From an uncultured Clostridia bacterium (lineage in GTDB: Bacteria; Bacillota; Clostridia; Christensenellales; Borkfalkiaceae), in the NCBI GenBank assembly GCA_930989535.1, contig CAKNLK010000004.1:1-64000 (forward strand): a DNA stretch of 64,000 nt, read 5' to 3'. Below are positions 1 through 64,000 of this stretch, one piece after another; positions within the stretch are counted from its first letter, which is position 1, and each line of letters opens with the position of its first letter. Made by a program: the position numbers and the translations under genes. The notes under the pieces are model-generated. The model made no database searches, had not been told where the DNA came from, and saw nothing but the letters and a program-made list of their open reading frames with translations.

Positions 1-60
1 TTCTCGCCCTTTAGGGCTTCTTAAAGCCCCCACTTTAGTGGGGGATAGTTACTGCGTTCG
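1..60. other. Possible right end of an IS200/IS605-type element (edge)
   Basis: Two adjacent hairpins are visible: GCCCTTTAGGGC (6-17) and a perfect 8-bp stem CCCCCACT/AGTGGGGG (27-44) followed by ATAGTTACTG. A GC-rich hairpin of this form followed by TAGTT resembles the 3' end of IS605-family tnpB elements and their guide RNA. The transposase gene would lie left of the window, so this is an inference from resemblance only; an ordinary terminator is the alternative. Confidence 0.3.
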
Positions 61-122
61 GCGGAACAAGCAGTTTAGCGGTATATTTTCTTAGAATATG
101 CGCTGTTTTTATATAACAAACA

Positions 123-151
123 TTGACATTTATGAATATATTTGTTATAAT
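123..151 (+). promoter_or_regulatory. Consensus sigma-A promoter
   Basis: TTGACA (123-128), a 17-nt spacer, TATAAT (146-151). It drives the surface protein gene at 300. The roughly 140-nt leader holds the palindrome AAAAGGAGGCCTCCTTTT near 207-224, which contains a self-paired SD-like sequence, and a second hairpin with arms CTTTACGGC/GCCGTAAAG. The leader may therefore be regulated; no known riboswitch was recognised. Confidence 0.8.
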
Positions 152-299
152 CATGCTGACTGTTTTTTCATATAATATATTTCAATTTGCGCGCCAGCAA
201 AACTCAAAAGGAGGCCTCCTTTTCTTTACGGCAAAAAGCCGTAAAGAAAGCGGTTATATGCCTGCAAAGCTGTGACGAGAATTGGAAAAAGGAGCAGAG

Positions 300-2237
300 A
301 TGAGAAAGAAGATAGTTTTGACTTCGCTGTTGACGGTGGCGATGTGCCTGAGCCTGATAGTGGGCGCAACGTTCGCGCTGTTCGGGAGCGAATCGAAAAA
401 GAACATCGCGGTGACGAGCGGTAAAATCGACGTGTCGGCAAAGATAGTATCGCTCGATACATATTCGCGCGGCACGGCGACGCAAAACGGAGAGTTCGCC
501 AACGGCGGCAGTGCGGAAATCGACGCGGACAACGCGGGGGTTATCGTCGACAGGATGTCGCCCGGGGATAAAATCGTCGTAAAAATCGACGTGGAAAACA
601 ACTCGAACATCGCATATCGCCAGCGGGCAACGCTGAAGTTTGAGCGCGGCACGGAAGACTTTTTCGGCCAGCTGGTCGTCGGCGTCAGCGAAGACGGCGG
701 GGAATACGATTATTTCAGCAGCTACGCGACGGAATGGACGTATCACGAGGCGAATACGACGGGAACGCCGGAAGTCAGCTCGATGTATATCTCCGTCGAA
801 CTTCCCGAATACGTGAGCGAAAATTGGCAGGATAAGAGCTGCGACATCACGTTTGCGGTGGAGGCAATCCAGGGCAATGCCACAACGGAAGGGGAAGAGT
901 CGCGCAAAGTCTATCTGGTGGAAGACCAGGCTGCGTTGGAAGAAGTGCTCGGCAAGATGCAGGACGAGGAGACGGTGGTGCTGAGCGGCGGAGCATGGGA
1001 AGAAGCGGAAATCTCGTATGATGACGACCGCACGATATATGTGCGCGGGTATAAGGTAAACAAGCTCACCGTCGACGCGCCGGCGGGCGAAGTGCACTAT
1101 TACAACGATGCGGAGGAAATCATCGGGGAGGCGTTGGCAGGCGAATCGCTGCACGTGTACGGAAACGTCGGCACCGTAACCGTCAAACGCGGCCATGCGG
1201 TGATGGAAGCGGGCGCAAGCGCGGAGAAGATATCCGTCGTGCCGGCGGAGGGCGCCGCGGCGCAAATCGACGTTGCGGCGGGCGCGGAGGTGCAGAGCAT
1301 TTCCGTGGACGCGGCGGCGGGCACCAAGGCGGAGGTTTCGGTTGCCGAAGGTGCAAGCGTTCCCGAAATGACTGTTACGGGCGATGGCGAAATAACGCTC
1401 AGCGGCGAGGTCGAACGTACAATCGACGTATGGACGGAGGAAGCGCTGCGCGGGGCGCTGGGCGTCAGCGGAACGGTGACGCTGCGCGCGGATATCGAAA
1501 CGGCTGACGAGTTGAAATTTTTGTGCGACGCTGCGTTGGATTTGAACGGCCATACGCTTACGGTCGCCGGCGGGACAAAGGCTATCAAATCGAGCGGCGG
1601 CAAAACGCTCACTGTGCAGGGGAACGGCACCGTTTACGGTGCATTGTATGCGGATAAATTGTTCAATAACGGTAGCACGCTGATTGTCAATGCCGGGGAG
1701 AACTTTTCCGTGCAGTCTTCTTCGGAAAGTGGTTGGGCCGTTTACGGGGCACAAAATACGGATATCACGCTCAACGGCGGAACATACAGTGTCAGAAATA
1801 TCAAAGGTACGGCTGGTATTGTCCATTCCCTCGGGAAGTCGTTGGAAATCAATGATGCGACCGTCAATGTAACTGCGGAATCGGTGATGAACGCATACGG
1901 CATTTATTCGAACGCGGCGGAGACGTATTTGAATGACGCCACGGTCAACGCAAAATACAGCAGGGCCGTTTATTTGAACAACTCTTTGGGGAAAACGGTA
2001 ATCCGCGGCGGTTCGTTCACGACGGATAAATATACGACCAACTTCGTTATTAACCCGACGATTGATTATAAAGGGACGCTGGATATTTCGGGGGCAACGA
2101 TAATGCGCGTGGGCGTCGGCATTTTATATTCAAGGACTGGGGCAACGAAAGTGGAAGGGCTTACCGAAAGCAGCCTCACCTTTGTACCGTATGGAGACTC
2201 GGCGGCAGATTTTCTGAATATTGACGTAAAAAAATAA
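300..2237 (+). CDS. SipW-dependent (TasA/camelysin-type) surface protein
   Basis: Secreted surface protein of 645 aa. The N-terminus (MRKKIVLTSLL..., hydrophobic core, then GATFALF) is the signature of SipW-processed TasA/camelysin-family signal peptides. Residues about 30-200 match the TasA-like beta domain (conserved NIAVTSGKIDV start). The middle is Ala/Gly/Glu-rich. The C-terminal third has repeated short beta-strand units (LNGGTYSV, LNDATVNA, IRGGSFTT) suggesting a right-handed beta-helix. The start at 300 is chosen because AAAAAGGAG precedes it; an upstream in-frame ATG at 282 overlaps that site. No SipW peptidase gene is nearby. A fibre or adhesin role is inferred. Confidence 0.8.
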   Translation: MRKKIVLTSLLTVAMCLSLIVGATFALFGSESKKNIAVTSGKIDVSAKIVSLDTYSRGTATQNGEFANGGSAEIDADNAGVIVDRMSPGDKIVVKIDVENNSNIAYRQRATLKFERGTEDFFGQLVVGVSEDGGEYDYFSSYATEWTYHEANTTGTPEVSSMYISVELPEYVSENWQDKSCDITFAVEAIQGNATTEGEESRKVYLVEDQAALEEVLGKMQDEETVVLSGGAWEEAEISYDDDRTIYVRGYKVNKLTVDAPAGEVHYYNDAEEIIGEALAGESLHVYGNVGTVTVKRGHAVMEAGASAEKISVVPAEGAAAQIDVAAGAEVQSISVDAAAGTKAEVSVAEGASVPEMTVTGDGEITLSGEVERTIDVWTEEALRGALGVSGTVTLRADIETADELKFLCDAALDLNGHTLTVAGGTKAIKSSGGKTLTVQGNGTVYGALYADKLFNNGSTLIVNAGENFSVQSSSESGWAVYGAQNTDITLNGGTYSVRNIKGTAGIVHSLGKSLEINDATVNVTAESVMNAYGIYSNAAETYLNDATVNAKYSRAVYLNNSLGKTVIRGGSFTTDKYTTNFVINPTIDYKGTLDISGATIMRVGVGILYSRTGATKVEGLTESSLTFVPYGDSAADFLNIDVKK

Positions 2238-2301
2238 AGGCAGGAAAGCCCGCGCCGCAATACATCGGCGGTGCGGCAAAATGCAGGCAAAAATTCAAAG
2301 G

Positions 2302-2327
2302 GAGTCCGGCAGGTGCCGGGCTCTTTT
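2302..2327 (+). terminator. Rho-independent terminator
   Basis: Stem GAGTCCGGC/GCCGGGCTC (one G-T pair) with a 4-nt loop, then TTTT. It lies 65 nt after the surface protein stop. Confidence 0.7.
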
Positions 2328-2532
2328 CCTATGCGGAAAACAGCGGCCGAACTTGCAGGGTAGGGAGGGGCGAGGCCGCGCGGCGAAAACGGAAATGCGG
2401 GGCCTTTCCTGCGGGCGCCTGCATTTTCTTTACAAATTTATTACATTTGCCCCCGAAAAATCAAAAAAATCGTGAAACTTCGGTGCTATAATAATAGAAG
2501 TAAGAAAAAATGTTGTCACGGAGGAAAAAGGT

Positions 2533-3387
2533 ATGCCGTCTACATACGCGCACTACAAATTCGGTAAAACCGTTTTGGAGCAATATCCCGCCCCGCTCGC
2601 GAAAATCGTCCGCGAGCATCGGCAGCTGTACAACATCGGGCTGCACGGGCCGGATATTCTTTTTTATTACAGGGCATTGACGAACAACCCCGTCAACGCG
2701 GTCGGTTTCGGCATGCACGCAAAGCCCGCGCGCGAGTTCTTCGCCCCTGCAAAGCAGGCGTATGCCGCCGCCGAAGACAAGGGCGCCGCGCTCGCCTATC
2801 TGTTGGGCTTCGTCTGCCACTTCGCGCTCGATTCCGCCTGCCACGGCTATATCGAAAACAAAATCGCCGTTTCGGGCGTCACCCACACGGAAATCGAGAG
2901 CGAGTTCGACCGCTCCCTGCTCTTACAGGACGGGCGCGAGCCGCTGTCGGCAAAGCTCACCTATCACATCGTGCCGAGCGAAAAAAATGCGCGCGTTATC
3001 GCGCCCTTTTTTGCGGGCGTAAGCGCAAAGCAGGTGCAAAAGGCGCTGCGCTCCATGCTCTTTTACAACGAGCTTCTGCGCGCCCCGCACCAGCCCAAGC
3101 GCGGGTTCGTGCGGCTGTGCCTGCGCCTGACCGGCAATTTCAAGGAGATGCACGGCATGATGCTTGCCAAACAGCCCATTCCCGCCTGCGAGGACAGCTG
3201 CCTGCGCCTTTCCAAGCTGATGGACAAGGCGGTCGGGCGGTGCGTGTTTCTTTCCGAAAACGTCGCCGCGTATGTCAAAGGGGAAGAGGAACTTTTGCCC
3301 GAGTTCAACAAAACGTTCGGCCCGCCCGAAAACTGGCGGGATATTCCCGTTCTGCCGCTCAAGGAGGAACAATCGTATGAAGTTTAA
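2533..3387 (+). CDS. Zinc-dependent phospholipase C-like protein
   Basis: A 284-aa protein with the family signature of the prokaryotic Zn-dependent phospholipase C group: MPSTYAHYKFG at the N-terminus, IGLHGPDILFYY near residue 40, then GMHAKPAREFF and FVCHFALDSACHGYIE, which supply the His/Asp ligands expected for the metal site. No signal peptide is visible, so it is probably cytoplasmic. SD GGAGG precedes the ATG, and a TATAAT box lies at 2487-2492. Its last 11 nt overlap the MFS gene, so the two are co-translated. The real substrate of this bacterial group is not established. Confidence 0.75.
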   Translation: MPSTYAHYKFGKTVLEQYPAPLAKIVREHRQLYNIGLHGPDILFYYRALTNNPVNAVGFGMHAKPAREFFAPAKQAYAAAEDKGAALAYLLGFVCHFALDSACHGYIENKIAVSGVTHTEIESEFDRSLLLQDGREPLSAKLTYHIVPSEKNARVIAPFFAGVSAKQVQKALRSMLFYNELLRAPHQPKRGFVRLCLRLTGNFKEMHGMMLAKQPIPACEDSCLRLSKLMDKAVGRCVFLSENVAAYVKGEEELLPEFNKTFGPPENWRDIPVLPLKEEQSYEV

Positions 3388-4777
3388 GATGTCTCCGCTC
3401 GAAAAGAAGTGGGTGCTCTACGACGTGGGCAACTCCGCGTTCACCCTGCTCGTTTCCACGCTGCTGCCCATCTTTTTCAACACCATCGCCGCGGGGGCGG
3501 GCGTGTCCGATTCCGACTATCTCGCCTGGTGGGCGTACGCCACGAGCATCTCGACGGCGATCGTCGCCGTGCTCGGCCCGACGCTCGGCACCCTGTCCGA
3601 TTTGCGCGGCGCGCGGAAAAAGATTTTTTCCGCGTCCATTTTAGTCGGCGCGCTCGGCTGCGCGGTGCTCGGGTTCGTGCAGCATTGGATATGGTTTTTG
3701 GTGCTGTTCGTGCTCGCCAAGTCCGGCTATCAGCTCAGCCTCGTCGTCTATGATTCCATGCTTTGCGACGTTTCTTCGCGCGAGCGCATGGACGAAGTGT
3801 CCTCCCGCGGCTATGCGTGGGGGTACATCGGCAGCTGTATCCCGTTCATCCTCACCATCGTCGTATACGTTTTGTACGAGATGGTCGGCGTTTTACAGCT
3901 TATGCCCGCCATGATACTCGTCTTTCTCATCGTCGCCGTGTGGTGGGTTGCCTGCTCCTTCCCGCTGTGGAAGAATTACGAGCAGAAACACTGCGTCGAG
4001 CCGGGCGCGCACCCCGTGCGCACGGGCTTTAAAAACCTTGGCGGAATTTTCCGCGAGCTCGGCCGCAACAAGCGCATCCTGTTCTTCCTGCTCGCCTTCT
4101 TTTTCTTCATCGACGGCGTGTATACGATTATCGACATGGCGACCGCCTACGGCACCTCGCTGGGGCTGAATACGGTCAGCCTCGTCATCGCCCTGCTCGT
4201 CACGCAGGTGGTGGCGTTCCCCGCGGCGATTTTATTGGGCATGCTCTCGCGCAAGGTAAAGTCGGAATACCTCATCATGGCGAGCATCATCGCCTACTTT
4301 TTCATCACCGTGTACGCCGTTTTCCTCGACCAGGAATACGAATTCTGGATTCTCGCGGTGTGCGTGGGGCTGTTCCAGGGCACCATTCAGGCGATGAGCC
4401 GCTCCTATTACGCAAAAATCATCCCGCACGAAAAGGCGGGCGAATACTTCGGCGTGTACGACATCTTCGGCAAGGGCGCGGCATTCATGGGCACCCTGCT
4501 CGTCGGCGGCGTCACCGATATCTCCAACAACCAGAGCATCGGCGTCGCGGCGCTGTCCGTGATGTTCCTCATCGGACTGGCGTTCTTTATCGTCGCCATC
4601 CGCTGCAAATCCCCCGCGGCTCCCGCGGAAGGGGAAAAAGCGGAAGGGGAGGAAAAAACCGCCGGGGCGGAGGATACGGCAGGAGCGGCGATGTTGGCGG
4701 CGGCAACGGAAACCGCCGAAGCGGAAACGGCCGCCGTGCAGGCGGGTTCGCCGCCGGCGGATATCTCCGCGCAATAG
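3377..4777 (+). CDS. MFS transporter, UMF1/Atg22-like
   Basis: A 466-aa polytopic membrane protein with about 12 hydrophobic segments. The N-terminal motif WVLYDVGNSAFTLL is characteristic of the UMF1 (Atg22-like) branch of the major facilitator superfamily. The MFS loop motif appears as LSDLRGARKK. The start at 3377 is chosen because AAGGAGG lies 8 nt upstream. The final roughly 50 residues (Ala/Glu-rich, AEGEKAEGEEKTAG...) form a soluble low-complexity tail that the family normally lacks. It is translationally coupled to the preceding phospholipase-like gene. The transported compound is unknown; amino acids are a family-based guess. Confidence 0.8.
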   Translation: MKFKMSPLEKKWVLYDVGNSAFTLLVSTLLPIFFNTIAAGAGVSDSDYLAWWAYATSISTAIVAVLGPTLGTLSDLRGARKKIFSASILVGALGCAVLGFVQHWIWFLVLFVLAKSGYQLSLVVYDSMLCDVSSRERMDEVSSRGYAWGYIGSCIPFILTIVVYVLYEMVGVLQLMPAMILVFLIVAVWWVACSFPLWKNYEQKHCVEPGAHPVRTGFKNLGGIFRELGRNKRILFFLLAFFFFIDGVYTIIDMATAYGTSLGLNTVSLVIALLVTQVVAFPAAILLGMLSRKVKSEYLIMASIIAYFFITVYAVFLDQEYEFWILAVCVGLFQGTIQAMSRSYYAKIIPHEKAGEYFGVYDIFGKGAAFMGTLLVGGVTDISNNQSIGVAALSVMFLIGLAFFIVAIRCKSPAAPAEGEKAEGEEKTAGAEDTAGAAMLAAATETAEAETAAVQAGSPPADISAQ

Positions 4778-4841
4778 CGGCTTGCGCCGATTTATTACAA
4801 CTTTCAAACAAATTTTGCAAAATTTTTAGAAAAGTATGCGC

Positions 4842-5124
4842 TATAATAAAAGCATAGTTGTAAGCTCATACGCGGGCGGGTGCCGCGGCGAGGAAAATCG
4901 CGCGGTCTGCCGCCGCTGAAATAAGGGGTGTACCGCGGCGCGGGCGTACGATGCGCCTTGCTGCGGCGGTAACGCGCGGAAGGGGGAAAAGGCCTCCGCG
5001 CTTCGCCCGCGGGGGTGCCGCCTGCGCGGCGCTTCCCGCCTCCTTCTCTTTTATTTGCTCACACTCAGACAACTTTTTCTTACGGTACCCGCCGCGCAAG
5101 TCTTGCGCGGCGGGTATCGCTTTT
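4842..5124 (+). ncRNA. Candidate noncoding transcript (rod-like, GC-rich)
   Basis: The 484-nt gap between the MFS gene and ruvX has no credible ORF. It holds a TATAAT box (4842-4847) and a strong hairpin (5086-5116, 14-bp stem, then TCGCTTTT). Between them the two halves can fold back on each other: GGCGGG near 4875 pairs with CCCGCC near 5035, and TGCCGCCGC pairs with GCGGCGGTA. A 6S-like rod is possible, but in DNA this GC-rich chance pairing is frequent. It may instead be only a terminator region for the MFS gene. Confidence 0.3.
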
Positions 5125-5178
5125 GTGTGAAGAAACGGGGAAAGTTTTGCTTTGCCGCGGAATTTTTCGGGAAAATTG

Positions 5179-5207
5179 TGGACGGCGCGGGCAGAATATG
5201 GTATACT
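5179..5207 (+). promoter_or_regulatory. Promoter of ruvX fusion gene
   Basis: An extended -10 (TGG-TATACT, 5202-5207) follows the weak -35 TGGACG (5179-5184) at a 17-nt spacing, 55 nt before the start codon. Confidence 0.5.
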
Positions 5208-5261
5208 GATAGCGCTACGGCGGAAAAAGATTCGCCGCGGCGAATAAAGTCGGGAGAAGTT

Positions 5262-6110
5262 ATGGAAAAGCGAATAATCGCGTTCGATATCGGCGATAAA
5301 AGAATAGGCGTTGCCGCGAGCGACCCGTTCAACACCTTTGCCCTGCCAGGAGAAACCTACTTCCGCACGAAGAGCGCTGCGGCAGACGCGGAGGCGCTCG
5401 CCGCCATTGTCCGCGAAAAGGGCGCGGGGCTCATCGTCTGCGGCCTGCCCGTCAATTTCGACGGCACCGATTCGGTGCAGACGGAAAAGACGCGCCGCTT
5501 TGTCGAACTTCTGCGCCAAAAGACGGACGTTCCCGTCGTGTTCGAGGACGAGCGCTTCACCACCATGGAGGCGGAGCGGGTGCTCATCGCGGGGGGCGTG
5601 CGGCGGGAGAACCGCAAACAATCGGTAGACAGCATTGCCGCTTCCTATATTCTGGAAGGGTATTTGAATAAAATCAACAAAGAAAGGAGCGATACCATGA
5701 GCGAAGAAAAGAAACTGCACGAGGAAGGCTGCGACTGCGAAGACTGCGCCGACGAAGAAGTGAACGTCGTCGAATTGATTGACGACCAGGGCAAAACGCA
5801 TAAGTGCTACCACATCGGCACCATCGAGTACAAGAACCGGTGGTTCGCCTTTTTCCAGCCCGCGGACGAGGAAGACGAGGAGAGCGAGGAAGAGGAAGTC
5901 ACCATTCTGGAGATCGTCGGCGAAGAGGGCGAGGAAGAGCTTGTCCCCGTCGAGGACGACAAGCTCCTGGACGAAGTGTTCGACGAGTTCTGCCGCGTGA
6001 TGGAAGAGGACGACGATGCGGACGAAGCGGCGTCTTTGGACACCGACTACGAGGAAGGCTGCGGCTGCGGCTGCAAGAACCACGACCACAAGAAAGGCTC
6101 TCAAAAATAA
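5262..6110 (+). CDS. ruvX: RuvX/YqgF nuclease fused in frame to a DUF1292 protein
   Basis: Residues 1 to about 140 are a complete RuvX (YqgF, putative Holliday junction resolvase or 16S pre-rRNA nuclease): IIAFDIGDKRIGVA, GLPVNFDG and FEDERFTT carry the RNase H-fold acidic residues, ending SVDSIAASYILEGYL. The frame runs on without a stop into a DUF1292 protein (EEVNVVELIDDQGK..., acidic middle, C-terminal GCGCGCKNHDHK). The junction contains AAAGGAG (5684-5690) and an in-frame ATG (5697), the expected start of a separate yrzB-type gene. Two products are likely: a 282-aa fusion and a free 137-aa DUF1292 protein. Confidence 0.85.
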   Translation: MEKRIIAFDIGDKRIGVAASDPFNTFALPGETYFRTKSAAADAEALAAIVREKGAGLIVCGLPVNFDGTDSVQTEKTRRFVELLRQKTDVPVVFEDERFTTMEAERVLIAGGVRRENRKQSVDSIAASYILEGYLNKINKERSDTMSEEKKLHEEGCDCEDCADEEVNVVELIDDQGKTHKCYHIGTIEYKNRWFAFFQPADEEDEESEEEEVTILEIVGEEGEEELVPVEDDKLLDEVFDEFCRVMEEDDDADEAASLDTDYEEGCGCGCKNHDHKKGSQK

Positions 6111-6114
6111 TAGG

Positions 6115-6308
6115 CTCGCGAAAATCTCGGCGAGCTGACGCCTACGATTTTCTGCGATTGTAGGGGAAACCCGAGCGGTTTTCCCCTCGCGGCGGCATAT
6201 TCAGGGGCACGCATATTGCTATAATGCCGCCGCTTCACCCTTTCTGTGAGCCGAGGTATCGGCAAATTGAGTGCAAGAGCAAAAAAGCGTGGTTTTTGCT
6301 CTTGCGAG
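6115..6308 (-). repeat. Structured RNA-like intergenic element, copy A1
   Basis: Read on the minus strand: P1 hairpin (6269-6308) with stem GCAAGAGCAAAAA and hexaloop CCACGC; P2; GGGTGAA; P3 stem GGCGGCAT/ATGCCGCC (6191-6233) closing a loop with ATATGCGTGCCCC; P4 with GGGGAAA/TTTCCCC; 3' hairpin with loop TCAGCT. The 3' hairpin begins 4 nt after the ruvX fusion stop. It is head-to-head with copy A2. Confidence 0.85.
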
Positions 6309-6324
6309 AATTTATTTATAAATC

Positions 6325-6541
6325 ACTCGCGCAAGCAAAACCGCGCTTTTGCGATAGCGCACCTGCATTTGCGCGTAAGCGCTTTCGCAGGTAAGGTGAA
6401 GCCGCGCGATTTTGTAATATGCGTGCTCTTAATTATCGCGCGGCGAGGAAAACTCCGACGGTCAGCGGCTTTGCCGCGTGCCGTGGGGTTGTCCTTAATC
6501 TCACGGAAAAAAGTTTTATCAGCTTAAAACTTTTTTCGTGA
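6325..6541 (+). repeat. Structured RNA-like intergenic element, copy A2
   Basis: P1 (6325-6362) with loop CCGCGC; P3 is a perfect 10-bp stem GCCGCGCGAT/ATCGCGCGGC (6401-6410 with 6435-6444) closing a loop with AATATGCGTGCTCTTAA; P4 as GAGGAAAAC...GTTGTCCT; 3' hairpin with an A/T-rich stem and loop TCAGCT (6500-6541). A TATAAA box (6317-6322) shared with A1 precedes P1. The element ends just before the rpsB promoter. Confidence 0.85.
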
Positions 6542-6551
6542 ATATTTTCGC

Positions 6552-6580
6552 TTGCCAAAAACAAGCAGTTGTGCTAAAAT
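6552..6580 (+). promoter_or_regulatory. rpsB promoter
   Basis: TTGCCA (6552-6557), 17-nt spacer, TAAAAT (6575-6580). It begins 11 nt after element A2 ends. The roughly 110-nt leader contains an inverted repeat (CCCGCC/GGCGGG near 6636-6660). Confidence 0.7.
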
Positions 6581-6698
6581 AGTAAGGCTATAAATTCACA
6601 CCCCGCGCGCGTCGCTTTTCCGTTCCCGCCAAAATCCCATTCGGGCGGGCAAAAAGCGGGCCAAACGCAACGGGGGAGGAAGAAACGGAGGAATTTTT

Positions 6699-7484
6699 AT
6701 GGCAGTTATCACTATGAAGCAGCTCCTCGAAGCAGGGGTGCACTTCGGTCACCAGACCAGGAAATGGAACCCGAAGATGAAAAAGTACATCTTCGCCGCC
6801 CGCAACGACATCCACATCATCGACCTGCAGCTCACCGTCGGCCTCGTCGAAAAGGCGTACAACTTCGTCGTCGACACCGTTAAAGCCGGCAAGAGCATCC
6901 TGTTCGTCGGCACCAAAAAGCAGGCGCAGGAAGCCATCAAGGAAGAGGCTGAACGCTGCGGTCAGTTCTACATCAATTCCCGCTGGCTGGGCGGCACGCT
7001 CACCAACTTCAAAACCATCCGTTCCCGCATCGACCGCCTCAACAGGCTGGAGAAGATGGAGGAGAACGGCGAATTCGACCTTCTGCCCAAAAAGGAAGTT
7101 CTGGGCCTGAAAAAGGAAATGGCGAAATTGCAGGCGAACCTCGGCGGTATCAAGGAGATGAAAACGCTCCCCGGCGCCATGTTCGTCGTCGACCCGCACA
7201 ACGAGGATATCGCCGTGCAGGAAGCGCGCAAGCTGCACATCCCCATCGTCGCCATCACCGATACCAACTGCGACCCTGACCTTATCGACTATGTAATCCC
7301 CGGCAACGACGACGCGATTCGCGCGGTCAAACTGCTCTCGGGCGTCATCGCGAACGCGGTCATCGAGGCGAACCAGGGCGAGGCGGTCAACGCGGAAATG
7401 CAGCAGGCGGCGGAGGAAGTTCCCGCCGAGTCGATTGAAGAAGTCGTAGAAGCGGCGGAAGAAGTGCCCGCCGACGCGGAGTAA
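6699..7484 (+). CDS. rpsB: 30S ribosomal protein S2
   Basis: A 261-aa S2 protein of the small subunit. Diagnostic motifs in order: [84 protein letters not shown] and the [14 protein letters not shown] loop. Length is usual for the family, with an acidic Glu/Ala-rich C-terminal tail. Start chosen by GGAGG 7 nt upstream. It forms the classic rpsB-tsf operon with the next gene, 44 nt downstream, ending in a shared terminator. Confidence 0.98.
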
Positions 7485-7528
7485 TTCCCGGCGGATTTGA
7501 GAGAAATAACACGGAGGAATTCAGATAT

Positions 7529-8188
7529 ATGGCTATCACGGCAAGTGACGTAAACGCGCTGCGCCAGAAGACGGGCGTAGGCATGATGGATTGCAAAAAG
7601 GCCCTGACCGAAGCGAACGGCGACATGGATAAGGCCGTCGAAATTCTGCGCGAAAAGGGCATGGCGACCGCCGCGAAGAAAGCGGGGCGCATCGCCGCGG
7701 AAGGCATCGTCGACAGCTACATTCACATGGGCGGCAAGGTCGGCGTTCTGGTCGAAGTCAACTGCGAGACGGACTTCGTCGCGCGCGGAGACCAGTTTAA
7801 AGAACTCGTGCACGACATCGCGCTGCAAATCGCGGCGGCGAAACCCCTGTACGTGACCAAGGAGGAAGTTCCCGCCGAGGTTTTGGAAGAGGAGAAGAAG
7901 ATTCTCAAAGTGCAGGCCATGAACGAGGGCAAACCCGAAGCCATCGCCGAAAAGATGGTCGCGGGCCGCATCAAAAAGTACTACGAGGATTTCTGCCTGC
8001 TCGAACAGCCGTTCGTGAAGGATTCGTCCAAGACCATCAACCAGCTGATCACCGAGGCGATCGCGTCTATCGGCGAAAAGATTACGGTTCGCCGCTTCGC
8101 GCGCTTCGAGATGGGCGAGGGCATCGAAAAGAAGAAGGACGACCTCGCAGAGGAAGTCGAAAAACAAGTTTCCAAGATGAAAGGTTAA
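7529..8188 (+). CDS. tsf: Elongation factor Ts
   Basis: A 219-aa guanine-nucleotide exchange factor for EF-Tu. The N-terminal UBA-like domain [24 protein letters not shown] and the core motif [29 protein letters not shown] contain the TDFV residues that contact EF-Tu. It is the short form (one core subdomain plus coiled region) typical of Bacillota, not the roughly 280-aa proteobacterial length. An AGGAATT site precedes the start. Second gene of the rpsB-tsf operon. Confidence 0.98.
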
Positions 8189-8207
8189 AACCGAAGCAAA
8201 AACGGCA

Positions 8208-8240
8208 GGGCACACAATTGAGCGTTGTGTGCCCTTTTTT
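8208..8240 (+). terminator. rpsB-tsf terminator
   Basis: Perfect 10-bp stem GGGCACACAA/TTGTGTGCCC, 7-nt loop, then TTTTTT, 19 nt after the tsf stop. Confidence 0.92.
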
Positions 8241-8397
8241 CAAAACCCGCGCGGCAGAGCGCGCGCCGCGGGCGGAAAGCTGAGGGCTCTCCGCGGTATC
8301 CAATCGGGCGCGCTTTGGCATAGTGCGGCGGGCTTTCCATAAAAATTTTCGGCGCGCCGGCAGGCTGCGCCGCATACAATAATCTCATGGGGGCGGC

Positions 8398-9117
8398 ATG
8401 GATAAACTCACACCGAAATACAAGAGAATCATTTTAAAGCTGTCGGGCGAGGCGCTCGCGGGCGATAAGGGCTTCGGCCTGGACGAAAAAATTATTGCGG
8501 GCGTGGTAGACCAGCTCGTCCGCGCGCACGAAATGGGCGTGGAAATCGGCATCGTTTTGGGCGGCGGCAACTTCTGGCGGGGGCGCCAGGGCACCAATAT
8601 GGACAGGACGACTGCCGACCATATGGGCATGCTCGCCACCGTCATCAATTCGCTCGCTATGCAGGACGCCATCGAACAGCGCGGCGTGCCCGTGCGGGTG
8701 CAGACGGCGCTGAACATGATCAGCGTCGCCGAGCCGTTCATCCTGCGCAAGGCGCTGCGGCATTTCGAACTGGGCAGGATCGTCATCTTCGCCTGCGGCA
8801 CGGGCAACCCGTACTGCTCGACGGATACGGGCGCGGCGCTTCGCGCGTGCGAAACGAACGCGGACATTCTCCTGCTCGCGAAAAACGTAGACGGCATCTA
8901 CGACAGCGATCCGAAAACCAATCCGAAAGCGAAAAAGATCGACAAAATCACGCACATGGAGGTCATCAACCGCGGCTTAAAAGCGATGGATACGACGGCA
9001 ATCACCATGTGCATGGATAACGACGTCCCCGTGCTCGCCTTTGCCCTCTCCGAAAAGGACGCCATCGTGCGCGCCATCTGCGGCGAAGAGACGGGCACCA
9101 TTATCACCACCGAGTAG
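8398..9117 (+). CDS. pyrH: UMP kinase
   Basis: A 239-aa amino-acid-kinase-fold enzyme phosphorylating UMP to UDP. Motifs: RIILKLSGEAL (phosphate loop), GIVLGGGNFWRG, TADHMGMLATVINSLAMQD, FACGTGNPYCSTDTGAALRA and LLAKNVDGIYDSDPK. Full length and intact. It sits between tsf and frr, the usual bacterial order rpsB-tsf-pyrH-frr, but is separated from both by a terminator on one side and about 630 bp of repeats on the other. A perfect 10-bp hairpin at 9191-9213 downstream may end transcription. Confidence 0.98.
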   Translation: MDKLTPKYKRIILKLSGEALAGDKGFGLDEKIIAGVVDQLVRAHEMGVEIGIVLGGGNFWRGRQGTNMDRTTADHMGMLATVINSLAMQDAIEQRGVPVRVQTALNMISVAEPFILRKALRHFELGRIVIFACGTGNPYCSTDTGAALRACETNADILLLAKNVDGIYDSDPKTNPKAKKIDKITHMEVINRGLKAMDTTAITMCMDNDVPVLAFALSEKDAIVRAICGEETGTIITTE

Positions 9118-9250
9118 TCGGTATCGAATCTGTGCAAAATAAGAGCGGTATTGCGTGTCAGGCACGCGTATGAAGGGCGGGGCGCCCCGCCTGCGCGGCT
9201 TTCAGCCGCGCAGAGTATTGCCCGCTTCCGCCTCGGCTCCGCCGCCTTGT

Positions 9251-9286
9251 TCACGAAAATCTCACTTCGCTGCGATTTTCCGTGAG
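9251..9286 (+). repeat. Orphan element-type terminal hairpin
   Basis: TCACGAAAATC.../...GATTTTCCGTGA inverted repeat, the same outer sequence as the 3' hairpins of the intergenic element family, with no recognisable element body to its left. Probably the remnant of another copy. The left part of this intergenic gap (9118-9250) otherwise holds only GC-rich hairpins. Confidence 0.6.
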
Positions 9287-9317
9287 AATATGGTTTAAGA
9301 TTTATAAAAAAATGAAA

Positions 9318-9539
9318 TGCGCGTTTGAGAACCGCGCTTCTCAAAAAGCGCCCCCAAGCAGCCGCATACATACGGCTTAAGGGAAGAGGGTGAATTTGCG
9401 CCCATAAATAATAAGAGTGCTCTGAAAAAGGGCGCAAAGAGGGAGAAAACGCCGCAGAAAACGCGAAAGCGTTTGAACGGCGGTGTCGCCCTCAAATCGG
9501 ACGAAATCATTTTGTCAGCTCAAAATGATTTCGCCGAGA
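9318..9539 (+). repeat. Structured RNA-like intergenic element, copy B1
   Basis: P1 stem TTGAGAA/TTCTCAA with loop CCGCGC (9321-9350); P2 GCCG/CGGC with loop CATACATA; GAGGGTGAAT; P3 perfect 9-bp stem TTTGCGCCC/GGGCGCAAA (9395-9403 with 9430-9438); P4 (9439-9493) nearly identical to copies D and G; 3' hairpin with loop TCAGCT in an A/T-rich stem (9497-9539). TATAAA precedes it. In tandem with B2. Confidence 0.85.
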
Positions 9540-9548
9540 GTCAATAAT

Positions 9549-9723
9549 TACTCGCGCAAGCAAAACCACGCTTTTGCGCCGCGCAACTCAATTTGCGCAT
9601 AAGCGCCTCAGCGGGTGAATGCGGTGCGCGTATAAGCGGTGGGCTTTTAAAAAGCGCGCCGCAGAGGGCAGAGCCCTTGAATCACGAAAATTTGTTTTTG
9701 CCGCTAAAAAACAAATTTTGTGA
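9549..9723 (+). repeat. Structured RNA-like intergenic element, copy B2
   Basis: P1 with loop CCACGC; P3 GCGGTGCGC/GCGCGCCGC (one G-T pair); short P4 GAGGGCAGAGCCCT; 3' hairpin 9682-9723 with a fully A/T stem around loop GCCGCT. It ends 22 nt before the frr start, directly upstream of its AGGAGG site, so it lies in the frr leader if transcription reads through. Confidence 0.82.
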
Positions 9724-9745
9724 AAATTATTAGGAGGAAAAAACC

Positions 9746-10318
9746 ATGGTTGACAACGAGAAAGTAGACGAATTGATGCTCACGATGGAGGAGAAGCTGG
9801 AAAAGACGGCGAGCGTCCTGCGCGAAGAATTTTCGAATATCCGCGCGGGCAGGGCGAATCCGCACGTTCTGGATAAAATTCAGGTGGATTATTACGGCAC
9901 CATGACGCCCGTCAACCAAGTGGGCAACATTTCCGTCGCCGACGCGAAGTGCCTTGTAATCAGCCCTTGGGACGCGAGCCTTTTAAAGGGCATCGAAAAG
10001 GCGATTTTGCAGTCGAACATCGGGCTCACGCCCACCAACGACGGCAAGGTCATCCGCCTCATCTTCCCCGATTTGACGGAGGAGCGCCGCAGGGAGCTCG
10101 CCAAACAGATTAAGGCTCTCTCCGAGGATGCGAAGGTCGCCGCGCGCAACATCCGCCGCGACGCGATGGACGCGCTCAAAAAGATGAAGAACAACAAGGA
10201 AATTTCCGAAGACGAGTGCGCGGCTCTTGAAAAGGAAGTCGAAAAGACTCTTGCCAAGAGCATGGAGCAAATCGACAAGCACACCGCCGATAAAGAAAAA
10301 GAAATCATGTCTGTGTAA
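9746..10318 (+). CDS. frr: Ribosome recycling factor
   Basis: A 190-aa protein that with EF-G splits post-termination ribosomes. Motifs: LREEFSNIRAGRANPHVLDKIQVDYYGTMTPVNQVGNIS at the N-terminus, RLIFPDLTEERRRELAKQIK in the hinge, and a C-terminal three-helix bundle ending MEQIDKHTADKEKEIM. Length matches the family. TAGGAGGAAAA precedes the ATG. It starts the frr-uppS-cdsA group; uppS follows 15 nt later. No conventional promoter is visible between element B2 and the gene. Confidence 0.97.
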   Translation: MVDNEKVDELMLTMEEKLEKTASVLREEFSNIRAGRANPHVLDKIQVDYYGTMTPVNQVGNISVADAKCLVISPWDASLLKGIEKAILQSNIGLTPTNDGKVIRLIFPDLTEERRRELAKQIKALSEDAKVAARNIRRDAMDALKKMKNNKEISEDECAALEKEVEKTLAKSMEQIDKHTADKEKEIMSV

Positions 10319-10333
10319 AGGTTTGTAGGCTGC

Positions 10334-11029
10334 ATGAAGAGGATTAAATTGCCGGCGCATATCGCCATCATCATGGACGGAAACGGCCGCTGGGCGAAGC
10401 GCCGCTTCCGCCCGCGCGCCTACGGCCATCGCATGGGCGTGCAGAACATGTTCAAAATTTGCGGGCACGCCTTCAATTTGGGCGTGCGCATCGTCACGGT
10501 TTTCGCGCTCTCGGCGGAAAATCTTTCCCGCCCCAAGGAGGAGGTCGACGAGCTGTTCGAGCTGTTCCGCTCCTACTTTTCCAAAAAGAAAGAGCGCATG
10601 TACGAGCTGAACGTCAAAATCTGCGTGCTGGGCGATATCTCCGTGCTCCCCGCCGATATTCAGGAGAGCATCGGGGAAATCGAGCGCGCCACCGCGCATC
10701 TGACGAGCGGGCTTTTGAACATCTGCGTCAACTACGGCGCGCGGCAGGAGGTCGTGCGCGCGGTCAATAAGGCGGTGGCGCTGGGCAGGTTCGTCGACGA
10801 AAACAGTTTGGAAAGCCTGTTCTATACGGGCGGGCTGCCCGATCCTGACCTCATCATCCGCACGGGCGGGGAAATTCGGCTCTCCAATTTTCTGCTGTAC
10901 CAGGCGGCCTATTCCGAGCTCTACTTTTCGGGCAAGATGTGGCCGGAGTTTTCCAAGCGCGATTTAGAGAAGGCGATTGAAAACTATTCCGCGCGCGACA
11001 GGCGCTACGGCAACGTGAGGGAGGAATGA
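10334..11029 (+). CDS. uppS: Isoprenyl transferase (undecaprenyl diphosphate synthase)
   Basis: A 231-aa cis-prenyltransferase making the C55 lipid carrier for cell-wall precursors. The N-terminal motif HIAIIMDGNGRWAKRR includes the catalytic Asp. Further motifs: GHRMGVQNM, TVFALSAENLSRP, LNICVNYGARQEVVRAV and the C-terminal PDPDLIIRTGGEIRLSNFLLYQAAYSELYF. All five conserved regions are present. cdsA starts 4 nt after its stop, so the genes are co-transcribed. Confidence 0.96.
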   Translation: MKRIKLPAHIAIIMDGNGRWAKRRFRPRAYGHRMGVQNMFKICGHAFNLGVRIVTVFALSAENLSRPKEEVDELFELFRSYFSKKKERMYELNVKICVLGDISVLPADIQESIGEIERATAHLTSGLLNICVNYGARQEVVRAVNKAVALGRFVDENSLESLFYTGGLPDPDLIIRTGGEIRLSNFLLYQAAYSELYFSGKMWPEFSKRDLEKAIENYSARDRRYGNVREE

Positions 11030-11033
11030 GACG

Positions 11034-11972
11034 ATGCTGAAGCGAATCATTTCCGGCGCCGTTTACGTCGCCGTCGTTGTCGGTTTCTTTTGCCTGCGCT
11101 TGGTCGACAAGCAGCTGTTCGGCATCCTCATCTACGCCTTTTCCCTCATAGGCACCTATGAGATGGTGCACGCCTTTTCCGCAAAGCGCGTTTTGGAGAA
11201 CGGGAAGGACGAGGTTCCCGATTTGTCTTTCGATTTTCTGCCGAATCACGGCGCCGAGCAGGGTACCGACATGGCGCTTGCACTTTCGCAGAAGATAGCC
11301 GTTTATGTATATGCGCTCCTGTTTACGCCTGCATACTATATCATCGAATGGCTGTGGCCCGGCCACGGCTACCGCGGCATGCTCATCGCAACGTTCGTGC
11401 TGGGTTTGGCCCTCCTGTGCCTGCTGGTATTCGACCACAGGAACACGAATCTGAAGAATACGGGAGCATCGATGCTGTGCGGTTTCTACCCCACGGCGAT
11501 GCTCTCGACGATGATTTTGGCAAACTCTTTCAAGGACGCGTCTGCGCTGGCGCTCCTGCTCATCTTCGTGATTTCCCCGGTCGCGGATACTTTTGCGTTT
11601 TTCGTGGGCAGTATCTTCGGCGGCAAAAAACTATGCCCGTCCATCAGCCCGAAAAAGACGATTGCGGGCGCCGTCGGCGGAGTAGTGTTCGGCACGGGCG
11701 CGAGCGTTCTGATGTACAGCCTGTACACCCTCGCCACCGGGTACGAATATGCGGGACTCGGCAATCCTTGGGTGATGTTCGTCATCGTCGGGCTCATCAC
11801 GTCTGTCATGACGGTGTTCGGCGATCTGGTGGAGAGCGTCATCAAGCGGCATTTGGGCATCAAGGACATGGGCAAGATTATGCCCGGCCACGGCGGGATA
11901 CTCGACCGCATCGACGGCACGCTGTTTGCGAGCACTTTCGTGTATATCGCGTTCGTGCTGTTCATCGTATAA
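11034..11972 (+). CDS. cdsA: Phosphatidate cytidylyltransferase
   Basis: A 312-aa integral membrane enzyme making CDP-diacylglycerol for phospholipid synthesis. About eight hydrophobic segments. The C-terminal signature is clear: SPKKTIAGAVGGVVFG, then GDLVESVIKRHLGIKDMGKIMPGHGGILDRIDG, with the Asp residues that bind metal. The order frr-uppS-cdsA-dxr-rseP is the widely conserved bacterial cluster. A strong terminator hairpin follows. Confidence 0.95.
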   Translation: MLKRIISGAVYVAVVVGFFCLRLVDKQLFGILIYAFSLIGTYEMVHAFSAKRVLENGKDEVPDLSFDFLPNHGAEQGTDMALALSQKIAVYVYALLFTPAYYIIEWLWPGHGYRGMLIATFVLGLALLCLLVFDHRNTNLKNTGASMLCGFYPTAMLSTMILANSFKDASALALLLIFVISPVADTFAFFVGSIFGGKKLCPSISPKKTIAGAVGGVVFGTGASVLMYSLYTLATGYEYAGLGNPWVMFVIVGLITSVMTVFGDLVESVIKRHLGIKDMGKIMPGHGGILDRIDGTLFASTFVYIAFVLFIV

Positions 11973-12004
11973 AACGGAATTTCCGGCGGCTTGCCGCCGC
12001 GCAA

Positions 12005-12033
12005 AAAAATGCAAGGCGCTGCCTTGCATTTTT
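12005..12033 (+). terminator. Terminator-like hairpin between cdsA and dxr
   Basis: Perfect 13-bp stem AAAAATGCAAGGC/GCCTTGCATTTTT with loop GCT, ending in TTTTT, 32 nt after cdsA. It would end or attenuate transcription inside what is usually one operon. Confidence 0.8.
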
Positions 12034-12070
12034 GCCTATGTTCGGGCATATATCTATTCGAGGGAAACGC

Positions 12071-13216
12071 ATGAAAAAAATTGCACTCATCGGCAGTACG
12101 GGCTCTATCGGCAGGCAGGTCGTCAACGTCGCCCTGCGCTATCCCGAGCGCTTTCAGATCGTCGCCATGGCGGCCAACTCCAACGCGCCGCTGTTTTCCG
12201 AACAAATCGCGCGCCTGCGCCCCGCTTTTGCCGTTTTAAGGCAGGAAAGCGCCGCCCGCACTCTCCCGCCCGCCCCGCAGGGCACGCGCCTTGCGGCGGG
12301 GGAGGAGGCGTTTGAGGAGGCGTGCGCCTTTGCGGATGCGGACATCGTATTCGTCGCCGTATCCGGCTTTGCGGGGCTGAAAGCATCCCTGTTGGCGCTC
12401 GGCGCGGGCAGGGATATCGCGCTCGCCAACAAGGAGAGCCTCGTCGTCGGCGGTGATTTGGTTTTGCGGAAAGCGGAGGAGAAGGGCGCGAAGATTCTGC
12501 CCGTCGATTCCGAGCATTCGGCGATCTGGCAGTGCCTGCATTTCGATTGCGCCGCTAAGTATCGCCGCATCCTGCTCACCGCCAGCGGCGGGGCACTGCG
12601 TGACGTTCCGCTCCAAAAACTGGAGAAAATGACCGCCAAAGAGGCGCTCGCCCACCCGAATTGGGACATGGGCGCAAAGATTACCGTCGACTGCGCCACC
12701 ATGCTCAACAAGGGGTTCGAGGTCATCGAGGCGATGCACCTGTACGGCGCGCCGCCGGAAAAAATTGAGGTGCTCGTGCACCGCGAGAGCATCGTACATT
12801 CGATGGTGGAGTTTGAAGACGGCGCCGTGCTCGCGCAGATGGGCGTGCCGTCGATGGAACTGCCCATTCAGCTCGCGCTCACTTACCCCGAGCGCATCTC
12901 GTGCAAACTGCCGCCCGTCGATTTTGTAAAGCTCGGCGCCCTGCACTTTGAGGCGGTGAACCAAGAGCGGTATCCCTGCTTTTCGCTCGCGCTCGAATGT
13001 GCCCAAAAAGGGGGTACGTACCCGTGCATTTTGAACGCCGCGGGCGAAATTGCCGTTTCCGCTTTCTTGAAAGGGCAAATAAAATACACGCAAATCGCGG
13101 ATATTATAGAGGGTACGCTCTCCGCATCCCTGCGGGGAACAGCTGGCAGCTACGCCGAATTGGAGGAATGCGACCTCGCCGCCCGCGCGCGGGCGCAGGC
13201 GCTGCTGCCGCAATAA
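12071..13216 (+). CDS. dxr: 1-deoxy-D-xylulose-5-phosphate reductoisomerase
   Basis: A 381-aa NADPH-dependent enzyme, second step of the MEP isoprenoid pathway. NADPH motif IALIGSTGSIGRQ at the N-terminus; ALANKESLVVGG; catalytic region LPVDSEHSAIWQC; LTASGGALRD; KEALAHPNWDMGAKITVDCATMLNKGFEVIEA; and HRESIVHSMVEFEDGAV. Start chosen at 12071 because the Rossmann motif begins there. It supplies precursors used by uppS two genes upstream. Confidence 0.96.
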   Translation: MKKIALIGSTGSIGRQVVNVALRYPERFQIVAMAANSNAPLFSEQIARLRPAFAVLRQESAARTLPPAPQGTRLAAGEEAFEEACAFADADIVFVAVSGFAGLKASLLALGAGRDIALANKESLVVGGDLVLRKAEEKGAKILPVDSEHSAIWQCLHFDCAAKYRRILLTASGGALRDVPLQKLEKMTAKEALAHPNWDMGAKITVDCATMLNKGFEVIEAMHLYGAPPEKIEVLVHRESIVHSMVEFEDGAVLAQMGVPSMELPIQLALTYPERISCKLPPVDFVKLGALHFEAVNQERYPCFSLALECAQKGGTYPCILNAAGEIAVSAFLKGQIKYTQIADIIEGTLSASLRGTAGSYAELEECDLAARARAQALLPQ

Positions 13217-13241
13217 GAAAAAGCCGAAAAGGGGAAGGCGC

Positions 13242-14390
13242 ATGGCCGCAAATTTGCTCTCCTTCGCGGGCGTAATGAGTACGATCGGCTCGGTGTGTTT
13301 GGCGATTCTGATACTTCTCGCCATGATTACCGTGCACGAATTCGGGCACTACGTCGCGGGGAAAATCTTCAAATTCAAGATAAACGAATTCGCCATCGGC
13401 TTCGGGCCGAAGCTGTTCAAACACACCAAAAAGAACGGCGAAGTGTTTTCTGTCCGTCTCCTGCCGCTCGGAGGCTTTTGCGCGTTCGAGGGGGAGGACG
13501 ACGACAACCCGCACCCCGACGCGTTCAACAACAAAAAGCCGTGGCAGCGCATCATCGTGCTGTTTGCGGGCGCGTTCATGAACTATCTTTTGGCGCTTTT
13601 GCTCATCATCATCTCCTTTTTCGCCTGCGGGCAGCTGCTTTTAATGACCTACCGCGTCGATACCGCCGACACGACGTACAACGACCATATCGCCGTCAAC
13701 GGGCTTTCCTTCCACGACGAAGACGTCATCATCAAGTGCGAGGGGAAAAACATCTACCTCACCACCGACTTAATGTCCGCGCTCGAAGGGCGGCAGGAGG
13801 GGGACAAGGTGCAGTTCACCGTGTCGCGCAAAACGCAGGAGGGGCGGCAGGTCATGGATATTTCCGTCATTCTGCGCTCCGACGCCGATTTTGAAAACCT
13901 GACGGATACCAACGCCCTCTGGCGGTGCATCGGCATACAGCAGAAGTTCGCGGAGGACGGGGAGAGCTATACCTGGATGGTCGCCTCGGCGGCTTACAAG
14001 GGGTTCGGTTTTTTTGAAACGATTGGCCGCTCTTTCGTCTATTCCTTCCAAATCGGCGGCACAATTTTTAAAGTTTTGGGGCAGCTGTTTACGGGCGGGC
14101 TGGGGCTTTCCGCCTTCGGCGGGCCGATTACGACGATTCGGTTGACCAGCGAAATTGCCTCGCGCGGTTTGCAGTCGTTTTTGGAGATTGCGGCGTATAT
14201 CGGCGTCAATTTGGCGGTGTTCAACCTGTTGCCCATCCCTGCGCTCGACGGCTCAAAAATCGTATTTACCGTCATCGAATGGATTCGCGGCAAGCCAATC
14301 AACCGCAAGGTGGAGGCTGTTATTCACGCGGTTGGCTTTGTGCTGCTCATCGGGTTTGCTATCCTGGTGGATTTGTTGCAGCTGTTTTAA
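13242..14390 (+). CDS. rseP: RIP metalloprotease RseP/RasP
   Basis: A 382-aa site-2 protease of the membrane. Zinc motif HEFGH (with VHEFGHYVAGKIFKFKINEFAIGFGPKLF) in the first membrane segment and the second metal motif LLPIPALDGSKIV in the C-terminal segment. One PDZ domain lies between (about residues 130-200). It cleaves anti-sigma factors or remnant signal peptides in related bacteria. The unlinked RsgI-like anti-sigma factor at about 30 kb is a plausible client, but that is inference. Follows dxr by 25 nt. Confidence 0.94.
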   Translation: MAANLLSFAGVMSTIGSVCLAILILLAMITVHEFGHYVAGKIFKFKINEFAIGFGPKLFKHTKKNGEVFSVRLLPLGGFCAFEGEDDDNPHPDAFNNKKPWQRIIVLFAGAFMNYLLALLLIIISFFACGQLLLMTYRVDTADTTYNDHIAVNGLSFHDEDVIIKCEGKNIYLTTDLMSALEGRQEGDKVQFTVSRKTQEGRQVMDISVILRSDADFENLTDTNALWRCIGIQQKFAEDGESYTWMVASAAYKGFGFFETIGRSFVYSFQIGGTIFKVLGQLFTGGLGLSAFGGPITTIRLTSEIASRGLQSFLEIAAYIGVNLAVFNLLPIPALDGSKIVFTVIEWIRGKPINRKVEAVIHAVGFVLLIGFAILVDLLQLF

Positions 14391-14396
14391 GGGGGG

Positions 14397-14687
14397 TCAC
14401 GAAAATCTCGGCGAGCTGTCGCCTGCAGTCTAACGCAGTCAATTTTGCGAAGCGACCGCTTGCGGGCATTTATGCAAAATTGACAAAGTTGTGCGACAGT
14501 CTGTCGCTTTTTCCGTGAGTTAAAGACAACCCGCCGTTCGGCATAAGCCGAGCGGCGGGATTTTCTCTCTTTGCGCGATTTTTAGGGGCACGCATATTAT
14601 AAAATCGCGCAAATTCACTCTTTCCGCGAAAGCCATTCGGCAAATAGGGGGAAAAAAGGCAAAAGCGTGGTTTTGCCTTTTTCGAGT
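14397..14687 (-). repeat. Structured RNA-like intergenic element, copy C
   Basis: Minus-strand copy beginning 6 nt after the rseP stop. P1 (14651-14687) has stem GAAAAAGGCAAAA and loop CCACGC. P3 is TTTGCGCGATTTT with its exact complement and a loop containing ATATGCGTGCCCC. P4 has stem CCCGCCG/CGGCGGG. The 3' hairpin is enlarged by about 75 nt: a nested stem-loop sits inside the normal TCACGAAA.../...TTTCCGTGA arms. ATTATA (14692-14697) is a minus-strand TATAAT box. Confidence 0.85.
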
Positions 14688-14699
14688 GATTATTATAAC

Positions 14700-14722
14700 G
14701 GTTTTGCTTGCGCGAGTAATTA
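14700..14722 (-). repeat. Fragment of a further element copy (5' end)
   Basis: Minus strand reads TAATTACTCGCGCAAGCAAA then ACCG: the normal 5' end of an element up to the P1 loop, after which copy C begins. This is a truncated copy abutting C. Confidence 0.55.
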
Positions 14723-14823
14723 AATCGAAAATTGTAAAAGCCGTAGGGTGCTGGTTTTATTGAAAGAGTAAAGTCGGCGTTACGGGGGTATGGGGTGGAA
14801 CACCCCATTTACAGCCGAAAAAA

Positions 14824-15210
14824 ATGTATACTATTTTCAAATCACTTTTTATAAAGGTGCGCGAAGTGGAAATTTACGAATATCTTTGGGATATTATGCA
14901 GTTGGAAAACAGCAGTATCCGGCAATTGTACGAAAAGACGGGTATTTCAAAAATAAAGCTCATTCATTTTTTTAAGTCCGACTATAAAAAGGGGAGCGAT
15001 ACGACCGAGGCGATCGCCGCGGCAATCGGTTTATCGAATCCCGAAATTCCGATTATGGAGCGTATCGCCGAATATTATTGCAACAAGCTGCACGCAATCC
15101 TCGGTTCGGCAGAGGAGACCTTCATCAAATACTATTGCGCATTGCCCGCACTCGAACAGAGATACCTGCGCATAATCGCGCGGGAAATTGTAAGCGAAGT
15201 CAAAAATTAA
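14824..15210 (+). CDS. Hypothetical protein, AT-rich
   Basis: A 128-aa protein I do not recognise. It is mostly helical and the segment SIRQLYEKTGISKIKLIHFF resembles a helix-turn-helix, so a small regulator is possible. The base composition is clearly AT-richer than the core genes, and it sits between repeat copies and an orphan toxin-like fragment, suggesting transfer. The ATG at 14824 has no good SD; the internal ATG at 14896 (MQLENSS) is an alternative start. Confidence 0.5.
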   Translation: MYTIFKSLFIKVREVEIYEYLWDIMQLENSSIRQLYEKTGISKIKLIHFFKSDYKKGSDTTEAIAAAIGLSNPEIPIMERIAEYYCNKLHAILGSAEETFIKYYCALPALEQRYLRIIAREIVSEVKN

Positions 15211-15288
15211 CGAGATAACAACGCGTAATTATGAGTAAATAGTTGGCATGAATTTTATGAAATTAATAAAAAACATGTTACAATAAAG

Positions 15289-15328
15289 CAAACGGACAAT
15301 TTTTTTTGAAATTGTCCGTTTGCTTTTT
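15289..15328 (+). terminator. Rho-independent terminator
   Basis: Perfect 15-bp stem GCAAACGGACAATTT with its complement, 5-nt loop, then TTTTT. It ends the AT-rich gene upstream. Confidence 0.9.
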
Positions 15329-15441
15329 GGATGGAGGTATGCTATAATTTGAGTATATTTGACGATATGCTATCTGGCTAATTAGCTTTTTTTATGCAGT
15401 TAAAAGAGGATGATTGGGTTTAGTGGATTGCAATTTCTAAT

Positions 15442-15881
15442 ATGTGGGAAGATGATTGTGATAAGTTGGACGGTTGTTACTTTATTAAAAGAAATATGCC
15501 GCCTTATCCGCAACATGCAAATTGTCGGTGTAGATTGGTAAAAATTTCTAAACCAATTCCATGGGAAACCGCTTTTGCACAAGGAGATAGAAGAAACTTT
15601 TCCGAGTATATTTTTAATCCGGCTAATAGTAAAGGCAAAACAGCAGTATTTTTAGCAATGGGGTATACCATTCAAGATAGTCAATTTTTACAAAATTTAT
15701 ATATTGAACAGGGATTGCGCAAATATTGTGATGGAAATTATCGGTTTGTAGGGGTTTCAAATTATGTGGTCAAAATTGAAATTTTGATAGAATTACCGAC
15801 AATATCAGGAACCAATAAAGTTATTAAAAGCGGATTGAGTTTATTACCGAACGATTGTTTCGCGCAAAATAAAAAAAGCGG
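15442..15881 (+). pseudogene. C-terminal remnant: phage head-morphogenesis/toxin-like protein
   Basis: The frame opens at 15442. Residues 18-32 (MPPYPQHANCRCRLV) match the Cys/His C-terminal motif of Mu gpF/SPP1 gp7-like head morphogenesis proteins. The rest (EYIFNPANSKGKTAVFLAMGY...) resembles the DUF6883 domain of polymorphic toxins. The N-terminal part of such proteins is absent, and no stop occurs before the terminator at 15882; the frame runs on to 16086 antisense to the ABC-F gene. An extended -10 (TGCTATAAT, 15339-15347) lies upstream. Most likely a decayed, AT-rich acquired fragment. Confidence 0.5.
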
Positions 15882-15907
15882 AGCCGAACAGTGCTGTTCG
15901 GCTTTTT
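15882..15907. terminator. Bidirectional terminator
   Basis: Stem AGCCGAACAG/CTGTTCGGCT followed by TTTTT on the plus strand. On the minus strand the same stem is followed by CCGCTTTTTTT, directly after the ABC-F stop codon. Confidence 0.85.
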
Positions 15908-17800
15908 CTATATCAGTTTTTCGTATTCTTCGTACAGCTTATCGAGCTCGGAGTGCAGGGCGTCCAGCCGCGCGCACTTTTCCGAGAGCAGTTTGTAGTC
16001 CGCCGCCACCTCGGGGCGGGCGATCTCCTCCGTCAGCGCCGCCGCCTCCGCCTCGAATGCGGAAATTTTTTCTTCCGTCTGCTTGATTTGCTGTTTTTTC
16101 TTCGCTTCCTGCGCCCGCTCCGCCTTGGAACGGTAGGATGCCGCGCCCGCCTGCGCCCGCGCTTCCTCCTTGACGGCCTTTGCCGCCTGTTCCTCCCTTT
16201 CGCGCGCCGCCTTTTTGGCGGCGGTGTATTCGTCGTACTTTTCCGCGAACGTATTCACTTTTTTGGCGTCGATTTCGATGATTTTGTCCGCTAAATTCTG
16301 GATAAAATAGCGGTCGTGCGATACGAACAGCAGGGTGCCGTCAAAGGCTTTCAGCGCCTCTTCCAGCGCCTCGCGTGCCTGCAAATCGAGGTGGTTGGTC
16401 GGCTCGTCGAGCACCAGAAAGTTCGCCTTTTCCGCTTCGAGCAGAACGAGCGCCAACTTTGCCCGCTCGCCGCCCGAAAGGGAGCGCACCTTTTTGTCGA
16501 TGTCCTCCGCGCTCAGCTTCGCCTGCGCGAGCATCGAGCGCGCCTGCGTCTGCGAGAGCGCCGTGTGCTTGTGCCACAGCGCGCCCAGCACCGTTTCCTC
16601 GGGGTTGAGGTCGGCGTTTTCCTGGTCGTAGTAGCCCATCTTCACAAACCGCCCGCGCTTTACGGCGGGGTTGTGCCCCTTTACGAGCTCGCGGATGAGC
16701 GTAGACTTGCCCGTGCCGTTTTCGCCCACGATGGCGACCTTTTCGCCGCGGCGTATTGCAAATTCCGCGCCGTCGAACAGCGTTTTGCCGCCCGCCGAAA
16801 GGCTCAGTCCGTGCACCGAAAGGGCGGCCTCCTCGCATTTTTCCGTCGTTTCGAATACGAAGCGGGGCGGCTGCGGGGGAGGGAGGGGCTTTTCGAGCAA
16901 TTCCATATTCTCCAGCTTTTTCACGCGCGACTGCGCGCTCTTCGCCGTCGTCGCGCGCACGATGTTGCGGGCAACGTAGTCTTTGAGCGCCGCAATTTCC
17001 TCCTGCTGTTTTTCGTATTCTTTGAGGTCGTGCTCGTACTTTTCGGCTTTGAGAACCTTGTATTTGGAGTAATTTCCGCGGAATGCGGCAACTTTTCGGT
17101 TTTCCAATTCCAACGTTTTGGTTACGATGGCGTCGAGGAAATAGCGGTCGTGCGATACGGTGAAGATCGCGCCGCGGTAGTCTTTGAGGTAATCTTCCAG
17201 CCAGAACAGGGTATTTACGTCGAGGTGGTTGGTCGGCTCGTCCAAAAAGAGTATTTCGGGCTGTTCGAGCAGAAGGCGGCACAGCTTCAGGCGCGTCTTT
17301 TCGCCGCCGCTCATGGTGGAAACAATCTGCTCGTACATCGCCGCAAAGCCCATGCCGTTGAGCACCGTTTTGATGCGCACGTCGATGTTGTACCCGTCCG
17401 CCGCGTCGATGGCGCGGGAGAGCTGTTCGTAGCGGGAGGAGAGCTGCCTGTATTCCTCGCCGCCGTATTCGGCGTGCGCCATGCGGCTCTCGATTTCGCG
17501 CTGTTCGTCCATGGCGCGCAGTACGGGGCGGAACACCGAGCGCATCTCGTCGTAAACCGTCCTGTCGCTCTCCAGGCCGCCGTTCTGTTCGAGGATGCCG
17601 AGCTTTAAGCCGCTCTTTTTCAGCACCCGCCCCTCGTCGGGCAGGAGTGCGCCCGTCATGAGTTTTATGAGCGTCGTCTTGCCCTCGCCGTTGGGGCCGA
17701 TGAGCCCGATGCGCTCTCCCTCCGAAACGGTGAAGTTGATGTTTTCGAGTATGATTTTGTCGTCGTAGCCGAAGCGTACGTTTTCGAGTGTAATCAGCAT
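15908..17800 (-). CDS. ABC-F family ATPase
   Basis: A 630-aa soluble protein with two ABC domains and no membrane segment, the ABC-F class acting on ribosomes. Domain 1: Walker A GPNGEGKTT, signature MSGGEKTRLKL, Walker B ILFLDEPTNHLD. Linker about residues 240-310. Domain 2: GENGTGKST, LSGGERAKLAL, FLVLDEPTNHLD. A charged C-terminal coiled coil (AKKAAREREEQAAKAVKEEA...) follows, as in Uup/YdiF-type members. Start at 17800 (MLITLENVRFGYDD) is preferred over an upstream ATG because the ABC domain begins there. Subtype (housekeeping or antibiotic resistance) cannot be told. Confidence 0.93.
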   Translation of the reverse strand: MLITLENVRFGYDDKIILENINFTVSEGERIGLIGPNGEGKTTLIKLMTGALLPDEGRVLKKSGLKLGILEQNGGLESDRTVYDEMRSVFRPVLRAMDEQREIESRMAHAEYGGEEYRQLSSRYEQLSRAIDAADGYNIDVRIKTVLNGMGFAAMYEQIVSTMSGGEKTRLKLCRLLLEQPEILFLDEPTNHLDVNTLFWLEDYLKDYRGAIFTVSHDRYFLDAIVTKTLELENRKVAAFRGNYSKYKVLKAEKYEHDLKEYEKQQEEIAALKDYVARNIVRATTAKSAQSRVKKLENMELLEKPLPPPQPPRFVFETTEKCEEAALSVHGLSLSAGGKTLFDGAEFAIRRGEKVAIVGENGTGKSTLIRELVKGHNPAVKRGRFVKMGYYDQENADLNPEETVLGALWHKHTALSQTQARSMLAQAKLSAEDIDKKVRSLSGGERAKLALVLLEAEKANFLVLDEPTNHLDLQAREALEEALKAFDGTLLFVSHDRYFIQNLADKIIEIDAKKVNTFAEKYDEYTAAKKAAREREEQAAKAVKEEARAQAGAASYRSKAERAQEAKKKQQIKQTEEKISAFEAEAAALTEEIARPEVAADYKLLSEKCARLDALHSELDKLYEEYEKLI

Positions 17801-17823
17801 AATTTTACCAAAATTTTCGCAAA

Positions 17824-17961
17824 ATGATGGGTATGAAAAAGGTAACACGCGAGGAAATCGAGGCGCTGGAAGCACAGCTTTCCGCCGCTCCTCCGGGCGA
17901 GGTCGCCCCGCTCGTCAAAAAATTGGTCAAGTATAAACGGTATTATTTCCGCGGGAAGTGA
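17824..17961 (+). CDS. Small hypothetical protein (45 aa)
   Basis: Short plus-strand frame divergent from ABC-F, its start 23 bp from that of ABC-F. It reads MMGMKKVTREEIEALEAQLS... and ends VKKLVKYKRYYFRGK, an acidic helix followed by a basic tail. Codon use looks like the host. No clear SD and no family recognised; it could be a real small protein or chance. Confidence 0.35.
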   Translation: MMGMKKVTREEIEALEAQLSAAPPGEVAPLVKKLVKYKRYYFRGK

Positions 17962-17996
17962 GGGCGCGCTTTTCGGCAGTCCGCGAAAGGGCGCGC

Positions 17997-18872
17997 TTAA
18001 AACAGCGTCTTCGTCTTTTCGTCAAAGTCGGGGATAAACTGCGTATCCGCGGCGGTAAGTTCCTGCAAAAAGATATTTTCGATGCCCGAACCGAGCAGAA
18101 AATCGCGCACTTTTTTGTATTCGCGCGGGGTGATGCGGCGCGAAAGTTCGGGAAATTTTTCGATTTCTCCGTACGGCGTGTACTGCCCCATCAGCGAAAA
18201 GTAGGCGGGGGAGTGCAGGGCGGCGAACCACTGTATGATTTCGATGCTGTCGTTGGTGCACAGCGGCAGAACGAGGTGGCGCACGATGCACCCCGCAACC
18301 ATCTTGTCTCCCTCGAACTGCGGCGCGCGGCTTGCCATAAACTTTACCGCTTCGCCCGCGTATTCGAAGTAGTCTGCTTTGCCCGTATACCGCGCCGAAA
18401 TTTTGGGCGAAAAGTACTTCATGTCGGGCAGATATACGTCGATATACCTGTCCAAAGCGCGCAGGGCTTCGAGCTTTTCGTATGAGTGCGTGTTGTATAC
18501 TACGGGGATTTTGGGCCTGTAAATCGCGAACGTTTTCAGAAGCTGCGGTACATAGTGCGAAGCGGTCACGAGGTTGATGTTTTCCGCGCCCATCTCCTCC
18601 AATTCGCGGAAGATTCCGGCGAGCCGTTCGGGCGTGACCTCCTGCCCGACGCGCGCGCGCGAAAGCTCGAAGTTCTGGCAGAAGACGCACCGCAGGGCGC
18701 ACCCGCTGAAAAACACCGTTCCCGAACCGTTTTTGCAGGAGATGCACGGCTCCTCGTAGGGGTGCAGGCCGTATTTGGCGACGCGCATGGTATTGCTCGC
18801 GCCGCAGGCGCCGTTTTCGGTTGTCCTGTCCGCCCCGCATTCGGCGGGGCAGAGCTTGCATTGTCGGTTCAT
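17997..18872 (-). CDS. Radical SAM protein, PflX-like activating-enzyme homologue
   Basis: A 291-aa radical SAM enzyme. The cluster motif CALRCVFCQN (CxxxCxxC) lies near residue 65, preceded by the accessory Cys-rich start CKLCPAECGADRT...GACGA typical of COG1313 (PflX, pyruvate formate-lyase activase-like). Downstream NLVTASHYVPQLL and VYNTHSYEKLE belong to the TIM barrel. Start at 18872 (MNRQCKLCP) chosen because the conserved Cys region begins there. No glycyl-radical enzyme is adjacent, so its target is unknown. Confidence 0.85.
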   Translation of the reverse strand: MNRQCKLCPAECGADRTTENGACGASNTMRVAKYGLHPYEEPCISCKNGSGTVFFSGCALRCVFCQNFELSRARVGQEVTPERLAGIFRELEEMGAENINLVTASHYVPQLLKTFAIYRPKIPVVYNTHSYEKLEALRALDRYIDVYLPDMKYFSPKISARYTGKADYFEYAGEAVKFMASRAPQFEGDKMVAGCIVRHLVLPLCTNDSIEIIQWFAALHSPAYFSLMGQYTPYGEIEKFPELSRRITPREYKKVRDFLLGSGIENIFLQELTAADTQFIPDFDEKTKTLF

Positions 18873-18934
18873 GGCAAAATTGTACCATATTTTTGCGCTT
18901 TTGCAAAGCGTTGTCACCTGCGGGCGGGAAATTA

Positions 18935-18963
18935 TTGACAATCCGCGCGATTGTTATTATAAT
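18935..18963 (+). promoter_or_regulatory. Consensus promoter of metK leader
   Basis: TTGACA (18935-18940), 17-nt spacer, TATAAT (18958-18963). Transcription would start near 18970 and run through element D into metK, giving a leader of about 400 nt. No S-box (SAM-I) riboswitch sequence was recognised in it. Confidence 0.85.
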
Positions 18964-19002
18964 AGTGTCGAATTAGAGATTTGCACAAATGCTAAAATAT
19001 TT

Positions 19003-19348
19003 ACTTGCGCGACCAAAAGCCGCGTCTTTTGGTAAGCGCACCTAATTTGCCGCATACCTACGGCTTTTGGGAAGAGGGTGAATTTTTTGCCATAGAAAAT
19101 ATTTGTGCCCCTAAACAAACGGGGCCCCCGAAAATCGCAACGCGCGCAGCGGTGTGAGATTTTTGGGGAAGAGGAGCAACAAGTGTACGAGGGCTTGGCG
19201 GCAAACAAAGCGCGCCGCCTGCCCTCCGTCGCCTTATTGCGACGATAAAGAGGGAGAAACCGCCGCAGAAAACGCGAAAGCGTTTGAACGGTGGTGTCGC
19301 CCTCAATCACGGAAATTCGCAGGCGACAGCTCGCCGAGAATTTCGTGA
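19003..19348 (+). repeat. Structured RNA-like intergenic element, copy D (in metK leader)
   Basis: P1 CCAAAAG/CTTTTGG with loop CCGCGT; P2 GCCG/CGGC; GAGGGTGAAT; P3 5' arm TTTTTTGCC and loop with TTTGTGCCCCTAAA. The P3 3' arm is disrupted by about 130 nt carrying its own hairpin (CCCCGAAAATC/GATTTTTGGGG). Then come P4, nearly identical to B1 and G, and a 3' hairpin with GC stem AGGCG/CGCC and loop ACAGCT (19307-19348). It ends 18 nt before the metK start. Confidence 0.83.
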
Positions 19349-19366
19349 ACCAAAGGAAGGTTTTTT

Positions 19367-20530
19367 ATGAGATACTTTTTTACAAGCGAAAGCGTGACCG
19401 AAGGTCACCCCGATAAAGTCTGCGACCAGATTTCCGACGCCGTGCTCGACGCCGTGCTCTCCCACGACGAAAATTCCCGCGCCGCCATCGAGTGCTGCGC
19501 GACGACAGGCATGGTGCTCGTGATGGGCGAGCTGTCCACCGAGTGCTATGTCGACATCTCCAAAATCGTGCGCGACACCGTCAAGGAAATCGGTTACACG
19601 CACGGGCAGGGCTTTTCCTACAATTCCCTCGCCGTCATCACCGCCATCCACGGGCAGAGCGCGGACATCGCGCGCGGCGTGGACGCTTCGGTGGAAAAGC
19701 GCGCGGGCGGCGGCGCATACGACCAGCTTGGCGCGGGCGACCAGGGCATGATGTTCGGCTACGCCGTCAACGAAACGCCCGAGCTGATGCCGCTCACGGC
19801 GGTTTTGTCGCACAAACTCGCCATGCGCCTTGCCGAAGTGCGCAAGAGCGGCCTCTTGCCCTATCTCCGCCCGGACGGAAAGACGCAGGTCACCGTCGAG
19901 TACGAGGGCAGAAAGCCCGTCCGCGTGGACACGGTGGTCGTTTCCGCTCAGCACGACGAGCACGTTTCGCAGGAACAGCTCATCAAGGACATCAAGGAGT
20001 TCGTCATCGGCGAAATCATCGACAAGTCGCTCGTCGACGAAAACACCCGCTATTTCATCAACCCGACGGGGCGCTTTGAAATCGGCGGGCCGGAAGGGGA
20101 CAGCGGGCTCACGGGGCGCAAGATCATCGTCGATACCTACGGCGGCAGGTGCGCGCACGGCGGCGGCGCCTTTTCGGGCAAAGACTGCACCAAGGTCGAC
20201 CGCAGCGCGGCGTACATGGCGCGCTATATCTGCAAGAACATCGTCGCGGCGGGGCTCGCGGACGAGTGCGAATTGCAGGTCGCCTATGCCATCGGCGTGG
20301 CCAACCCCGTTTCGCTGTTCGTGAATACCTACGGCACGAACAAGGTGCCCGAGGAGAAAATCGTCCGCGCCATCGAGGAGAATTTTGATTTGCGCCCCGC
20401 GGCGATTATCGAAAAGCTGGGGCTGCGCAAACCCATCTTCAAGCAGACGGCCGCCTACGGGCATTTCGGGCGCGACGCCTTCCCGTGGGAAAAGACGGAC
20501 ATGGCAGAAACTTTGAAAAAATATCTGTAA
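19367..20530 (+). CDS. metK: S-adenosylmethionine synthetase
   Basis: A 387-aa enzyme forming SAM from methionine and ATP. Motifs: [37 protein letters not shown] (ATP loop), [40 protein letters not shown] and the P-loop-like [22 protein letters not shown]. Full length and intact. AAGGAAGG lies 9 nt upstream of the ATG. Its leader contains repeat element D instead of the SAM riboswitch often found before metK in this phylum. Confidence 0.98.
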
Positions 20531-20573
20531 TGGCGACCGTCAGCGACATAGTAAGTAAGGCGGAGTTTTACTT

Positions 20574-21257
20574 ATGATTGCGATTATTAAAGATAAAGAT
20601 GGAACATATGTTTCGCCCGTCTTTGCAGTTAAAGAGGCGGGTTGGAAATCTGAAATTCTCGCTTTTAATCGGGGGAGAACGGATATTCAGAGAATAAATA
20701 TGTGGGAAAAATGGATGAGCCTTTCTCGCCAGGTATTTATTGTCAAAGAGGAGGAGTTCAGTTGCAAAAGAAAGCAATGGACGGGGTATTGTTGGGTTCT
20801 CGAAGATAAAGATTTGTGGAAAAAATTGCGCTTTCATAAAGCGGTGTCCATTGAGGATTTTTCAAGGTTTAAGGAGTACGCACAAGAAATTGTATTGCCT
20901 GAGTGGTTTGAAATCAAGAACCAAGCGGATGCGGAAGATTTAATGTCCGTAAGTTTAGGATTCCATGATTCTACGTTGAAAAGGTTGGAACAAAACGGAG
21001 AGGATATTGAAATCGAATTTGATACCTCATGGCAATGCAATATTACTGTAAAATTTCAAGATATTAAGAATACAGAGCTTATAGACCGTGTCGGTATTAT
21101 CTATGATTCCGTACTTAAAAAGACGGAAGATGGTTTTCTTTGGGAAATTGAAGTCTGCGATGCGGGAGGCGTCGGTGGGGTTGTTGATTTCGAAGCGTTA
21201 CCGAAAGCTCCTTATATTATTTGTAATAGCATAGAGTGGAAAATTGAGATTTTATAA
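20574..21257 (+). CDS. Hypothetical protein, AT-rich
   Basis: A 227-aa soluble protein without a signal peptide. I do not recognise it with certainty. The second half (SLGFHDSTLKRLEQNGEDIEIEFDTSW, then VKFQDIKNTELIDRVGIIYDSVL) has a pattern seen in small DUF4085-like or immunity-type proteins: one strand-rich domain with an HDS motif. Composition is AT-richer than flanking metK and grpB, suggesting acquisition. A weak GGCGGAG site precedes the ATG. Bacterial-toxin immunity is a guess only. Confidence 0.55.
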   Translation: MIAIIKDKDGTYVSPVFAVKEAGWKSEILAFNRGRTDIQRINMWEKWMSLSRQVFIVKEEEFSCKRKQWTGYCWVLEDKDLWKKLRFHKAVSIEDFSRFKEYAQEIVLPEWFEIKNQADAEDLMSVSLGFHDSTLKRLEQNGEDIEIEFDTSWQCNITVKFQDIKNTELIDRVGIIYDSVLKKTEDGFLWEIEVCDAGGVGGVVDFEALPKAPYIICNSIEWKIEIL

Positions 21258-21397
21258 GAGGGTAAAAAGGTTCAAAGCAGTTACTTGAAATACGAAGATT
21301 GTATTTTTATATAAACGGCGGGGCGCGGTGCGCTCCGCTTGCGGTTTTTTCGGCGGCTTTGCGCTTGAATTCCGCTTGCCGCAGGGGAGGAGAAAAT

Positions 21398-21916
21398 ATG
21401 CACGTCCGCGTCGTCGGGTACGATTCGCGCTGGCCGCAGATGTTCGCGGCAGAGGCGGAAAAAATTCAAAATATATTGGGCGAAAACTGTATCGCCGTGC
21501 ACCATATCGGCAGCACGTCGGTGCCGAATCTCGCCGCAAAGCCGATCATCGATATTCTGCCCGTCGTGCGCGATTTGCGCCTCGTCGATGCGAAAAACGC
21601 CGCTTTCGAGGCGCTCGGGTACGAGTGCATGGGCGAATTCGGCATCGCGGGGCGGCGGTACTTCCGCAAGGGCGGCGACGAGCGCACCCACCAAATCCAT
21701 ATCTTCGCGCAGGAGAGCGCGTACGACATCGCCCGCCACCTCGCCGTGCGCGACTATCTGCGCGCCTTCCCGCAGGAAGCGGCGGCGTACGGGGATTTGA
21801 AAAGGCGGCTCGCACAGCAATACTCCGAGGACATCGAGGGCTACTGCGACGGCAAGGATGCGTTCGTAAAGGCGTTGGAGCGAAGAGCGCTACTATGGAG
21901 AGAGAAGCATGGATAA
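21398..21916 (+). CDS. GrpB family nucleotidyltransferase-like protein
   Basis: A 172-aa UPF0157/GrpB protein of the nucleotidyltransferase fold. Motifs: VRVVGYDSRWPQMFAAEA, AVHHIGSTSVPNLAAKPIIDILPVV (GSTSVxxLxAKPxIDI) and HQIHIFAQES. Function in the family is poorly defined (CoaE-linked or tRNA/RNA transferases). Start at 21398 follows GGGGAGGAG. Its stop lies inside the first copy of a 27-bp repeat identical (one mismatch) to the comF start, showing that grpB and comF once overlapped. Confidence 0.85.
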   Translation: MHVRVVGYDSRWPQMFAAEAEKIQNILGENCIAVHHIGSTSVPNLAAKPIIDILPVVRDLRLVDAKNAAFEALGYECMGEFGIAGRRYFRKGGDERTHQIHIFAQESAYDIARHLAVRDYLRAFPQEAAAYGDLKRRLAQQYSEDIEGYCDGKDAFVKALERRALLWREKHG

Positions 21917-21928
21917 ACAAAAGCTGCG
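21902..21928 (+). repeat. 27-bp direct repeat, left copy
   Basis: Matches 22169-22195 with one mismatch. It spans the grpB stop and a dead copy of the comF start (ATGGATAAACAAAAGCTGCG). Element E lies between the two copies. Confidence 0.9.
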
Positions 21929-21932
21929 CTTT

Positions 21933-22125
21933 TCACGCGTTTCTCGGCAAGCTGTTGCCTGCGAAACGCCGTGAGTTTTAGGGAAACCCGAGCGGCTTTC
22001 CCCTTATCGACGCGCTTTTTAATGGCACACTTAAAAATATGCGCGTCGATTTCACCCCTTCCGTGAGCCGAGGTATCGGCAAATAGGGGTGCGCAGCGCA
22101 GAAGTGTGATTCTGCTTGCGCGAGA
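21933..22125 (-). repeat. Structured RNA-like intergenic element, copy E
   Basis: Minus strand: P1 AGCAGAA/TTCTGCG with loop TCACAC; P2 loop with GATACCTC; GGGGTGAAA; P3 perfect 10-bp stem ATCGACGCGC/GCGCGTCGAT (22006-22015 with 22041-22050) and loop containing AAGTGTGCC; P4 GGGAAA/TTTCCC; 3' hairpin GGCAA/TTGCC around ACAGCT. The loops CACAC and GTGTG complement each other, a compensatory change against the usual CACGC/GCGTG. It starts 16 nt after the grpB stop. Confidence 0.87.
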
Positions 22126-22168
22126 AGAGGGATAAATTTGGGCGTTGGGAGTTGTTCCGACGAAAAAG

Positions 22169-22195
22169 GAGAAACATGGATAAACAAAAGCTGCG
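22169..22195 (+). repeat. 27-bp direct repeat, right copy
   Basis: Second copy of the repeat at 21902-21928; this one carries the functional comF start codon with an AAAAAGGAG site. Confidence 0.9.
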
Positions 22196-22910
22196 GCAAT
22201 GGGCGGAAGGGGCATATGCGGCGCTGTTCGGCGAAAAACTCACCTGCGTCTGCTGCGGGGCGGATTTATTTACCGACGGGCATTTCTGCGAAAGTTGCCT
22301 GCAATCGCTCCCGTTCAACGCGGGGTTCGTCTGCTCCAAGTGCGGCCGCGCGATTGATGCCGACTATCCCGTCTGCCTCGAATGTAAGGCAGATATGCCC
22401 GCGTATACCGAAGCGAGGAGCGCCTTCCGCTACGAAGGGGAAATCGTGCGGCTCGTCAAACAGTTCAAGACGGGCGGCAGGTTCCTCGCGGCGGCGTTCG
22501 CCGAATACATGGCGCCCCTTCTTTTGTCCGAATTTTCCGACGCGGACTTTCTCGTGCCCGTGCCGATGGCGGAGCTGGCACGCAAAAGGCGCGGCTACAA
22601 CCAGGCGGAACTCCTTGCCAAGGAGCTTTCGGCGCGAACGGGCATCCCGGCCGAATATTCCCTTCTGACAAAGACGCGCGAAACGTCCGCGCAAAAGCAG
22701 CTTTCCCACCGCGAGCGGGAAAAGAATCTGCAGGGCAGCTTTCACGTTGCGGAGCGCAAAAAGTGCAGGGGAGCGCGCGTCGTGCTGGTGGACGACGTAC
22801 TGACGACGGGCGCGACGGCGAATGCCGCCGCGCGGCCGCTGCTTGCCGCGGGCGCCGTCAAAGTGCTCCTACTCACGGCGGCGAGCGTGCCCTACCGCGA
22901 AAAAAAGTGA
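22176..22910 (+). CDS. comF: ComF family phosphoribosyltransferase-like protein
   Basis: A 244-aa ComF-type protein. The N-terminal zinc-ribbon region has paired cysteines (CVCCGADLF, CESCLQ, CSKCGRAIDADYPVCLEC). The C-terminal phosphoribosyltransferase domain has FLVPVPMAELARKRRGYNQAELLAKEL and the PRPP loop ARVVLVDDVLTTGATAN. ComF proteins act in DNA uptake (with ComFA) in competent Gram-positives, but comFA is not adjacent. Start at 22176 follows AAAAAGGAG. It was separated from grpB by insertion of element E. Confidence 0.88.
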   Translation: MDKQKLRQWAEGAYAALFGEKLTCVCCGADLFTDGHFCESCLQSLPFNAGFVCSKCGRAIDADYPVCLECKADMPAYTEARSAFRYEGEIVRLVKQFKTGGRFLAAAFAEYMAPLLLSEFSDADFLVPVPMAELARKRRGYNQAELLAKELSARTGIPAEYSLLTKTRETSAQKQLSHREREKNLQGSFHVAERKKCRGARVVLVDDVLTTGATANAAARPLLAAGAVKVLLLTAASVPYREKK

Positions 22911-23081
22911 AAACGAGATAAAATATCGCCGATTTGTCAAAAATCCATCAAAAGTCTTTTACTTTTTCCGTAAAATATTGTAAAATATTTCTAATATGCG
23001 TATATAGGCGGATTGTTTCCGCCTTGCAATAAGCAACGATTCCGCCCCCGTTTTTTGCGGGCGGGAAAGGGGAGTTACGGC

Positions 23082-25958
23082 ATGGGATTTATCAATTACT
23101 TAATGAACAGCGACGGCAGGCGCAGCCTGCGCAAGCTGGACAAGATGGCGCACAAAGTCGAGGAACTCGAACCCAAGTACGCGCCGATGACGGACGCGCA
23201 GCTGCGCGAGCAGACGGACGTGCTCAAGGGCCGCCTGAAGAACGGCGAAACGCTGGACGACATTCTCTATGACGCTTTCGCGGTCGTGCGCGAGGCGGCG
23301 TGGCGCGTTTTGAAGCTCAAGCACTACCACGTGCAGATTATCGGCGGCATTGCCCTGCACCAGGGGCGCATCGCCGAAATGAAGACGGGCGAAGGCAAAA
23401 CGCTGGTTGCAACGCTTCCGTCTTACCTGAACGCTTTGGCCGGCAAGGGCGTGCACATCGTCACTGTCAACGATTATCTGGCGCGGCGCGACGCGGACTG
23501 GATGGGCAAAGTCCATAAATTCCTCGGCCTCACCGTCGGCGTGGTCGTGCCCGGCATGGACGACGCCGCCAAAAAGCAGGCGTACGACAGCGACATCACC
23601 TACGCGACCAACAACGAGCTCGGCTTCGATTACCTGCGCGACAATCTGAAGACCGATTTGAAAAAGATGGTGCAGCGCGAACTCTCGTTCGCCATCGTCG
23701 ACGAGGTCGACTCCATCCTCATCGACGAAGCGCGCACCCCGCTCATCATTTCGGGCAAGGGGGATAAATCGAGCGAGCTGTACGAGCGCGTCGACCGCTT
23801 CGTTCGCACGTTGAACGGCGGCTTCGAGGACGAGGGCGTTAAGGCGGAAGAGGACGACGACACCAAGAAAAAGCGCAAAAAACAGGCGGAGGAAGAGGCG
23901 GAGCCGGAGGAAGAATCCAAATACGGCGACTACGACGATATCGCCAAAGGCGACAAATACGGCGATTGGGATTACGTCATCGACCGCAAAGACCGCAGCG
24001 TGCAGATTACCGAGCGCGGCGCGGCGAAGGCGGAGCGCTTCTTCAACATCGACAACCTGGGCGACATCAACAACGCCTCCCTCAATCACCATATCCAGCA
24101 GGCTTTGAAGGCGCACAAGCTGTTCCACCGCGACGAGGACTACATCGTCAACGACGGCGAAGTTATCATCGTCGACGAGTTCACCGGCCGCCTGATGATC
24201 GGCCGCCGCTATTCGGACGGCCTGCACCAGGCCATCGAGGCGAAGGAAGGGGTGAAAGTCCGCAACGAGAACAAGACGTACGCGACCATCACCTTCCAGA
24301 ATTTCTTCCGCCTGTACAAAAAACTCTCGGGCATGACGGGTACCGCGAAGACGGAGGAGGGCGAATTCCGCACCATCTACTCCCTCGACGTTCTGGAAAT
24401 CCCGACCAACCGCCCCGTCATCCGCAAGGACATGCCCGACGCGGTCTACTCCACGGTAGACGGCAAAAAGCGCGCCCTGTTGAAGGAAATCGAGGCGCGG
24501 CACGAAAAGGGCCAGCCGGTGCTCATCGGTACGGCGACCGTCGAAAAATCGGAAGAAATCGCGCGCATGCTGCGCAAAAACGGCATCAAGCACAACATCC
24601 TCAACGCGAAGAACCACGAGCGCGAGGCGGAAATCGTCGCGCAGGCGGGCCGCTTCGGCGCCGTCACCATCGCGACAAACATGGCCGGCCGCGGAACCGA
24701 TATTCTGCTGGGCGGCAACCCCGAATACCTCGCCAAAAAGCGCATGCGCGAGGAGGGCGTCGAGCACGACAAAATCGAGCTCGCCACCTCGTACGCCGAA
24801 TTGAAGGGCGAAGAGGAGGAAGAGCGCAAAAAATACCGCGCCATGTACGACGAGCTGTACGCGCAGTACAAGGCGGAGACGGATAAGGAGAAAGAGCAAG
24901 TGGTCGCGGCGGGCGGCCTGTGCATCCTCGGCACCGAGCGGCACGAATCCCGCCGCATCGACAACCAGCTCCGCGGCCGCAGCGGCCGCCAGGGCGACCC
25001 CGGCGAATCCATCTTCTTCATCTCCCTCGAAGACGACCTCATCAAGCGGTTCGGCGGCGAGCGCATGAAAAAGATTTACGGCATCTTCAGCAAGGACGAG
25101 GATACCTGCCTGCAATCCAAGATGCTCTCGCACGGCATCGAGAACGCGCAGCGCGCCATCGAAGGGCGCAACTTCGGTATCCGCAAGAACGTCTTGCAGT
25201 ACGACGACGTGATGAACAAACAGCGCGAGGTCATGTACGCCGAGCGCATGAAGGTTCTCAAGGGCGAAAACATGCACGAGGAAATCGTCAAGTTCATCCC
25301 CGACTTCGTCAAAAAGGTGGTTTCCGAGGCAGTCAACATCGACGAGATGCCCGAAAAGTGGGACGCCGCCGCACTCAACCGCGCGCTGGAAAACCGCCTG
25401 CTCCCCGAGGGAAGCAACTTTATCACGCAGGATAAACTGAATAAATGGGACGTCGACTTTGCCATCGAAAAGATTACCAAGGCGACGGAAAAGGCGTACG
25501 AGGAAAAGATTGTGCAGGTCAAGGAAGAGCTCGGCATCGACTACGGCGACGTGGAGCGGCGCTTCCTGTTGATGAATGTCGACCGCAACTGGATCGACCA
25601 GATCGACGCTATGGACCAGCTGCGCAAGGGCATCGGCCTGCGCGCGTACGGCAACACCGATCCCGTCATCGCCTACAAGCAGGAAGGCTACGAGATGTTC
25701 GACGAGATGATTGAGCGCATCCGCAACACGACCATCGCCATGCTCTTAAAGGTGCGCATCGAGGTGCAGCGCCCGATGGTGCAGCCCATCGAGGAGCCCA
25801 AGCCCGCGGTCGATACGGCGCAGCTCTCGACGAACGCCGCCGAAAGCAGCGGCCCCGCCCGCCCCGCCGTCAAGGCGAACAAAACGCCCGGCCGCAATGA
25901 TCCATGCCCGTGCGGATCGGGAAAAAAGTATAAAAACTGCTGCGGGAAAAATATTTGA
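23082..25958 (+). CDS. secA: Preprotein translocase subunit SecA
   Basis: A 958-aa ATPase motor of the Sec pathway. Order: helicase motif MKTGEGKTLVATLP; DVRD-type NDYLARRDADWMG; DEAD-like FAIVDEVDSILIDEARTPLIISG; NFFRLYKKLSGMTGTAKTE; TNMAGRGTDILLGG; LCILGTERHESRRIDNQLRGRSGRQGDPG; and the C-terminal zinc SEC-C motif GRNDPCPCGSGKKYKNCCG. A Lys/Glu-rich insert (about residues 250-300) extends the nucleotide domain. Start at 23082 follows AAAGGGGAG. Intact; no secA2 is seen. Confidence 0.98.
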   Translation: MGFINYLMNSDGRRSLRKLDKMAHKVEELEPKYAPMTDAQLREQTDVLKGRLKNGETLDDILYDAFAVVREAAWRVLKLKHYHVQIIGGIALHQGRIAEMKTGEGKTLVATLPSYLNALAGKGVHIVTVNDYLARRDADWMGKVHKFLGLTVGVVVPGMDDAAKKQAYDSDITYATNNELGFDYLRDNLKTDLKKMVQRELSFAIVDEVDSILIDEARTPLIISGKGDKSSELYERVDRFVRTLNGGFEDEGVKAEEDDDTKKKRKKQAEEEAEPEEESKYGDYDDIAKGDKYGDWDYVIDRKDRSVQITERGAAKAERFFNIDNLGDINNASLNHHIQQALKAHKLFHRDEDYIVNDGEVIIVDEFTGRLMIGRRYSDGLHQAIEAKEGVKVRNENKTYATITFQNFFRLYKKLSGMTGTAKTEEGEFRTIYSLDVLEIPTNRPVIRKDMPDAVYSTVDGKKRALLKEIEARHEKGQPVLIGTATVEKSEEIARMLRKNGIKHNILNAKNHEREAEIVAQAGRFGAVTIATNMAGRGTDILLGGNPEYLAKKRMREEGVEHDKIELATSYAELKGEEEEERKKYRAMYDELYAQYKAETDKEKEQVVAAGGLCILGTERHESRRIDNQLRGRSGRQGDPGESIFFISLEDDLIKRFGGERMKKIYGIFSKDEDTCLQSKMLSHGIENAQRAIEGRNFGIRKNVLQYDDVMNKQREVMYAERMKVLKGENMHEEIVKFIPDFVKKVVSEAVNIDEMPEKWDAAALNRALENRLLPEGSNFITQDKLNKWDVDFAIEKITKATEKAYEEKIVQVKEELGIDYGDVERRFLLMNVDRNWIDQIDAMDQLRKGIGLRAYGNTDPVIAYKQEGYEMFDEMIERIRNTTIAMLLKVRIEVQRPMVQPIEEPKPAVDTAQLSTNAAESSGPARPAVKANKTPGRNDPCPCGSGKKYKNCCGKNI

Positions 25959-25971
25959 TAATTTTATCGAT

Positions 25972-26010
25972 AAACGCCCCGTTCCCTTTGCAAAGGGAAC
26001 GGGGCGTTTT
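25972..26010 (+). terminator. secA terminator
   Basis: Perfect 19-bp palindrome beginning AAACGCCCCGTTCCC and ending GGGAACGGGGCGTTT, then TT, 13 nt after the secA stop. Confidence 0.9.
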
Positions 26011-26041
26011 GCGGCGCAAAATCTGTTTTGTATTCAAAAAA

Positions 26042-26458
26042 TTATAACGTATGCCCGTTTTTTGTACCGCTTTGCAGGGCATATGCCAATACGGCGCCGT
26101 TTAAGCGGCTGATTCTGCCGGCGATTTCCTCCTCCGGCTCGCCCTCTTTTCCGCGAATCCAATCCGAAATGATTCCGATTGAACCGGAGAGGATATAGGT
26201 AAACAGGCTTTCCGCCTCTTTCTGTTCCAGGCCGGGCGCGTCCTTTTCAAAGCCGCGGATATATTTGTGCCGGAAATAGGACACCACGTTGCGGAAAAAA
26301 CCGCTGTTTTGAATATTGTCGAGCACGGCGGTAACGAGAATTTGGTTGCGCTTTATAATCTGAATCATATGCAGGAAAAAATCGTAGGAAAAGGCCGTTC
26401 CCTTTTCCAATTCGCCCGTAACGCTCTCGAACAGCTCGTTTTCCAACGTTTCCCGCAC
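26042..26458 (-). pseudogene. TetR-family regulator, C-terminal ligand domain only
   Basis: A 138-aa frame that reads as the all-helical C-terminal domain of a TetR regulator (FFLHMIQIIKRNQILVTAVLDN, then SLFTYILSGSIGIISDWI, a TetR_C_7-like pattern). The roughly 60-residue DNA-binding helix-turn-helix that should precede it is missing: upstream of 26458 the sequence is permease coding sequence on the other strand. It is therefore a truncated gene at a deletion junction and should not bind DNA. Confidence 0.75.
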
Positions 26459-27904
26459 GTCGGCAAGGGGCGCCTGCCGCAGGCGGCGGGGGAGATCCTC
26501 GCCGAGCGGCAGAACAATGAATCGCTGCCCCTCGGCATCGGGGATACCGTCTCCGTGATGGGCATGGAATTCGAAATCGTGGGGCTTGTTTCCAACCCGC
26601 TCATCTTCGACCGCCTGGGCGAGCCGGATATGCTCGCGCAGGAGCCGCTCGAACGGATCTTCTATCTGTCTTCGGAATTTCTGCCGCTGACGCTGCCGGT
26701 AACCGACGCATATATCCGCATTGCGGGGCTGGAGGAGCGGGACATCTTTTCCGACGGATATCAGGACGCCGCGGCTGAAACCGCCGCCGCGCTCTCGGCA
26801 GAGCTGGGGGAGGGGTTCACCGTCCTCACCATGCAGGAGAACAAGAGCGCCGCCACGGCGGAGAGCTATTGCGAAAAGGTATCCGTCATCGCGGCGGTGT
26901 TCCCCGTGTTCTTCATCCTCGTCGCCGCGCTCGTCGTCATGACGACGATGACGCGCATGATTGAAGAGGAGCGCGCAATCATCGGCTGCCTGCGCTCGCT
27001 CGGGGCGGGCGACGGCAGGATTTTATTCAAATACCTGTTCATGGCGGCGGTGTGCTGCGCTGTCGCCGCGGCGCTTGGCTTTGCACTCGGGCTTACCGTC
27101 TTACCTGCGGCAATTTTGCCCGCTTTCGATACGGTGTTTTTTATGCCTGCCGCCGCAGGTGCGCTTCATCCGCTCATGGGCATCGTATCCGCCGCTGCGA
27201 TGTTTGCCGTCGTTTTGGCGGTGACGGCGGGGGTGTGCAAGGGGCGCCTGCGCGAGCAGCCCGCGCAGCTGCTCGTGCCGCGCGCGCCGAAGCCGGGCAA
27301 GCGCATCTTCCTCGAGCGTATCGGGTTCTTTTGGAACCGTCTCTCTTTCAAATACAAATCGAGCCTCCGCAACATTTTCCGCTATAAAAAGCACCTCGTC
27401 ATGACCGTCGTATCCGTCGCCGGCTCCACGGCGCTCGCCTTTGCGGGCTTCGGGCTTTGGAACGTCTCCGAGTCGGTCGACGGCGGAACGTTTGCGGGGT
27501 TTGAGGATTCCTTAAAGCCCATCTCCTTCGTCGTCATCGCCTTTGCGCTGCTGCTGTGCGTGTTCGTCATCTACAATCTGACGAATATGAACATCGGGGA
27601 GCGCAAGCGCGAAATTGCCACGCTCGCGGTGCTCGGCTACCGCGGCGGGGAAATCCTCGGCTACATCTACCGGGAAATCATGATGATGGCGGCGGCGGGG
27701 GCGGTTCTCGACGTCGGGTTGGGGTGCGCGTTGGTGCACTGCGTTCTCGGGTATCTGGACTTCGGCTCCCTCGCCGACGTGCGGTGGTATTCGTATCTGG
27801 CGAGCTTTGCCCTCGTTTTGCTCTTCGCGGGAATCACCGACCTGCTCCTCAGCCGAAAAATTCTCCGCATCGACATGGCGGAATCGCTGAAGGCGAACGA
27901 ATAG
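26459..27904 (+). pseudogene. FtsX/MacB-type ABC permease, N-terminus missing
   Basis: An open frame of about 481 codons from the junction. It starts in mid-domain with GRLPQAAGEILAERQ...LGIGDTV, the periplasmic-domain motif of large FtsX permeases, then has two FtsX modules (VIAAVFPVFFILVAALVVMT...EERAIIGCLRSLGAG and VVIAFALLLCVFVIYNLTNM...REIATLAVLGY) with seven membrane segments. The first membrane helix, the rest of the N-terminal part and any partner ATPase gene are gone. The frame is otherwise undamaged, so the loss is recent or an assembly artefact. Confidence 0.75.
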
Positions 27905-27924
27905 AAAAGTGAATCAGCCAAAGG

Positions 27925-27952
27925 AAAAGCGCGCCTTGCGGTGCGCTTTTTT
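27925..27952 (+). terminator. Terminator after permease remnant
   Basis: Stem AAAAGCGCGCC/GGTGCGCTTTT (one G-T pair), loop TTGC, then TTTTTT. Confidence 0.8.
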
Positions 27953-27971
27953 GCGGACGTATTCAAAAAAG

Positions 27972-28006
27972 AGCGGCGGCGCCTCGATGAGGCGCCGCCG
28001 TATTTT
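27972..28006 (-). terminator. Terminator of the RsgI-like lipoprotein gene
   Basis: 12-bp stem CGGCGGCGCCTC/GAGGCGCCGCCG with loop GAT. On the minus strand it is followed by CTCTTTTTT. It lies 55 nt past the lipoprotein stop. Confidence 0.8.
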
Positions 28007-28060
28007 ACAAGCCGTATGTGTTTGGGCAAAACGGCTTTTGCGAGGGGGCAATAGGGGGGA

Positions 28061-29284
28061 TTACGCCGCCTTGTTCGCGTCGATAAGCGCCTGTTTGCGC
28101 GCCTGCAAGTCTGTGAGCGCCTTGTCGATGTCTTCCTTGTGCGCCTCTTCAAACTTTGCAAACGCCTCGTCCTTGGCGGCGTTCATGGCGTCCTGCGCCT
28201 GTTGCGCGCTCTCGGTGAGCGCGGTCGTAATTTCTTCGGGGAAGGTCTTTTCCAGCTCTGTCAGCGCGTTTTCCACCGTATTCATCGCGGAAAGCGCGAG
28301 GCCGAATGCCGCATTCGCCGCATCGCCCGCAAGTTCGAGCGCCGCTTCCAAGGTCTGCAATGTCGCTTCCTCAGCGGCGAGGGCGGCTTCGGCGGCGTCT
28401 TTGGCGGCGCCTTCGCTCAGCTCTGCAACTTCCTTGCGCTGTTCGAGCACCTTATCCTTCTGCGCGCGCACCTCCGCGAGCTTTTTCTGGTAGTCCGATT
28501 CGGCGTCCACGAGGTAGTCGTAGCGCGCCTGTTCCACCGCCTGGATTGCCTGCCGGTAGGAATCGAGCGCCTTCGCATACCCATCCAGGAAGGTTTGGTA
28601 TGCGCTGCCCAGCCCGGAAATGATGTCCTTGGTCGCCTGCCGTTCGGCAAAGCGGAAATCGTACTCCTTGGCGTCGGCATAAGCTTCCCGCAGTTCCTCG
28701 GTCAAAAGCTGCGCCGTCTCAATGCGGGAAATTTTCAGCGCGTTGAGCAGCTGTTCCTCGGTCATGTTTGCAACTTCTTCGTCGGTGAGGGTGGGGTCTG
28801 CCTCCTTTACGAGTTCGCGCAGTGCGTCGAGCTTGAGCGCCTCGCCCCGCTCGACGGCGGCATTGATGCCGCTCTCCTCCAAAAACGCGTCGACGCCCGC
28901 CTTTACGTCTTCATACAGCTTTTGCGCGGCTTCCTCGTCGCCCGTGATGCTCACCGTAATTCCGTCCTGCCCTGCGGAGAGGTCGCCCTTTACGAGATAT
29001 CCCGCCTCCGTCGAAATGCTCACCATGAGCTCCACGGCGTCCTCGGCGGTCTTGCCCACAAAAGCCTCGCCCGCGATGATGAGCGCGCCGTCGTCGTTGA
29101 GCGCCGTCACGCTGAGCACCTTGTTGTCCGCGTCGAGGATAAATTCGACGCTGGGGTTGATGTCCACCTGCATGCGGGCGGCGGCTTCGCCGTCCCCTCC
29201 GCCGCAGCCTGCGAGCAGTGCGCATGTACCTGCCGCCAGCGCGAGGCTCAGCCCGCAGGCGGCGATTTTTTTCCAAACTTTCAT
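28061..29284 (-). CDS. Lipoprotein with RsgI-like domain and long coiled coil
   Basis: A 407-aa lipoprotein: signal peptide MKVWKKIAACGLSLALAAGTCALLAGC with the lipobox Cys at about 27. Residues about 38-110 (MQVDINPSVEFILDADNKVLSVTALNDDGALII) match the RsgI middle domain found in anti-sigma factors. The rest is Ala/Glu-rich helix, probably coiled coil (LEQRKEVAELSEGAAKDAAEAAL...). The same INPS-type domain occurs in the membrane anti-sigma factor next door, and both genes share a promoter motif, so this is a likely member of the same regulon. Confidence 0.85.
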   Translation of the reverse strand: MKVWKKIAACGLSLALAAGTCALLAGCGGGDGEAAARMQVDINPSVEFILDADNKVLSVTALNDDGALIIAGEAFVGKTAEDAVELMVSISTEAGYLVKGDLSAGQDGITVSITGDEEAAQKLYEDVKAGVDAFLEESGINAAVERGEALKLDALRELVKEADPTLTDEEVANMTEEQLLNALKISRIETAQLLTEELREAYADAKEYDFRFAERQATKDIISGLGSAYQTFLDGYAKALDSYRQAIQAVEQARYDYLVDAESDYQKKLAEVRAQKDKVLEQRKEVAELSEGAAKDAAEAALAAEEATLQTLEAALELAGDAANAAFGLALSAMNTVENALTELEKTFPEEITTALTESAQQAQDAMNAAKDEAFAKFEEAHKEDIDKALTDLQARKQALIDANKAA

Positions 29285-29318
29285 AACCGTTTAACCTCCT
29301 TATCGGTCAGTTTCCGAT

Positions 29319-29350
29319 TATTAAACAAGCGGGGTGCACATTTTATTGAA
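29319..29350 (-). promoter_or_regulatory. Putative ECF-sigma promoter of the lipoprotein gene
   Basis: On the minus strand TCAATAAAA and TTGTTTAATA are spaced 12 nt apart. The same pair with identical spacing lies before the sigma gene (31250-31280). The upstream half overlaps the stop codon of the anti-sigma gene. Confidence 0.6.
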
Positions 29351-30686
29351 ACGAATTCCAAAAATCTTCAAAATTTTCAAAATTGTCCGAAAGTTCCTGC
29401 ATTTTCTGCCGATATTCCTCGCAGGAGAGGGCGGGGCGCTGTTTTTCCGCCTCCGCTCTGTTCTCGAACAGTGCCAGCTCCGTCTCCCGCCGCAGCATTT
29501 CCAGCGCGGACTGCACATAGCCGTCCACCGTTTCGGGCAGGGTTCCGATTCCGTCGAACAGCGCGGTCACCGCCTGCGCCAGCGCGTCGTCGCCCGCTAT
29601 GATGCCGATAAAGGCGCTCGCGTCGAAGATGCCCGTAAAATACTCGATGAGCGCGAGCAAATCTTCCATGCCCTCTTTCAAAGCCGCAAGGTCGAACGCC
29701 CCGTAAAAGAAATTCAGCGTCAAAAACAGCAGGTATTTGTCCGAGCCGCTCAGCGACTGCCCGTAGCGCGCCTCGTATTCGGAAAGTTTTTGCTCCATCT
29801 GCGCCATGAGCGCGGCGAGGTTTTCCGTCGGCCAGAAGTTCGGCACTTCCGCCAACAGCCAATAGGGGAGGGAGTATGCGTTGTCTTCGTGTGCGACGAT
29901 ATCTTCGTTGAGGGCGTTTATTTCCTCCAACGCCGCCTTTTTGCCGCTCGCGGTGCGGTAGACGCAGTCGGTCACCTCCCGCGTATAGCGCAGCAGGGAA
30001 TCGCGGTAGCTTTCCTCCACGTCGTCCGGCTCCGTCGCCGCAGCCTCCCGCTCGGTCACGGTCACGGGCGTTCCCTGCGCGTTTTCCGCCTGCTCGCGGG
30101 CATTGCCCTCCCCGAAGGCGGACAGCTCCGCCGTGCGCCCGAGCACGGGCACGAACAGCCCCGTTTCGCAGAAATAGGCGGTTACAGACTCTTCCAGCGC
30201 GTTTTGCAATTCCTCGGCGGAGGCGTTTTTGTCCGCCGCCACCGTAAAGCGCACGGCGCTCTCTCCCTCGCGCACGAACCCCGCGGCGAAGGCGCGCCCG
30301 GCCAGTTTTTCCGCGGCGTCGGCGGCGGGGATGCCGCGCAGGGAAGCGGCAAACGTTTCGTCGGAGAGGAGAATGTCTCCCTCGGTGTTTTCGCTGTATA
30401 CGGCGGTGACGGCGCCGTTTTCGTCGGTGTACAGCCGCACCGCGGGGTTGATTTCCATCAGAATGATGCCGCCCGTATTCTGCAGGAAGGGGCCCAAAAG
30501 GATTATAACCGGCAGCAGAATCCCCAAAAACAGGGCGCAGGCGGTCGCCGCCGCGGCGATGCGGAAGGGGCGCCGGTTCTTGCTCTTTACAGGGGCCGCT
30601 TCCTGTTCGGCGGGGGCAAAATCGGAGGGCATGGCGCGCACGATTTTGTCGAGCTCGCTGTCGAGTTTTTTCTTCCAACTGCGCAT
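29343..30686 (-). CDS. Membrane anti-sigma factor, RsgI-like
   Basis: A 447-aa single-pass protein. A short cytoplasmic part (residues 1-40, MRSWKKKLDSELDKIVRAMPSDF) presumably binds the sigma factor. One membrane helix follows (about 43-70, IAAAATACALFLGILLPVIILLGPF). The extracytoplasmic RsgI-like domain starts GGIILMEINPAVRLYTDENGAVTAVYSEN. A long helical extracellular region follows. It starts 1 nt after the sigma stop, so the two are translationally coupled. RsgI proteins sense polysaccharides or cell-surface state and are cleaved; the signal here is unknown. Confidence 0.82.
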   Translation of the reverse strand: MRSWKKKLDSELDKIVRAMPSDFAPAEQEAAPVKSKNRRPFRIAAAATACALFLGILLPVIILLGPFLQNTGGIILMEINPAVRLYTDENGAVTAVYSENTEGDILLSDETFAASLRGIPAADAAEKLAGRAFAAGFVREGESAVRFTVAADKNASAEELQNALEESVTAYFCETGLFVPVLGRTAELSAFGEGNAREQAENAQGTPVTVTEREAAATEPDDVEESYRDSLLRYTREVTDCVYRTASGKKAALEEINALNEDIVAHEDNAYSLPYWLLAEVPNFWPTENLAALMAQMEQKLSEYEARYGQSLSGSDKYLLFLTLNFFYGAFDLAALKEGMEDLLALIEYFTGIFDASAFIGIIAGDDALAQAVTALFDGIGTLPETVDGYVQSALEMLRRETELALFENRAEAEKQRPALSCEEYRQKMQELSDNFENFEDFWNSFQ

Positions 30687-30687
30687 T

Positions 30688-31206
30688 TTATTGTCCCTCC
30701 TTTAAGTATTGTTTCAGCTTCGTCATGGATATTTTGTACTTGCTCGTCACCGTGCCGAGCGGCATTTCCAGCTTTTCGGCGATTTCGCGGTGCTTGTAGC
30801 CCCATAAAACGTGCAGAATCACGATTTGCCGCTCCGTTTCGTCGAGCGCGCGGTTCAGCGCCTCGAACACGCTCCCGTCGGGCGCCTCCCCCGTCAGGAG
30901 GGGCGCGAGCCGCTCATCGGGCAGGATATCCTCGCGCTTTGCACGCCGTATGTCGTTGAGGGCGATGTTCTTCGCTATCTGCAAGAGCCAGGCGCGCGCG
31001 TCCGTCCCCGCGCGGTATTGTCCGATGTTTTTCAGCGCTCTATAATAGGTTTCCTGCGTCGCCTCTTCCGTCCGCGCGTAATTCCGGTAATACCCGTACA
31101 GAAAGGCAAAAACTCCCTTCGCCGTCTCCGCATAGAACAGCGAATAGGCCGCTTTGTCCCCGCCCTGCGTCCGCACGAGGCATTCGTCCATCTTTTTTCG
31201 GTTCAC
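30688..31206 (-). CDS. ECF-type RNA polymerase sigma factor
   Basis: A 172-aa sigma-70 family protein with regions 2 and 4 only. Region 2: LFYAETAKGVFAFLYGYYRNYARTEEATQETYYRALKNIGQYR then ARAWLLQIAKNIALNDIRRAKRED. Region 4: NRALDETERQIVILHVLWGYKHREIAEKLEMPLGTVTSKYKISMTKLKQYL. SD AGGAGAAGAG precedes the ATG. First gene of a two-gene unit with its anti-sigma factor. A duplicated promoter-like motif suggests it activates its own operon. Confidence 0.93.
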   Translation of the reverse strand: MNRKKMDECLVRTQGGDKAAYSLFYAETAKGVFAFLYGYYRNYARTEEATQETYYRALKNIGQYRAGTDARAWLLQIAKNIALNDIRRAKREDILPDERLAPLLTGEAPDGSVFEALNRALDETERQIVILHVLWGYKHREIAEKLEMPLGTVTSKYKISMTKLKQYLKEGQ

Positions 31207-31249
31207 ATTCTCTTCTCCTGTAAGCGGCCCTGTTTCCCATGCTTTTGTC

Positions 31250-31280
31250 TATTAAACAAACTATCCGCGCGTTTTATTGA
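31250..31280 (-). promoter_or_regulatory. Putative autoregulated ECF-sigma promoter
   Basis: On the minus strand TCAATAAAA, 12 nt, TTGTTTAATA, matching the motif at 29319-29350 in sequence and spacing. The remaining gap to the hydantoinase gene (31281-31526) holds an extended -10 on the plus strand (TGG-TATACT, 31419-31427) and nothing else recognised. Confidence 0.6.
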
Positions 31281-31526
31281 GCCGCTTCGCCTTTATTCTA
31301 ACATATTTTCAAAAAAATTTCACCTGAATCCGCGCGGTGCCGTCGCCTTGCTTGGAAAAGGAGAGCAAAAGAATACCGATTTTCCGCAAAATAGGCGGGT
31401 GCTTTTTTGCGCGCGGCATGGTATACTATACGGGAATACAGTGGGGCAGTGCCCGCAGAGGCGGTGCGCGGCCGCAGCACGGAATACTTTTCAGCGTCGC
31501 CGGAAGGGCGGCGGGAGGCTTTGCAT

Positions 31527-33557
31527 ATGAAACTTGCCATCGGCATCGACACGGGCGGAACGTATACCGACGCCGTGCTCTACGATTTCGAAACGAAAAA
31601 AATCCTCGGCACCGCCAAGGCGCTCACCACCAAAAACGATTTGTGCGTGGGCATCGGAAACGCGCTCGACGCCCTCCCGAACGAGCATTTCAGGGAAGTG
31701 CGCATGCTCTCCCTCTCCACCACGCTCGCCACCAACGCCTGCGTGGAGGGTAAGGGCGGCGCGGCGAAGCTCGTGTTCTTCAACGGGGATAAGGACATCC
31801 TCCAAAAATACGGCGGGGAATACGGCCTGCCGCCGGTGGGGGAAATCCTCGTCGAGCCGTGCCGCACCGATATTTCGGGGCAAATCGGGGAGTATCCCGA
31901 TTGGGAAAAATTCGAGCGCGACGTGCGCGAAAACTGCCGCAATGCGGACGGAATCGGCGTCATCGAGCTGTATTCCTTTAAAAACGGCGCCGTCATCGAA
32001 AGGGAAGCGAAGGAGCGCATCGCCAAAATCGCGGATATCCCCGTCACCTGCGGCTATGAACTCTTCCGCGAGCCGAACAGCCTGCAGCGCGGCGCGGGCA
32101 CCCTGCTCAACGCGGGGCTGTACCCCGTCATCGAAGACTTTCTGCGCGCCGTGCGCCGCGCCATGCGCGCGAGGGGAATCGACGCGCCCGCCGTTATCAT
32201 GCGCAGCGACGGCAGCCTGATGTCGGAGGAGTTCGCGCGCAAGCACCCCGTCGAAACGCTTTTATGCGGCCCCGCGGCGAGCGTCGCGGGCGGCTGCGCC
32301 CTTTCGCGCGAAAAGAATGCGGTCGTCGTCGATATGGGCGGCACCACCACGGACATCGCCATCGTCCAAGGCGGCCTGCCCGTGCGCGCGAACGACGGCG
32401 TCACCGTCGGCAAATGGCGCACCTATGTAGACGGCATGCTCATCCGCACTTTCGGGCTGGGCGGCGACAGTGCCGTGCATTACCGCGGCAAAAAACTCGT
32501 TTTGGATGAGTACCGCGTCGTGCCGCTGTGCGCCGCCGCGTCGCGCTATCCCGCCATGCGGGAGCGGCTTTCCCGCTTCGCCGCGAGCGGCGCGGGCGTG
32601 CATACGCAGTTCCGCTTCGAGTTTTACATGCTCGCGCGCGAGCCGCGTTCGCCCGAACGCTACACAGAGAGGGAGCAAAAGCTCATCGCCGCGCTTGCGG
32701 GCGGCCCGCTCATTTTAGACGAAGCCGCTGCGGCCGTCGGGCAGGATATTTACACTTTTAGCCCTTCCCGCTTAATCAAGGAGGGAATCGTGCAGGTGTG
32801 CGGTCTGACGCCCACCGACCTCATGCACGTGCGCGGCGATTTTTTGCGCTTCGACGCGGAAATTTCGCGCACGGCGGCGGAAATCGTGGCGCAGAACCTC
32901 GGCATAACGGCGGAGGCGCTGTGCGAGCTCGTCTACCGCGAAATCGAGCATAAGATGTACACGAACATCGTCAAAATACTCCTGCAGGTGCAGGATTCGT
33001 TCTTTGCCAAAAACGGATTCGACAGGGCGAGCGAGCACTTCATCGAGGAGAGCTATCGGCTCGCGCGCGGCGAGCGGGGCGGCGCGATGATACGCGCGCC
33101 GTTCACAACCGATTTCAAGCTGGTCGGCATCGGCGCGCCCATCCGCCTGTTTTTGGGCGGGGTGGCGGAGCTGTTGGGCACGGAGGCGGACGTGCCCGAA
33201 CATGGCGAAGTCGCGAACGCGCTCGGCGCGGTCACGGGCAACGTGTACGCCTCGTCGGAGGCGGAAATCCGCACGGGCTTTTTGGATACGGGCGCGCAGG
33301 GCTACTTCGTATACGGCGAAGGGGAAACGCGCGCTTTTGCCGAGGAGGAGGAAGCGGAGCGCTACGCGGAAGAGCTCGCCAAAACCGCCGCGCGCGGCAA
33401 AGCGGCGGACAGGGGCGCCGCCGGCGAGATTGCCGTCACCTGCCAAAAGAAGCGCCGCACCGCCGAAATCGGCTACGGCGACGGCGAGGGCAACGCCCTG
33501 TTCGTCGGCACCACCTTTACGGCGCAGGCAATCGGCACCGTCGGCTATGTGCAGTAA
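31527..33557 (+). CDS. Hydantoinase/oxoprolinase A-type protein
   Basis: A 676-aa protein of the HyuA family (actin-like ATPase fold). N-terminal nucleotide motif KLAIGIDTGGTYTDAVLYD; LSTTLATNACVEGKGG; the middle EPNSLQRGAGTLLNAGL; and VETLLCGPAASVAGGCAL...AVVVDMGGTTTDIAIVQGG followed by RTFGLGGDSAVH. The family hydrolyses 5-oxoproline or hydantoins with ATP, or carboxylates ketones. No HyuB partner is adjacent, which leaves the substrate open. Start at 31527 chosen because the ATPase motif begins there. Confidence 0.88.
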   Translation: MKLAIGIDTGGTYTDAVLYDFETKKILGTAKALTTKNDLCVGIGNALDALPNEHFREVRMLSLSTTLATNACVEGKGGAAKLVFFNGDKDILQKYGGEYGLPPVGEILVEPCRTDISGQIGEYPDWEKFERDVRENCRNADGIGVIELYSFKNGAVIEREAKERIAKIADIPVTCGYELFREPNSLQRGAGTLLNAGLYPVIEDFLRAVRRAMRARGIDAPAVIMRSDGSLMSEEFARKHPVETLLCGPAASVAGGCALSREKNAVVVDMGGTTTDIAIVQGGLPVRANDGVTVGKWRTYVDGMLIRTFGLGGDSAVHYRGKKLVLDEYRVVPLCAAASRYPAMRERLSRFAASGAGVHTQFRFEFYMLAREPRSPERYTEREQKLIAALAGGPLILDEAAAAVGQDIYTFSPSRLIKEGIVQVCGLTPTDLMHVRGDFLRFDAEISRTAAEIVAQNLGITAEALCELVYREIEHKMYTNIVKILLQVQDSFFAKNGFDRASEHFIEESYRLARGERGGAMIRAPFTTDFKLVGIGAPIRLFLGGVAELLGTEADVPEHGEVANALGAVTGNVYASSEAEIRTGFLDTGAQGYFVYGEGETRAFAEEEEAERYAEELAKTAARGKAADRGAAGEIAVTCQKKRRTAEIGYGDGEGNALFVGTTFTAQAIGTVGYVQ

Positions 33558-33576
33558 ACGAAAATTCAAAGCGTGT

Positions 33577-33612
33577 CGGCGCCCCGCGTTTTTGCGCGGG
33601 GCGCCGTTTGTT
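33577..33612 (+). terminator. Terminator after hydantoinase gene
   Basis: 12-bp stem CGGCGCCCCGCG/CGCGGGGCGCCG, then TTTGTT. The tail overlaps the -35 box of the prfB promoter. Confidence 0.88.
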
Positions 33613-33640
33613 GACAAGCCCGCTCCCCCTGTGCTATAAT
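33611..33640 (+). promoter_or_regulatory. prfB promoter
   Basis: TTGACA (33611-33616), 18-nt spacer, TATAAT (33635-33640). A GGGGCCGCGCGGCCCC palindrome follows in the leader. Confidence 0.82.
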
Positions 33641-33714
33641 ACTGGGGAAAATAATTCCAAACGGGGCCGCGCGGCCCCGCCTTTTGCCGATAGGGGCAAA
33701 ATTCAGGAGCAAAC

Positions 33715-34812
33715 ATGTTCAAAGCGGACGATTACAGATTGCGCGCCAAATCGCTTGCGGATACCCTGCAGGAGACCAAGGAGGCGCTCGACATCGATAT
33801 TTTGCGCGGCAGGCTCGCCGAGCTGAAAGCGGAGCAGGAAAAGCCGGAAGTGTGGGGCAATTTGGAGCTTTCCACCAAACTCGGGCGGGAGGTTTCCTCC
33901 GTCGAGGGCAAAATCAACGCGTACGAAAAGGGCAAAAAGGCGCTCGAAGAGGTGAACGACGTAATCGACCTCATCGAGGAGACGGGCGAAGAGGAGCTCG
34001 TGCCCGAACTCGATACCCTCCTCGCCACCGCGGAAGAGGATTTGGAGGATATGCGCATCCGCTCCCTCCTGCGCGGCAAGTACGACGGCTACAACGCCCT
34101 TTTAACGCTCCATTCGGGCGCAGGCGGCACCGAAAGCTGCGATTGGGTTTCCATGCTCTACCGCATGTACACCCGCTACGCCGAGCGCAACGGGTTTAAA
34201 GTGACCGAACTCGACCGCCTCGACGGCGACGAAGCGGGCATCAAGAGCGTCGATTTTAAAATCGAGGGCGAAAACGCGTACGGCTACTTAAAGGCGGAAA
34301 AGGGGGTACATCGATTGGTGCGCATCTCGCCTTTCGACGCGAACAAGCGCCGCCACACCTCCTTTGCCTCCCTCGAGGTCATGCCCGAAATCGAGGACGA
34401 CGGCGACGTGGAAATCCGCAGCGAGGACTTGAAGGTCACCACCTACCGCTCTTCGGGCGCGGGCGGCCAGCACATCAATAAGACGGAATCGGCCATCCGC
34501 ATCCAGCACATCCCCACGGGAATCGTCGTATCCTGCCAGAACGAGCGCTCGCAGATTCAGAACCGCGAAATGGCGATGAAGATGCTCCGCTCCAAGCTCA
34601 TCGAGCTCAAGGAGAGCGAGCGGCTCGCGAACGAGCAGAACATCAAGGGGGAAATCAAAAAAATCGAGTGGGGCAGCCAAATCCGCAGTTACGTGTTCTG
34701 CCCGTACACCCTCGTCAAAGACCACCGCACCGGCTGCGAAACGGGCAACATTCAGGCGGTCATGGACGGGGATATCCAGCCGTTTATCATCGATTATCTC
34801 AAAAAAAGCTGA
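33715..34812 (+). CDS. prfB: Peptide chain release factor 2
   Basis: A 365-aa class I release factor reading UGA/UAA. The catalytic GGQ is in YRSSGAGGQHINKTESAIRI. The RF2-type SGAGGTESCDWVSML and RISPFDANKRRHTSFASLEVMPE are present. The whole N-terminal domain (MFKADDYRLRAKSLADTLQ...) lies in one frame: the programmed +1 frameshift (CUU-UGA) common in bacterial prfB near codon 25 is absent. AGGAGC precedes the ATG. Confidence 0.96.
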   Translation: MFKADDYRLRAKSLADTLQETKEALDIDILRGRLAELKAEQEKPEVWGNLELSTKLGREVSSVEGKINAYEKGKKALEEVNDVIDLIEETGEEELVPELDTLLATAEEDLEDMRIRSLLRGKYDGYNALLTLHSGAGGTESCDWVSMLYRMYTRYAERNGFKVTELDRLDGDEAGIKSVDFKIEGENAYGYLKAEKGVHRLVRISPFDANKRRHTSFASLEVMPEIEDDGDVEIRSEDLKVTTYRSSGAGGQHINKTESAIRIQHIPTGIVVSCQNERSQIQNREMAMKMLRSKLIELKESERLANEQNIKGEIKKIEWGSQIRSYVFCPYTLVKDHRTGCETGNIQAVMDGDIQPFIIDYLKKS

Positions 34813-34918
34813 ACGGTTTGCCGAAATAGGGGCGAAATCCGCCTTCGGCAGGCGCGTCGTTGTGCGCGGCAAACCGCGCGGCGCCGCATTGCCCGCGCAA
34901 AACCGTTCGGAGGAGAGC

Positions 34919-35554
34919 ATGAAAAAATATTATAAACTCGTTCGGCGGGGGCCGAACGCGGCCTTTTTTATCGTACTCGGCTGTATCTTTCTCGGTTTGG
35001 GCGTTCTGGCGCTCTTCTTTATGGAGCCGCCGCTGCCGTGGGCGGTTTCCTGCTTCGTATTCGGCGCGCTGTTGGGCTCGCTGCCCCTCTTCGTTGTATA
35101 TGCCCGCTACGGTATGCGGGGGAATACGCTGCACTATCCGAAATACGGTATTCCGCGCAGGAAAGCCGCGAGCGAAATCGGCGCCGCCGTCATCTGCATT
35201 TACGACGAATACCGCCGCGGCAAGGGGTTTGCGCCCGTCTCTTTCCAGACGGAGAACGGCCGGGCGTACGTCCCCGGGCTCGTGCTGCTCGAATCGCTGA
35301 CGGAGGAAGTGCTGGATTTGTGCAACACCCGCACGAACACGCGGCTCACTTTCCGCCGTCAGACGGTGACGGAGATGCCGCTCGATTTTGCGTTTTTAAA
35401 GGAGTTTTGGAACTCCGATTTCGCGGGAAAAGTTTACATCTTCGAAGATATTTACGCGCTGTACCGCTCGGCGCTCGACGAAATATTCGGGGACAGCGAG
35501 CGCGTCACGGTGTACGACCGTATCCCGCAAAAGCTGAAAAAGGTTAAAAAATGA
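34919..35554 (+). CDS. Two-helix membrane protein of unknown function
   Basis: A 211-aa protein I do not recognise. Two adjacent membrane helices (about residues 12-34 and 39-62, with MEPPLP between) are followed by a cytoplasmic alpha/beta domain containing YPKYGIPRRKAASEIGAAVICIYDEY and a short EDIYALYRSALDEIFGD helix. The start follows CGGAGGAGAG. It has its own terminator. PH-like or YcxB-like membrane proteins look similar, but no motif decides. Confidence 0.7.
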   Translation: MKKYYKLVRRGPNAAFFIVLGCIFLGLGVLALFFMEPPLPWAVSCFVFGALLGSLPLFVVYARYGMRGNTLHYPKYGIPRRKAASEIGAAVICIYDEYRRGKGFAPVSFQTENGRAYVPGLVLLESLTEEVLDLCNTRTNTRLTFRRQTVTEMPLDFAFLKEFWNSDFAGKVYIFEDIYALYRSALDEIFGDSERVTVYDRIPQKLKKVKK

Positions 35555-35575
35555 GGGTGCGTCCCTCATTTTTTT
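35546..35575 (+). terminator. Terminator overlapping the stop codon
   Basis: Stem AAAAAATGAGGG/CCCTCATTTTTT, loop TGCGT, T-run. The TGA stop of the membrane protein gene lies inside the left arm. Confidence 0.88.
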
Positions 35576-35686
35576 GCACATACATCTGTTTTCCGGCGCA
35601 TATATGCGGCTGTATTGCCGCCGCGCGCCGAAACTGCGCCCAAGTGTGCCGCCGCGCATATGCGTTTTTGCGGCAGGGAGGTTAAT

Positions 35687-36742
35687 ATGGGGTATTCCGC
35701 GCGGTTTGCCGCCCTTCAACTCAAAGAAAAGCCGGTCATTCTCGGCATCGAAAGCTCGTGCGACGAAACGGCCGCCGCAATCGTCCGCGGCAGGGAACTG
35801 TTATCCAACGTCGTAATTTCCTCCGCGGCGGAGCAGGCGAAGTACGGCGGCGTTGTGCCGGAAATCGCTTCCCGCGCCCATACCGACGCAATCGAGCGGG
35901 CGGTCGAGTCGGCCGTGCGCGAGGCCGGCATCTGCAATGCCGATATCGACGCGGTCGCCGTCACCTACGGGGCGGGGCTGTTGGGCGCGCTCTTGGTCGG
36001 GCTGTCCTTTGCCAAGTCGTTCGCCTGGTCGCTGGGCGTGCCGCTCATCGCGGTCAACCACATCCGCGGGCACATGGCGGCGGCGTATCTGGCGGACGAG
36101 GCGCTCGAGCCACCCTTCATCACCCTGCTCGCCAGCGGCGGGCACACCGCGGTTATTTACACGAAAAGCTACACCGAATTTGAAATTCTCGGCTCCACGC
36201 GCGACGATGCCGCGGGCGAAGCGTTCGACAAGGCGGCGCGCGTGTTGGGGCTTCCGTATCCCGGCGGGCCGAGCGTGGAAAAGCTCGCGCGCGAGGGCGA
36301 GGCGAATATATCTTTCCCCAAAATGTTCAGGGGCAGCGGGTACGATTTTTCGTACAGCGGGTTAAAGACGGCGGTCATCAACTACTGCCACACCAGGGAG
36401 CAGAAGGGGGAGGAGTACAGCCGCGCAGACGTGGCGGCGTCCTTTCAGGCGGCGGCGTGCGGCGTTTTGGCGGAGCGCGCGGTCGCGGCGGCGAAGGAAA
36501 AAAAGTGTAAAACTATTGCCGCGGGCGGCGGCGTCATCGCCAACGGGTACCTGCGCGAACTGTTGCAAAAAGAGTGCGCGTCGGCGGGCATCCGGCTCGT
36601 CCTGCCCGAAAAGAAGTACTGCACCGATAACGCCGCCATGATAGCCGCGGAGGGTTTGGTGCAGTACCATGCCGAAAATTTTGCCGACCTTTCCGTAAAC
36701 GCCTGCGCGCATATTCCGCTGGGGAAGAAGGGGAAGCAGTAA
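35687..36742 (+). CDS. tsaD: tRNA N6-adenosine threonylcarbamoyltransferase
   Basis: A 351-aa ASKHA-fold metalloprotein completing t6A37 of tRNAs with TsaB/TsaE. Motifs: VILGIESSCDETAAAIV, GGVVPEIASRAHTDAI, AVTYGAGLLGALLVGLSFAKSFAW, VNHIRGHMAAAYL (two metal His), LLASGGHTAVIY, DDAAGEAFDKAARVLGLPYPGGPSVEKLA and GGGVIANGYLRELL. Start at 35687 follows GGGAGG. Single-gene unit here: tsaB and tsaE are not neighbours. The 130-bp gap before it is GC-rich with CATATG-containing palindromes. Confidence 0.97.
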   Translation: MGYSARFAALQLKEKPVILGIESSCDETAAAIVRGRELLSNVVISSAAEQAKYGGVVPEIASRAHTDAIERAVESAVREAGICNADIDAVAVTYGAGLLGALLVGLSFAKSFAWSLGVPLIAVNHIRGHMAAAYLADEALEPPFITLLASGGHTAVIYTKSYTEFEILGSTRDDAAGEAFDKAARVLGLPYPGGPSVEKLAREGEANISFPKMFRGSGYDFSYSGLKTAVINYCHTREQKGEEYSRADVAASFQAAACGVLAERAVAAAKEKKCKTIAAGGGVIANGYLRELLQKECASAGIRLVLPEKKYCTDNAAMIAAEGLVQYHAENFADLSVNACAHIPLGKKGKQ

Positions 36743-36748
36743 ACGAGT

Positions 36749-36930
36749 TCTCGAAATTTGTTTTAAGCTGATAAAACAAATTTCCGAGATTTTGAGGGCT
36801 CTGCCCTTTGTGCCGCGCATTTTAGGGGCACACCAAAATACGCGCGGCACATTCACCCGCTGAGGTCGCAGGTATGCGACAAATTGAGTGCGCTTAGGCA
36901 AAAGCGTGGTTTTGCCACGCGCAGTTGAGT
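36749..36930 (-). repeat. Structured RNA-like intergenic element, copy F
   Basis: Minus strand, starting 6 nt after the tsaD stop. 3' hairpin with A/T stem and loop TCAGCT (36749-36789). P4 reduced to GAGGGCTCTGCCCTTT-type. P3 perfect 9-bp GTGCCGCGC/GCGCGGCAC (36810-36818 with 36842-36850), loop with GGTGTGCCCCTAAAA. P2 GTCGC/GCGAC. P1 (36888-36924) with loop CCACGC. TATAAT on the minus strand (about 36931-36936) lies just upstream of its 5' end. Confidence 0.86.
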
Positions 36931-36951
36931 ATTATAAATATAAAACTTATA

Positions 36952-36986
36952 CTCACGGAAAATCGCAGTGAAGCGAGATTTTCGTG
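36952..36986. repeat. Orphan element-type terminal hairpin
   Basis: Inverted repeat TCACGGAAAATCGC.../...GCGAGATTTTCGTGGA flanking copy F on its 5' side; same sequence type as the hairpin at 9251-9286. Confidence 0.6.
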
Positions 36987-37049
36987 GACAGGTTGCCTGC
37001 CGCAGGTTGCAACCCAAAACAATGTATAAATCCATAAGAATCCGTCAAT

Positions 37050-37084
37050 AACCGCTTCCGAAAATGTTCGGAGGCGGTTTTTTC
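37050..37084 (+). terminator. Terminator-like hairpin containing an SD
   Basis: Stem AACCGCTTCCGA/TCGGAGGCGGTT with TTTTTT ends 2 nt before an ATG. The right arm contains GGAGG, the only SD for the gene at 37086, so the hairpin could stop transcription or mask translation. Confidence 0.6.
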
Positions 37085-37085
37085 T

Positions 37086-37526
37086 ATGCGTTCGTTCCGC
37101 AAAAGTCTGGCAATTTTATTCGCGGGCGTCGTGCTTGCGGCGCTGTTCGTCCTGCCCCAGATGCTCGATAAAAACCTGCTCTTTGCGGGCGCGGAAAGCT
37201 ACATATTCTATACGGGCAGCCAAAGCTCCAACGCGCAAATTACCCTTGCGGAGGGGGAAGATGCGGCGCGCGTCAAGTTTTTTCTTGCCGGCGTTACGGG
37301 CGAGAGCGCCCGCTACGAGAGCGCGGAGAGCGCCTTTGCGCAGGCGGAAAGGTACGGCGCAAAACTTTTGTTCTGCGAAAGGGCGGCGGACGTTACCAAC
37401 TATTATTACTATTCGCCCCGCCTTTGCGGCGGCGTGGAAATCGGCGGCGCGCTCGTCAACCTGCACGTGGCGGTGCGGGGCGCGGGCGCGAGCGTGGGCA
37501 GCCCGCTCATCTTCGGCGGGTATTGA
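37086..37526 (+). CDS. Hypothetical secreted/membrane-anchored protein
   Basis: A 146-aa protein with an N-terminal hydrophobic segment (LAILFAGVVLAALFVLP) acting as signal or anchor. The C-terminal half (NYYYYSPRL...ALVNLHVAVRG...VGSPLIFGGY) faintly resembles the end of YwmB proteins, which in Bacillus sit next to spoIID/spoIIQ genes; the M23/SpoIIQ-like gene follows 95 nt later. Only about half the YwmB length is present, so the relation is uncertain. Its SD is inside the preceding hairpin. Confidence 0.6.
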   Translation: MRSFRKSLAILFAGVVLAALFVLPQMLDKNLLFAGAESYIFYTGSQSSNAQITLAEGEDAARVKFFLAGVTGESARYESAESAFAQAERYGAKLLFCERAADVTNYYYYSPRLCGGVEIGGALVNLHVAVRGAGASVGSPLIFGGY

Positions 37527-37621
37527 TTCGCCCGAGCAATTTGTGGCAAAAAATTTTTGAAAGCATGTATAAAAGCCGAAAATCGGTCAAAAATCAAAAC
37601 ATCAAATCTCGGAGGAGTGTT

Positions 37622-38287
37622 ATGAAAGACAAAAAGATTGCCGAAACCGAAACTACGGTCAAGGTAAAACGCAAAAGCATCTATTATATCTTAATCGCGG
37701 CCTGCGCGCTCATCCTCGCGGCGGCGATTGCAGTCACCGTCGTATTCGTCACGATGGACAATTCGCCGACGATCGACAACCCGGACAACCCCGGCGGCGA
37801 AAACCCCGACGACGGGAAAGACCCTGATGACGGCACGGACGAACCGGACGAGCCGAGCGACGTGGAGGTCGTGTTCTCTCTCCCCGTATCGGGCGCGACG
37901 GTCGGAACGACGTATACTTTCTGGTACAATTCCACGCTGAACCGCTACAACCTGCACCAGGGCATCGACTTTAAGGCGGACGCGGGCACGCAGGTCACCG
38001 CGGCGTATGCGGGCACCGTCGAGAGCATTTCGGATACCCTTTTGGAGGGCGGCAAGGTAGTTATCAGCCACGGCGACGGGCTGACGACGGAATACGCCTC
38101 CATCGACGTTGCGTCGACGCTGAAGGTGGGCGACAAGGTAGAGCAGGGCACTTTGCTCGGCACCGTTTCCGCCGCGGCGGACGCAATGGGCAACGAATAC
38201 AACGAAGGGGCGCATCTGCATTTCGGCGTCTTTGAAAACGGCGAAAGCATCGACCCGACGACCTATCTGGAGATTGACGAAAAGTAA
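37622..38287 (+). CDS. M23 peptidase, SpoIIQ-like
   Basis: A 221-aa single-pass protein: cytoplasmic Lys-rich start, membrane helix (about residues 24-48), an acidic Pro/Asp/Gly linker (PDNPGGENPDDGKDPDD...), then a LytM domain. Zinc residues are intact: NLHQGIDFKA (HxxxD) and GAHLHFGVFENG (HxH). FWYNSTLNRYNLHQGIDF is close to SpoIIQ proteins, which bridge the forespore membrane to SpoIIIAH; in Clostridia these keep the metal site. A sporulation role is inferred. SD GGAGGAG. Confidence 0.83.
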   Translation: MKDKKIAETETTVKVKRKSIYYILIAACALILAAAIAVTVVFVTMDNSPTIDNPDNPGGENPDDGKDPDDGTDEPDEPSDVEVVFSLPVSGATVGTTYTFWYNSTLNRYNLHQGIDFKADAGTQVTAAYAGTVESISDTLLEGGKVVISHGDGLTTEYASIDVASTLKVGDKVEQGTLLGTVSAAADAMGNEYNEGAHLHFGVFENGESIDPTTYLEIDEK

Positions 38288-38321
38288 TATTCTCCGCAGA
38301 CAATGCTTATTCTCCCTCACG

Positions 38322-38362
38322 AAAAATGTTCCCGTGCGGCCGGCCGTGCGGGAACATTTTTA
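38322..38362. terminator. Bidirectional terminator
   Basis: Stem AAAAATGTTCCCG/CGGGAACATTTTT with a GC-rich top (GCGGCCGGCCG), T-rich on both strands, 35 nt after the M23 gene. Confidence 0.88.
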
Positions 38363-38475
38363 TTTTCGCGAAAATTCGCCCTTTCCGCCCGGCGCAACGA
38401 GGCAAAAAAAGTTGTGCAAAGCGGCGGTTATATGATAAAATAAGAGCGGAAAATTCGATTACGGCAGGAAAGTGC

Positions 38476-39159
38476 ATGCACGAAGGACATAGGGAGCGCC
38501 TGCGCGAAAAATTGGAATCGCACGGCGAAGCGCTCACCGATATTCAGATTTTGGAAATGGCGCTGTTCGAAAGCATTGCCCGCAAGGACACCAACCCCGT
38601 TGCGCACGCTCTGCTCGACAGTTTCGGCAATCTCGCCGGCGTGTTTTCGGCGTCTCCGCGCCTTCTGCGCGCGGTTGCCGGCGTGGGCGAGCGCTCGGCG
38701 GAGCATATCCGCCTCATGGGGCTCTTGCTCGAACGCATCAATCAGTCGCGCATCGTACGCAGGCGGATGTATAACTTTGCGGAGGTGAGCGATTTTGTGC
38801 GCGGCCGCTTTTCCGACGAGGAGACGGAAAAGCTGGAAGTGTATCTGCTGGACAAGGACGGCCTGCTCCTCTGTGTGCGCAGTTTTTCCGCCGCCCGCAG
38901 AGACAGCGTCGCCGTGGACAGCAAGACGCTCAACCTGCTTCTCTCCGAAGCCAAGCCGCACGGCATCATCGTCGCGCACAATCACCCCAGCGGCGTGGCC
39001 GAGCCTTCGGGCGGCGACGACGCGGCCCTGCTCGATATGGCGCAGGTGTGCCGCATGCAGGGCGTCCGCCTGTGCGATTCGGTCATCTTCGCCAAGGGCG
39101 AACTGTTCAGCTACTACCATTCCGGCAGGCTCGCACAGCTTCTGTCGGAGAAAAAATGA
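38476..39159 (+). CDS. radC: RadC/JAMM domain DNA repair protein
   Basis: A 227-aa RadC. The N-terminal helix-hairpin-helix part (DSFGNLAGVFSASPRLLRAVAGVGERSAEHIRLM) is followed by the JAMM metalloprotease-like domain with AKPHGIIVAHNHPSGVAEPSGGDDAAL (HxH...D) and the catalytic Glu expected near KLEVYLLDKDG. Start at 38476 follows CAGGAAAG. A likely promoter (TTGTGC, 18 nt, TAAAAT) lies upstream. The function of RadC in repair is disputed. Confidence 0.93.
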   Translation: MHEGHRERLREKLESHGEALTDIQILEMALFESIARKDTNPVAHALLDSFGNLAGVFSASPRLLRAVAGVGERSAEHIRLMGLLLERINQSRIVRRRMYNFAEVSDFVRGRFSDEETEKLEVYLLDKDGLLLCVRSFSAARRDSVAVDSKTLNLLLSEAKPHGIIVAHNHPSGVAEPSGGDDAALLDMAQVCRMQGVRLCDSVIFAKGELFSYYHSGRLAQLLSEKK

Positions 39160-39190
39160 TATACAGAAAAGATTTACCGAGGAAATGACA

Positions 39191-40627
39191 ATGAAAGAAG
39201 TGAGAACGAGATTTGCGCCCAGCCCCACGGGCTACATGCACATCGGCAACCTGCGCACCGCGCTGTACGGGTACCTGTACGCCAAAAAGGAGGGGGGCAA
39301 ATTTATCCTCCGCCTGGAGGATACCGACAGCAAGCGCTACGTCGCGGGGGCGGTGCAGATTATCTACGATACGCTCAAAGACGCGGGCATCCGCTACGAC
39401 GAAGGCCCCGACATCGGCGGGGATTACGGCCCGTATATTCAGAGCGAGCGCGCCGCCATCTATAAAGAATACGCCGAAAAGCTGGTGGAGCTGGGCGGCG
39501 CATACTATTGCTTCTGCGACAAGGAGCGCATCGACTCGTTAAAGGACGAGAACGGCGTCGGCCGCTACGACAAGCACTGCCTGCGCCTTTCCAAGGAGGA
39601 AATCGCCGAAAAGCTTGCGGCGGGCGTACCCTACGTCATCCGCCAGAATGTGCCCGAGGAGGGGAGCGGCAGCTATGAAGACCTCGTGTACGGCACCGTC
39701 ACCGTCGATTTCAAGGACATCGAGGACGGCATCCTCTTAAAGAGCGACGGCATGCCCACCTACAACTTCGCGAACGTGGTGGACGACCACCTGATGGGCA
39801 TCACGCACGTCATCCGCGGCAGCGAATACCTCTCGTCCACCCCCAAATACAACCTCATGTACGACGCGTTCGGCTGGGAGCGCCCCACCTATATCCACCT
39901 GCCGCCCATCATGAAGAACGCGCACGAAAAGCTCTCCAAGCGCAACGGCGACGCAAGCTACCAAGACCTCGTCGACAAGGGGTACATCAAGGAGGCGATT
40001 ATCAACTACATTGCCCTCCTCGGCTGGAGCCCCAAGAGCAACCAGGAGAAGATGTCGCTTAGGGAGCTGGAGGAGAATTTCTCCCTTTCGGGCATCAACA
40101 AGTCTCCCTCCATCTTCGACGAGCCGAAGCTGCGCTGGCTTTCGGGCGAATATATCCGCGCCATGAGCGCGGAGGAGTTTAAAGCCGTCGCTCTGCCTTT
40201 CCTGCAGAGGAGCAAGGCGTACGGAAAATACGACGAGGCCAAACTGCTCAAAATGCTGCAGTCGCGCGTGGACGTTTTGGAGGATATCCCGTCCAAAATC
40301 GATTTTTTGGAGGAATATGGGGACATCGATTCCGCGCTGTACTTCAACAAAAAGATGAAGTCGGACGCGGAAATCGCCAAAGCCGTGCTCCCTGCGGCGG
40401 CGGAAGTGCTGAAAAATTTGGAAAAATTCGAAAACGCCGAACTGTACGCCGCCCTCGTGGCGCTGGCGCAGGAGAAGGGCATGAAGAACGGCCAGGTGCT
40501 CTGGTGCGTGCGCATCGCGCTCACGGGCAGGGAAAATACCCCCGGCGGCGCGAGCGAGATGGCGGAGCTTTTGGGCAGAGAGCGCTCGCTGGAGCGGCTC
40601 GCCCACGCCATGGAGCTGCTCGCTTGA
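39191..40627 (+). CDS. gltX: Glutamyl-tRNA synthetase
   Basis: A 478-aa class I synthetase. HIGH motif as RFAPSPTGYMHIGNLRTALYG, EDTDSKRYVAGA, DGMPTYNFANVVDDHLMGITHVIRGSEYLSSTPKY, and KMSKS motif as EKLSKRNGDASYQD. The C-terminal anticodon-binding helical domain ends GLU-type GRENTPGGASEMAELLGRE. AGGAAATGACA precedes the ATG. It follows radC by 31 nt and precedes the sensor kinase by 45 nt, so it may be in one transcript with both. Confidence 0.96.
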   Translation: MKEVRTRFAPSPTGYMHIGNLRTALYGYLYAKKEGGKFILRLEDTDSKRYVAGAVQIIYDTLKDAGIRYDEGPDIGGDYGPYIQSERAAIYKEYAEKLVELGGAYYCFCDKERIDSLKDENGVGRYDKHCLRLSKEEIAEKLAAGVPYVIRQNVPEEGSGSYEDLVYGTVTVDFKDIEDGILLKSDGMPTYNFANVVDDHLMGITHVIRGSEYLSSTPKYNLMYDAFGWERPTYIHLPPIMKNAHEKLSKRNGDASYQDLVDKGYIKEAIINYIALLGWSPKSNQEKMSLRELEENFSLSGINKSPSIFDEPKLRWLSGEYIRAMSAEEFKAVALPFLQRSKAYGKYDEAKLLKMLQSRVDVLEDIPSKIDFLEEYGDIDSALYFNKKMKSDAEIAKAVLPAAAEVLKNLEKFENAELYAALVALAQEKGMKNGQVLWCVRIALTGRENTPGGASEMAELLGRERSLERLAHAMELLA

Positions 40628-40672
40628 CGGGCAAAAACCGCACAGACTTTTGCGGATTCGGCGGGTAGGGTT

Positions 40673-41971
40673 ATGGACGAAAAGAAAGGCAAGGGCGCGG
40701 GCTTCAAGCTCAAAACCCTGAAAAAATATATTTCGGAAAAGAATATCATTCAGGCCCTGCGCTACGTGATTTTGGCGCTGCTCGTGTGCCTGTGCGGCGC
40801 CATCGCGCTGGCGTCGCTCGAGCGGGGTACGGGGCTGCCCGTCATCATCACCCTCGCCTCGGCGATTGCGCTCGTGTTTTCGATGGCGATGAAAATTTTC
40901 GTCATGCGTACCTTTCTGCGCAAAATCGCCTGGTACGTGTTCGACAGCCTTCTGCTGCTCGTTTTCACCGTCTTTTCCAGCTGGGGCGTTTCGCTGGTGT
41001 TCGGCTCCTCCTATATCTTCCTCGTATACATGCTGGTGCTGTCGGAGTACTATCTCTCCGCGCCCACCCTGCGCGACGACGTCATCATGTTCGCGGTCAA
41101 CCTCGCCGCCTATACGGCCGTCTATATCGCAAACGCCGTCGTCCGCAACGAAATCGATTCGGCGTTCCTCGTCTCCTCGCAGTACTTTTTCGCGCTCATC
41201 GTGCTGTTGCTGCACTTCGTTATGTTCAATTTTGCGATGACCGTATCGCGGAAAAATAAACAAATCGAGGAAAATCTGCGCGAACTCGAGGAGAACCGCA
41301 ACGAGCTTCTGCGCGCGTACGAAAAGGTGGAAGAGGCCACCGTCATCGAGGAGCGCAACCGCATCGCCAAGGAAATCCACGATACGGCGGGGCATTCGCT
41401 GACCACCGTCATCATGCAGACGGAGGCGGCGCGGCTTGCGATGGACAAAGATCCCGCCCGCGCACGCACCTGCATCGATGCCGCCAATCTGCAGGCGAAA
41501 AACTGTCTGGAAGAGCTGCGCCTGTCGGTGCACCTCCTCTCCGGCCGACGGGAAAACGTGACGCTCAAAGAATACCTCGAGGGCATTTTGGAGGAGACGG
41601 TGAACGGCACCTCCTTCACCGTGCGCAGCAAAATCGACGACGTGGAGATGAGCGAGGAGGCGGAGCGGTTTATCAGCAACACCCTGCGCGAGGGAATCTC
41701 CAACGGCATCCGCCACGGCGGCAGCACGGCGTTCTTTTTCGAGCTCAAGGATATGGGCAACTACGTCGAACTTTTGCTCTCCGACAACGGCTCGGGGGCG
41801 GATATGTCGAAGTTTAAGGAGGGGTTCGGTCTTTCGGGCATGCGTGCCAAGGCGGAGGCGCTCGGCGGCATGATTAACTTCTCCTCCGAGCCGGACGAGG
41901 GGTTCGAAATCCGCCTGAGCCTGCCCGGCAGTTTAAAGATAAAAAATCCCCAACAAGGAGGCAAACTATGA
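40673..41971 (+). CDS. Sensor histidine kinase, NarL/DesK type
   Basis: A 432-aa membrane kinase with about six helices (residues 30-190) and no extracellular sensor domain, then a coiled coil (IEENLRELEENRNELLRAYEKVEEA). HisKA_3 phospho-acceptor EERNRIAKEIHDTAGHSLTTVIM. HATPase with N-box LREGISNGIRHGGS and G-boxes SDNGSGADMSKFKEGFGLSGMRAKAEALGG. DesK-like architecture suggests sensing of the membrane. Its stop overlaps the ATG of the regulator (ATGA). Confidence 0.93.
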   Translation: MDEKKGKGAGFKLKTLKKYISEKNIIQALRYVILALLVCLCGAIALASLERGTGLPVIITLASAIALVFSMAMKIFVMRTFLRKIAWYVFDSLLLLVFTVFSSWGVSLVFGSSYIFLVYMLVLSEYYLSAPTLRDDVIMFAVNLAAYTAVYIANAVVRNEIDSAFLVSSQYFFALIVLLLHFVMFNFAMTVSRKNKQIEENLRELEENRNELLRAYEKVEEATVIEERNRIAKEIHDTAGHSLTTVIMQTEAARLAMDKDPARARTCIDAANLQAKNCLEELRLSVHLLSGRRENVTLKEYLEGILEETVNGTSFTVRSKIDDVEMSEEAERFISNTLREGISNGIRHGGSTAFFFELKDMGNYVELLLSDNGSGADMSKFKEGFGLSGMRAKAEALGGMINFSSEPDEGFEIRLSLPGSLKIKNPQQGGKL

Positions 41972-42618
41972 AAATCAAGGTGATGATTGTGGACGACCAG
42001 GTCATCCTCTCCGAGGGTATCCGCAGTGTGCTCGCGTCCTCCGACGCGCTGGACGTTATCGCCACCGCCGCCGACGGGAAGGAGGCGCTCGACTTGATGG
42101 AGCAGGGGCAGGTGCCCGACGTGGCGCTCCTCGACATCCGCATGCCGAATATGAACGGCGTCGTGACCACGGGCGAAATCAAAAAACGGTTTCCCTCCGT
42201 CAAGGTGCTCATTTTGACGACCTTCGACGACAGCGACTATATACTCAGCGCCATCAACAACGGCGCCTGCGGTTATCTTTTAAAGGATATCAGCGCCCCC
42301 GCCCTCATCGACGCCATCAAAAACGCCTACGCCGGGGATACCATTCTGCCCGCCAAAATCGCCAAAAAAATTACCGACGCGGCGAAGATGGTCACGTCCG
42401 ACCGCGAAATCAAACTGCGCAAGGCGTTCGGGCTCTCCGACAGGGAAGTGGAGATTGCCGTGATGATTTACGAGGGTTTCAACAACCGTCAAATCGCCTC
42501 GGCGCTCAATTTGTCCGACGGCACCGCGCGCAACTACATCAGCGCCATCTATTTGAAACTCGGCTGCGACGGCCGCGCCGACGCCATCGCCAAGATGAAG
42601 GAAAAGCTCGGCGGCTGA
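41968..42618 (+). CDS. LuxR/NarL-family response regulator
   Basis: A 216-aa regulator, partner of the kinase (4-nt overlap). Receiver domain: KVMIVDDQVILSEGI (acidic pocket), VALLDIRMPNMNGV (phospho-Asp), LTTFDDSDYIL and YLLKDISAPALID (Lys). C-terminal LuxR helix-turn-helix: GLSDREVEIAVMIYEGFNNRQIASALNLSDGTARNYISAIYLKLGC. Targets are not evident; no transporter gene lies adjacent as in typical drug- or lipid-sensing cases. Confidence 0.94.
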   Translation: MKIKVMIVDDQVILSEGIRSVLASSDALDVIATAADGKEALDLMEQGQVPDVALLDIRMPNMNGVVTTGEIKKRFPSVKVLILTTFDDSDYILSAINNGACGYLLKDISAPALIDAIKNAYAGDTILPAKIAKKITDAAKMVTSDREIKLRKAFGLSDREVEIAVMIYEGFNNRQIASALNLSDGTARNYISAIYLKLGCDGRADAIAKMKEKLGG

Positions 42619-42856
42619 AAATTTTGCGCCGCGCGTGCACGGAATCATTGCGCCCGGGCAGAGGGGCGCGCTGTGCCGCGTTCCCGTGCTCCCGCGCGTC
42701 TCCCTTTCGGCCGCGCGCATATGCGTTTTTTTGCATAGGGCGCGCAGAAATGCGCCGCCGCGCAGGTGTTTTGCCCGTATGCGCGCACATACATATGTCG
42801 TTTTTTGAATTTCCGCTGTTTTTCGGCGGAAATTTTACTTTTCGGTCGCATATGTC

Positions 42857-42885
42857 TTGACACCTGTCAATTTTTCGTGTATAGT
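42857..42885 (+). promoter_or_regulatory. nadABC promoter with NiaR-type operator
   Basis: TTGACA (42857-42862), 17-nt spacer, TATAGT (42880-42885). The -35 box is half of the dyad TTGACA-CC-TGTCAA (42857-42870), which a repressor would cover. NiaR is encoded at the end of the operon. The rest of the gap (42619-42856) holds GC-rich palindromes with CATATG cores and no gene. Confidence 0.75.
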
Positions 42886-42929
42886 ATCATGGAATCCAAA
42901 AAGAACGGAGCACAAAGGAGCGTATCGGT

Positions 42930-43826
42930 ATGGATGCACGGGAGCTGCAAGAGCTCAAAGAGAGGGCGGACGCCGTCGTTTTGGCGCACTATTATGTGGA
43001 CGGAACGGTGCAGGCAATGGCGGACTGCGTGGGAGATTCCTACTATTTGGCGAAAGTTGCGGCGCAGTCGGAAAAGAGCACCATCGTCTTTTGCGGGGTG
43101 CGGTTTATGGGGGAGAGCGCGAAGATATTGAACCCTTCCCGCCGCGTGCTTCTGCCGGACGGCAGGGCAGACTGCCCGATGGCGCACATGGCGAAAACAG
43201 AGGATGTGCGCCGCCTGCGCGCGGAAATCCCCGGCCTCGCCGTCGTCTGCTACATCAATTCGACGGCGGCGCTGAAAGCGGAGAGCGACGTGTGCGTCAC
43301 CTCTTCCAACGCTCTCAAAATCGTGTCGGCCCTGCCGAACAAAGATATTTTATTTATTCCCGACGACAGCCTGGGGCACTACATCGCGGCGCGCCTGCCC
43401 GAAAAGCGCTTCCATTACCTGGGCGGGCACTGCCCCGTGCATGCGGTCGTGCTGGCGCAGGACGTGGAGAGCGAAAAGCTCGCTCACCCCGCGGCGAAAG
43501 TGCTCACCCACCCCGAGTGCCGCGGCGAGGTGCGCGCGCTGTCCGATTTCGTCGGCAGTACGGCGGAGATTATTTCCTTCGCAGAAAAGAGCGATTCGAA
43601 GGAGTTTATCCTCTGCACCGAGCCGGGCGTGCTGTACGAGCTTTCCCGCCGCTGTACAGGCAAGGTGTTTTATCCCGTCACGCCCGTCTGCGCGGATATG
43701 AAGTTTATCACGCCCGAAGAGGTACTTGCCTGCCTCCGCGGAGAAGGCTTCGAAGTGACGATGAGCGCGGAGGAAATGGACGCCGCAAGGCGCCCGCTCG
43801 AGCGCATGCTTGAACTCGCAAAATAG
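42930..43826 (+). CDS. nadA: Quinolinate synthase
   Basis: A 298-aa iron-sulfur enzyme condensing iminoaspartate with dihydroxyacetone phosphate. Motifs: LAHYYVDGTVQAMADCVGDSYYLAKVA, IVFCGVRFMGESAKILNPSRRVLLPD (first cluster Cys), VCYINSTAALKAESDVCVTSSNA, FIPDDSLGHYIAARLP, GHCPVHA, HPECRGEV and FYPVTPVCADMKFI. The three cluster cysteines are present in context. Short, compact form. SD AAAGGAG. First gene of nadA-nadB-nadC-niaR. Confidence 0.96.
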   Translation: MDARELQELKERADAVVLAHYYVDGTVQAMADCVGDSYYLAKVAAQSEKSTIVFCGVRFMGESAKILNPSRRVLLPDGRADCPMAHMAKTEDVRRLRAEIPGLAVVCYINSTAALKAESDVCVTSSNALKIVSALPNKDILFIPDDSLGHYIAARLPEKRFHYLGGHCPVHAVVLAQDVESEKLAHPAAKVLTHPECRGEVRALSDFVGSTAEIISFAEKSDSKEFILCTEPGVLYELSRRCTGKVFYPVTPVCADMKFITPEEVLACLRGEGFEVTMSAEEMDAARRPLERMLELAK

Positions 43827-43854
43827 GGCAGAGGGCCGAAAAAAAGGACACGAT

Positions 43855-45150
43855 ATGGAAAATTTTGAACATAAATACGACGTACTCATCGCGGGTACGG
43901 GCGTGGCGGGGCTGTGCTGCGCGCTCAATCTGCCGCGCGATATGCGCGTTCTGATGCTCACGAAGGCGGCGGCGGACGAGAGCGATTCTTTCCTGGCGCA
44001 GGGCGGCATCTGCATGCTGCGCGGCGAGGAGGATTTCCGCGGTTACTTCGACGACACCCTGCGCGCCGGGCACTACGAGAACGACGCGGCGGCGGTCGAG
44101 CAGATGATCCGCCTCTCCCCCGCGATGATTGCGGAGCTGGTGGAGTGCGGCGTCGAATTCGCGCGGGACGAAGAGGGGAATTTCCGCTTCACGCGCGAGG
44201 GCGGCCATTCGCGCCCGCGCATTCTCTTCCACGACGATATTACGGGCAAGGAAATTACCGGCAAACTTTTGGCTTTGGTGCGCACGCTGCCGAATGTGCG
44301 CATCGCGGAGCGGGCGGAGCTTATCGATATCATCGCGGAAAACGGCGAGTGCTTCGGCGGCGTGGTGCGCTCGGCGGGCGGTAAATTGACGGACGTGTAC
44401 GCCAATTTCACCCTGCTCGCCACGGGCGGCGTGGGCGGCCTGTTCGAAAATTCCACCAATTTCCGCCATCTTACGGGCGATGCGCTCGCCATTGCGCTGA
44501 AAAACGGCGTGGAGGTGGAGCACCTCGACTATGTGCAGATTCATCCGACCACCTTTTATTCGGAAAAGCAGGGGCGGCGGTTCCTGATTTCCGAGTCGGT
44601 GCGCGGCGAGGGCGCCGTGCTGCTGGACAGGGAGGGGAATCGCTTCTGCAACGAATTGATGCCGCGCGACGTGGTGACGGGCGATATCCGCGCGCAGATG
44701 AAAAAGGAGGGCAGCAAGTTCGTCCGTTTGGATATGCGCCCCGTCGGAGAAAAGACCATCCGCGAGCATTTCCCCACCATCTACGCCCATTGCCTCGAAG
44801 AGGGGTACGACGTGCTCAAAGAGCCCATCCCCGTCGTGCCCGCCCAACACTATTTTATGGGCGGCGTCAAGGTCGATTTGGACGGCAGAACGAGCATGAA
44901 GCGGCTGTTTTCGGCGGGGGAAACGGCGTGCAACGGCGTGCACGGCAAAAACCGCCTGGCGAGCAATTCCCTGCTCGAGAGCCTCATCTGGGCAGAGCGG
45001 GCGGCAAAGGCGATGGCGGCGGAAAGGAAAAACGCAATCGGCCGGTATCCCGTCCCCGAGCACAGCGGATACGAAGATTACGCCGCATTAAAGCAGAACT
45101 ATGCAAAAATAATACGCGAAGAGGCGGAAAAGGAGGCAACCATTGATTGA
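43855..45150 (+). CDS. nadB: L-aspartate oxidase (short form)
   Basis: A 431-aa flavoprotein oxidising L-aspartate to iminoaspartate for nadA. FAD motif DVLIAGTGVAGLCCAL; SDSFLAQGGICML; GGHSRPRILFHDDITGKEI; LATGGVGGLFENSTNF; YVQIHPTTFY; catalytic-type LLDREGNRFCNELMPRDVV; and PAQHYFMGGVKVDLDGRT...GETACNGVHGKNRLASNSLLE. The C-terminal three-helix domain of E. coli-type NadB (about 540 aa) is missing, as in some anaerobes. Start at 43855 precedes the FAD motif. Confidence 0.95.
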   Translation: MENFEHKYDVLIAGTGVAGLCCALNLPRDMRVLMLTKAAADESDSFLAQGGICMLRGEEDFRGYFDDTLRAGHYENDAAAVEQMIRLSPAMIAELVECGVEFARDEEGNFRFTREGGHSRPRILFHDDITGKEITGKLLALVRTLPNVRIAERAELIDIIAENGECFGGVVRSAGGKLTDVYANFTLLATGGVGGLFENSTNFRHLTGDALAIALKNGVEVEHLDYVQIHPTTFYSEKQGRRFLISESVRGEGAVLLDREGNRFCNELMPRDVVTGDIRAQMKKEGSKFVRLDMRPVGEKTIREHFPTIYAHCLEEGYDVLKEPIPVVPAQHYFMGGVKVDLDGRTSMKRLFSAGETACNGVHGKNRLASNSLLESLIWAERAAKAMAAERKNAIGRYPVPEHSGYEDYAALKQNYAKIIREEAEKEATID

Positions 45151-46003
45151 CGAAGTAACCATGAAAATCCGTGCGGACGAACTTATCCGCATGGCGCTGG
45201 CGGAGGACGTGACCAGCGAGGACGTATCCACGAACAGCGTGCTGCGCGGCCCCGCGCCGGGCGAGGCGGAACTCATCTGCAAGCAAAAGGGCGTCATCGC
45301 AGGGCTGCCCGTGTTCGCACGCGCCTTTCAGCTGCTCGATGCGGGCGTGCAAATTGAATTTTCCGCCAAGGACGGCGACCGCGTGGGAAAGGGGCAGAAG
45401 CTCGCAACCGTGCGCGGGGATATGCGCGCCATTCTCACGGGCGAGCGCACGGCGCTCAACTACCTGCAGCGCATGAGCGGCATCGCCACCTATACGGCGC
45501 AGATGGTTGAACTGCTCGAGGGCAGCGGCTTGAAACTCGTCGACACCCGCAAAACCACGCCGAACATGCGCATCTTTGAAAAGTACGCGGTGCGCGTGGG
45601 CGGGGGCGGCAACCACCGCTGGAACCTCTCGGACGCGGTTCTTTTAAAGGATAACCACATCGGCGCGGCGGGCGGCGTAAAGCAGGCGGTTGCGGCGGCG
45701 AAGGCGTACGCGCCCTTTACGATGAAAATCGAGGTGGAAACGGAAACGCTCGCGCAGGTCGAGGAGGCAGTCGAGGCGGGCGCCGACATCATCATGCTCG
45801 ACAATATGAGCACGGAGCAGATGCAGGAGGCGGTGCGGCGCATCGGCGGCAGGGCATTGGTCGAAATTTCCGGCAACGTCACCAAAGAATCGGTGCCAAG
45901 GCTGAAGGAAATCGGCGCAAACGTCGTATCCAGCGGCGCGCTCACCCATTCCGCGCCCATCCTCGACGTGTCCCTCAAAAACCTGCACCCCGTGGAGGGT
46001 TAA
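45143..46003 (+). CDS. nadC: Nicotinate-nucleotide pyrophosphorylase (carboxylating)
   Basis: A 286-aa quinolinate phosphoribosyltransferase, last step of the de novo branch to NaMN. Motifs: ALAEDVTSEDVST, GERTALNYLQRMSGIATYT, VDTRKTTPNMRIFEKYAVRVGGGGNHRWNLSDAVLLKDNH, IEVETETLAQVEEAVEAGADIIMLDNM and EISGNVTKESV. A TTG start at 45143 is preferred: AAGGAGG sits 6 nt upstream. An ATG 18 nt later has no SD. It overlaps nadB by 8 nt, giving coupling. Confidence 0.95.
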   Translation: MIDEVTMKIRADELIRMALAEDVTSEDVSTNSVLRGPAPGEAELICKQKGVIAGLPVFARAFQLLDAGVQIEFSAKDGDRVGKGQKLATVRGDMRAILTGERTALNYLQRMSGIATYTAQMVELLEGSGLKLVDTRKTTPNMRIFEKYAVRVGGGGNHRWNLSDAVLLKDNHIGAAGGVKQAVAAAKAYAPFTMKIEVETETLAQVEEAVEAGADIIMLDNMSTEQMQEAVRRIGGRALVEISGNVTKESVPRLKEIGANVVSSGALTHSAPILDVSLKNLHPVEG

Positions 46004-46006
46004 GCG

Positions 46007-46513
46007 ATGGCGGGGGAAGAGAGACGGGCAAAGATAAAAGAGCGGCTGGGCAAAACGCCCGTCACGGCGAGCGCGCTCGCGAAGGAATTGGGCGTATCCC
46101 GCCAGGTCATCGTGCAGGACGTGGCGCTTTTGCGCGCGGAAGGGCTTGAAGTCGTGGCGACGAGCCGCGGGTACGTTTTGCCGGATACGCGCATAAGCCG
46201 CGTGTTCAAGGTGCGGCATACCGACGAGCAGGTTCGCGCGGAGCTGTATCTCATCGCGGATATGGGTGGCTGCGTGGAGGACGTGTACGTCTGGCACAAG
46301 GTGTACGGCAAAATTTCCGCGCCCATGGGTATCGACTCCCGCCGCAAGGCGGACGAGTTCGTGGAAAAGCTGGAGAGCGGCATTTCCGTGCCCCTCAAAA
46401 ACATCACGGGCGGGTATCATTATCACACCGTTTCGGCGGACAGCGAGCAGATTCTCGACGCCATCGAGCAAAAGCTGACCGAGCGCGGCTTTTTCGTCTC
46501 GCGGGAAAGTTAG
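46007..46513 (+). CDS. niaR: NAD biosynthesis repressor NiaR (YrxA)
   Basis: A 168-aa niacin-responsive repressor. N-terminal HTH_11 domain (KIKERLGKTPVTASALAKELGVSRQVIVQDVALLRAEG) and C-terminal 3H ligand domain with its conserved histidines (RHTDEQ, VWHKVYGKI, GGYHYHTVSA). It is the last gene of the nadABC operon and the likely reader of the TTGACA-CC-TGTCAA dyad at 42857-42870, giving autoregulation. Confidence 0.92.
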   Translation: MAGEERRAKIKERLGKTPVTASALAKELGVSRQVIVQDVALLRAEGLEVVATSRGYVLPDTRISRVFKVRHTDEQVRAELYLIADMGGCVEDVYVWHKVYGKISAPMGIDSRRKADEFVEKLESGISVPLKNITGGYHYHTVSADSEQILDAIEQKLTERGFFVSRES

Positions 46514-46538
46514 TTTCGCCAAAACGGCATTATAAAAG

Positions 46539-46583
46539 GTCGCGCGCAAGTGCGCGGCCGCCGCGGAATGCGCCGCATTTTTT
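46539..46583 (+). terminator. Possible terminator of nad operon
   Basis: Stem GGTCGCGCGC/TGCGCGGCC followed by GCGG-AATGCG-CCGC and ATTTTTT. Stem quality is moderate. Confidence 0.45.
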
Positions 46584-46616
46584 ACAAATTTCAGAAAAAT
46601 TTTGCGCGTTTTTCGC

Positions 46617-46645
46617 TTGACAATGCCCCCGCATTTTCCTATAAT
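46617..46645 (+). promoter_or_regulatory. Perfect consensus promoter
   Basis: TTGACA (46617-46622), 17-nt spacer, TATAAT (46640-46645). The next annotated gene downstream is beyond a terminator at 46832, so it appears to serve a short transcript. Confidence 0.85.
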
Positions 46646-46651
46646 GGAAAC

Positions 46652-46866
46652 ACAACTGAACGGAACGGAGGAGTAACCGGCGCAGTGCGGAAAGCGTTGC
46701 GCGGCAAGTCTACAATCACGTGCAGTGTTCTGCATAGGCTTGCCTTAATCGGTGAGATTCGGTCAATTTCGCGCCGCGAGCGGCGCGGGTTTCGGCGTAT
46801 CTCTCTCCCCGTATTATAAACGGAAGATTTTGCCCGCCCGCGCTTTTGCGCGGGCGGTTTTTTGCG
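46652..46866 (+). ncRNA. Candidate small RNA bounded by promoter and terminator
   Basis: A roughly 215-nt unit between a perfect promoter and the terminator CCGCCCGCGC-TTTT-GCGCGGGCGG-TTTTTT (about 46834-46863). Folding signals: arms GGCAAG/CTTGCC enclosing TGCAG-TGTT-CTGCA, then GCGCCGC-GA-GCGGCGC. The only frame with an SD (GGAGGAG) is a GTG-started, basic 44-codon ORF (46685-46819), so a small peptide is the alternative. It matches no tmRNA, SRP or RNase P core that I know. Confidence 0.45.
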
Positions 46867-46890
46867 GTTCGCGCGCATTTATAATAATCG

Positions 46891-47114
46891 ACTGCGCGAC
46901 CAAAAGCCGCGTCTTTTGGTAAGCGCACTCAATTAGCCGTATACTTGCGGCTTTCGGGAAGAGGGTGAATTTTTTGCCATTGATAATATGCGAGCCCTAA
47001 AAAAGGCAAAAAAGAGGGAGAAAACGCCGCAGAAAACGCGAGAGCGTTTGAACGGCGGTGTCGCCCTCAGCCTCACGAAATTTTCTTTTGTCTGCTCAAA
47101 AGAAAATTTGTGAA
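46891..47114 (+). repeat. Structured RNA-like intergenic element, copy G
   Basis: The clearest copy. TATAAT (46880-46885) just upstream; P1 CCAAAAG/CTTTTGG loop CCGCGT (46894-46926); P2 AGCCG/CGGCT (46935-46952); GAGGGTGAAT; P3 perfect 9-bp TTTTTTGCC/GGCAAAAAA (46970-46978 with 47005-47013), loop with AATATGCGAGCCCTAAAA; P4 47014-47068; 3' hairpin with A/T stem and loop TCTGCT (47073-47114). It ends 18 nt before the ATPase start. Confidence 0.88.
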
Positions 47115-47132
47115 TGAATTATGGAGGTAGGT

Positions 47133-49784
47133 ATGGAGTCTTACAACAAGTCCGCGCAGGAGGTTCTCGAAAGCCTGCAAACGGATGCGCACCGCGGTCT
47201 GACGGAGCATCAGGTCAAGGAAAACGGAGAGCGCTACGGCCGCAACGAGTTCACGAAAGCGGGCAAAAAGTCCCTTTTGCGCCGCATTTGGGAGGCGGCT
47301 ACCGAGCCGATGCTCATTCTGCTGTTCTTCGCGTGGATTATCACCATCGCGGTGAACATCGTCAGCGTCGTGCAGGGCGGGCATTTCGACTGGGCGGAAT
47401 GCGTCGGCATTTTGGTCGCGATTGCCATTTCCGTCGTTCTGACGGTCGTCATGGAAGGGCGCAGCGCCAAGGCGTTTGAAGAGCTGAACAAAATCAAAGA
47501 GGGCATCGAAATCAAGGTCGTCCGCAACGGTGTGGTGCAGTACATACCGCAGCAGAAGCTGGTCGTGGGCGACATCGTGTTCCTCGAAACGGGCAACAAA
47601 ATCGCCGCGGACGGCAGGCTCATCGAGAGCATCTCGCTCATGAGCGACGAATCCTCCCTCACGGGCGAATCGGCGCCCGTCGAAAAGGACGCGAACGCCG
47701 TCCTTCCGGACGGCACGCCCGTCGCGGAGCGCGTGAATATGGTGTATTCGGGCTGCTTCATCACCGGCGGCACGGGTAAGATGGTCGTGACGGACGTCGG
47801 CGACTTCACGCAGTTCGGGCTCATCGCGCGCGAAATTCAGAGCGGCGGCGAGGGGCAGACGCCCTTGCAGGAAAAGATGGCGAAGCTCGGCAAGGTCATC
47901 ACCATCATCGGCGCGGTGTTCGCGGCGCTCATCTTTATCATTCAGCTCGTGTTCGTGCTTGCCGCGGGCAATGCCTCCTTTGAAACCATCTCCGAAGCGT
48001 TCATCGCCAGCATCGTGCTCATGGTCGCGGCAGTGCCGGAGGGCTTGCCGACCATCGTGGCCATCTCCCTCTCCATCAACATCGCGCGCATGGCGCGGCA
48101 GAACGCGCTCGTCAAAAAGATGATCGCCTGCGAAACAATCGGCTGCATCAACGTCATCTGTTCGGATAAGACGGGCACCCTCACCGAAAACCGCATGACC
48201 GTCGTCGATATGTGGTCGGGCGGCGGGTTTGTCGAGGAGAACTCCTTCTGCGACAGGGTGATGCTCGAAAACTACTGCCTCAACAGCACGGCGGACTTGT
48301 ATTACGACAACGACATCGTCCGCTTCGTCGGCAACCCCACCGAGGGAGCGCTGCTCGTTTCGGCGAAAAAGTGCGGCGTCGATTACAAGGATTTCCGCGA
48401 AAAAGCGGAAATCTCCGAGCTGTATCCCTTCTCCTCCGACACGAAAAATATGACCTCGTGCGTCAAAAAAGGGGACGGATACGTCGTCTATACCAAGGGT
48501 AGCCCCGAAAAAATCCTGTCCCTCTGCTCCCTTACGGAGGAGGAGCGCGGCATCGCGGAGGCGGACATCGTGTCCCTGCAAAAGCGCGCCCGCCGCGTCA
48601 TCGCGTTCGCGCATAAATATGTAAAGGAACTGCCCAAGGACAGGGCGGACGCGGAGAGCGGCATGTCTTTCGACGGGTTCGTCGGCATCGCAGACCCCTT
48701 GCGCGCCGAGGTGTACGACGCGGTACGCGCCTGCAAGACGGCGGGCATCGAGGTCAAAATGCTCACGGGCGACAACATCGTCACGGCGACGGCGATTGCC
48801 GAGGAACTCGAACTTTTGGGCGAGGGCGGCAAGGCGGTCGAGGCTTCGTACCTCGAAAGCCTGTCTGACGAGGAGTTCGCAAAGGTTCTTCCCACCGTGC
48901 GCGTCATCGCCAGGAGCACGCCGCTTTTAAAGATGCGCGTCGTCAAACAGCTCAAATCGGAGGGCAATGTGGTCGCCGTCACGGGCGACGGAATCAACGA
49001 CGCGCCCGCGCTGAAAAACGCGGACGTCGGCATCGCGATGGGCATTTCCGGCACCGAAGTTTCCAAAGAGGCGGCGGACATCGTTCTTCTGAACGACTCC
49101 TTCTCCACCATCGTCACCACCGTCAAGTGGGGCAGGGGCATCTACGAAAACTTCAAGCGGTTTATTCAATTCCAGCTCACCGTCAACGTCGCGTCGGTGC
49201 TCACCGTGTTCATCTGCACCGTCGTCGGGCTGTTCGTCGAAGGGTTCGAGTCTCCCTTCTCCGCGCTCGATTTGCTGTGGATTAACATCATCATGGACGG
49301 CCCGCCCGCGCTCACGCTGGGGCTGGAGCCCATCCGCGACGATTTGATGAGCCGCAAACCCACCGCCCGCAGCGAGAGCATCGTTTCCAGGGAGATGCTC
49401 CGCCGCATCGCGATAAACGGCGTGTTCATGTGCCTCATCTGCCTGGCGCAGCAGGGCTTCGATTTCCTGAACGTCGGGCAGGATAAAGTGCAGACGTCTG
49501 TGTTCACTTTGTTTGTTATCTTCCAGCTTTTCAATGCGTTCAACTGCCGCGAACTGGGGGATAAGAGCATCTTCCCCAACCTTTTGAAGAACAGACTCAT
49601 GCTCGGCGCGTTCGTCATCGCGTTTGCGCTGCAGGTTATCATCACGCAGTTCGGCGGCGCGGTGTTCGATACCGTCCCGCTCGACTTCCTTTCCTGGCTG
49701 AAAATCGTGGGACTGGCGCTCACCGTCGTCGCGCTCGACGAAGTTGTCAAACTCGTACACCGCCTCGCTGTAAAGCGGAAATAA
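47133..49784 (+). CDS. Calcium-type P-type ATPase
   Basis: An 883-aa P2-type cation pump. N-terminal cation-ATPase domain; helix-4 motif VAAVPEGLPTIVAISLSINIARMA (PEGLP, Ca2+/SERCA-like); phosphorylation motif CSDKTGTLTENRM; nucleotide motif YTKGSPEKIL; hinge AVTGDGINDAPALKNADVGIAMG; ten membrane segments. The start at 47133 is chosen because GGAGG lies 5 nt upstream; the ATG at 47121 is part of that site. Probably exports Ca2+. Element G occupies the space where a leader would be. Confidence 0.93.
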   Translation: MESYNKSAQEVLESLQTDAHRGLTEHQVKENGERYGRNEFTKAGKKSLLRRIWEAATEPMLILLFFAWIITIAVNIVSVVQGGHFDWAECVGILVAIAISVVLTVVMEGRSAKAFEELNKIKEGIEIKVVRNGVVQYIPQQKLVVGDIVFLETGNKIAADGRLIESISLMSDESSLTGESAPVEKDANAVLPDGTPVAERVNMVYSGCFITGGTGKMVVTDVGDFTQFGLIAREIQSGGEGQTPLQEKMAKLGKVITIIGAVFAALIFIIQLVFVLAAGNASFETISEAFIASIVLMVAAVPEGLPTIVAISLSINIARMARQNALVKKMIACETIGCINVICSDKTGTLTENRMTVVDMWSGGGFVEENSFCDRVMLENYCLNSTADLYYDNDIVRFVGNPTEGALLVSAKKCGVDYKDFREKAEISELYPFSSDTKNMTSCVKKGDGYVVYTKGSPEKILSLCSLTEEERGIAEADIVSLQKRARRVIAFAHKYVKELPKDRADAESGMSFDGFVGIADPLRAEVYDAVRACKTAGIEVKMLTGDNIVTATAIAEELELLGEGGKAVEASYLESLSDEEFAKVLPTVRVIARSTPLLKMRVVKQLKSEGNVVAVTGDGINDAPALKNADVGIAMGISGTEVSKEAADIVLLNDSFSTIVTTVKWGRGIYENFKRFIQFQLTVNVASVLTVFICTVVGLFVEGFESPFSALDLLWINIIMDGPPALTLGLEPIRDDLMSRKPTARSESIVSREMLRRIAINGVFMCLICLAQQGFDFLNVGQDKVQTSVFTLFVIFQLFNAFNCRELGDKSIFPNLLKNRLMLGAFVIAFALQVIITQFGGAVFDTVPLDFLSWLKIVGLALTVVALDEVVKLVHRLAVKRK

Positions 49785-49795
49785 ATACAATCGGA

Positions 49796-49837
49796 AAAAA
49801 TGCGCCCGCCTGCAAACTTGCAGGCGGGCGCATTTTT
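49796..49837. terminator. ATPase terminator
   Basis: A 20-bp stem starting AAAAATGCGCCCGCC and ending GGCGGGCGCATTTTT. It also serves the convergent XRE gene. Confidence 0.92.
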
Positions 49838-49850
49838 GATTCCCTATTTT

Positions 49851-50159
49851 TTACATCGTCCGCACGAGCGCGAGCAGCGCCTTCAACTGTGCGTCCGTAA
49901 GTTCGGCGGCTTTTGCCGCCAGTTCCTTTTCCATGTCGCTTCGCTCCGCGCTGTTTTCCTTCTCATCTTCGGCAAAAAATTCGGCGAGCGAAATCCCGAA
50001 CGCCGAGCAAATCGCCCGCAGGGTGGAAAGTTTCGGCTCCGTTTTGCGGGTGTACAGGTTATTCAGCGTCGATTGCGTGAGCATGGCTTCCATGGCGAGG
50101 TTGTTTACCGACCACCCGCGTTCTTTGCGCAGGGCGTCGATTTTGTCGAGTATATTCAT
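49851..50159 (-). CDS. XRE-family transcriptional regulator
   Basis: A 102-aa protein. Residues 1-65 form a Cro/CI helix-turn-helix (LRKERGWSVNNLAMEAMLTQSTLNNLYTRKTEPKLSTLRAICSAFGISLAEFF). The acidic C-terminal helix (EDEKENSAERSDMEKELAAKAAELTDAQLKALLALVRTM) may dimerise. The divergent intergenic region contains several AACTCA/TGAGTT half-sites overlapping both promoters, so it probably represses itself and the lipoprotein gene. Confidence 0.88.
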   Translation of the reverse strand: MNILDKIDALRKERGWSVNNLAMEAMLTQSTLNNLYTRKTEPKLSTLRAICSAFGISLAEFFAEDEKENSAERSDMEKELAAKAAELTDAQLKALLALVRTM

Positions 50160-50209
50160 GCGGTTCTCCGTTTGTTGCCGCCGCAGAGAATGCGGCGGTT
50201 ATTGTTTTT

Positions 50210-50329
50210 GAGTTAAACTCTTTCCTCATTTGCCACCGAATATTCCCTCACTTGTTCCTATTATATAACCAAATTGAGTTAAAATAATAACCAAAAATAG
50301 TTGACAAATCAACTCAAATGAGTTATTAT
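50210..50329. promoter_or_regulatory. Divergent promoters with repeated AACTCA/TGAGTT operators
   Basis: Plus promoter TTGACA (50301-50306), 17 nt, TATTAT (50324-50329), with the dyad AACTCA-AA-TGAGTT (50311-50324) filling the spacer. Other sites are GAGTT-A-AACTC (50210-50220) and TTGAGTTAAA (50274-50283), near a minus-strand TATAAT box. XRE operator function is inferred from spacing. Confidence 0.7.
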
Positions 50330-50376
50330 ACTGCATGAAAAAGTTTGTGCGCCGCAAGCGGGCGCGCGGCTTTTAA

Positions 50377-50439
50377 ATGAAAGGAGTCAAGGAGGAGGTG
50401 CCATGGGTAAAAGAGCGATCTATCCGAAGTAGCGGGTAG
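50377..50439 (+). CDS. Possible leader peptide(s) before the lipoprotein gene
   Basis: Two overlapping short frames follow the promoter: ATG at 50377 (20 aa, MKGVKEEVPWVKERSIRSSG) and ATG at 50403 with GGAGGAGG upstream (9 aa, MGKRAIYPK). The second has a far stronger SD than needed by chance. A GC hairpin follows near 50440. Either could be a translated leader; neither is recognised. Confidence 0.3.
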   Translation: MKGVKEEVPWVKERSIRSSG

Positions 50440-50500
50440 CGGCGTACGACGCCGAAAGGGGCCTATAAGGCAAAAATCTTAAAATAATAAGGAGAACAAA

Positions 50501-53473
50501 ATGCAACACAAATCGATTCTGAAAAAGTTTCTGATCGTCGTTTGTATGCTTTGCTGTGCGTTTGCGCTTATATTCGGTTTCTCCGGCTGTTCGGGTGACG
50601 CAAAGGGCATTACCTCCGCAGCGATCAACGATAAAGGCGAACTCGTCATCACCTATACAGACGGAACCACCGAAAATCTCGGCAAGGTCACGGGAGACAA
50701 GGGCGATAAAGGTGACCAGGGCGAGCAAGGCGAGCAGGGAGAACAAGGCGAACAAGGTGAAAAAGGCGAGCAGGGCGAAGCCGGTGCTCCCGGCGTCGGC
50801 ATCGAAAGCATCACCGTCGACGAAAACGGCAACCTCGTCATCAAATTGACGGACGGCAACATCTGCACGGTGGAAATTCCCTCCGTTTCCGATGATTGCG
50901 ACCATGCGAATATTTCAACCTACGTCATCGCCGAGCATACGATGAAGGACGGCGCTGTCGTAAACGGCGAATATCTCGACGTCTGCGACGATTGCGGTTG
51001 GGCGCATATTTTCAAGGAAGCGCGCCACGAATATAAAGACACGGTGACCGAAGCCACCTGCGAAGAGGCGGAGTATCACGGCAAGGTCTGCACGGTCTGC
51101 GGACATAAGACGGAGGGCGAATATGTGGGCGAGCCGCTCGGCCACGCCTGGAACGAAGGTTCCCTCGTCTCCGATACCGAGGCGAACCCCTGCGAAGAGG
51201 GCGGCATGTATATCTACCTCTGCACGCGCGAGGGCTGCAACGCTTCCAAGATGGAAGTAGAAGAGGGCAGGGGCCACACCGTTTCCAACTGGTCGGTGGC
51301 CGAGCCGACGGAAGAAACGGAAGGCTTGCTCACCGGCGAATGCACGGGCTGCCAGGAGACCATCGAAATCGTTCTTCCCAAGCTGACCGCGGAGAACGTC
51401 GCGAACGGCACCTACACGAAGACCACCAAGGTCGACGGCGGCTGCACCGAGGATTCGACGTATACATACACCTACGACCTTGCGGACGGCGAGCAGATCG
51501 AGATCGACAGCCTCGTCAATCCGGAAAACAAGACGACCGTAACCGTCAAGGGCGCGTTCAGCGATTCGTTCGACGTAACCGTTAAGGGCGGATTCCACTA
51601 CACGGTGGACATCGACGGCAACGAAGTTGCGATCGACGACACCCGGGCATACGGCATCGAAGCCTACCCCGGATTCAAGCCGCTCGGCAACAAGCAGGAT
51701 GAGTTTGCAGAAGCCGATTGCAGCACGCTGATTGAGGAAGGCGCTTATTTTGTGTGCGAACATTGCGGAGATGTAATCACGGTCAATGCTTACGGATACC
51801 ACGATTACGACGAGAGCAAGGTCGTATATCACGAAGCGACGTGCAGTACGTTTGCCTACACTTCCGTATACTGCAACACGGAGAAGAAGGAAGTCAAGCT
51901 CAGCACGGGAGCAGTGCTCAATCCTGAAAACCACGTTTGGGGCGACCCCATCGTTGCACCTTCCGATGACGGCCAGACCGCTACGGTAACTTTCGTTTGC
52001 GAATTGTGCGAGGAAGAGAAAGTCATCGAGAATGCGGAACTCGTCAGCAAGGAAGTCGAGTACGAAAACGGTTTTGCCTGCCAGGGCGCTACCATCACGA
52101 CCTATGTGTACAGGGATACCGCCACGGGCGAACAGTACACCGTCGAGCGCCGCACCGATAAGGTCGCGCACTATGTCACTTTCGACGGCAAGCGCATCGA
52201 AATCACCGATGAGATGATCGGAAACCATGTGTTCACCGATGAAGACGGTTACTTCCTGAAAAATGTCGGCAACAAGGTACCCGGCTGCTCGGAGGACGCG
52301 GAAGAATGCAAATACTTTACCTGCGAGTGCTGCGACACCTTGTACACGGTCATGTACAAACAGGCGCATGAAAAGAGCAGCGAAGTTTCTCCCGAAACCT
52401 GCACGAAAGATGCCGTTTGGCACTGCGACGTTTGCGACGAAGACTGGACGGAGGAAGGCTCCGCGCTCGGCCACGATTATGTGCTCGTCAACTTTGAGTA
52501 CGACGTTGAGGGGAATTCCTTCACTCTCTCCATCTATTGCGCAAACTGTGAAGAAATCGGTACCGAAGGCGAACCTACCGAACTGCGCGGCAAATATACC
52601 GACCTCAAAATTACGCCCGTTCAGGAGCAGAGCTGCTCGAAGGACGGCATCATCGATATCGAATACACCGACCCCTCCACGAAAGAGGTGTACAGCTTCA
52701 AGGGCGTGAACCTCGGCAAGGCGTTCCACTCGTATGACGGCATCGTCATGGACGACTCCAAGGTGTATAGCCTCACCGATTATCCGTTCCTCAAACTCAC
52801 CGGCAACAGCCCGAATAGCTGCACGGATGAGCTCGGCAATGCGTACTTCATCTGCGAACATTGCGGCCAGGTGATTTTGGTCGATGTGACCGGCCCTCAT
52901 ACCCCGGGCGATCTGATCGAGAAAGCAACCTGCGACCATCCCGCGAAATATGAGTGCTCCGAATGCGGCGAAGAATTCTATTACGGCGAACCGAGCAAGC
53001 ACACCTGGGCGGTCGAGTCTGCCGTGGCTCCCACGGAGGCGGCGGAAGGCAGCGTAACGCTGAAATGCACCGTCTGCGGCGGAACGCATACGGAAAAACT
53101 GCCCAAACTCGGCGACAAGGCGTGGGAGAGGACGATTGTAAGCTCCTCCTGCGAGAACGGCGTCGTGTACAAGTACAGCATCGGGCTGTCTTTCGAAATC
53201 ACCGTCGAGTACGGCGAGCGCGAAAGCTGCGTAATGGCTTACACGTTTACCTATTCGTTCCAGACCGCGCCTGCGGACCAGGGCCATTCGGGTGCAAAGG
53301 TTTACTACGAATGGACGTATCCCGAGGGCGAGGACGGCGTAACGTATGTGGGCTACATCTGCGAGAAATGCGGAAAGATGGTCGTCGTGTGGCGTTCGGA
53401 TAAGGATGCCGCCGAGGATAAGCCTGAAGGAGCCATCCTGCTCGACCCGGAAGTTGTGGCGGAAGCCGCATGA
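50501..53473 (+). CDS. Large lipoprotein with collagen-like segment and Cys-pair repeats
   Basis: A 990-aa surface lipoprotein: signal peptide ending GFSGCSG (lipobox). A short domain ([25 protein letters not shown]) precedes an uninterrupted Gly-X-Y stretch (residues about 65-102) beginning [12 protein letters not shown], and is echoed after it ([19 protein letters not shown]). The remaining 850 residues repeat units with paired cysteines ([29 protein letters not shown]) and GHAW/GHDY motifs, likely small metal-binding or disulfide folds. Function is unknown; adhesion is a guess. Probably XRE-controlled. Confidence 0.82.
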
Positions 53474-53532
53474 AGCTGCGGGGCAGCGAAAAAGATACCT
53501 TACATACCCTTCACTGCACTTTCATTTAGGGG

Positions 53533-53568
53533 AGGCCGTGCGGCATGCGCCGCGCGGCCTTTCCCGTT
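53533..53568 (+). terminator. Terminator of lipoprotein gene
   Basis: 12-bp stem AGGCCGTGCGGC/GCCGCGCGGCCT (one G-T pair) with a short T-rich tail, 60 nt after the stop. Confidence 0.65.
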
Positions 53569-53607
53569 TGTGCTAAGAAATCCCTGTGCAAAAAATGCGG
53601 AAAACCG

Positions 53608-53659
53608 TTGACGAACGCAAGGATTTATATTATAATAGTATCGATAAATTTTTATCGAT
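53608..53659 (+). promoter_or_regulatory. Hydrogen-sensing operon promoter with dyad
   Basis: TTGACG (53608-53613), 17 nt, TATAAT (53631-53636). The inverted repeat ATCGATAAA/TTTATCGAT (53640-53659) covers the expected transcription start, a good place for a repressor or anaerobic regulator. Confidence 0.72.
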
Positions 53660-53744
53660 TTTCGGAGTGCGTTTCGCGGTTCGCCGGCGGCGCACCCTTT
53701 GCGCGCCCTGCGGGGGAGCATTCAACATATCGGAGGGTATACAT

Positions 53745-53990
53745 ATGGTTTTGAAAGTTTGCGTGGGCAGTTCCTGCCATCTTCGCGGCTCGTACGACGT
53801 CATCGAGGAGATGAAGAGAATCATCAAAAAGTACGGCGTGGAGGACAAGGTGGATTTGCAGGCCACATTCTGCGTCGGCAACTGCCAGAACGGCGTTTCC
53901 CTGCTCGCGGACGAGGTGCTTTTACATAACGCCAACAAGGACAACTGCGAGGAACTCTTCCTCACGCAGGTGTATCCGTTCGTCAAATGA
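53745..53990 (+). CDS. Thioredoxin-like [2Fe-2S] ferredoxin (NuoE/HndA type)
   Basis: An 81-aa small ferredoxin. The cluster ligands are CVGSSC (Cx4C) near residue 6 and CVGNC (Cx3C) near residue 45, the NuoE/HndA pattern; ends as one thioredoxin-like domain without extra modules. GGAGGG precedes the ATG at 53745. It is the first gene of the unit with the HydS-like sensor, which starts 10 nt after its stop, so it probably passes electrons to or from that protein. Confidence 0.87.
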   Translation: MVLKVCVGSSCHLRGSYDVIEEMKRIIKKYGVEDKVDLQATFCVGNCQNGVSLLADEVLLHNANKDNCEELFLTQVYPFVK

Positions 53991-54000
53991 GGAGGCGCGC

Positions 54001-55704
54001 ATGATTCGCTATCTCGATTTTAAGGACGCCCGCTGCAAGGACTGCTACAAGTGCCTGCGCGAGTGCCCCGTCAAGGCGATTAAGGTGGTCGACCACCACG
54101 CGAAAATCATCGAGAGCCGCTGTATCCTGTGCGGGCACTGCACCGAGGTCTGCCCGCAGAACGCCAAGAGCGTGCACACCGAGCGGGCAGAAGTGGAGCA
54201 GCTTTTAAAGGGCGGCAACGTCGTCGCGTCCGTCGCGCCCTCCTTCGTTTCCAGCTTCGACTTGCAGGATTTCAACGTCATGAAGCTCGCCCTCGGAAGA
54301 TTGGGCTTTGCCGACGCTGAGGAGACGAGCATCGGCGCGCGCGAGGTCACCGCGCAGTATAAAAAGCTGCTGGAGGGGGGCAAGTATAAAAACTTTATCA
54401 CCTCCTGCTGCCCCGCCGTGAACACGATGATCGAGCTGTACTACCCGCAGGCGCTGCAGTACCTCGCGCCCGTCGACACCCCGATGATTGCGCACGCCAA
54501 GATGATTCGCCGCAAAAATCCGAAGGCGAAGGTCGTGTTCATCGGCCCGTGCATCGCCAAAAAGCGGGAAGCGCGCGAGAGCGGCGTGGTGGACGGCGTG
54601 CTGACCTTCGAAGACCTCGCCGCCATGTTTGAGGACAGGGGCATCGTCCTCTCGGAAATCGCCCGCCTTCCCGCGCACGCGGAGGGGGGCGCCAACCGCG
54701 CCAAATACTATCCCATCAGCCGCGGCATCATCAAGTCGTTCGAGCACTATATCGACGGCTACGAGTTCGTCGCGGTGGACGGGGCGGAAAAGTGCAAGGA
54801 GGTGCTCGCAAACATCGAGAGCCTCTCGGGCATGTTCATCGAGATGAACAGCTGCGATTCCGCCTGCGTCAACGGCCCCTGCTCGCTCGCGCTCAAGGCG
54901 GGCGCGCTCAAGGCCAACGCTGATATCCGCAAATATGTGCAGAAGGACTTGCAGGAGAACGCTTCCGCGCCGTATGAGCCGGCGCAGGGCATCGACTTTA
55001 CCTGCGTGCACGAGCGCAGGCGTACCGAGGACTTTACGCCCACCGACCGCCAGCTGAAGGAAATTTTGGCGAAGACGGGCAAATTCAAGCCCGAAGACAT
55101 GCTCAACTGCGGCGCGTGCGGCTACGATACCTGCCTGGACAAGGCGTGGGCGGTCGCCAACGGCTACGCGAACATCGAAATGTGCGTGCCGTACATGCGC
55201 GAGCGAGCCGAGAGCATGAGCTACGAAATCATTCAGACCAGCCCCAACGGCATCGTTTTGCTGGACGGCGATTTGAATATCATGGAGATCAACGGCAAGG
55301 CGAAGGAGTTGTTGGGCATCAAGGAGCACGACGTCAAGGGTAAGGGTGTCTTCCAATACTTCAACCCGACCGATTTCGTGCTCGCGCAGAGCGACAACAA
55401 AAACCTCTACAATAAAAAGGTGTTCCTCGAAAAGACGGGCTGTTACATCGAGCTGACCATCATCGTTCTGAAGGACGGCAAGAGCATGTACGCCGTCATG
55501 AAGGATATCACGCAGGAGACCAAGAGCGAGGAACAGCTGAACAAGGTCAAGCTGGAAACGCTCGCCACGACCGACGAGGTCATCAAAAAGCAGATGCGCG
55601 TCGCGCAGGAAATCGCCTCGCTTTTGGGGGAGACGACCGCCGAAACGAAGGTCGCGCTCTTAAAGCTCAAAAAGACCTTGCAAGAGGAAGAGGAGAAAAA
55701 GTAG
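54001..55704 (+). CDS. Sensory [FeFe]-hydrogenase-like protein with PAS domain (HydS)
   Basis: A 567-aa protein. Domains: two 4Fe-4S sites (CKDCYKCLREC, CILCGHCTEVC; residues 10-60); H-cluster domain with L1 TSCCPAV, L2 FIGPCIAKKRE and L3 EMNSCDSACVNGP, so all four H-cluster cysteines remain although L3 lacks the usual CxGGC glycines; an Fe-S domain (CGACGYDTC); a PAS domain (YEIIQTSPNGIVLLDGDLNIMEIN...); and a C-terminal coiled coil. This is the group C/sensory layout. It likely senses H2 or redox and signals to the phosphatase next to it. Confidence 0.9.
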   Translation: MIRYLDFKDARCKDCYKCLRECPVKAIKVVDHHAKIIESRCILCGHCTEVCPQNAKSVHTERAEVEQLLKGGNVVASVAPSFVSSFDLQDFNVMKLALGRLGFADAEETSIGAREVTAQYKKLLEGGKYKNFITSCCPAVNTMIELYYPQALQYLAPVDTPMIAHAKMIRRKNPKAKVVFIGPCIAKKREARESGVVDGVLTFEDLAAMFEDRGIVLSEIARLPAHAEGGANRAKYYPISRGIIKSFEHYIDGYEFVAVDGAEKCKEVLANIESLSGMFIEMNSCDSACVNGPCSLALKAGALKANADIRKYVQKDLQENASAPYEPAQGIDFTCVHERRRTEDFTPTDRQLKEILAKTGKFKPEDMLNCGACGYDTCLDKAWAVANGYANIEMCVPYMRERAESMSYEIIQTSPNGIVLLDGDLNIMEINGKAKELLGIKEHDVKGKGVFQYFNPTDFVLAQSDNKNLYNKKVFLEKTGCYIELTIIVLKDGKSMYAVMKDITQETKSEEQLNKVKLETLATTDEVIKKQMRVAQEIASLLGETTAETKVALLKLKKTLQEEEEKK

Positions 55705-55706
55705 CC

Positions 55707-56867
55707 ATGGCGCTCTGCTTGGAAAGCGGCTACACGTCGCTGAATAAAAAGAACGAGGAGCTGTGCGGCGACCGCGTGGAGAGCACCGTTTCGAACGGCT
55801 ACACCACGCTCGTGCTCGCCGACGGGCTGGGAAGCGGCGTCAAGGCGAACATCCTCTCCACCCTCACCTCGAAAATACTGTGCACCATGGTCTCCAACGA
55901 CATCAACATCGAGGAGTGCGTGGAGACCATCATTCAGTCGCTGCCCGTGTGCAAGGTGCGCGGCGTGGCGTATTCCACCTTCTCCGTCATCCACATGAAC
56001 GGGCAGGGAAAGGGGTACTTGTTCGAGTTCGATAACCCGCAGGCGATCTGGATTCGCGGTTGCAAGTGCCGCGATTTCCCCCGCGAGGAGATGGATATCC
56101 TCGGCAAAACGGTGTACAAGACCGCGCTCGACTTGCAGGCGGGCGACATCGTCGTCGTCATGAGCGACGGCGTCATCCACGCGGGCATCGGCATGACGAT
56201 GAACCTCGGCTGGCAGCGGCCGGAGGTCATGGAATTTCTCGACAGCAACGTAAAGCCGACGATGAGCGCGCGCGCCGTGGCGTGCCTGCTCGCGGGCGTG
56301 TGCAACGATTTGTATCTCGGCACCCCCGGCGACGATACGACGGTCGCCGCCGTCAAGGTGCGCGAACGCCTGAACGTCGATTTGATGATCGGCCCGCCCG
56401 TCGATAAAGAGAAGGATGATTTTTACATCTCCCGCTTTTTGGCGGGGGAGGGGAAAAAGGTGGTCTGCGGCGGCACTTCGTCGCAGATCGTGGCGCGGCA
56501 CCTGAAAACGACGGTGCGCGCCTCCTTCGACTTCCCCGATAAAGACGTGCCGCCCATCGGCTTTATCGACGGCATCGATCTGACGACGGAGGGGGTTCTG
56601 ACCATGCGGCGGCTTTTGGAACTGTCCGAAAAATATGTGGACGTGCACGATTTAACGCCCAAAACCTTTACGAAGAAGGACGGCGCTTCGCTTTTGGCGC
56701 AGATGCTGTTCGAGGAGGCGACGGACGTGCATTTCTATGTAGGGCAGAGCATCAACGCGGCGCATCAGGGCCTGCCCATCGACATCACGATGAAGTTGAA
56801 ACTGGTCGAAAGCCTCGCCGCGAACCTGAAAAAAATGGGTAAGAACGTTATTATAGATTACGATTAG
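55707..56867 (+). CDS. SpoIIE/PP2C-type serine phosphatase
   Basis: A 386-aa phosphatase starting 2 nt after the HydS-like stop. PP2C metal motifs: ELCGDRVESTVSNGYTTLVLADGLGSGVKAN, GDIVVVMSDGVIHAG and GDDTTVAAVKV. An additional C-terminal domain (FLAGEGKKVVCGGTSSQIVARHL...) of about 150 residues follows. Adjacent sensory hydrogenase and PP2C genes are a known pairing thought to control hydrogenase expression or activity. No partner kinase or anti-anti-sigma gene is seen here. Confidence 0.88.
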   Translation: MALCLESGYTSLNKKNEELCGDRVESTVSNGYTTLVLADGLGSGVKANILSTLTSKILCTMVSNDINIEECVETIIQSLPVCKVRGVAYSTFSVIHMNGQGKGYLFEFDNPQAIWIRGCKCRDFPREEMDILGKTVYKTALDLQAGDIVVVMSDGVIHAGIGMTMNLGWQRPEVMEFLDSNVKPTMSARAVACLLAGVCNDLYLGTPGDDTTVAAVKVRERLNVDLMIGPPVDKEKDDFYISRFLAGEGKKVVCGGTSSQIVARHLKTTVRASFDFPDKDVPPIGFIDGIDLTTEGVLTMRRLLELSEKYVDVHDLTPKTFTKKDGASLLAQMLFEEATDVHFYVGQSINAAHQGLPIDITMKLKLVESLAANLKKMGKNVIIDYD

Positions 56868-56873
56868 AAGGGG

Positions 56874-57091
56874 TCTCACTTTTTCTTTTGAGCTGACAAA
56901 AGAAAAAGTCGAGATGATGAGGCAAACCCCATTGTCCTCGCTTTGCTCGGGGCAATCGGAGTTTTCCTCTGCGGCGCGCCCTTTCAGGGCACACCATATT
57001 TACGCGCGCCGCATTCACCTTTCCTGCGAAAGCAAAAGTATATGCAAATAGGGGTGCGCTAACGCAAAAGCGTGGTTTTGCTTGCGCGAGT
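56874..57091 (-). repeat. Structured RNA-like intergenic element, copy H1
   Basis: Minus strand, beginning 6 nt after the phosphatase stop. 3' hairpin CTTTTG/CAAAAG around TCAGCT; P4 with GAGGAAAACTCC; P3 perfect 9-bp GCGGCGCGC/GCGCGCCGC (56971-56979 with 57004-57012), loop with GGTGTGCCCTGAAA; P2; P1 (57057-57090) with loop CCACGC. It splits the sensor operon from the hydrogenase gene. Confidence 0.87.
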
Positions 57092-57101
57092 AAATATTTG
57101 A

Positions 57102-57173
57102 CTCACGAAATTCTCGGCGAGCTGTCGCCTGCGAATTTCCGTGAGTTTGAGGGGAAACCCGAGCGGTTTTCTT
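57102..57173 (-). repeat. Truncated element copy H2
   Basis: Contains only the 3' hairpin (57102-57143, GC stem, loop ACAGCT) and P4 (57148-57173, matching copies A1 and E). P3, P2 and P1 are missing; 16 nt later a different palindromic repeat begins. Confidence 0.8.
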
Positions 57174-57188
57174 TGCACGCACTCCTCT

Positions 57189-57347
57189 GTCATTTCGAGC
57201 GGAGGGCGGCGGAAGCCGTGCGGAGCGGAAGGCGAAGCCGCGCGCAGTCGAGAAATCCCTTAAAAAATGCTGTCTTTAATAACGATTGTCGGAATTATCA
57301 CAGAGATTTCTCCACGCGCGGACGTTCATCCGCTTGGTCGAAATGAC
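57189..57347. repeat. Palindromic repeat with GTCATTTCGA ends
   Basis: A 159-bp unit with terminal inverted repeats GTCATTTCGA/TCGAAATGAC and inner inverted repeats GAGAAATC/GATTTCTC. This sequence type (CGCAGTCGAGAAATC...) is a common dispersed palindromic repeat in many bacteria. Nothing else is recognised in the following 170 nt before the GIY-YIG gene. Confidence 0.8.
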
Positions 57348-57518
57348 GAGTGAGTCAGGGGCGCCGCCCGAGTGAAACATACGAGTAAGACGGCTGCGTT
57401 CGGGAGAATAAAGAGTGGCTCGCCTTCGCGCAAAAAAGAGAAAAAATGAGTCATTCGCTGGAAGGAGACGGGCGACGCTCGGTCTGTAACGGAAACGGGC
57501 AGTGCGCCGGAAAAGAAA

Positions 57519-57806
57519 ATGTATTACGTCTATATTCTTTCCAATCAAAGCAATTCCGTTTTATACGTCGGAATGACGAACAACCTCGAACGCCGCTTAT
57601 ACGAACATAGGTCGGGCGCGGCGGAAGGATTTACAAAAAAGTATCGCGTTCACAAACTCGTTTTTTACGAGGTTTGTTCCGACGTCAGGGACGCGATTGC
57701 GCGGGAAAAACAGATAAAAAGATGGTCAAGACAGAAAAAAATCGATTTAATTTCTTCCTTCAATCGTGAATGGAAGGAACTATTTACAGAAAGGAAGGAT
57801 AAATAA
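57519..57806 (+). CDS. GIY-YIG nuclease family protein (URI type)
   Basis: A 95-aa single-domain protein of the UvrC-intron-type nuclease superfamily. GIY-YIG motif as MYYVYILSNQSNSVLYVGMTNNLERRLYEHR, then KYRVHKLVFYE and IAREKQIKRWSRQKKIDLI, giving the usual Tyr, Arg, His and Glu of the active site. Stand-alone copies often accompany dispersed palindromic repeats, as here (170 bp away). It lies 20 nt before the hydrogenase gene, so it intrudes into the hydrogenase region. Confidence 0.88.
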   Translation: MYYVYILSNQSNSVLYVGMTNNLERRLYEHRSGAAEGFTKKYRVHKLVFYEVCSDVRDAIAREKQIKRWSRQKKIDLISSFNREWKELFTERKDK

Positions 57807-57826
57807 AAAGGCAGGTTTCGAGAGAT

Positions 57827-59278
57827 ATGGCAGATAACAAGCGATTATTCGACACTGCGGTGCAAAAACTCAAATACGATGTGTTAAAAGCGGTCATCCG
57901 CAACGAGTACGAGCACTGCTACGACAATATTTATATAGACATTCCGAAGGAAATTTCCCCCGGCCCCAAGGCCACGATGCGCTGCTGCATCTATAAGGAG
58001 CGTGCCATCGTGCAGGAGCGCATCAAGCTCGCCCTCGGCGGGGATAAAAACAACCCCAACGTCGTCGAGGTCATCGACATCGCCTGCGACGAATGTCCCA
58101 TCGGCGGCATCTTCGTCACGCCCGCCTGCCGCGGCTGCATCGTGCACCGCTGCCAGGAGGTGTGCCCGCGCGACGCGATTCAGATTATCGACCACAAGGC
58201 GGTCGTCGACAAGAGCAAGTGCATCGAGTGCGGCAAGTGCACGCAGGCCTGCCCTTACGGCGCCATCATCGCGCAGAAGCGCCCGTGCGTCAACTCCTGC
58301 AAAGTCAAGGCGATTACCGTCGGCGAGGACAGGAAGGCGGTCATCGACAACAACAAGTGCATCTCCTGCGGCGCCTGCGTGTACCAGTGCCCGTTCGGCG
58401 CCATCGTCGATAAGTCGCTCGTGATGGACTGCATCGACATTCTGAAAAAGTCGGAAAACAACACCAAGTACCACGTGTACGCGGTGATAGCCCCCTCGAT
58501 CGTCAGCCAGTTCAAATACGCCAAAATCGAACAGGTCGTAACAGGCATGCGCAAGCTCGGCTTCCACCAAGTGGTCGAGGCGGCGCTCGGCGCGGATATC
58601 ACCCTGTACCACGAGGCGGAGGAGTGGAAGGAAAAGGGCACGCTCACGACCTCCTGCTGCCCGTCGTTTGTGATGTTTGTGGAGAAAAACTTCCCCGAAC
58701 TCGCGAAATACGTTTCGAGCAGCGTTTCGCCCATGGTCGAGGCTGCGATGCTTATCAAGCGCACCGACCCTACGGGCAAGGTCATCTTCATCGGCCCGTG
58801 CGCGAGCAAAAAGCTGGAATTCAAGCTCCCCAAAACGCAGGGCGCCATCGACGGCGTGCTCTCCTTCGAGGAATTGCAGGCGTTTTTGGACGCGCGCGAC
58901 ATCGAGGTCGGCGCCCTGGAGGAGACCTCGCTCGACAACGCGTCTTTTTACGGCCGCATCTTCGCCAAGAGCGGCGGCATCGCGCAGGGCGTGGCGGATG
59001 TTGCGAAGGAGTACGGCATCGAGGGCATCAAGCCGCTCGCGATGAACGGCATCGACGAGTGCCGCGCCGCGCTCACAAAGCTCAAATTCAACCGCGCGGT
59101 CGAAAACTTTTTCGAGGGCATGGCGTGCGACGGCGGCTGCCTGAACGGCCCGCTCTGCCTCACCCACGGCCCGAAGAATGCGATTGACGTGGATAAGTAC
59201 GGCGCCTCCGCCAAGGAAAAGACCATCGACAATTCCGTCAAACTCTACAAGCTCAGCTTGGGCGAAAAGGCGGAATAA
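57827..59278 (+). CDS. [FeFe] hydrogenase, group B-like
   Basis: A 483-aa catalytic protein. The N-terminal region has several Cys motifs (CDECPIGG, CRGCIVHRCQEVC) and two 4Fe-4S ferredoxin sites (CIECGKCTQACPYG, CISCGACVYQCPFG). H-cluster motifs L1 TTSCCPSFV, L2 FIGPCASKKLE and L3 MACDGGCLNGP are intact. These variants fit monomeric group B enzymes, not the bifurcating group A. Likely ferredoxin-linked H2 turnover, possibly controlled by the upstream HydS-phosphatase unit. No own promoter is obvious. Confidence 0.9.
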   Translation: MADNKRLFDTAVQKLKYDVLKAVIRNEYEHCYDNIYIDIPKEISPGPKATMRCCIYKERAIVQERIKLALGGDKNNPNVVEVIDIACDECPIGGIFVTPACRGCIVHRCQEVCPRDAIQIIDHKAVVDKSKCIECGKCTQACPYGAIIAQKRPCVNSCKVKAITVGEDRKAVIDNNKCISCGACVYQCPFGAIVDKSLVMDCIDILKKSENNTKYHVYAVIAPSIVSQFKYAKIEQVVTGMRKLGFHQVVEAALGADITLYHEAEEWKEKGTLTTSCCPSFVMFVEKNFPELAKYVSSSVSPMVEAAMLIKRTDPTGKVIFIGPCASKKLEFKLPKTQGAIDGVLSFEELQAFLDARDIEVGALEETSLDNASFYGRIFAKSGGIAQGVADVAKEYGIEGIKPLAMNGIDECRAALTKLKFNRAVENFFEGMACDGGCLNGPLCLTHGPKNAIDVDKYGASAKEKTIDNSVKLYKLSLGEKAE

Positions 59279-59506
59279 AAAGGCGGTTTTCGTGAGTCGA
59301 TTGTCTGCTGAAAGGGAAATTTGCGCTGCGGCACATATGCGCCGCGGCGCGGTTTGCTGTTTCCGCGCATACGGCTGCGGTAAATTGCGCCCGTATGGCG
59401 CGGCGGGCATATGTGTTGCGGTGCAGGCTGCGCGCGGCGGAATCCGCGCGGGCGTTCGGGCGGAGATGCGGATAAAAAATTCCGAGCGCTTTTTTTCTCC
59501 GCGCCG

Positions 59507-59535
59507 TTGCATTCTTGCGCGCTTTATGGTATAAT
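59507..59535 (+). promoter_or_regulatory. Promoter of the DUF1846 gene
   Basis: TTGCAT (59507-59512), 17-nt spacer, TATAAT (59530-59535). The gap before it (59279-59506) contains only GC-rich inverted repeats with CATATG cores. Confidence 0.75.
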
Positions 59536-59576
59536 AGACGGGATTTTGATTACAGGATATTGAGAGAGGACTACGC

Positions 59577-61061
59577 ATGAAGAAGGGTTTTGACAACGAC
59601 TTATACGTAAAATTACAGAGCGAAAAGATTTTGGAGCGAATCAAAAAGTTCGACAATAAGCTGTACCTCGAATTCGGCGGAAAGCTGTTCGACGATATGC
59701 ACGCCTGCCGCGTGCTCCCCGGGTTCGTCAGCGACGCGAAGTGCAAAATTTTGTGCACGCTCAAGGAGCAGTCGGAAATTATCTTCGTCATCAGCGCGGC
59801 GGACTTGGAACGCAACAAAATCCGCGCCGATTTCGGTATTCCCTACGGTACCGACGTTCTGCGCCAAATCGATAAGCTGCGTTCCCTCGGCCTGAACATG
59901 AACAGCGTGGTCGTCACCCAATACCTCGGCCAGCCCGCCGCCGATAAATTCATCAACAAACTCAACAACCACGGGCTGAAAACGTACATACACCACAAGA
60001 CGAAGGGGTATCCCACCGAAGTGGACGTCATCGTGTCCGACGAGGGGTACGGCGCCAACCCGTACATCGAAACCACCAAGCCGCTCGTCGTCGTAACGGC
60101 GCCGGGGCCGGGCAGCGGCAAGCTCGCCACCTGCCTTTCGCAGCTTTACCACGAATACAAGCGCGGCGTGCGCGCGGGGTATGCAAAGTTCGAAACTTTC
60201 CCCATCTGGAACCTGCCCCTGCGGCACCCCGTCAACGTCGCTTACGAAGCCGCCACGGCGGATCTCGGCGACATCAATATGATTGATCCGTACCACCTTG
60301 AAACGTACGGCGTGACCACCGTCAACTACAACCGCGACATCGAGTGCTTCCCCATCGTCAAGTCCATTCTGACGAAAATCACCGGGGAGGAAGGCATCTA
60401 CAATTCGCCTACGGACATGGGCGTCAACATGGCCGGTTACGGAATCGTGGACGACGAGACCTGCCGCGCCGCGGCGCGGCAGGAGATTATCCGCCGTTAT
60501 TACAAGACCGCCTGCGACTACAAGACGGGCAACACCACCGCCGACGCGCTCGAGCGCATCCGGCTGCTCATCAACGAAAACAAGATCGACCTGTCCGAGC
60601 GCAAGGTTGTCGCGCACGCCTTGGAAAAAGCGGAAATTTCCGGCAGCGCGTCCGTCGCCATCGAACTGGAAAACGGCGCTTTCGTTACGGGCAAATCGAA
60701 CAAGCTGATGACCGCCTGCGCTTCCGCGGCGCTCAACGCGGTCAAATCGCTGTCCAATATCGACGACGATATGCTCCTGCTTTCGCCCGTCGTGCTCGCG
60801 CCCATCATTCAGCTGAAAAAGGAGGTGCTGCGCGAGGATAAAGTCAAACTCGATTTGAACGATGTTTTAACGGCGCTGTCCATCTGCGCGGCGACCAACC
60901 CCATCGCGGAAAAGGCAATGAATATGCTCGTCCGCCTGAGCGGGTGCGAAGCGCACGGTTCCTGCATTCTGCCCGAAAAGGATCTCTCCGTCATGCGCAA
61001 GTTGGGCGTGAACATCACCTGCGAGCCGGAGTTCGGCAGCAAAGATTTGTATGGTTTTTAA
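59577..61061 (+). CDS. DUF1846 domain protein
   Basis: A 494-aa soluble protein of the DUF1846 family, conserved in anaerobic Bacillota and streptococci. Recognised by the start KKGFDNDLYVKLQSEKILERI, the nucleotide-like motif VVVTAPGPGSGKLATCLSQLYHE, FPIWNLPLRHPVNVAYEAATADL and NSPTDMGVNMAGYGIVDD. The P-loop-like GPGSGK suggests nucleotide binding. Biochemical function is not established. GAGAGGA precedes the ATG. Confidence 0.9.
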   Translation: MKKGFDNDLYVKLQSEKILERIKKFDNKLYLEFGGKLFDDMHACRVLPGFVSDAKCKILCTLKEQSEIIFVISAADLERNKIRADFGIPYGTDVLRQIDKLRSLGLNMNSVVVTQYLGQPAADKFINKLNNHGLKTYIHHKTKGYPTEVDVIVSDEGYGANPYIETTKPLVVVTAPGPGSGKLATCLSQLYHEYKRGVRAGYAKFETFPIWNLPLRHPVNVAYEAATADLGDINMIDPYHLETYGVTTVNYNRDIECFPIVKSILTKITGEEGIYNSPTDMGVNMAGYGIVDDETCRAAARQEIIRRYYKTACDYKTGNTTADALERIRLLINENKIDLSERKVVAHALEKAEISGSASVAIELENGAFVTGKSNKLMTACASAALNAVKSLSNIDDDMLLLSPVVLAPIIQLKKEVLREDKVKLDLNDVLTALSICAATNPIAEKAMNMLVRLSGCEAHGSCILPEKDLSVMRKLGVNITCEPEFGSKDLYGF

Positions 61062-61165
61062 TGCGCGGGTATGCGTCCGCGCCAAGTGGGCAATAAACAG
61101 AGCGCGGCATAAAATGCGCATGCGTATGCGCGATTTCGGCGCAAATATTCAATTTCAGAGGTAAA

Positions 61166-61699
61166 ATGAACGCGGTCGATTCGGTAACGCTCATCGCGGC
61201 GATTCTTCTGGCGGGGCTCGGCCTGGCGGTTGGGTTCGGCAGAACGCTCAAATTTTTTACGAAAGGTATCTTCGGGTTTTTCCTGTCCGTCTTCATCTGC
61301 GTGTCTTTCGGCGGCATGATTGCGGGCATCCCCGCCGTCGCCGGGTGGATCGGCGGTTTGAACGCGCAGATAGGCGAGGCGTGGAGTTTCCTCGGCACCA
61401 TCCATTTGGCGACCGTTCTCTACTATATCGTCCTGTTCTTTGCGGTGCAGCTGGTGCGCATTCTTGCCGTCAAGTTGGTCGCTGGGCTGTTTTCGGCGGA
61501 CGTCTTGCCTGTCCGAATCGTCAATCGCGTTCTCGGCGCGGCGCTCATGGTCGCCGCCGTGCTGCTGCTTGTGCTCCTTGTATTCGCCGTTATTGCGATT
61601 TTCGGCGAAACGCAGGGCGTCATCGATTTTACAGCCAGGCTCAACGGCACCTTCCTCGGCACGCTGTACGCCAACAATCCCATTAAATTCATCGCCTGA
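61166..61699 (+). CDS. CvpA-like membrane protein
   Basis: A 177-aa protein with four membrane segments, starting NAVDSVTLIAAILLAGLGLAVGFGRTLKFF. The pattern of helices and the VRIVNRVLGAALMVAAVLLLVL segment resembles CvpA (colicin V production-type) proteins, widespread but poorly understood. An AGAGGTAAA site precedes the ATG. A terminator follows. Confidence 0.6.
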   Translation: MNAVDSVTLIAAILLAGLGLAVGFGRTLKFFTKGIFGFFLSVFICVSFGGMIAGIPAVAGWIGGLNAQIGEAWSFLGTIHLATVLYYIVLFFAVQLVRILAVKLVAGLFSADVLPVRIVNRVLGAALMVAAVLLLVLLVFAVIAIFGETQGVIDFTARLNGTFLGTLYANNPIKFIA

Positions 61700-61705
61700 A
61701 ATCGA

Positions 61706-61731
61706 AGTCCCGCCTGCCCGCGGGACTTTTT
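61706..61731 (+). terminator. Terminator after CvpA-like gene
   Basis: Stem AGTCCCGC/GCGGGACT, loop CTGCCC, then TTTTT. Confidence 0.85.
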
Positions 61732-61782
61732 AAACAGGGCGGCGGCGATTTATCGGGCGCGCGGCCGCCCGCGGAGGAAAAA

Positions 61783-62331
61783 ATGCTCTACGACATCACG
61801 CGCGAACTCTTTTCGGCGCAGACCTATCACGGCGACACAAGGCCGACCTGGCGGCGCGTTTCCGATATCGCGCAGGGCGGCGAATGTACCCTGTCCGACG
61901 TGGCGATGTGCGCGCACAACGGTACGCATATCGACGCGCCCGCGCATTTTATCGCGGGAGGGAAAACAGTCGAGCAGCTCGAGCTTTCCCGCTGTATGGG
62001 CAGGTGCGCCGTGCGCGCGTTTGCGGGGGAGGTGCGCGCCGCCGATTTGGCGGGCATTTCCGCGGAGCGGCTGCTTTTCAAGGGGAATTGCCGGCTCACG
62101 GCGGAGGCCGCGGCGTATGCGGCGGAAAAATTTCTGCTCGTCGGCACGGAATTGCTGTCGGTGGGGGATGCGGAAATACATAAAATTCTCCTGCGCGCGG
62201 AAGTTGCCGTGCTGGAGGGGCTCGACCTTTCCGCCGTGCCCGAAGGGGAGTACGGGCTCATCGCCTTGCCGGCAAAGTGGGGCGGGCTGGACGGGGCGCC
62301 CGTGCGCGCGGTGTTGCGCACCCTGCAATGA
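61783..62331 (+). CDS. Cyclase family protein (kynurenine formamidase-like fold)
   Basis: A 182-aa metal-dependent hydrolase of the cyclase/KynB family. The signature HNGTHIDAPAHFIAGGKTVEQL gives the HxGTHxDxPxH ligands near residue 46. LYDITRELFSAQTYHGDTRP at the N-terminus is also typical. Slightly shorter than usual (about 200-220 aa). Substrate is unknown; no tryptophan-degradation genes are near. GGAGG precedes the ATG. Confidence 0.88.
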   Translation: MLYDITRELFSAQTYHGDTRPTWRRVSDIAQGGECTLSDVAMCAHNGTHIDAPAHFIAGGKTVEQLELSRCMGRCAVRAFAGEVRAADLAGISAERLLFKGNCRLTAEAAAYAAEKFLLVGTELLSVGDAEIHKILLRAEVAVLEGLDLSAVPEGEYGLIALPAKWGGLDGAPVRAVLRTLQ

Positions 62332-62395
62332 CGCGTTTTTTCTGGTACGGTAACCGATTTTTTGATACACACAAGCGGAAAAGGAGGAATCTGCG

Positions 62396-62665
62396 TTGCT
62401 GATTTACGGTATTTTGTTGGCGGTTATCTCCGCCGTCACTTTTATTTTGTACGGCGCCGATAAGGGGCGCGCGAAGCGGGGCGCGTGGCGGATTCCCGAA
62501 AAGGTATTGCTCGGCTTTTCCTTTTTCGGCGGGGCGCCCGGCGGCCTTTTGGGCATGCTCGCCTTTCGCCATAAAACGCGGCATTGGTATTTTTGGGCAA
62601 TCAATTTGCTCGGCATTGCATGGCAGGCGGCGCTGTTCGGCGCGCTCGCCTATTTCGGGGTTTAA
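62396..62665 (+). CDS. DUF1294 membrane protein
   Basis: An 89-aa protein with two to three membrane helices and the DUF1294 signature FILYGADKGRAKRGAWRIPEKVLLGFSFFGGAPGGLLGMLAFRHKTRHWYF. A TTG start at 62396 is used; AAAGGAGG lies 9 nt upstream and the conserved domain begins right there. Function is unknown. The next gene starts 14 nt later. Confidence 0.87.
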   Translation: MLIYGILLAVISAVTFILYGADKGRAKRGAWRIPEKVLLGFSFFGGAPGGLLGMLAFRHKTRHWYFWAINLLGIAWQAALFGALAYFGV

Positions 62666-62679
62666 CGGAGGAAGTACAG

Positions 62680-64000
62680 ATGGGCGGTGCGTTCGGCGGC
62701 AGGTTGAAGGAACTGCGCAAGGCGGCGGGGTACACCCAGGCGCAGTTTTCGGAAAGATTGAACGTACATTTGCAGACCGTTTCCAAGTGGGAAAGGGGAG
62801 TATCCGAGCCGGATATCGCCCTGCTGGGCGAAATGGCGGCGGCGCTGAACGTGCCCTTGGAGCGGCTCATCGGCGCGCCGATTCCGGAGCAGCCGTTCGC
62901 GGGCGCGTTCGATTCGGTGCGGTTCGGCAAAAAGCTCTGCTCCGCCCGCAAGGCCAGGGGCGAGGGGCAGGAAGCCGTCGCCCGCGTCTGCGATACGACG
63001 CCCGACATCGTTTCCAAATGGGAGCGCGGCGTCGTCTGCCCGGATATCGAGCGTCTGCTCTGCCTGGCGGAGCATTTCGGCGAGCCCGTTTCCAAACTCT
63101 ATTTCGGCATAACGGACGGGGATAAAACGGAAACACCCGCGCAGGCGAAGCGGCGCAGGCGCTTTTCCTTCGCCTGGGCGGGGGTGTGCGCCGTGCTTTT
63201 AACGGCAGTTGTCTGCCTCGCAGTACTGCTGCCGCAGAGCGGCGAAGTATACAGCGTCAAAATCGGCGGGGCGGAATACGAGGTTTCCGCCGACGACTGG
63301 TTTACGCCGCAGACGCCTTCGCGCGAAGGGTATGATTTTATCGGGTTTGCCGACGGCGCGGGCAATATCGTCTCCTTTCCGCGCAAGATCACGGAGGATG
63401 CGGATTTTACGGCGCTGTTTTCGCCGCGCGAATATAAAATCGATTATTGGCTCAACGGCGGGATGTTCCTTTCGGATGCGGAGTATACCTTCACCGTCGA
63501 GAGCGGCGCGCTCGAACTTCCGCTCCCGCAGAAGGCGGGCGCAGACTTTGAGGGTTGGTACCTTTCGCCCGATTATGCGGGGGAGCCGGTGGAGAGCGTC
63601 GAGTGCGCATGTTCGGATATAAAACTGTATGCGAAGTGGAGCGACGCGGTGTTTACCGTCCGCTATGAGCTGAACGGCGGCTCCCTTTCCGCCTCCAACC
63701 CCGCGGAGGTGACGGCGGAACAATCGTTTCAATTGGCGGAGCCCGTCCGCCGCGGGTATAACTTCCTCGGCTGGTACGACGAGCCGCAGGGCGGCAAACG
63801 GTACGAATCGGTCGGCGGCGAAAACGCGAAAAATCTGACGCTCTACGCCCTTTGGCAGGAGAGCGGCGCGCTGTATACGGTGCTGTACAATGCCTGCGGT
63901 GGCGAGGTCTTGGGCGAAAACCCTGCGTCCGTCGGGGCGGGCGAAGTACATAGCCTGTACGGCGCTCAGAAGGCGGGCTACGATTTCATTGGCTGGAACA
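62680..64000 (+). CDS. Double-HTH membrane protein with InlB-type repeats (partial)
   Basis: Open to the window edge (440 codons seen). Two Cro/CI-type helix-turn-helix domains in tandem: LKELRKAAGYTQAQFSERLNVHL...SKWERG (residues 9-65) and a degenerate second copy ending VSKWERGVVCPDIERL (about 88-135). Then comes a basic stretch and one membrane helix (about 167-188), followed outside by Listeria-Bacteroides (Flg_new/InlB B) repeats such as GYDFIGF, FEGWYLSPDY, YELNGGSL and GYNFLGWYDEP. SD GGAGGAAG. An XRE protein tethered to a surface repeat domain is unusual. Confidence 0.85.
   Translation, partial: MGGAFGGRLKELRKAAGYTQAQFSERLNVHLQTVSKWERGVSEPDIALLGEMAAALNVPLERLIGAPIPEQPFAGAFDSVRFGKKLCSARKARGEGQEAVARVCDTTPDIVSKWERGVVCPDIERLLCLAEHFGEPVSKLYFGITDGDKTETPAQAKRRRRFSFAWAGVCAVLLTAVVCLAVLLPQSGEVYSVKIGGAEYEVSADDWFTPQTPSREGYDFIGFADGAGNIVSFPRKITEDADFTALFSPREYKIDYWLNGGMFLSDAEYTFTVESGALELPLPQKAGADFEGWYLSPDYAGEPVESVECACSDIKLYAKWSDAVFTVRYELNGGSLSASNPAEVTAEQSFQLAEPVRRGYNFLGWYDEPQGGKRYESVGGENAKNLTLYALWQESGALYTVLYNACGGEVLGENPASVGAGEVHSLYGAQKAGYDFIGWN

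Follow-up and report, generated by a model that had tools for sequence, protein, structure and literature searches.

A high-copy intergenic repeat of five covarying hairpins, probably a mobile DNA element that behaves like REP sequences

Covariation in stems that surround conserved loops is the standard sign by which new RNA classes are declared. A family of intergenic repeats of about 200 nt in the window (the whole 64-kb stretch of DNA analysed here) displays this combination, and it raises the question of whether the fold is kept at the level of RNA or of DNA. A sequence-only reading had named ten copies of a high-copy family sharing one fold; all ten were recovered, both by nhmmer and by a covariance model (R1), and the P3 stems quoted for copies G, B1, F, E and A2 match the sequence. 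Copy number proved far above what the window showed: at least 147 R1 matches are present in the 2.1-Mb genome (150 of 1,332 candidates scored), some of these being halves of insert-bearing copies. R1 matches also occur in 36 of 40 genomes of the same genus, and a handful of other genera within the order have them too. The copy at 6116 is the sole window copy in the set from which R1 was built. A chance origin of the family is excluded, since the copy at 21933, outside the building set, is matched by R1 with an E-value of 8.2e-48. The copies and associated features in the window are as follows (bit scores are those of R1).

6116 to 6306, forward strand: copy A1 (198.6 bits; used in building R1); its head, at 6116, lies 5 nt past the TAA of a RuvX-like gene (5055-6110).
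6307 to 6327, no strand: AT-rich tail-to-tail junction of A1 and A2, 21 nt (gap measurement and sequence).
6328 to 6541, reverse strand: copy A2 (112.8 bits), tail-to-tail with A1, its head toward the rpsB promoter region.
9254 to 9300, forward strand: isolated P1-like hairpin belonging to a second repeat, "M" (regex scan and sequence), facing the tail of B1.
9318 to 9537, reverse strand: copy B1 (105.4 bits).
9553 to 9723, reverse strand: copy B2 (79.3 bits), in tandem with B1 across a 15-nt gap; its head adjoins the Shine-Dalgarno site of frr.
14397 to 14684, forward strand: copy C, head after rseP; an insert of ~110 nt within P1, the head hairpin, restricts the R1 match to 14529-14684 (97.4 bits).
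19006 to 19348, reverse strand: copy D, upstream of metK; a structured insert of roughly 125-150 nt in P3 splits the R1 match into 19006-19168 (53.1 bits) and 19199-19348 (42.7 bits).
21933 to 22122, forward strand: copy E (170.7 bits).
36749 to 36923, forward strand: copy F (118.3 bits), of the short P2 class, its head 6 nt past the TAA of tsaD.
36935 to 36984, reverse strand: M hairpin (regex scan and sequence), facing the tail of F.
46893 to 47113, reverse strand: copy G (111.6 bits), whose head meets the Shine-Dalgarno site of a gene for a calcium P-type ATPase. By eye, its tail abuts an intrinsic terminator-like hairpin.
56874 to 57088, forward strand: copy H1 (114.4 bits), its head 6 nt past a TAG stop.
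57103 to 57179, forward strand: 3′-truncated copy comprising P1 and P2 only (61.0 bits), in tandem behind H1.

No known RNA family matched: Rfam gave 0 matches in the 64-kb window and, across 7 loci, 16 matches at E up to 5, none reaching its gathering score. A literature search over titles and abstract openings found no description of the repeat. Carriage by phage or plasmid was rejected, as viral contigs gave 0 matches to either of two exact motifs, one from P2 and one from P4, and plasmids no match to copy A1. Among the 80 matches listed for a family motif pattern, 4 were on contigs of Sphingobium or Sphingopyxis, which we took as chance.

The repeat model comprises 190 positions, 60 pairs and 6 helices. 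From head (5′) to tail (3′), five hairpins (P1 to P5) stand in a row and are followed by an AT-rich tail of ~11 nt. P1 is a long stem with an AGCTGW loop and a 1-nt pyrimidine bulge on the 3′ strand, four pairs above the base; the P3 loop is built around AGGGCACAC; and P5 has a bulged purine beneath a 3-nt loop. Among 123 aligned rows, 114 have the P1 bulge, with C or T in 110, and 117 have the P5 bulge, with G or A in 105; the P2 bulge position is occupied in just 89. The bases of the P1 loop are kept while the P1 stem turns over. Averaged over all columns, conservation is just slightly higher at unpaired positions than at paired ones (mean share of the commonest base 0.779 versus 0.715). A pseudoknot between the loops of P3 (CACGC) and P5 (GCGTG) was considered, these being complementary in some copies and reading CACAC and GTGTG in copy E; it was dropped by eye, as other copies combine CACAC with GCGTGG.

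Stems that vary with compensation are clearly seen. The 123 distinct copies comprise 7,057 stem cells, of which 95.0% are paired; shifting the partners by 1-3 columns lowers this share to 37-50%, and shuffling the columns to 68.9%. Covariation scores 0.613 (0.085-0.137 after shifting, 0.169 after shuffling), in an alignment fitted to, and thus favouring, the same structure and with a shuffle control that ignores relatedness. Both sides change in 55 of the 60 pairs. Linkage between hairpin modules, after correction, is 0.05-0.45 in 91 own-genome copies. In a comparison by eye of the copies downstream of pyrH in the own genome and a relative (G008), the P3 and P5 stems have been replaced and neighbouring parts are alike. 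Whole hairpins thus reassort between copies.

Selection on RNA leaves a second trace, in that G-U pairs are tolerated and A-C pairs are not. In the well-aligned stems, for which the pairs left out were picked after the per-pair table was known, we counted 34 G-U and 44 A-C among 5,700 cells (p = 0.31), whereas tRNA stems of the own genome gave 44 G-U and 0 A-C among 672. The ratio is 22:26 in the own genome, 8:11 in the same genus and 4:7 in another genus. The balance does depend on the choice of pairs kept. All 60 pairs give 144:102, which differs from tRNA (p = 1e-9); leaving out the weak outer P4 helix gives 111:57 (p = 4e-5), the version least favourable to a DNA reading and still unlike tRNA (p = 2e-7); leaving out pair P1 14-41 as well gives 69:56 (p = 0.28); and pairs that are at least 90% Watson-Crick give 41:44. 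At P1 14-41, all 42 of the 42 G-U cells have a C directly beside the U, so the G could pair with that C instead.

A structured RNA class, transcribed as a 3′ untranslated region past stop codons or as a 5′ leader in the other sense and selected for its RNA fold, for example in protecting or processing mRNA ends, is improbable on this evidence. Such a class would fit the strong covariation, the empty Rfam search and the G-U surplus seen with all pairs or with all but outer P4, and the position of P1, which in 51 of the 62 heads that face a stop codon lies 1-10 nt past it, would be a useful place for an mRNA-end hairpin. Against it stand the well-aligned counts set beside those of tRNA, a ratio that does not differ between copies lying sense (13:17) and antisense (8:6, a small group) to the adjoining gene, and the patchy occupancy of orthologous sites. 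If RNA were under selection on both strands, G-U and A-C could be suppressed alike. The proposal that conserved loops with changing stems mark a selected RNA is therefore unsupported, as the well-aligned stems lack the G-U excess over A-C that tRNA displays. Covariation and a lack of Rfam hits, put forward as proof of a new RNA class, were both found; as a pair they cannot separate a DNA hairpin from an RNA. On the same ground, the missing RNA-like G-U excess in those stems, we read the five-hairpin repeat as more likely a DNA-level element.

At the DNA level, the fold might be a relic. Repeats that spread once could now owe their perfect stems to template-switch copying of one arm from the other, with no selection on the fold today. 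Near equality of G-U and A-C would be expected, as would paired changes without intermediates, which are seen chiefly in P1: 33 of 37 one-pair allele steps there are double Watson-Crick changes, while the other hairpins are less complete (P2 3/10, P3 19/34, P4 12/17, P5 9/18). Template switching is reported to create and maintain hairpins in a single event (PMC8794818). Arm correction of this kind should, however, erase bulges, and those of P1 and P5 persist; the P1 loop bases stay during stem turnover, copies vary between relatives, and heads keep a preferred place. We consider such neutral palindromes quite improbable.

The copies behave as mobile DNA, as seen in site polymorphism between relatives, in rules of orientation and in the reassortment of hairpins. 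A copy follows pyrH in 3 of 30 pyrH loci (the own genome, G008 and G011), and in the other 27 the pyrH-frr spacing is 18-111 nt. Neighbouring copies, at most 60 nt apart, form tail-to-tail (12) or tandem (15) pairs and never head-to-head ones (0), with a tail-to-tail junction of 18-23 nt in 9 of 11 own-genome pairs. Of 42 single copies, 31 have the head at a gene boundary (3.5 expected; 0 of 20,000 simulations reach 31) and 1 has the tail there. Gene ends for these distances were set by a small score of codon usage, trained on ten genes of the window, rather than by annotation. The head usually sits against a stop codon or just upstream of a start codon; of the 91 heads to which a gene was assigned, 29 face a gene start. 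Simple deletion bias was rejected as the cause of this anchoring, as stop-facing tails are not pulled in. The tail is TATAAT-like, and a role as promoter was set aside, no -35 being seen by eye.

Inspection by eye revealed no constant target. The terminal inverted repeats and target-site duplications that mark a classical MITE were not seen by eye in the flanks of 53 own copies, in 25 further copies or in six filled/empty alignments, whose sites have diverged. The filled and empty sites set side by side were too diverged for a clean junction, and the alignment of the window copy at 6113 with locus L052 was too poor for use. A joined-flank search returned 13 junction-spanning matches, some of which are paralogous copies and not empty sites (L009 with L022).

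As to an enzyme, counts of Y1 transposase (PF01797) are slightly inverse to element counts (Spearman -0.31, p = 0.05). Ten genomes with at least 25 element matches lack PF01797 and seven with at most 5 matches have it, these being incomplete metagenome-assembled genomes, and 0 of 20 fetched Y1 loci contain a repeat copy. A Y1 transposase as partner is thus unsupported. Reverse transcription was likewise rejected, although fragments starting at hairpin borders resembled 5′ truncation: the own genome, 92% complete, has no reverse transcriptase (PF00078, RVT_1), and PF00078 occurs in 4 of 40 genomes of the genus. Neither gene family follows the repeat across genomes.

The placement past stop codons might instead mark dispersed single-strand recombination sites of the integron attC kind, one head-anchored site per gene, with crossovers at the AT-rich tails that shuffle genes or join tails. 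DNA-level conservation of a structure with bulges and the near-fixed length of the tail-to-tail junctions agree with this. Gene order does not: the own genome and G039 retain rpsB-tsf-pyrH-frr despite copies within or before it, and in G008 and G011 the order is intact up to pyrH, the fetched stretch there ending short of frr. The heads that face gene starts and the presence of five hairpins, where attC is a single-hairpin site, also speak against such sites, which we regard as highly improbable.

Taken together, the family is probably a new, non-autonomous, high-copy mobile repeat of DNA hairpins, REP-like in its behaviour. An enzyme that mobilises or recombines DNA may recognise its hairpins in their folded, single-stranded form, which would account for the conserved loops and the strand-specific bulges. 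Stem arms would stay complementary through replication template switching between them together with the selection imposed by that recognition, and copies could trade hairpins when they recombine at the conserved loops and junctions. A more specific version, tentative and rather unlikely in its full detail, treats the hairpins as exchangeable cassettes: loop and bulge would be kept while the stem is replaced as a unit, template switching would write the complementarity, the head would join first at a coding boundary (a stop codon or Shine-Dalgarno site), and the AT-rich tails would offer an attachment place for further copies. If true, the family would be a single-strand DNA element guided by gene boundaries, without a known enzyme.

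Covariation is very strong here, yet the G-U versus A-C count points to a DNA-level cause, and the same count could screen other repeat-derived "RNA" candidates. With more than 100 copies in the own genome and others in dozens of related genomes, the family is a natural experiment on how arms stay complementary and on how a mobile repeat settles at gene ends without a sequence common to its sites.

Among known systems, integron attC sites are single-hairpin sites of 57-141 nt that conserve fold rather than sequence, carry extrahelical bases and lie past stop codons. The repeat resembles them in these last three respects and differs in its size, its number of hairpins, its occurrence in both orientations to genes, the apparent lack of a cassette array and the intact gene order at the locus compared (own genome and G039). 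Intergenic stem-loops of Borrelia plasmids, as outlined in PMC2674063, share the many compensatory changes and the location near gene ends; G-U pairs were taken there as a sign of RNA function, whereas our well-aligned stems have no G-U excess over A-C. REP/BIME repeats act as folded single-stranded DNA recognised strand-specifically by TnpA-REP (RAYT), and, like the present family, are described as high-copy intergenic hairpins with a stem bulge or mismatch, in paired or tandem arrays and often right past coding regions (PMC8266576, PMC3733652). A REP, however, is a single palindrome of 20-40 bp with GTAG or CGTC at one end, and its Y1 (RAYT) gene is flanked by or accompanies copies; this repeat has five hairpins over ~200 nt, is absent from 20 of 20 fetched Y1 loci and, by eye, has no constant GTAG or CGTC, its heads being mostly RGT-TCAC or RGC-TCGC and its tails AGTRATTATT (copy listings). 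BOX elements of Streptococcus pneumoniae, as summarized in PMC3049150, are likewise modular, interspersed, predicted to form stem-loops and housed in a genome of roughly 2 Mb. BOX varies in the number of boxB modules, whereas this repeat has many interchangeable stem alleles per hairpin and, unlike BOX as described, places its heads at gene boundaries and has had its pairing tested as DNA-level.

The main element runs, from head to tail, through hairpins P1, P2 and P3, the motif TTCACC, hairpins P4 and P5, and an AT-rich tail. All ten copies named in a sequence-only reading are present in the window. A covariance model of the element (R1; 190 positions, 60 pairs), derived from 17 copies in its own genome, gave at least 147 matches in that 2.12-Mb assembly (150 of 1,332 candidates scored), some of which are halves of insert-split copies. 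With the DNA of copy A1 alone as query, matches were found in 33 of 40 genus genomes and in 17 of 121 genomes of a family sample. At E 1e-8, R1 was positive in 36 of the 40 genus genomes (65 candidates scored per genome); in an order sample it was positive in 22 of 297 genomes and 7 of 125 genera. The P2 motif occurs in at least 89 stretches, mostly, among the matches listed, from uncultured Clostridia and Candidatus Borkfalkia.

Small irregularities recur within the stems. P1 carries an unpaired base on its 3' side, four pairs above the foot, in 114 of 123 alignment rows (C or T in 110). A bulge column is occupied in 117 of 123 rows in P5 (G or A in 105) and in 89 of 123 in P2 (by T, C or A), and P2 falls into several length classes. 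In some copies P3 is interrupted by a structured insert, about 125-150 nt long and containing hairpins of its own, at the same place and identical or nearly so across several copies (besides the window, in sequence blocks L018, L022, L023, L028, L038, L040 and L041). A second repeat, M, comprises a P1-like hairpin followed by about GTCTGCGGTTTTATATTT (also at L009 905, L014 1518, L030 882 and others); its upstream part (CCGCCTTG) is likewise recurrent. The M hairpin lies opposite the tails of several main-element copies (15 regex hits, 55 own-genome sources), and in these hits M runs on, by eye, in the direction of the main element's tail side. The following features lie in the window:

5055-6110, 351-aa ORF containing a RuvX domain (residues 75-205), with an acidic C-terminal part and a Cys/His-rich end, the latter recurrent in relatives (by eye)
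6116..6306 (+), main-element copy A1
9254-9300 and 36935-36984, repeat M
18935-18963, sigma-70-like promoter (TTGACA, 17 nt, TATAAT; by eye)
18935-19348, promoter and insert-bearing copy, the latter filling the gap to metK
19120-19250, P3 insert
51743-51788 / 52841-52886 and 54511-54570 / 58760-58819, similar stretch pairs from a repeat finder, both probably paralogous coding sequence
57189-57345, CATTTCGAGCGGAGG...GTCGAGAAATC stretches, resembling another interspersed palindromic repeat (by eye)

Since the copy fills the stretch between promoter and metK, the metK mRNA may begin with the element's antisense strand.

Covariation was assessed on 124 rows (123 distinct). Both sides have changed at 55 of the 60 pairs (1,766 cells), and the covariation score was 0.613, compared with 0.085-0.137 when partners were slid by 1-3 columns and 0.169 when shuffled. 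The alignment was fitted to the same structure, which biases it in favour of covariation, but we judged the gap too large to be accounted for in this way. The covariation noted in the sequence-only reading is genuine.

That reading had also concluded that the element is a selected RNA. When the C of a G-C pair mutates to T the outcome is G-U, and the same transition on the opposite strand yields A-C; RNA keeps G-U and rejects A-C, whereas in DNA hairpins both are mismatches. Our main count omitted 11 of the 60 pairs (five in the weak outer helix of P4 and six judged poorly aligned), picked after the per-pair table had been inspected, together with six helix-rows less than 70% paired. The remaining 5,700 cells were 97.5% Watson-Crick, with 34 G-U, 44 A-C and 66 other. 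The control, limited to one family, tRNA (32 genes from 30 loci, fetched for 41 own-genome matches), gave 628 Watson-Crick, 44 G-U and no A-C in 672 cells. On these counts, selection as RNA is unsupported.

The ratio of G-U to A-C varies with the choice of pairs. It is 144:102 over all 60 pairs and 111:57 without outer P4 (p = 4e-5), a result that counts against the DNA reading. Removing the P1 pair at columns 14-41 as well gives 69:56 (p = 0.28); there, all 42 G-U cells have a C immediately beside the U, so that the G could pair with C one column off. Pairs at least 90% Watson-Crick give 41:44, those in which transversion mismatches do not exceed 5% give 110:87 (p = 0.12), and one count per helix allele, without outer P4 and 14-41, 58:46 (p = 0.28). 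At the P5 pair 330-368, G-U occurs in 22 rows; the following pair lacks a partner in 13 of them and the one below is T-T in 14, which makes this an internal loop and not a stem. Even the least favourable count is unlike tRNA (p = 2e-7); over all cells the G-U share is 2.0%, compared with 6.5% in tRNA. Divided by sense relative to the adjoining gene, the ratio is 13:17 for stop-side heads (57 copies), 8:6 for start-side heads (26 copies; Fisher p = 0.52 between the two) and 13:21 for the 41 remaining copies.

When the nearest alleles of P1 differ at a single pair, the step is a double Watson-Crick change in 33 of 37 cases; the corresponding figures are 3/10 in P2, 19/34 in P3, 12/17 in P4 and 9/18 in P5. 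Template switching is reported to make such double changes in one event (PMC8794818). Hairpins reassort between copies: across the modules of 91 own-genome copies, corrected linkage spans 0.05-0.45 and is weakest between P1 and P5. After pyrH, the stretches of the own genome and relative G008, compared by eye, differ in the P3 and P5 stems and are alike in P4, P2 and loops.

Placement relative to genes, whose ends were taken from a purpose-made codon score, not annotation, differs between head and tail. Alignment copies at most 60 nt apart are tail-to-tail (12) or tandem (15), never head-to-head, and 9 of 11 own-genome tail-to-tail gaps measure 18-23 nt. A gene stop within 250 nt is faced by 71 of 122 head flanks, 51 of them within 10 nt (35 of these at 4-6), compared with 1 of 19 stop-facing tails within 10 nt. 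With copy-adjoining sides excluded, 51/62 stop-facing heads lie within 10 nt of the stop and 21/29 start-facing heads within 22 nt of the start codon; for tails within 40 nt the figures are 0/7 and 2/31, and for 16 heads and 46 tails the nearest 250 nt hold no gene. Of the single copies, 42 have genes on both sides; in these the head meets a boundary (at most 10 nt to a stop or 22 nt to a start codon) 31 times and the tail once. Uniform placement would put 3.5 heads there, and 0 of 20,000 simulations reached 31. Short gene gaps partially explain the paired copies but not the 42 singles. The stops next to heads include TAA, TGA and TAG, so a single DNA motif cannot explain head placement.

Sites are polymorphic. 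The tsf locus was compared in 30 genomes, the own one and 29 from the 39 relatives; copies lie 3' of pyrH in three (own, G008 and G011, the sequence examined in the last two stopping short of frr); the remaining 27 have pyrH-frr spacings of 18-111 nt. Copies upstream of rpsB occur in the own genome and G039. Joined-flank searches with 175 blocks gave 13 junction-spanning matches, some paralogous; six were aligned, with filled and empty sites too diverged for exact junctions. Where genome G021 carries the element, the relative of block L091 has about 15 nt separating a Shine-Dalgarno site from a stop. Identical or near-identical tandem copies (L092 59-246 and 269-456; L080 745-1513; genomes G014 and G115) have periods of about 210 and 185 nt and are a sign of recent array growth.

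Candidate partner enzymes were sought in the genus. The Y1 transposase (PF01797) matched in 23 of 40 genomes (22 above the cut-off); its count does not track copy number (Spearman -0.31, p = 0.05; at most 65 scored matches per genome), and none of 20 fetched Y1 loci contains a main-element copy. Reverse transcriptase (PF00078) matched in 4 of 40 genomes and not in the own genome. Assembly completeness of 66-96% weakens any one absence; the ten absences of Y1 from element-rich genomes are less affected.

The family is real and unusual, and is best accounted for as a mobile DNA-hairpin repeat whose head is placed at gene boundaries. The element was nowhere described in the titles and abstract openings searched, which mostly did not extend to subscription journals. 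It behaves as REP repeats do, but is not a single 20-40 bp palindrome, shows by eye no constant GTAG/CGTC tag, and has no copy at the 20 Y1 loci fetched; like BOX elements, it is modular and interspersed.
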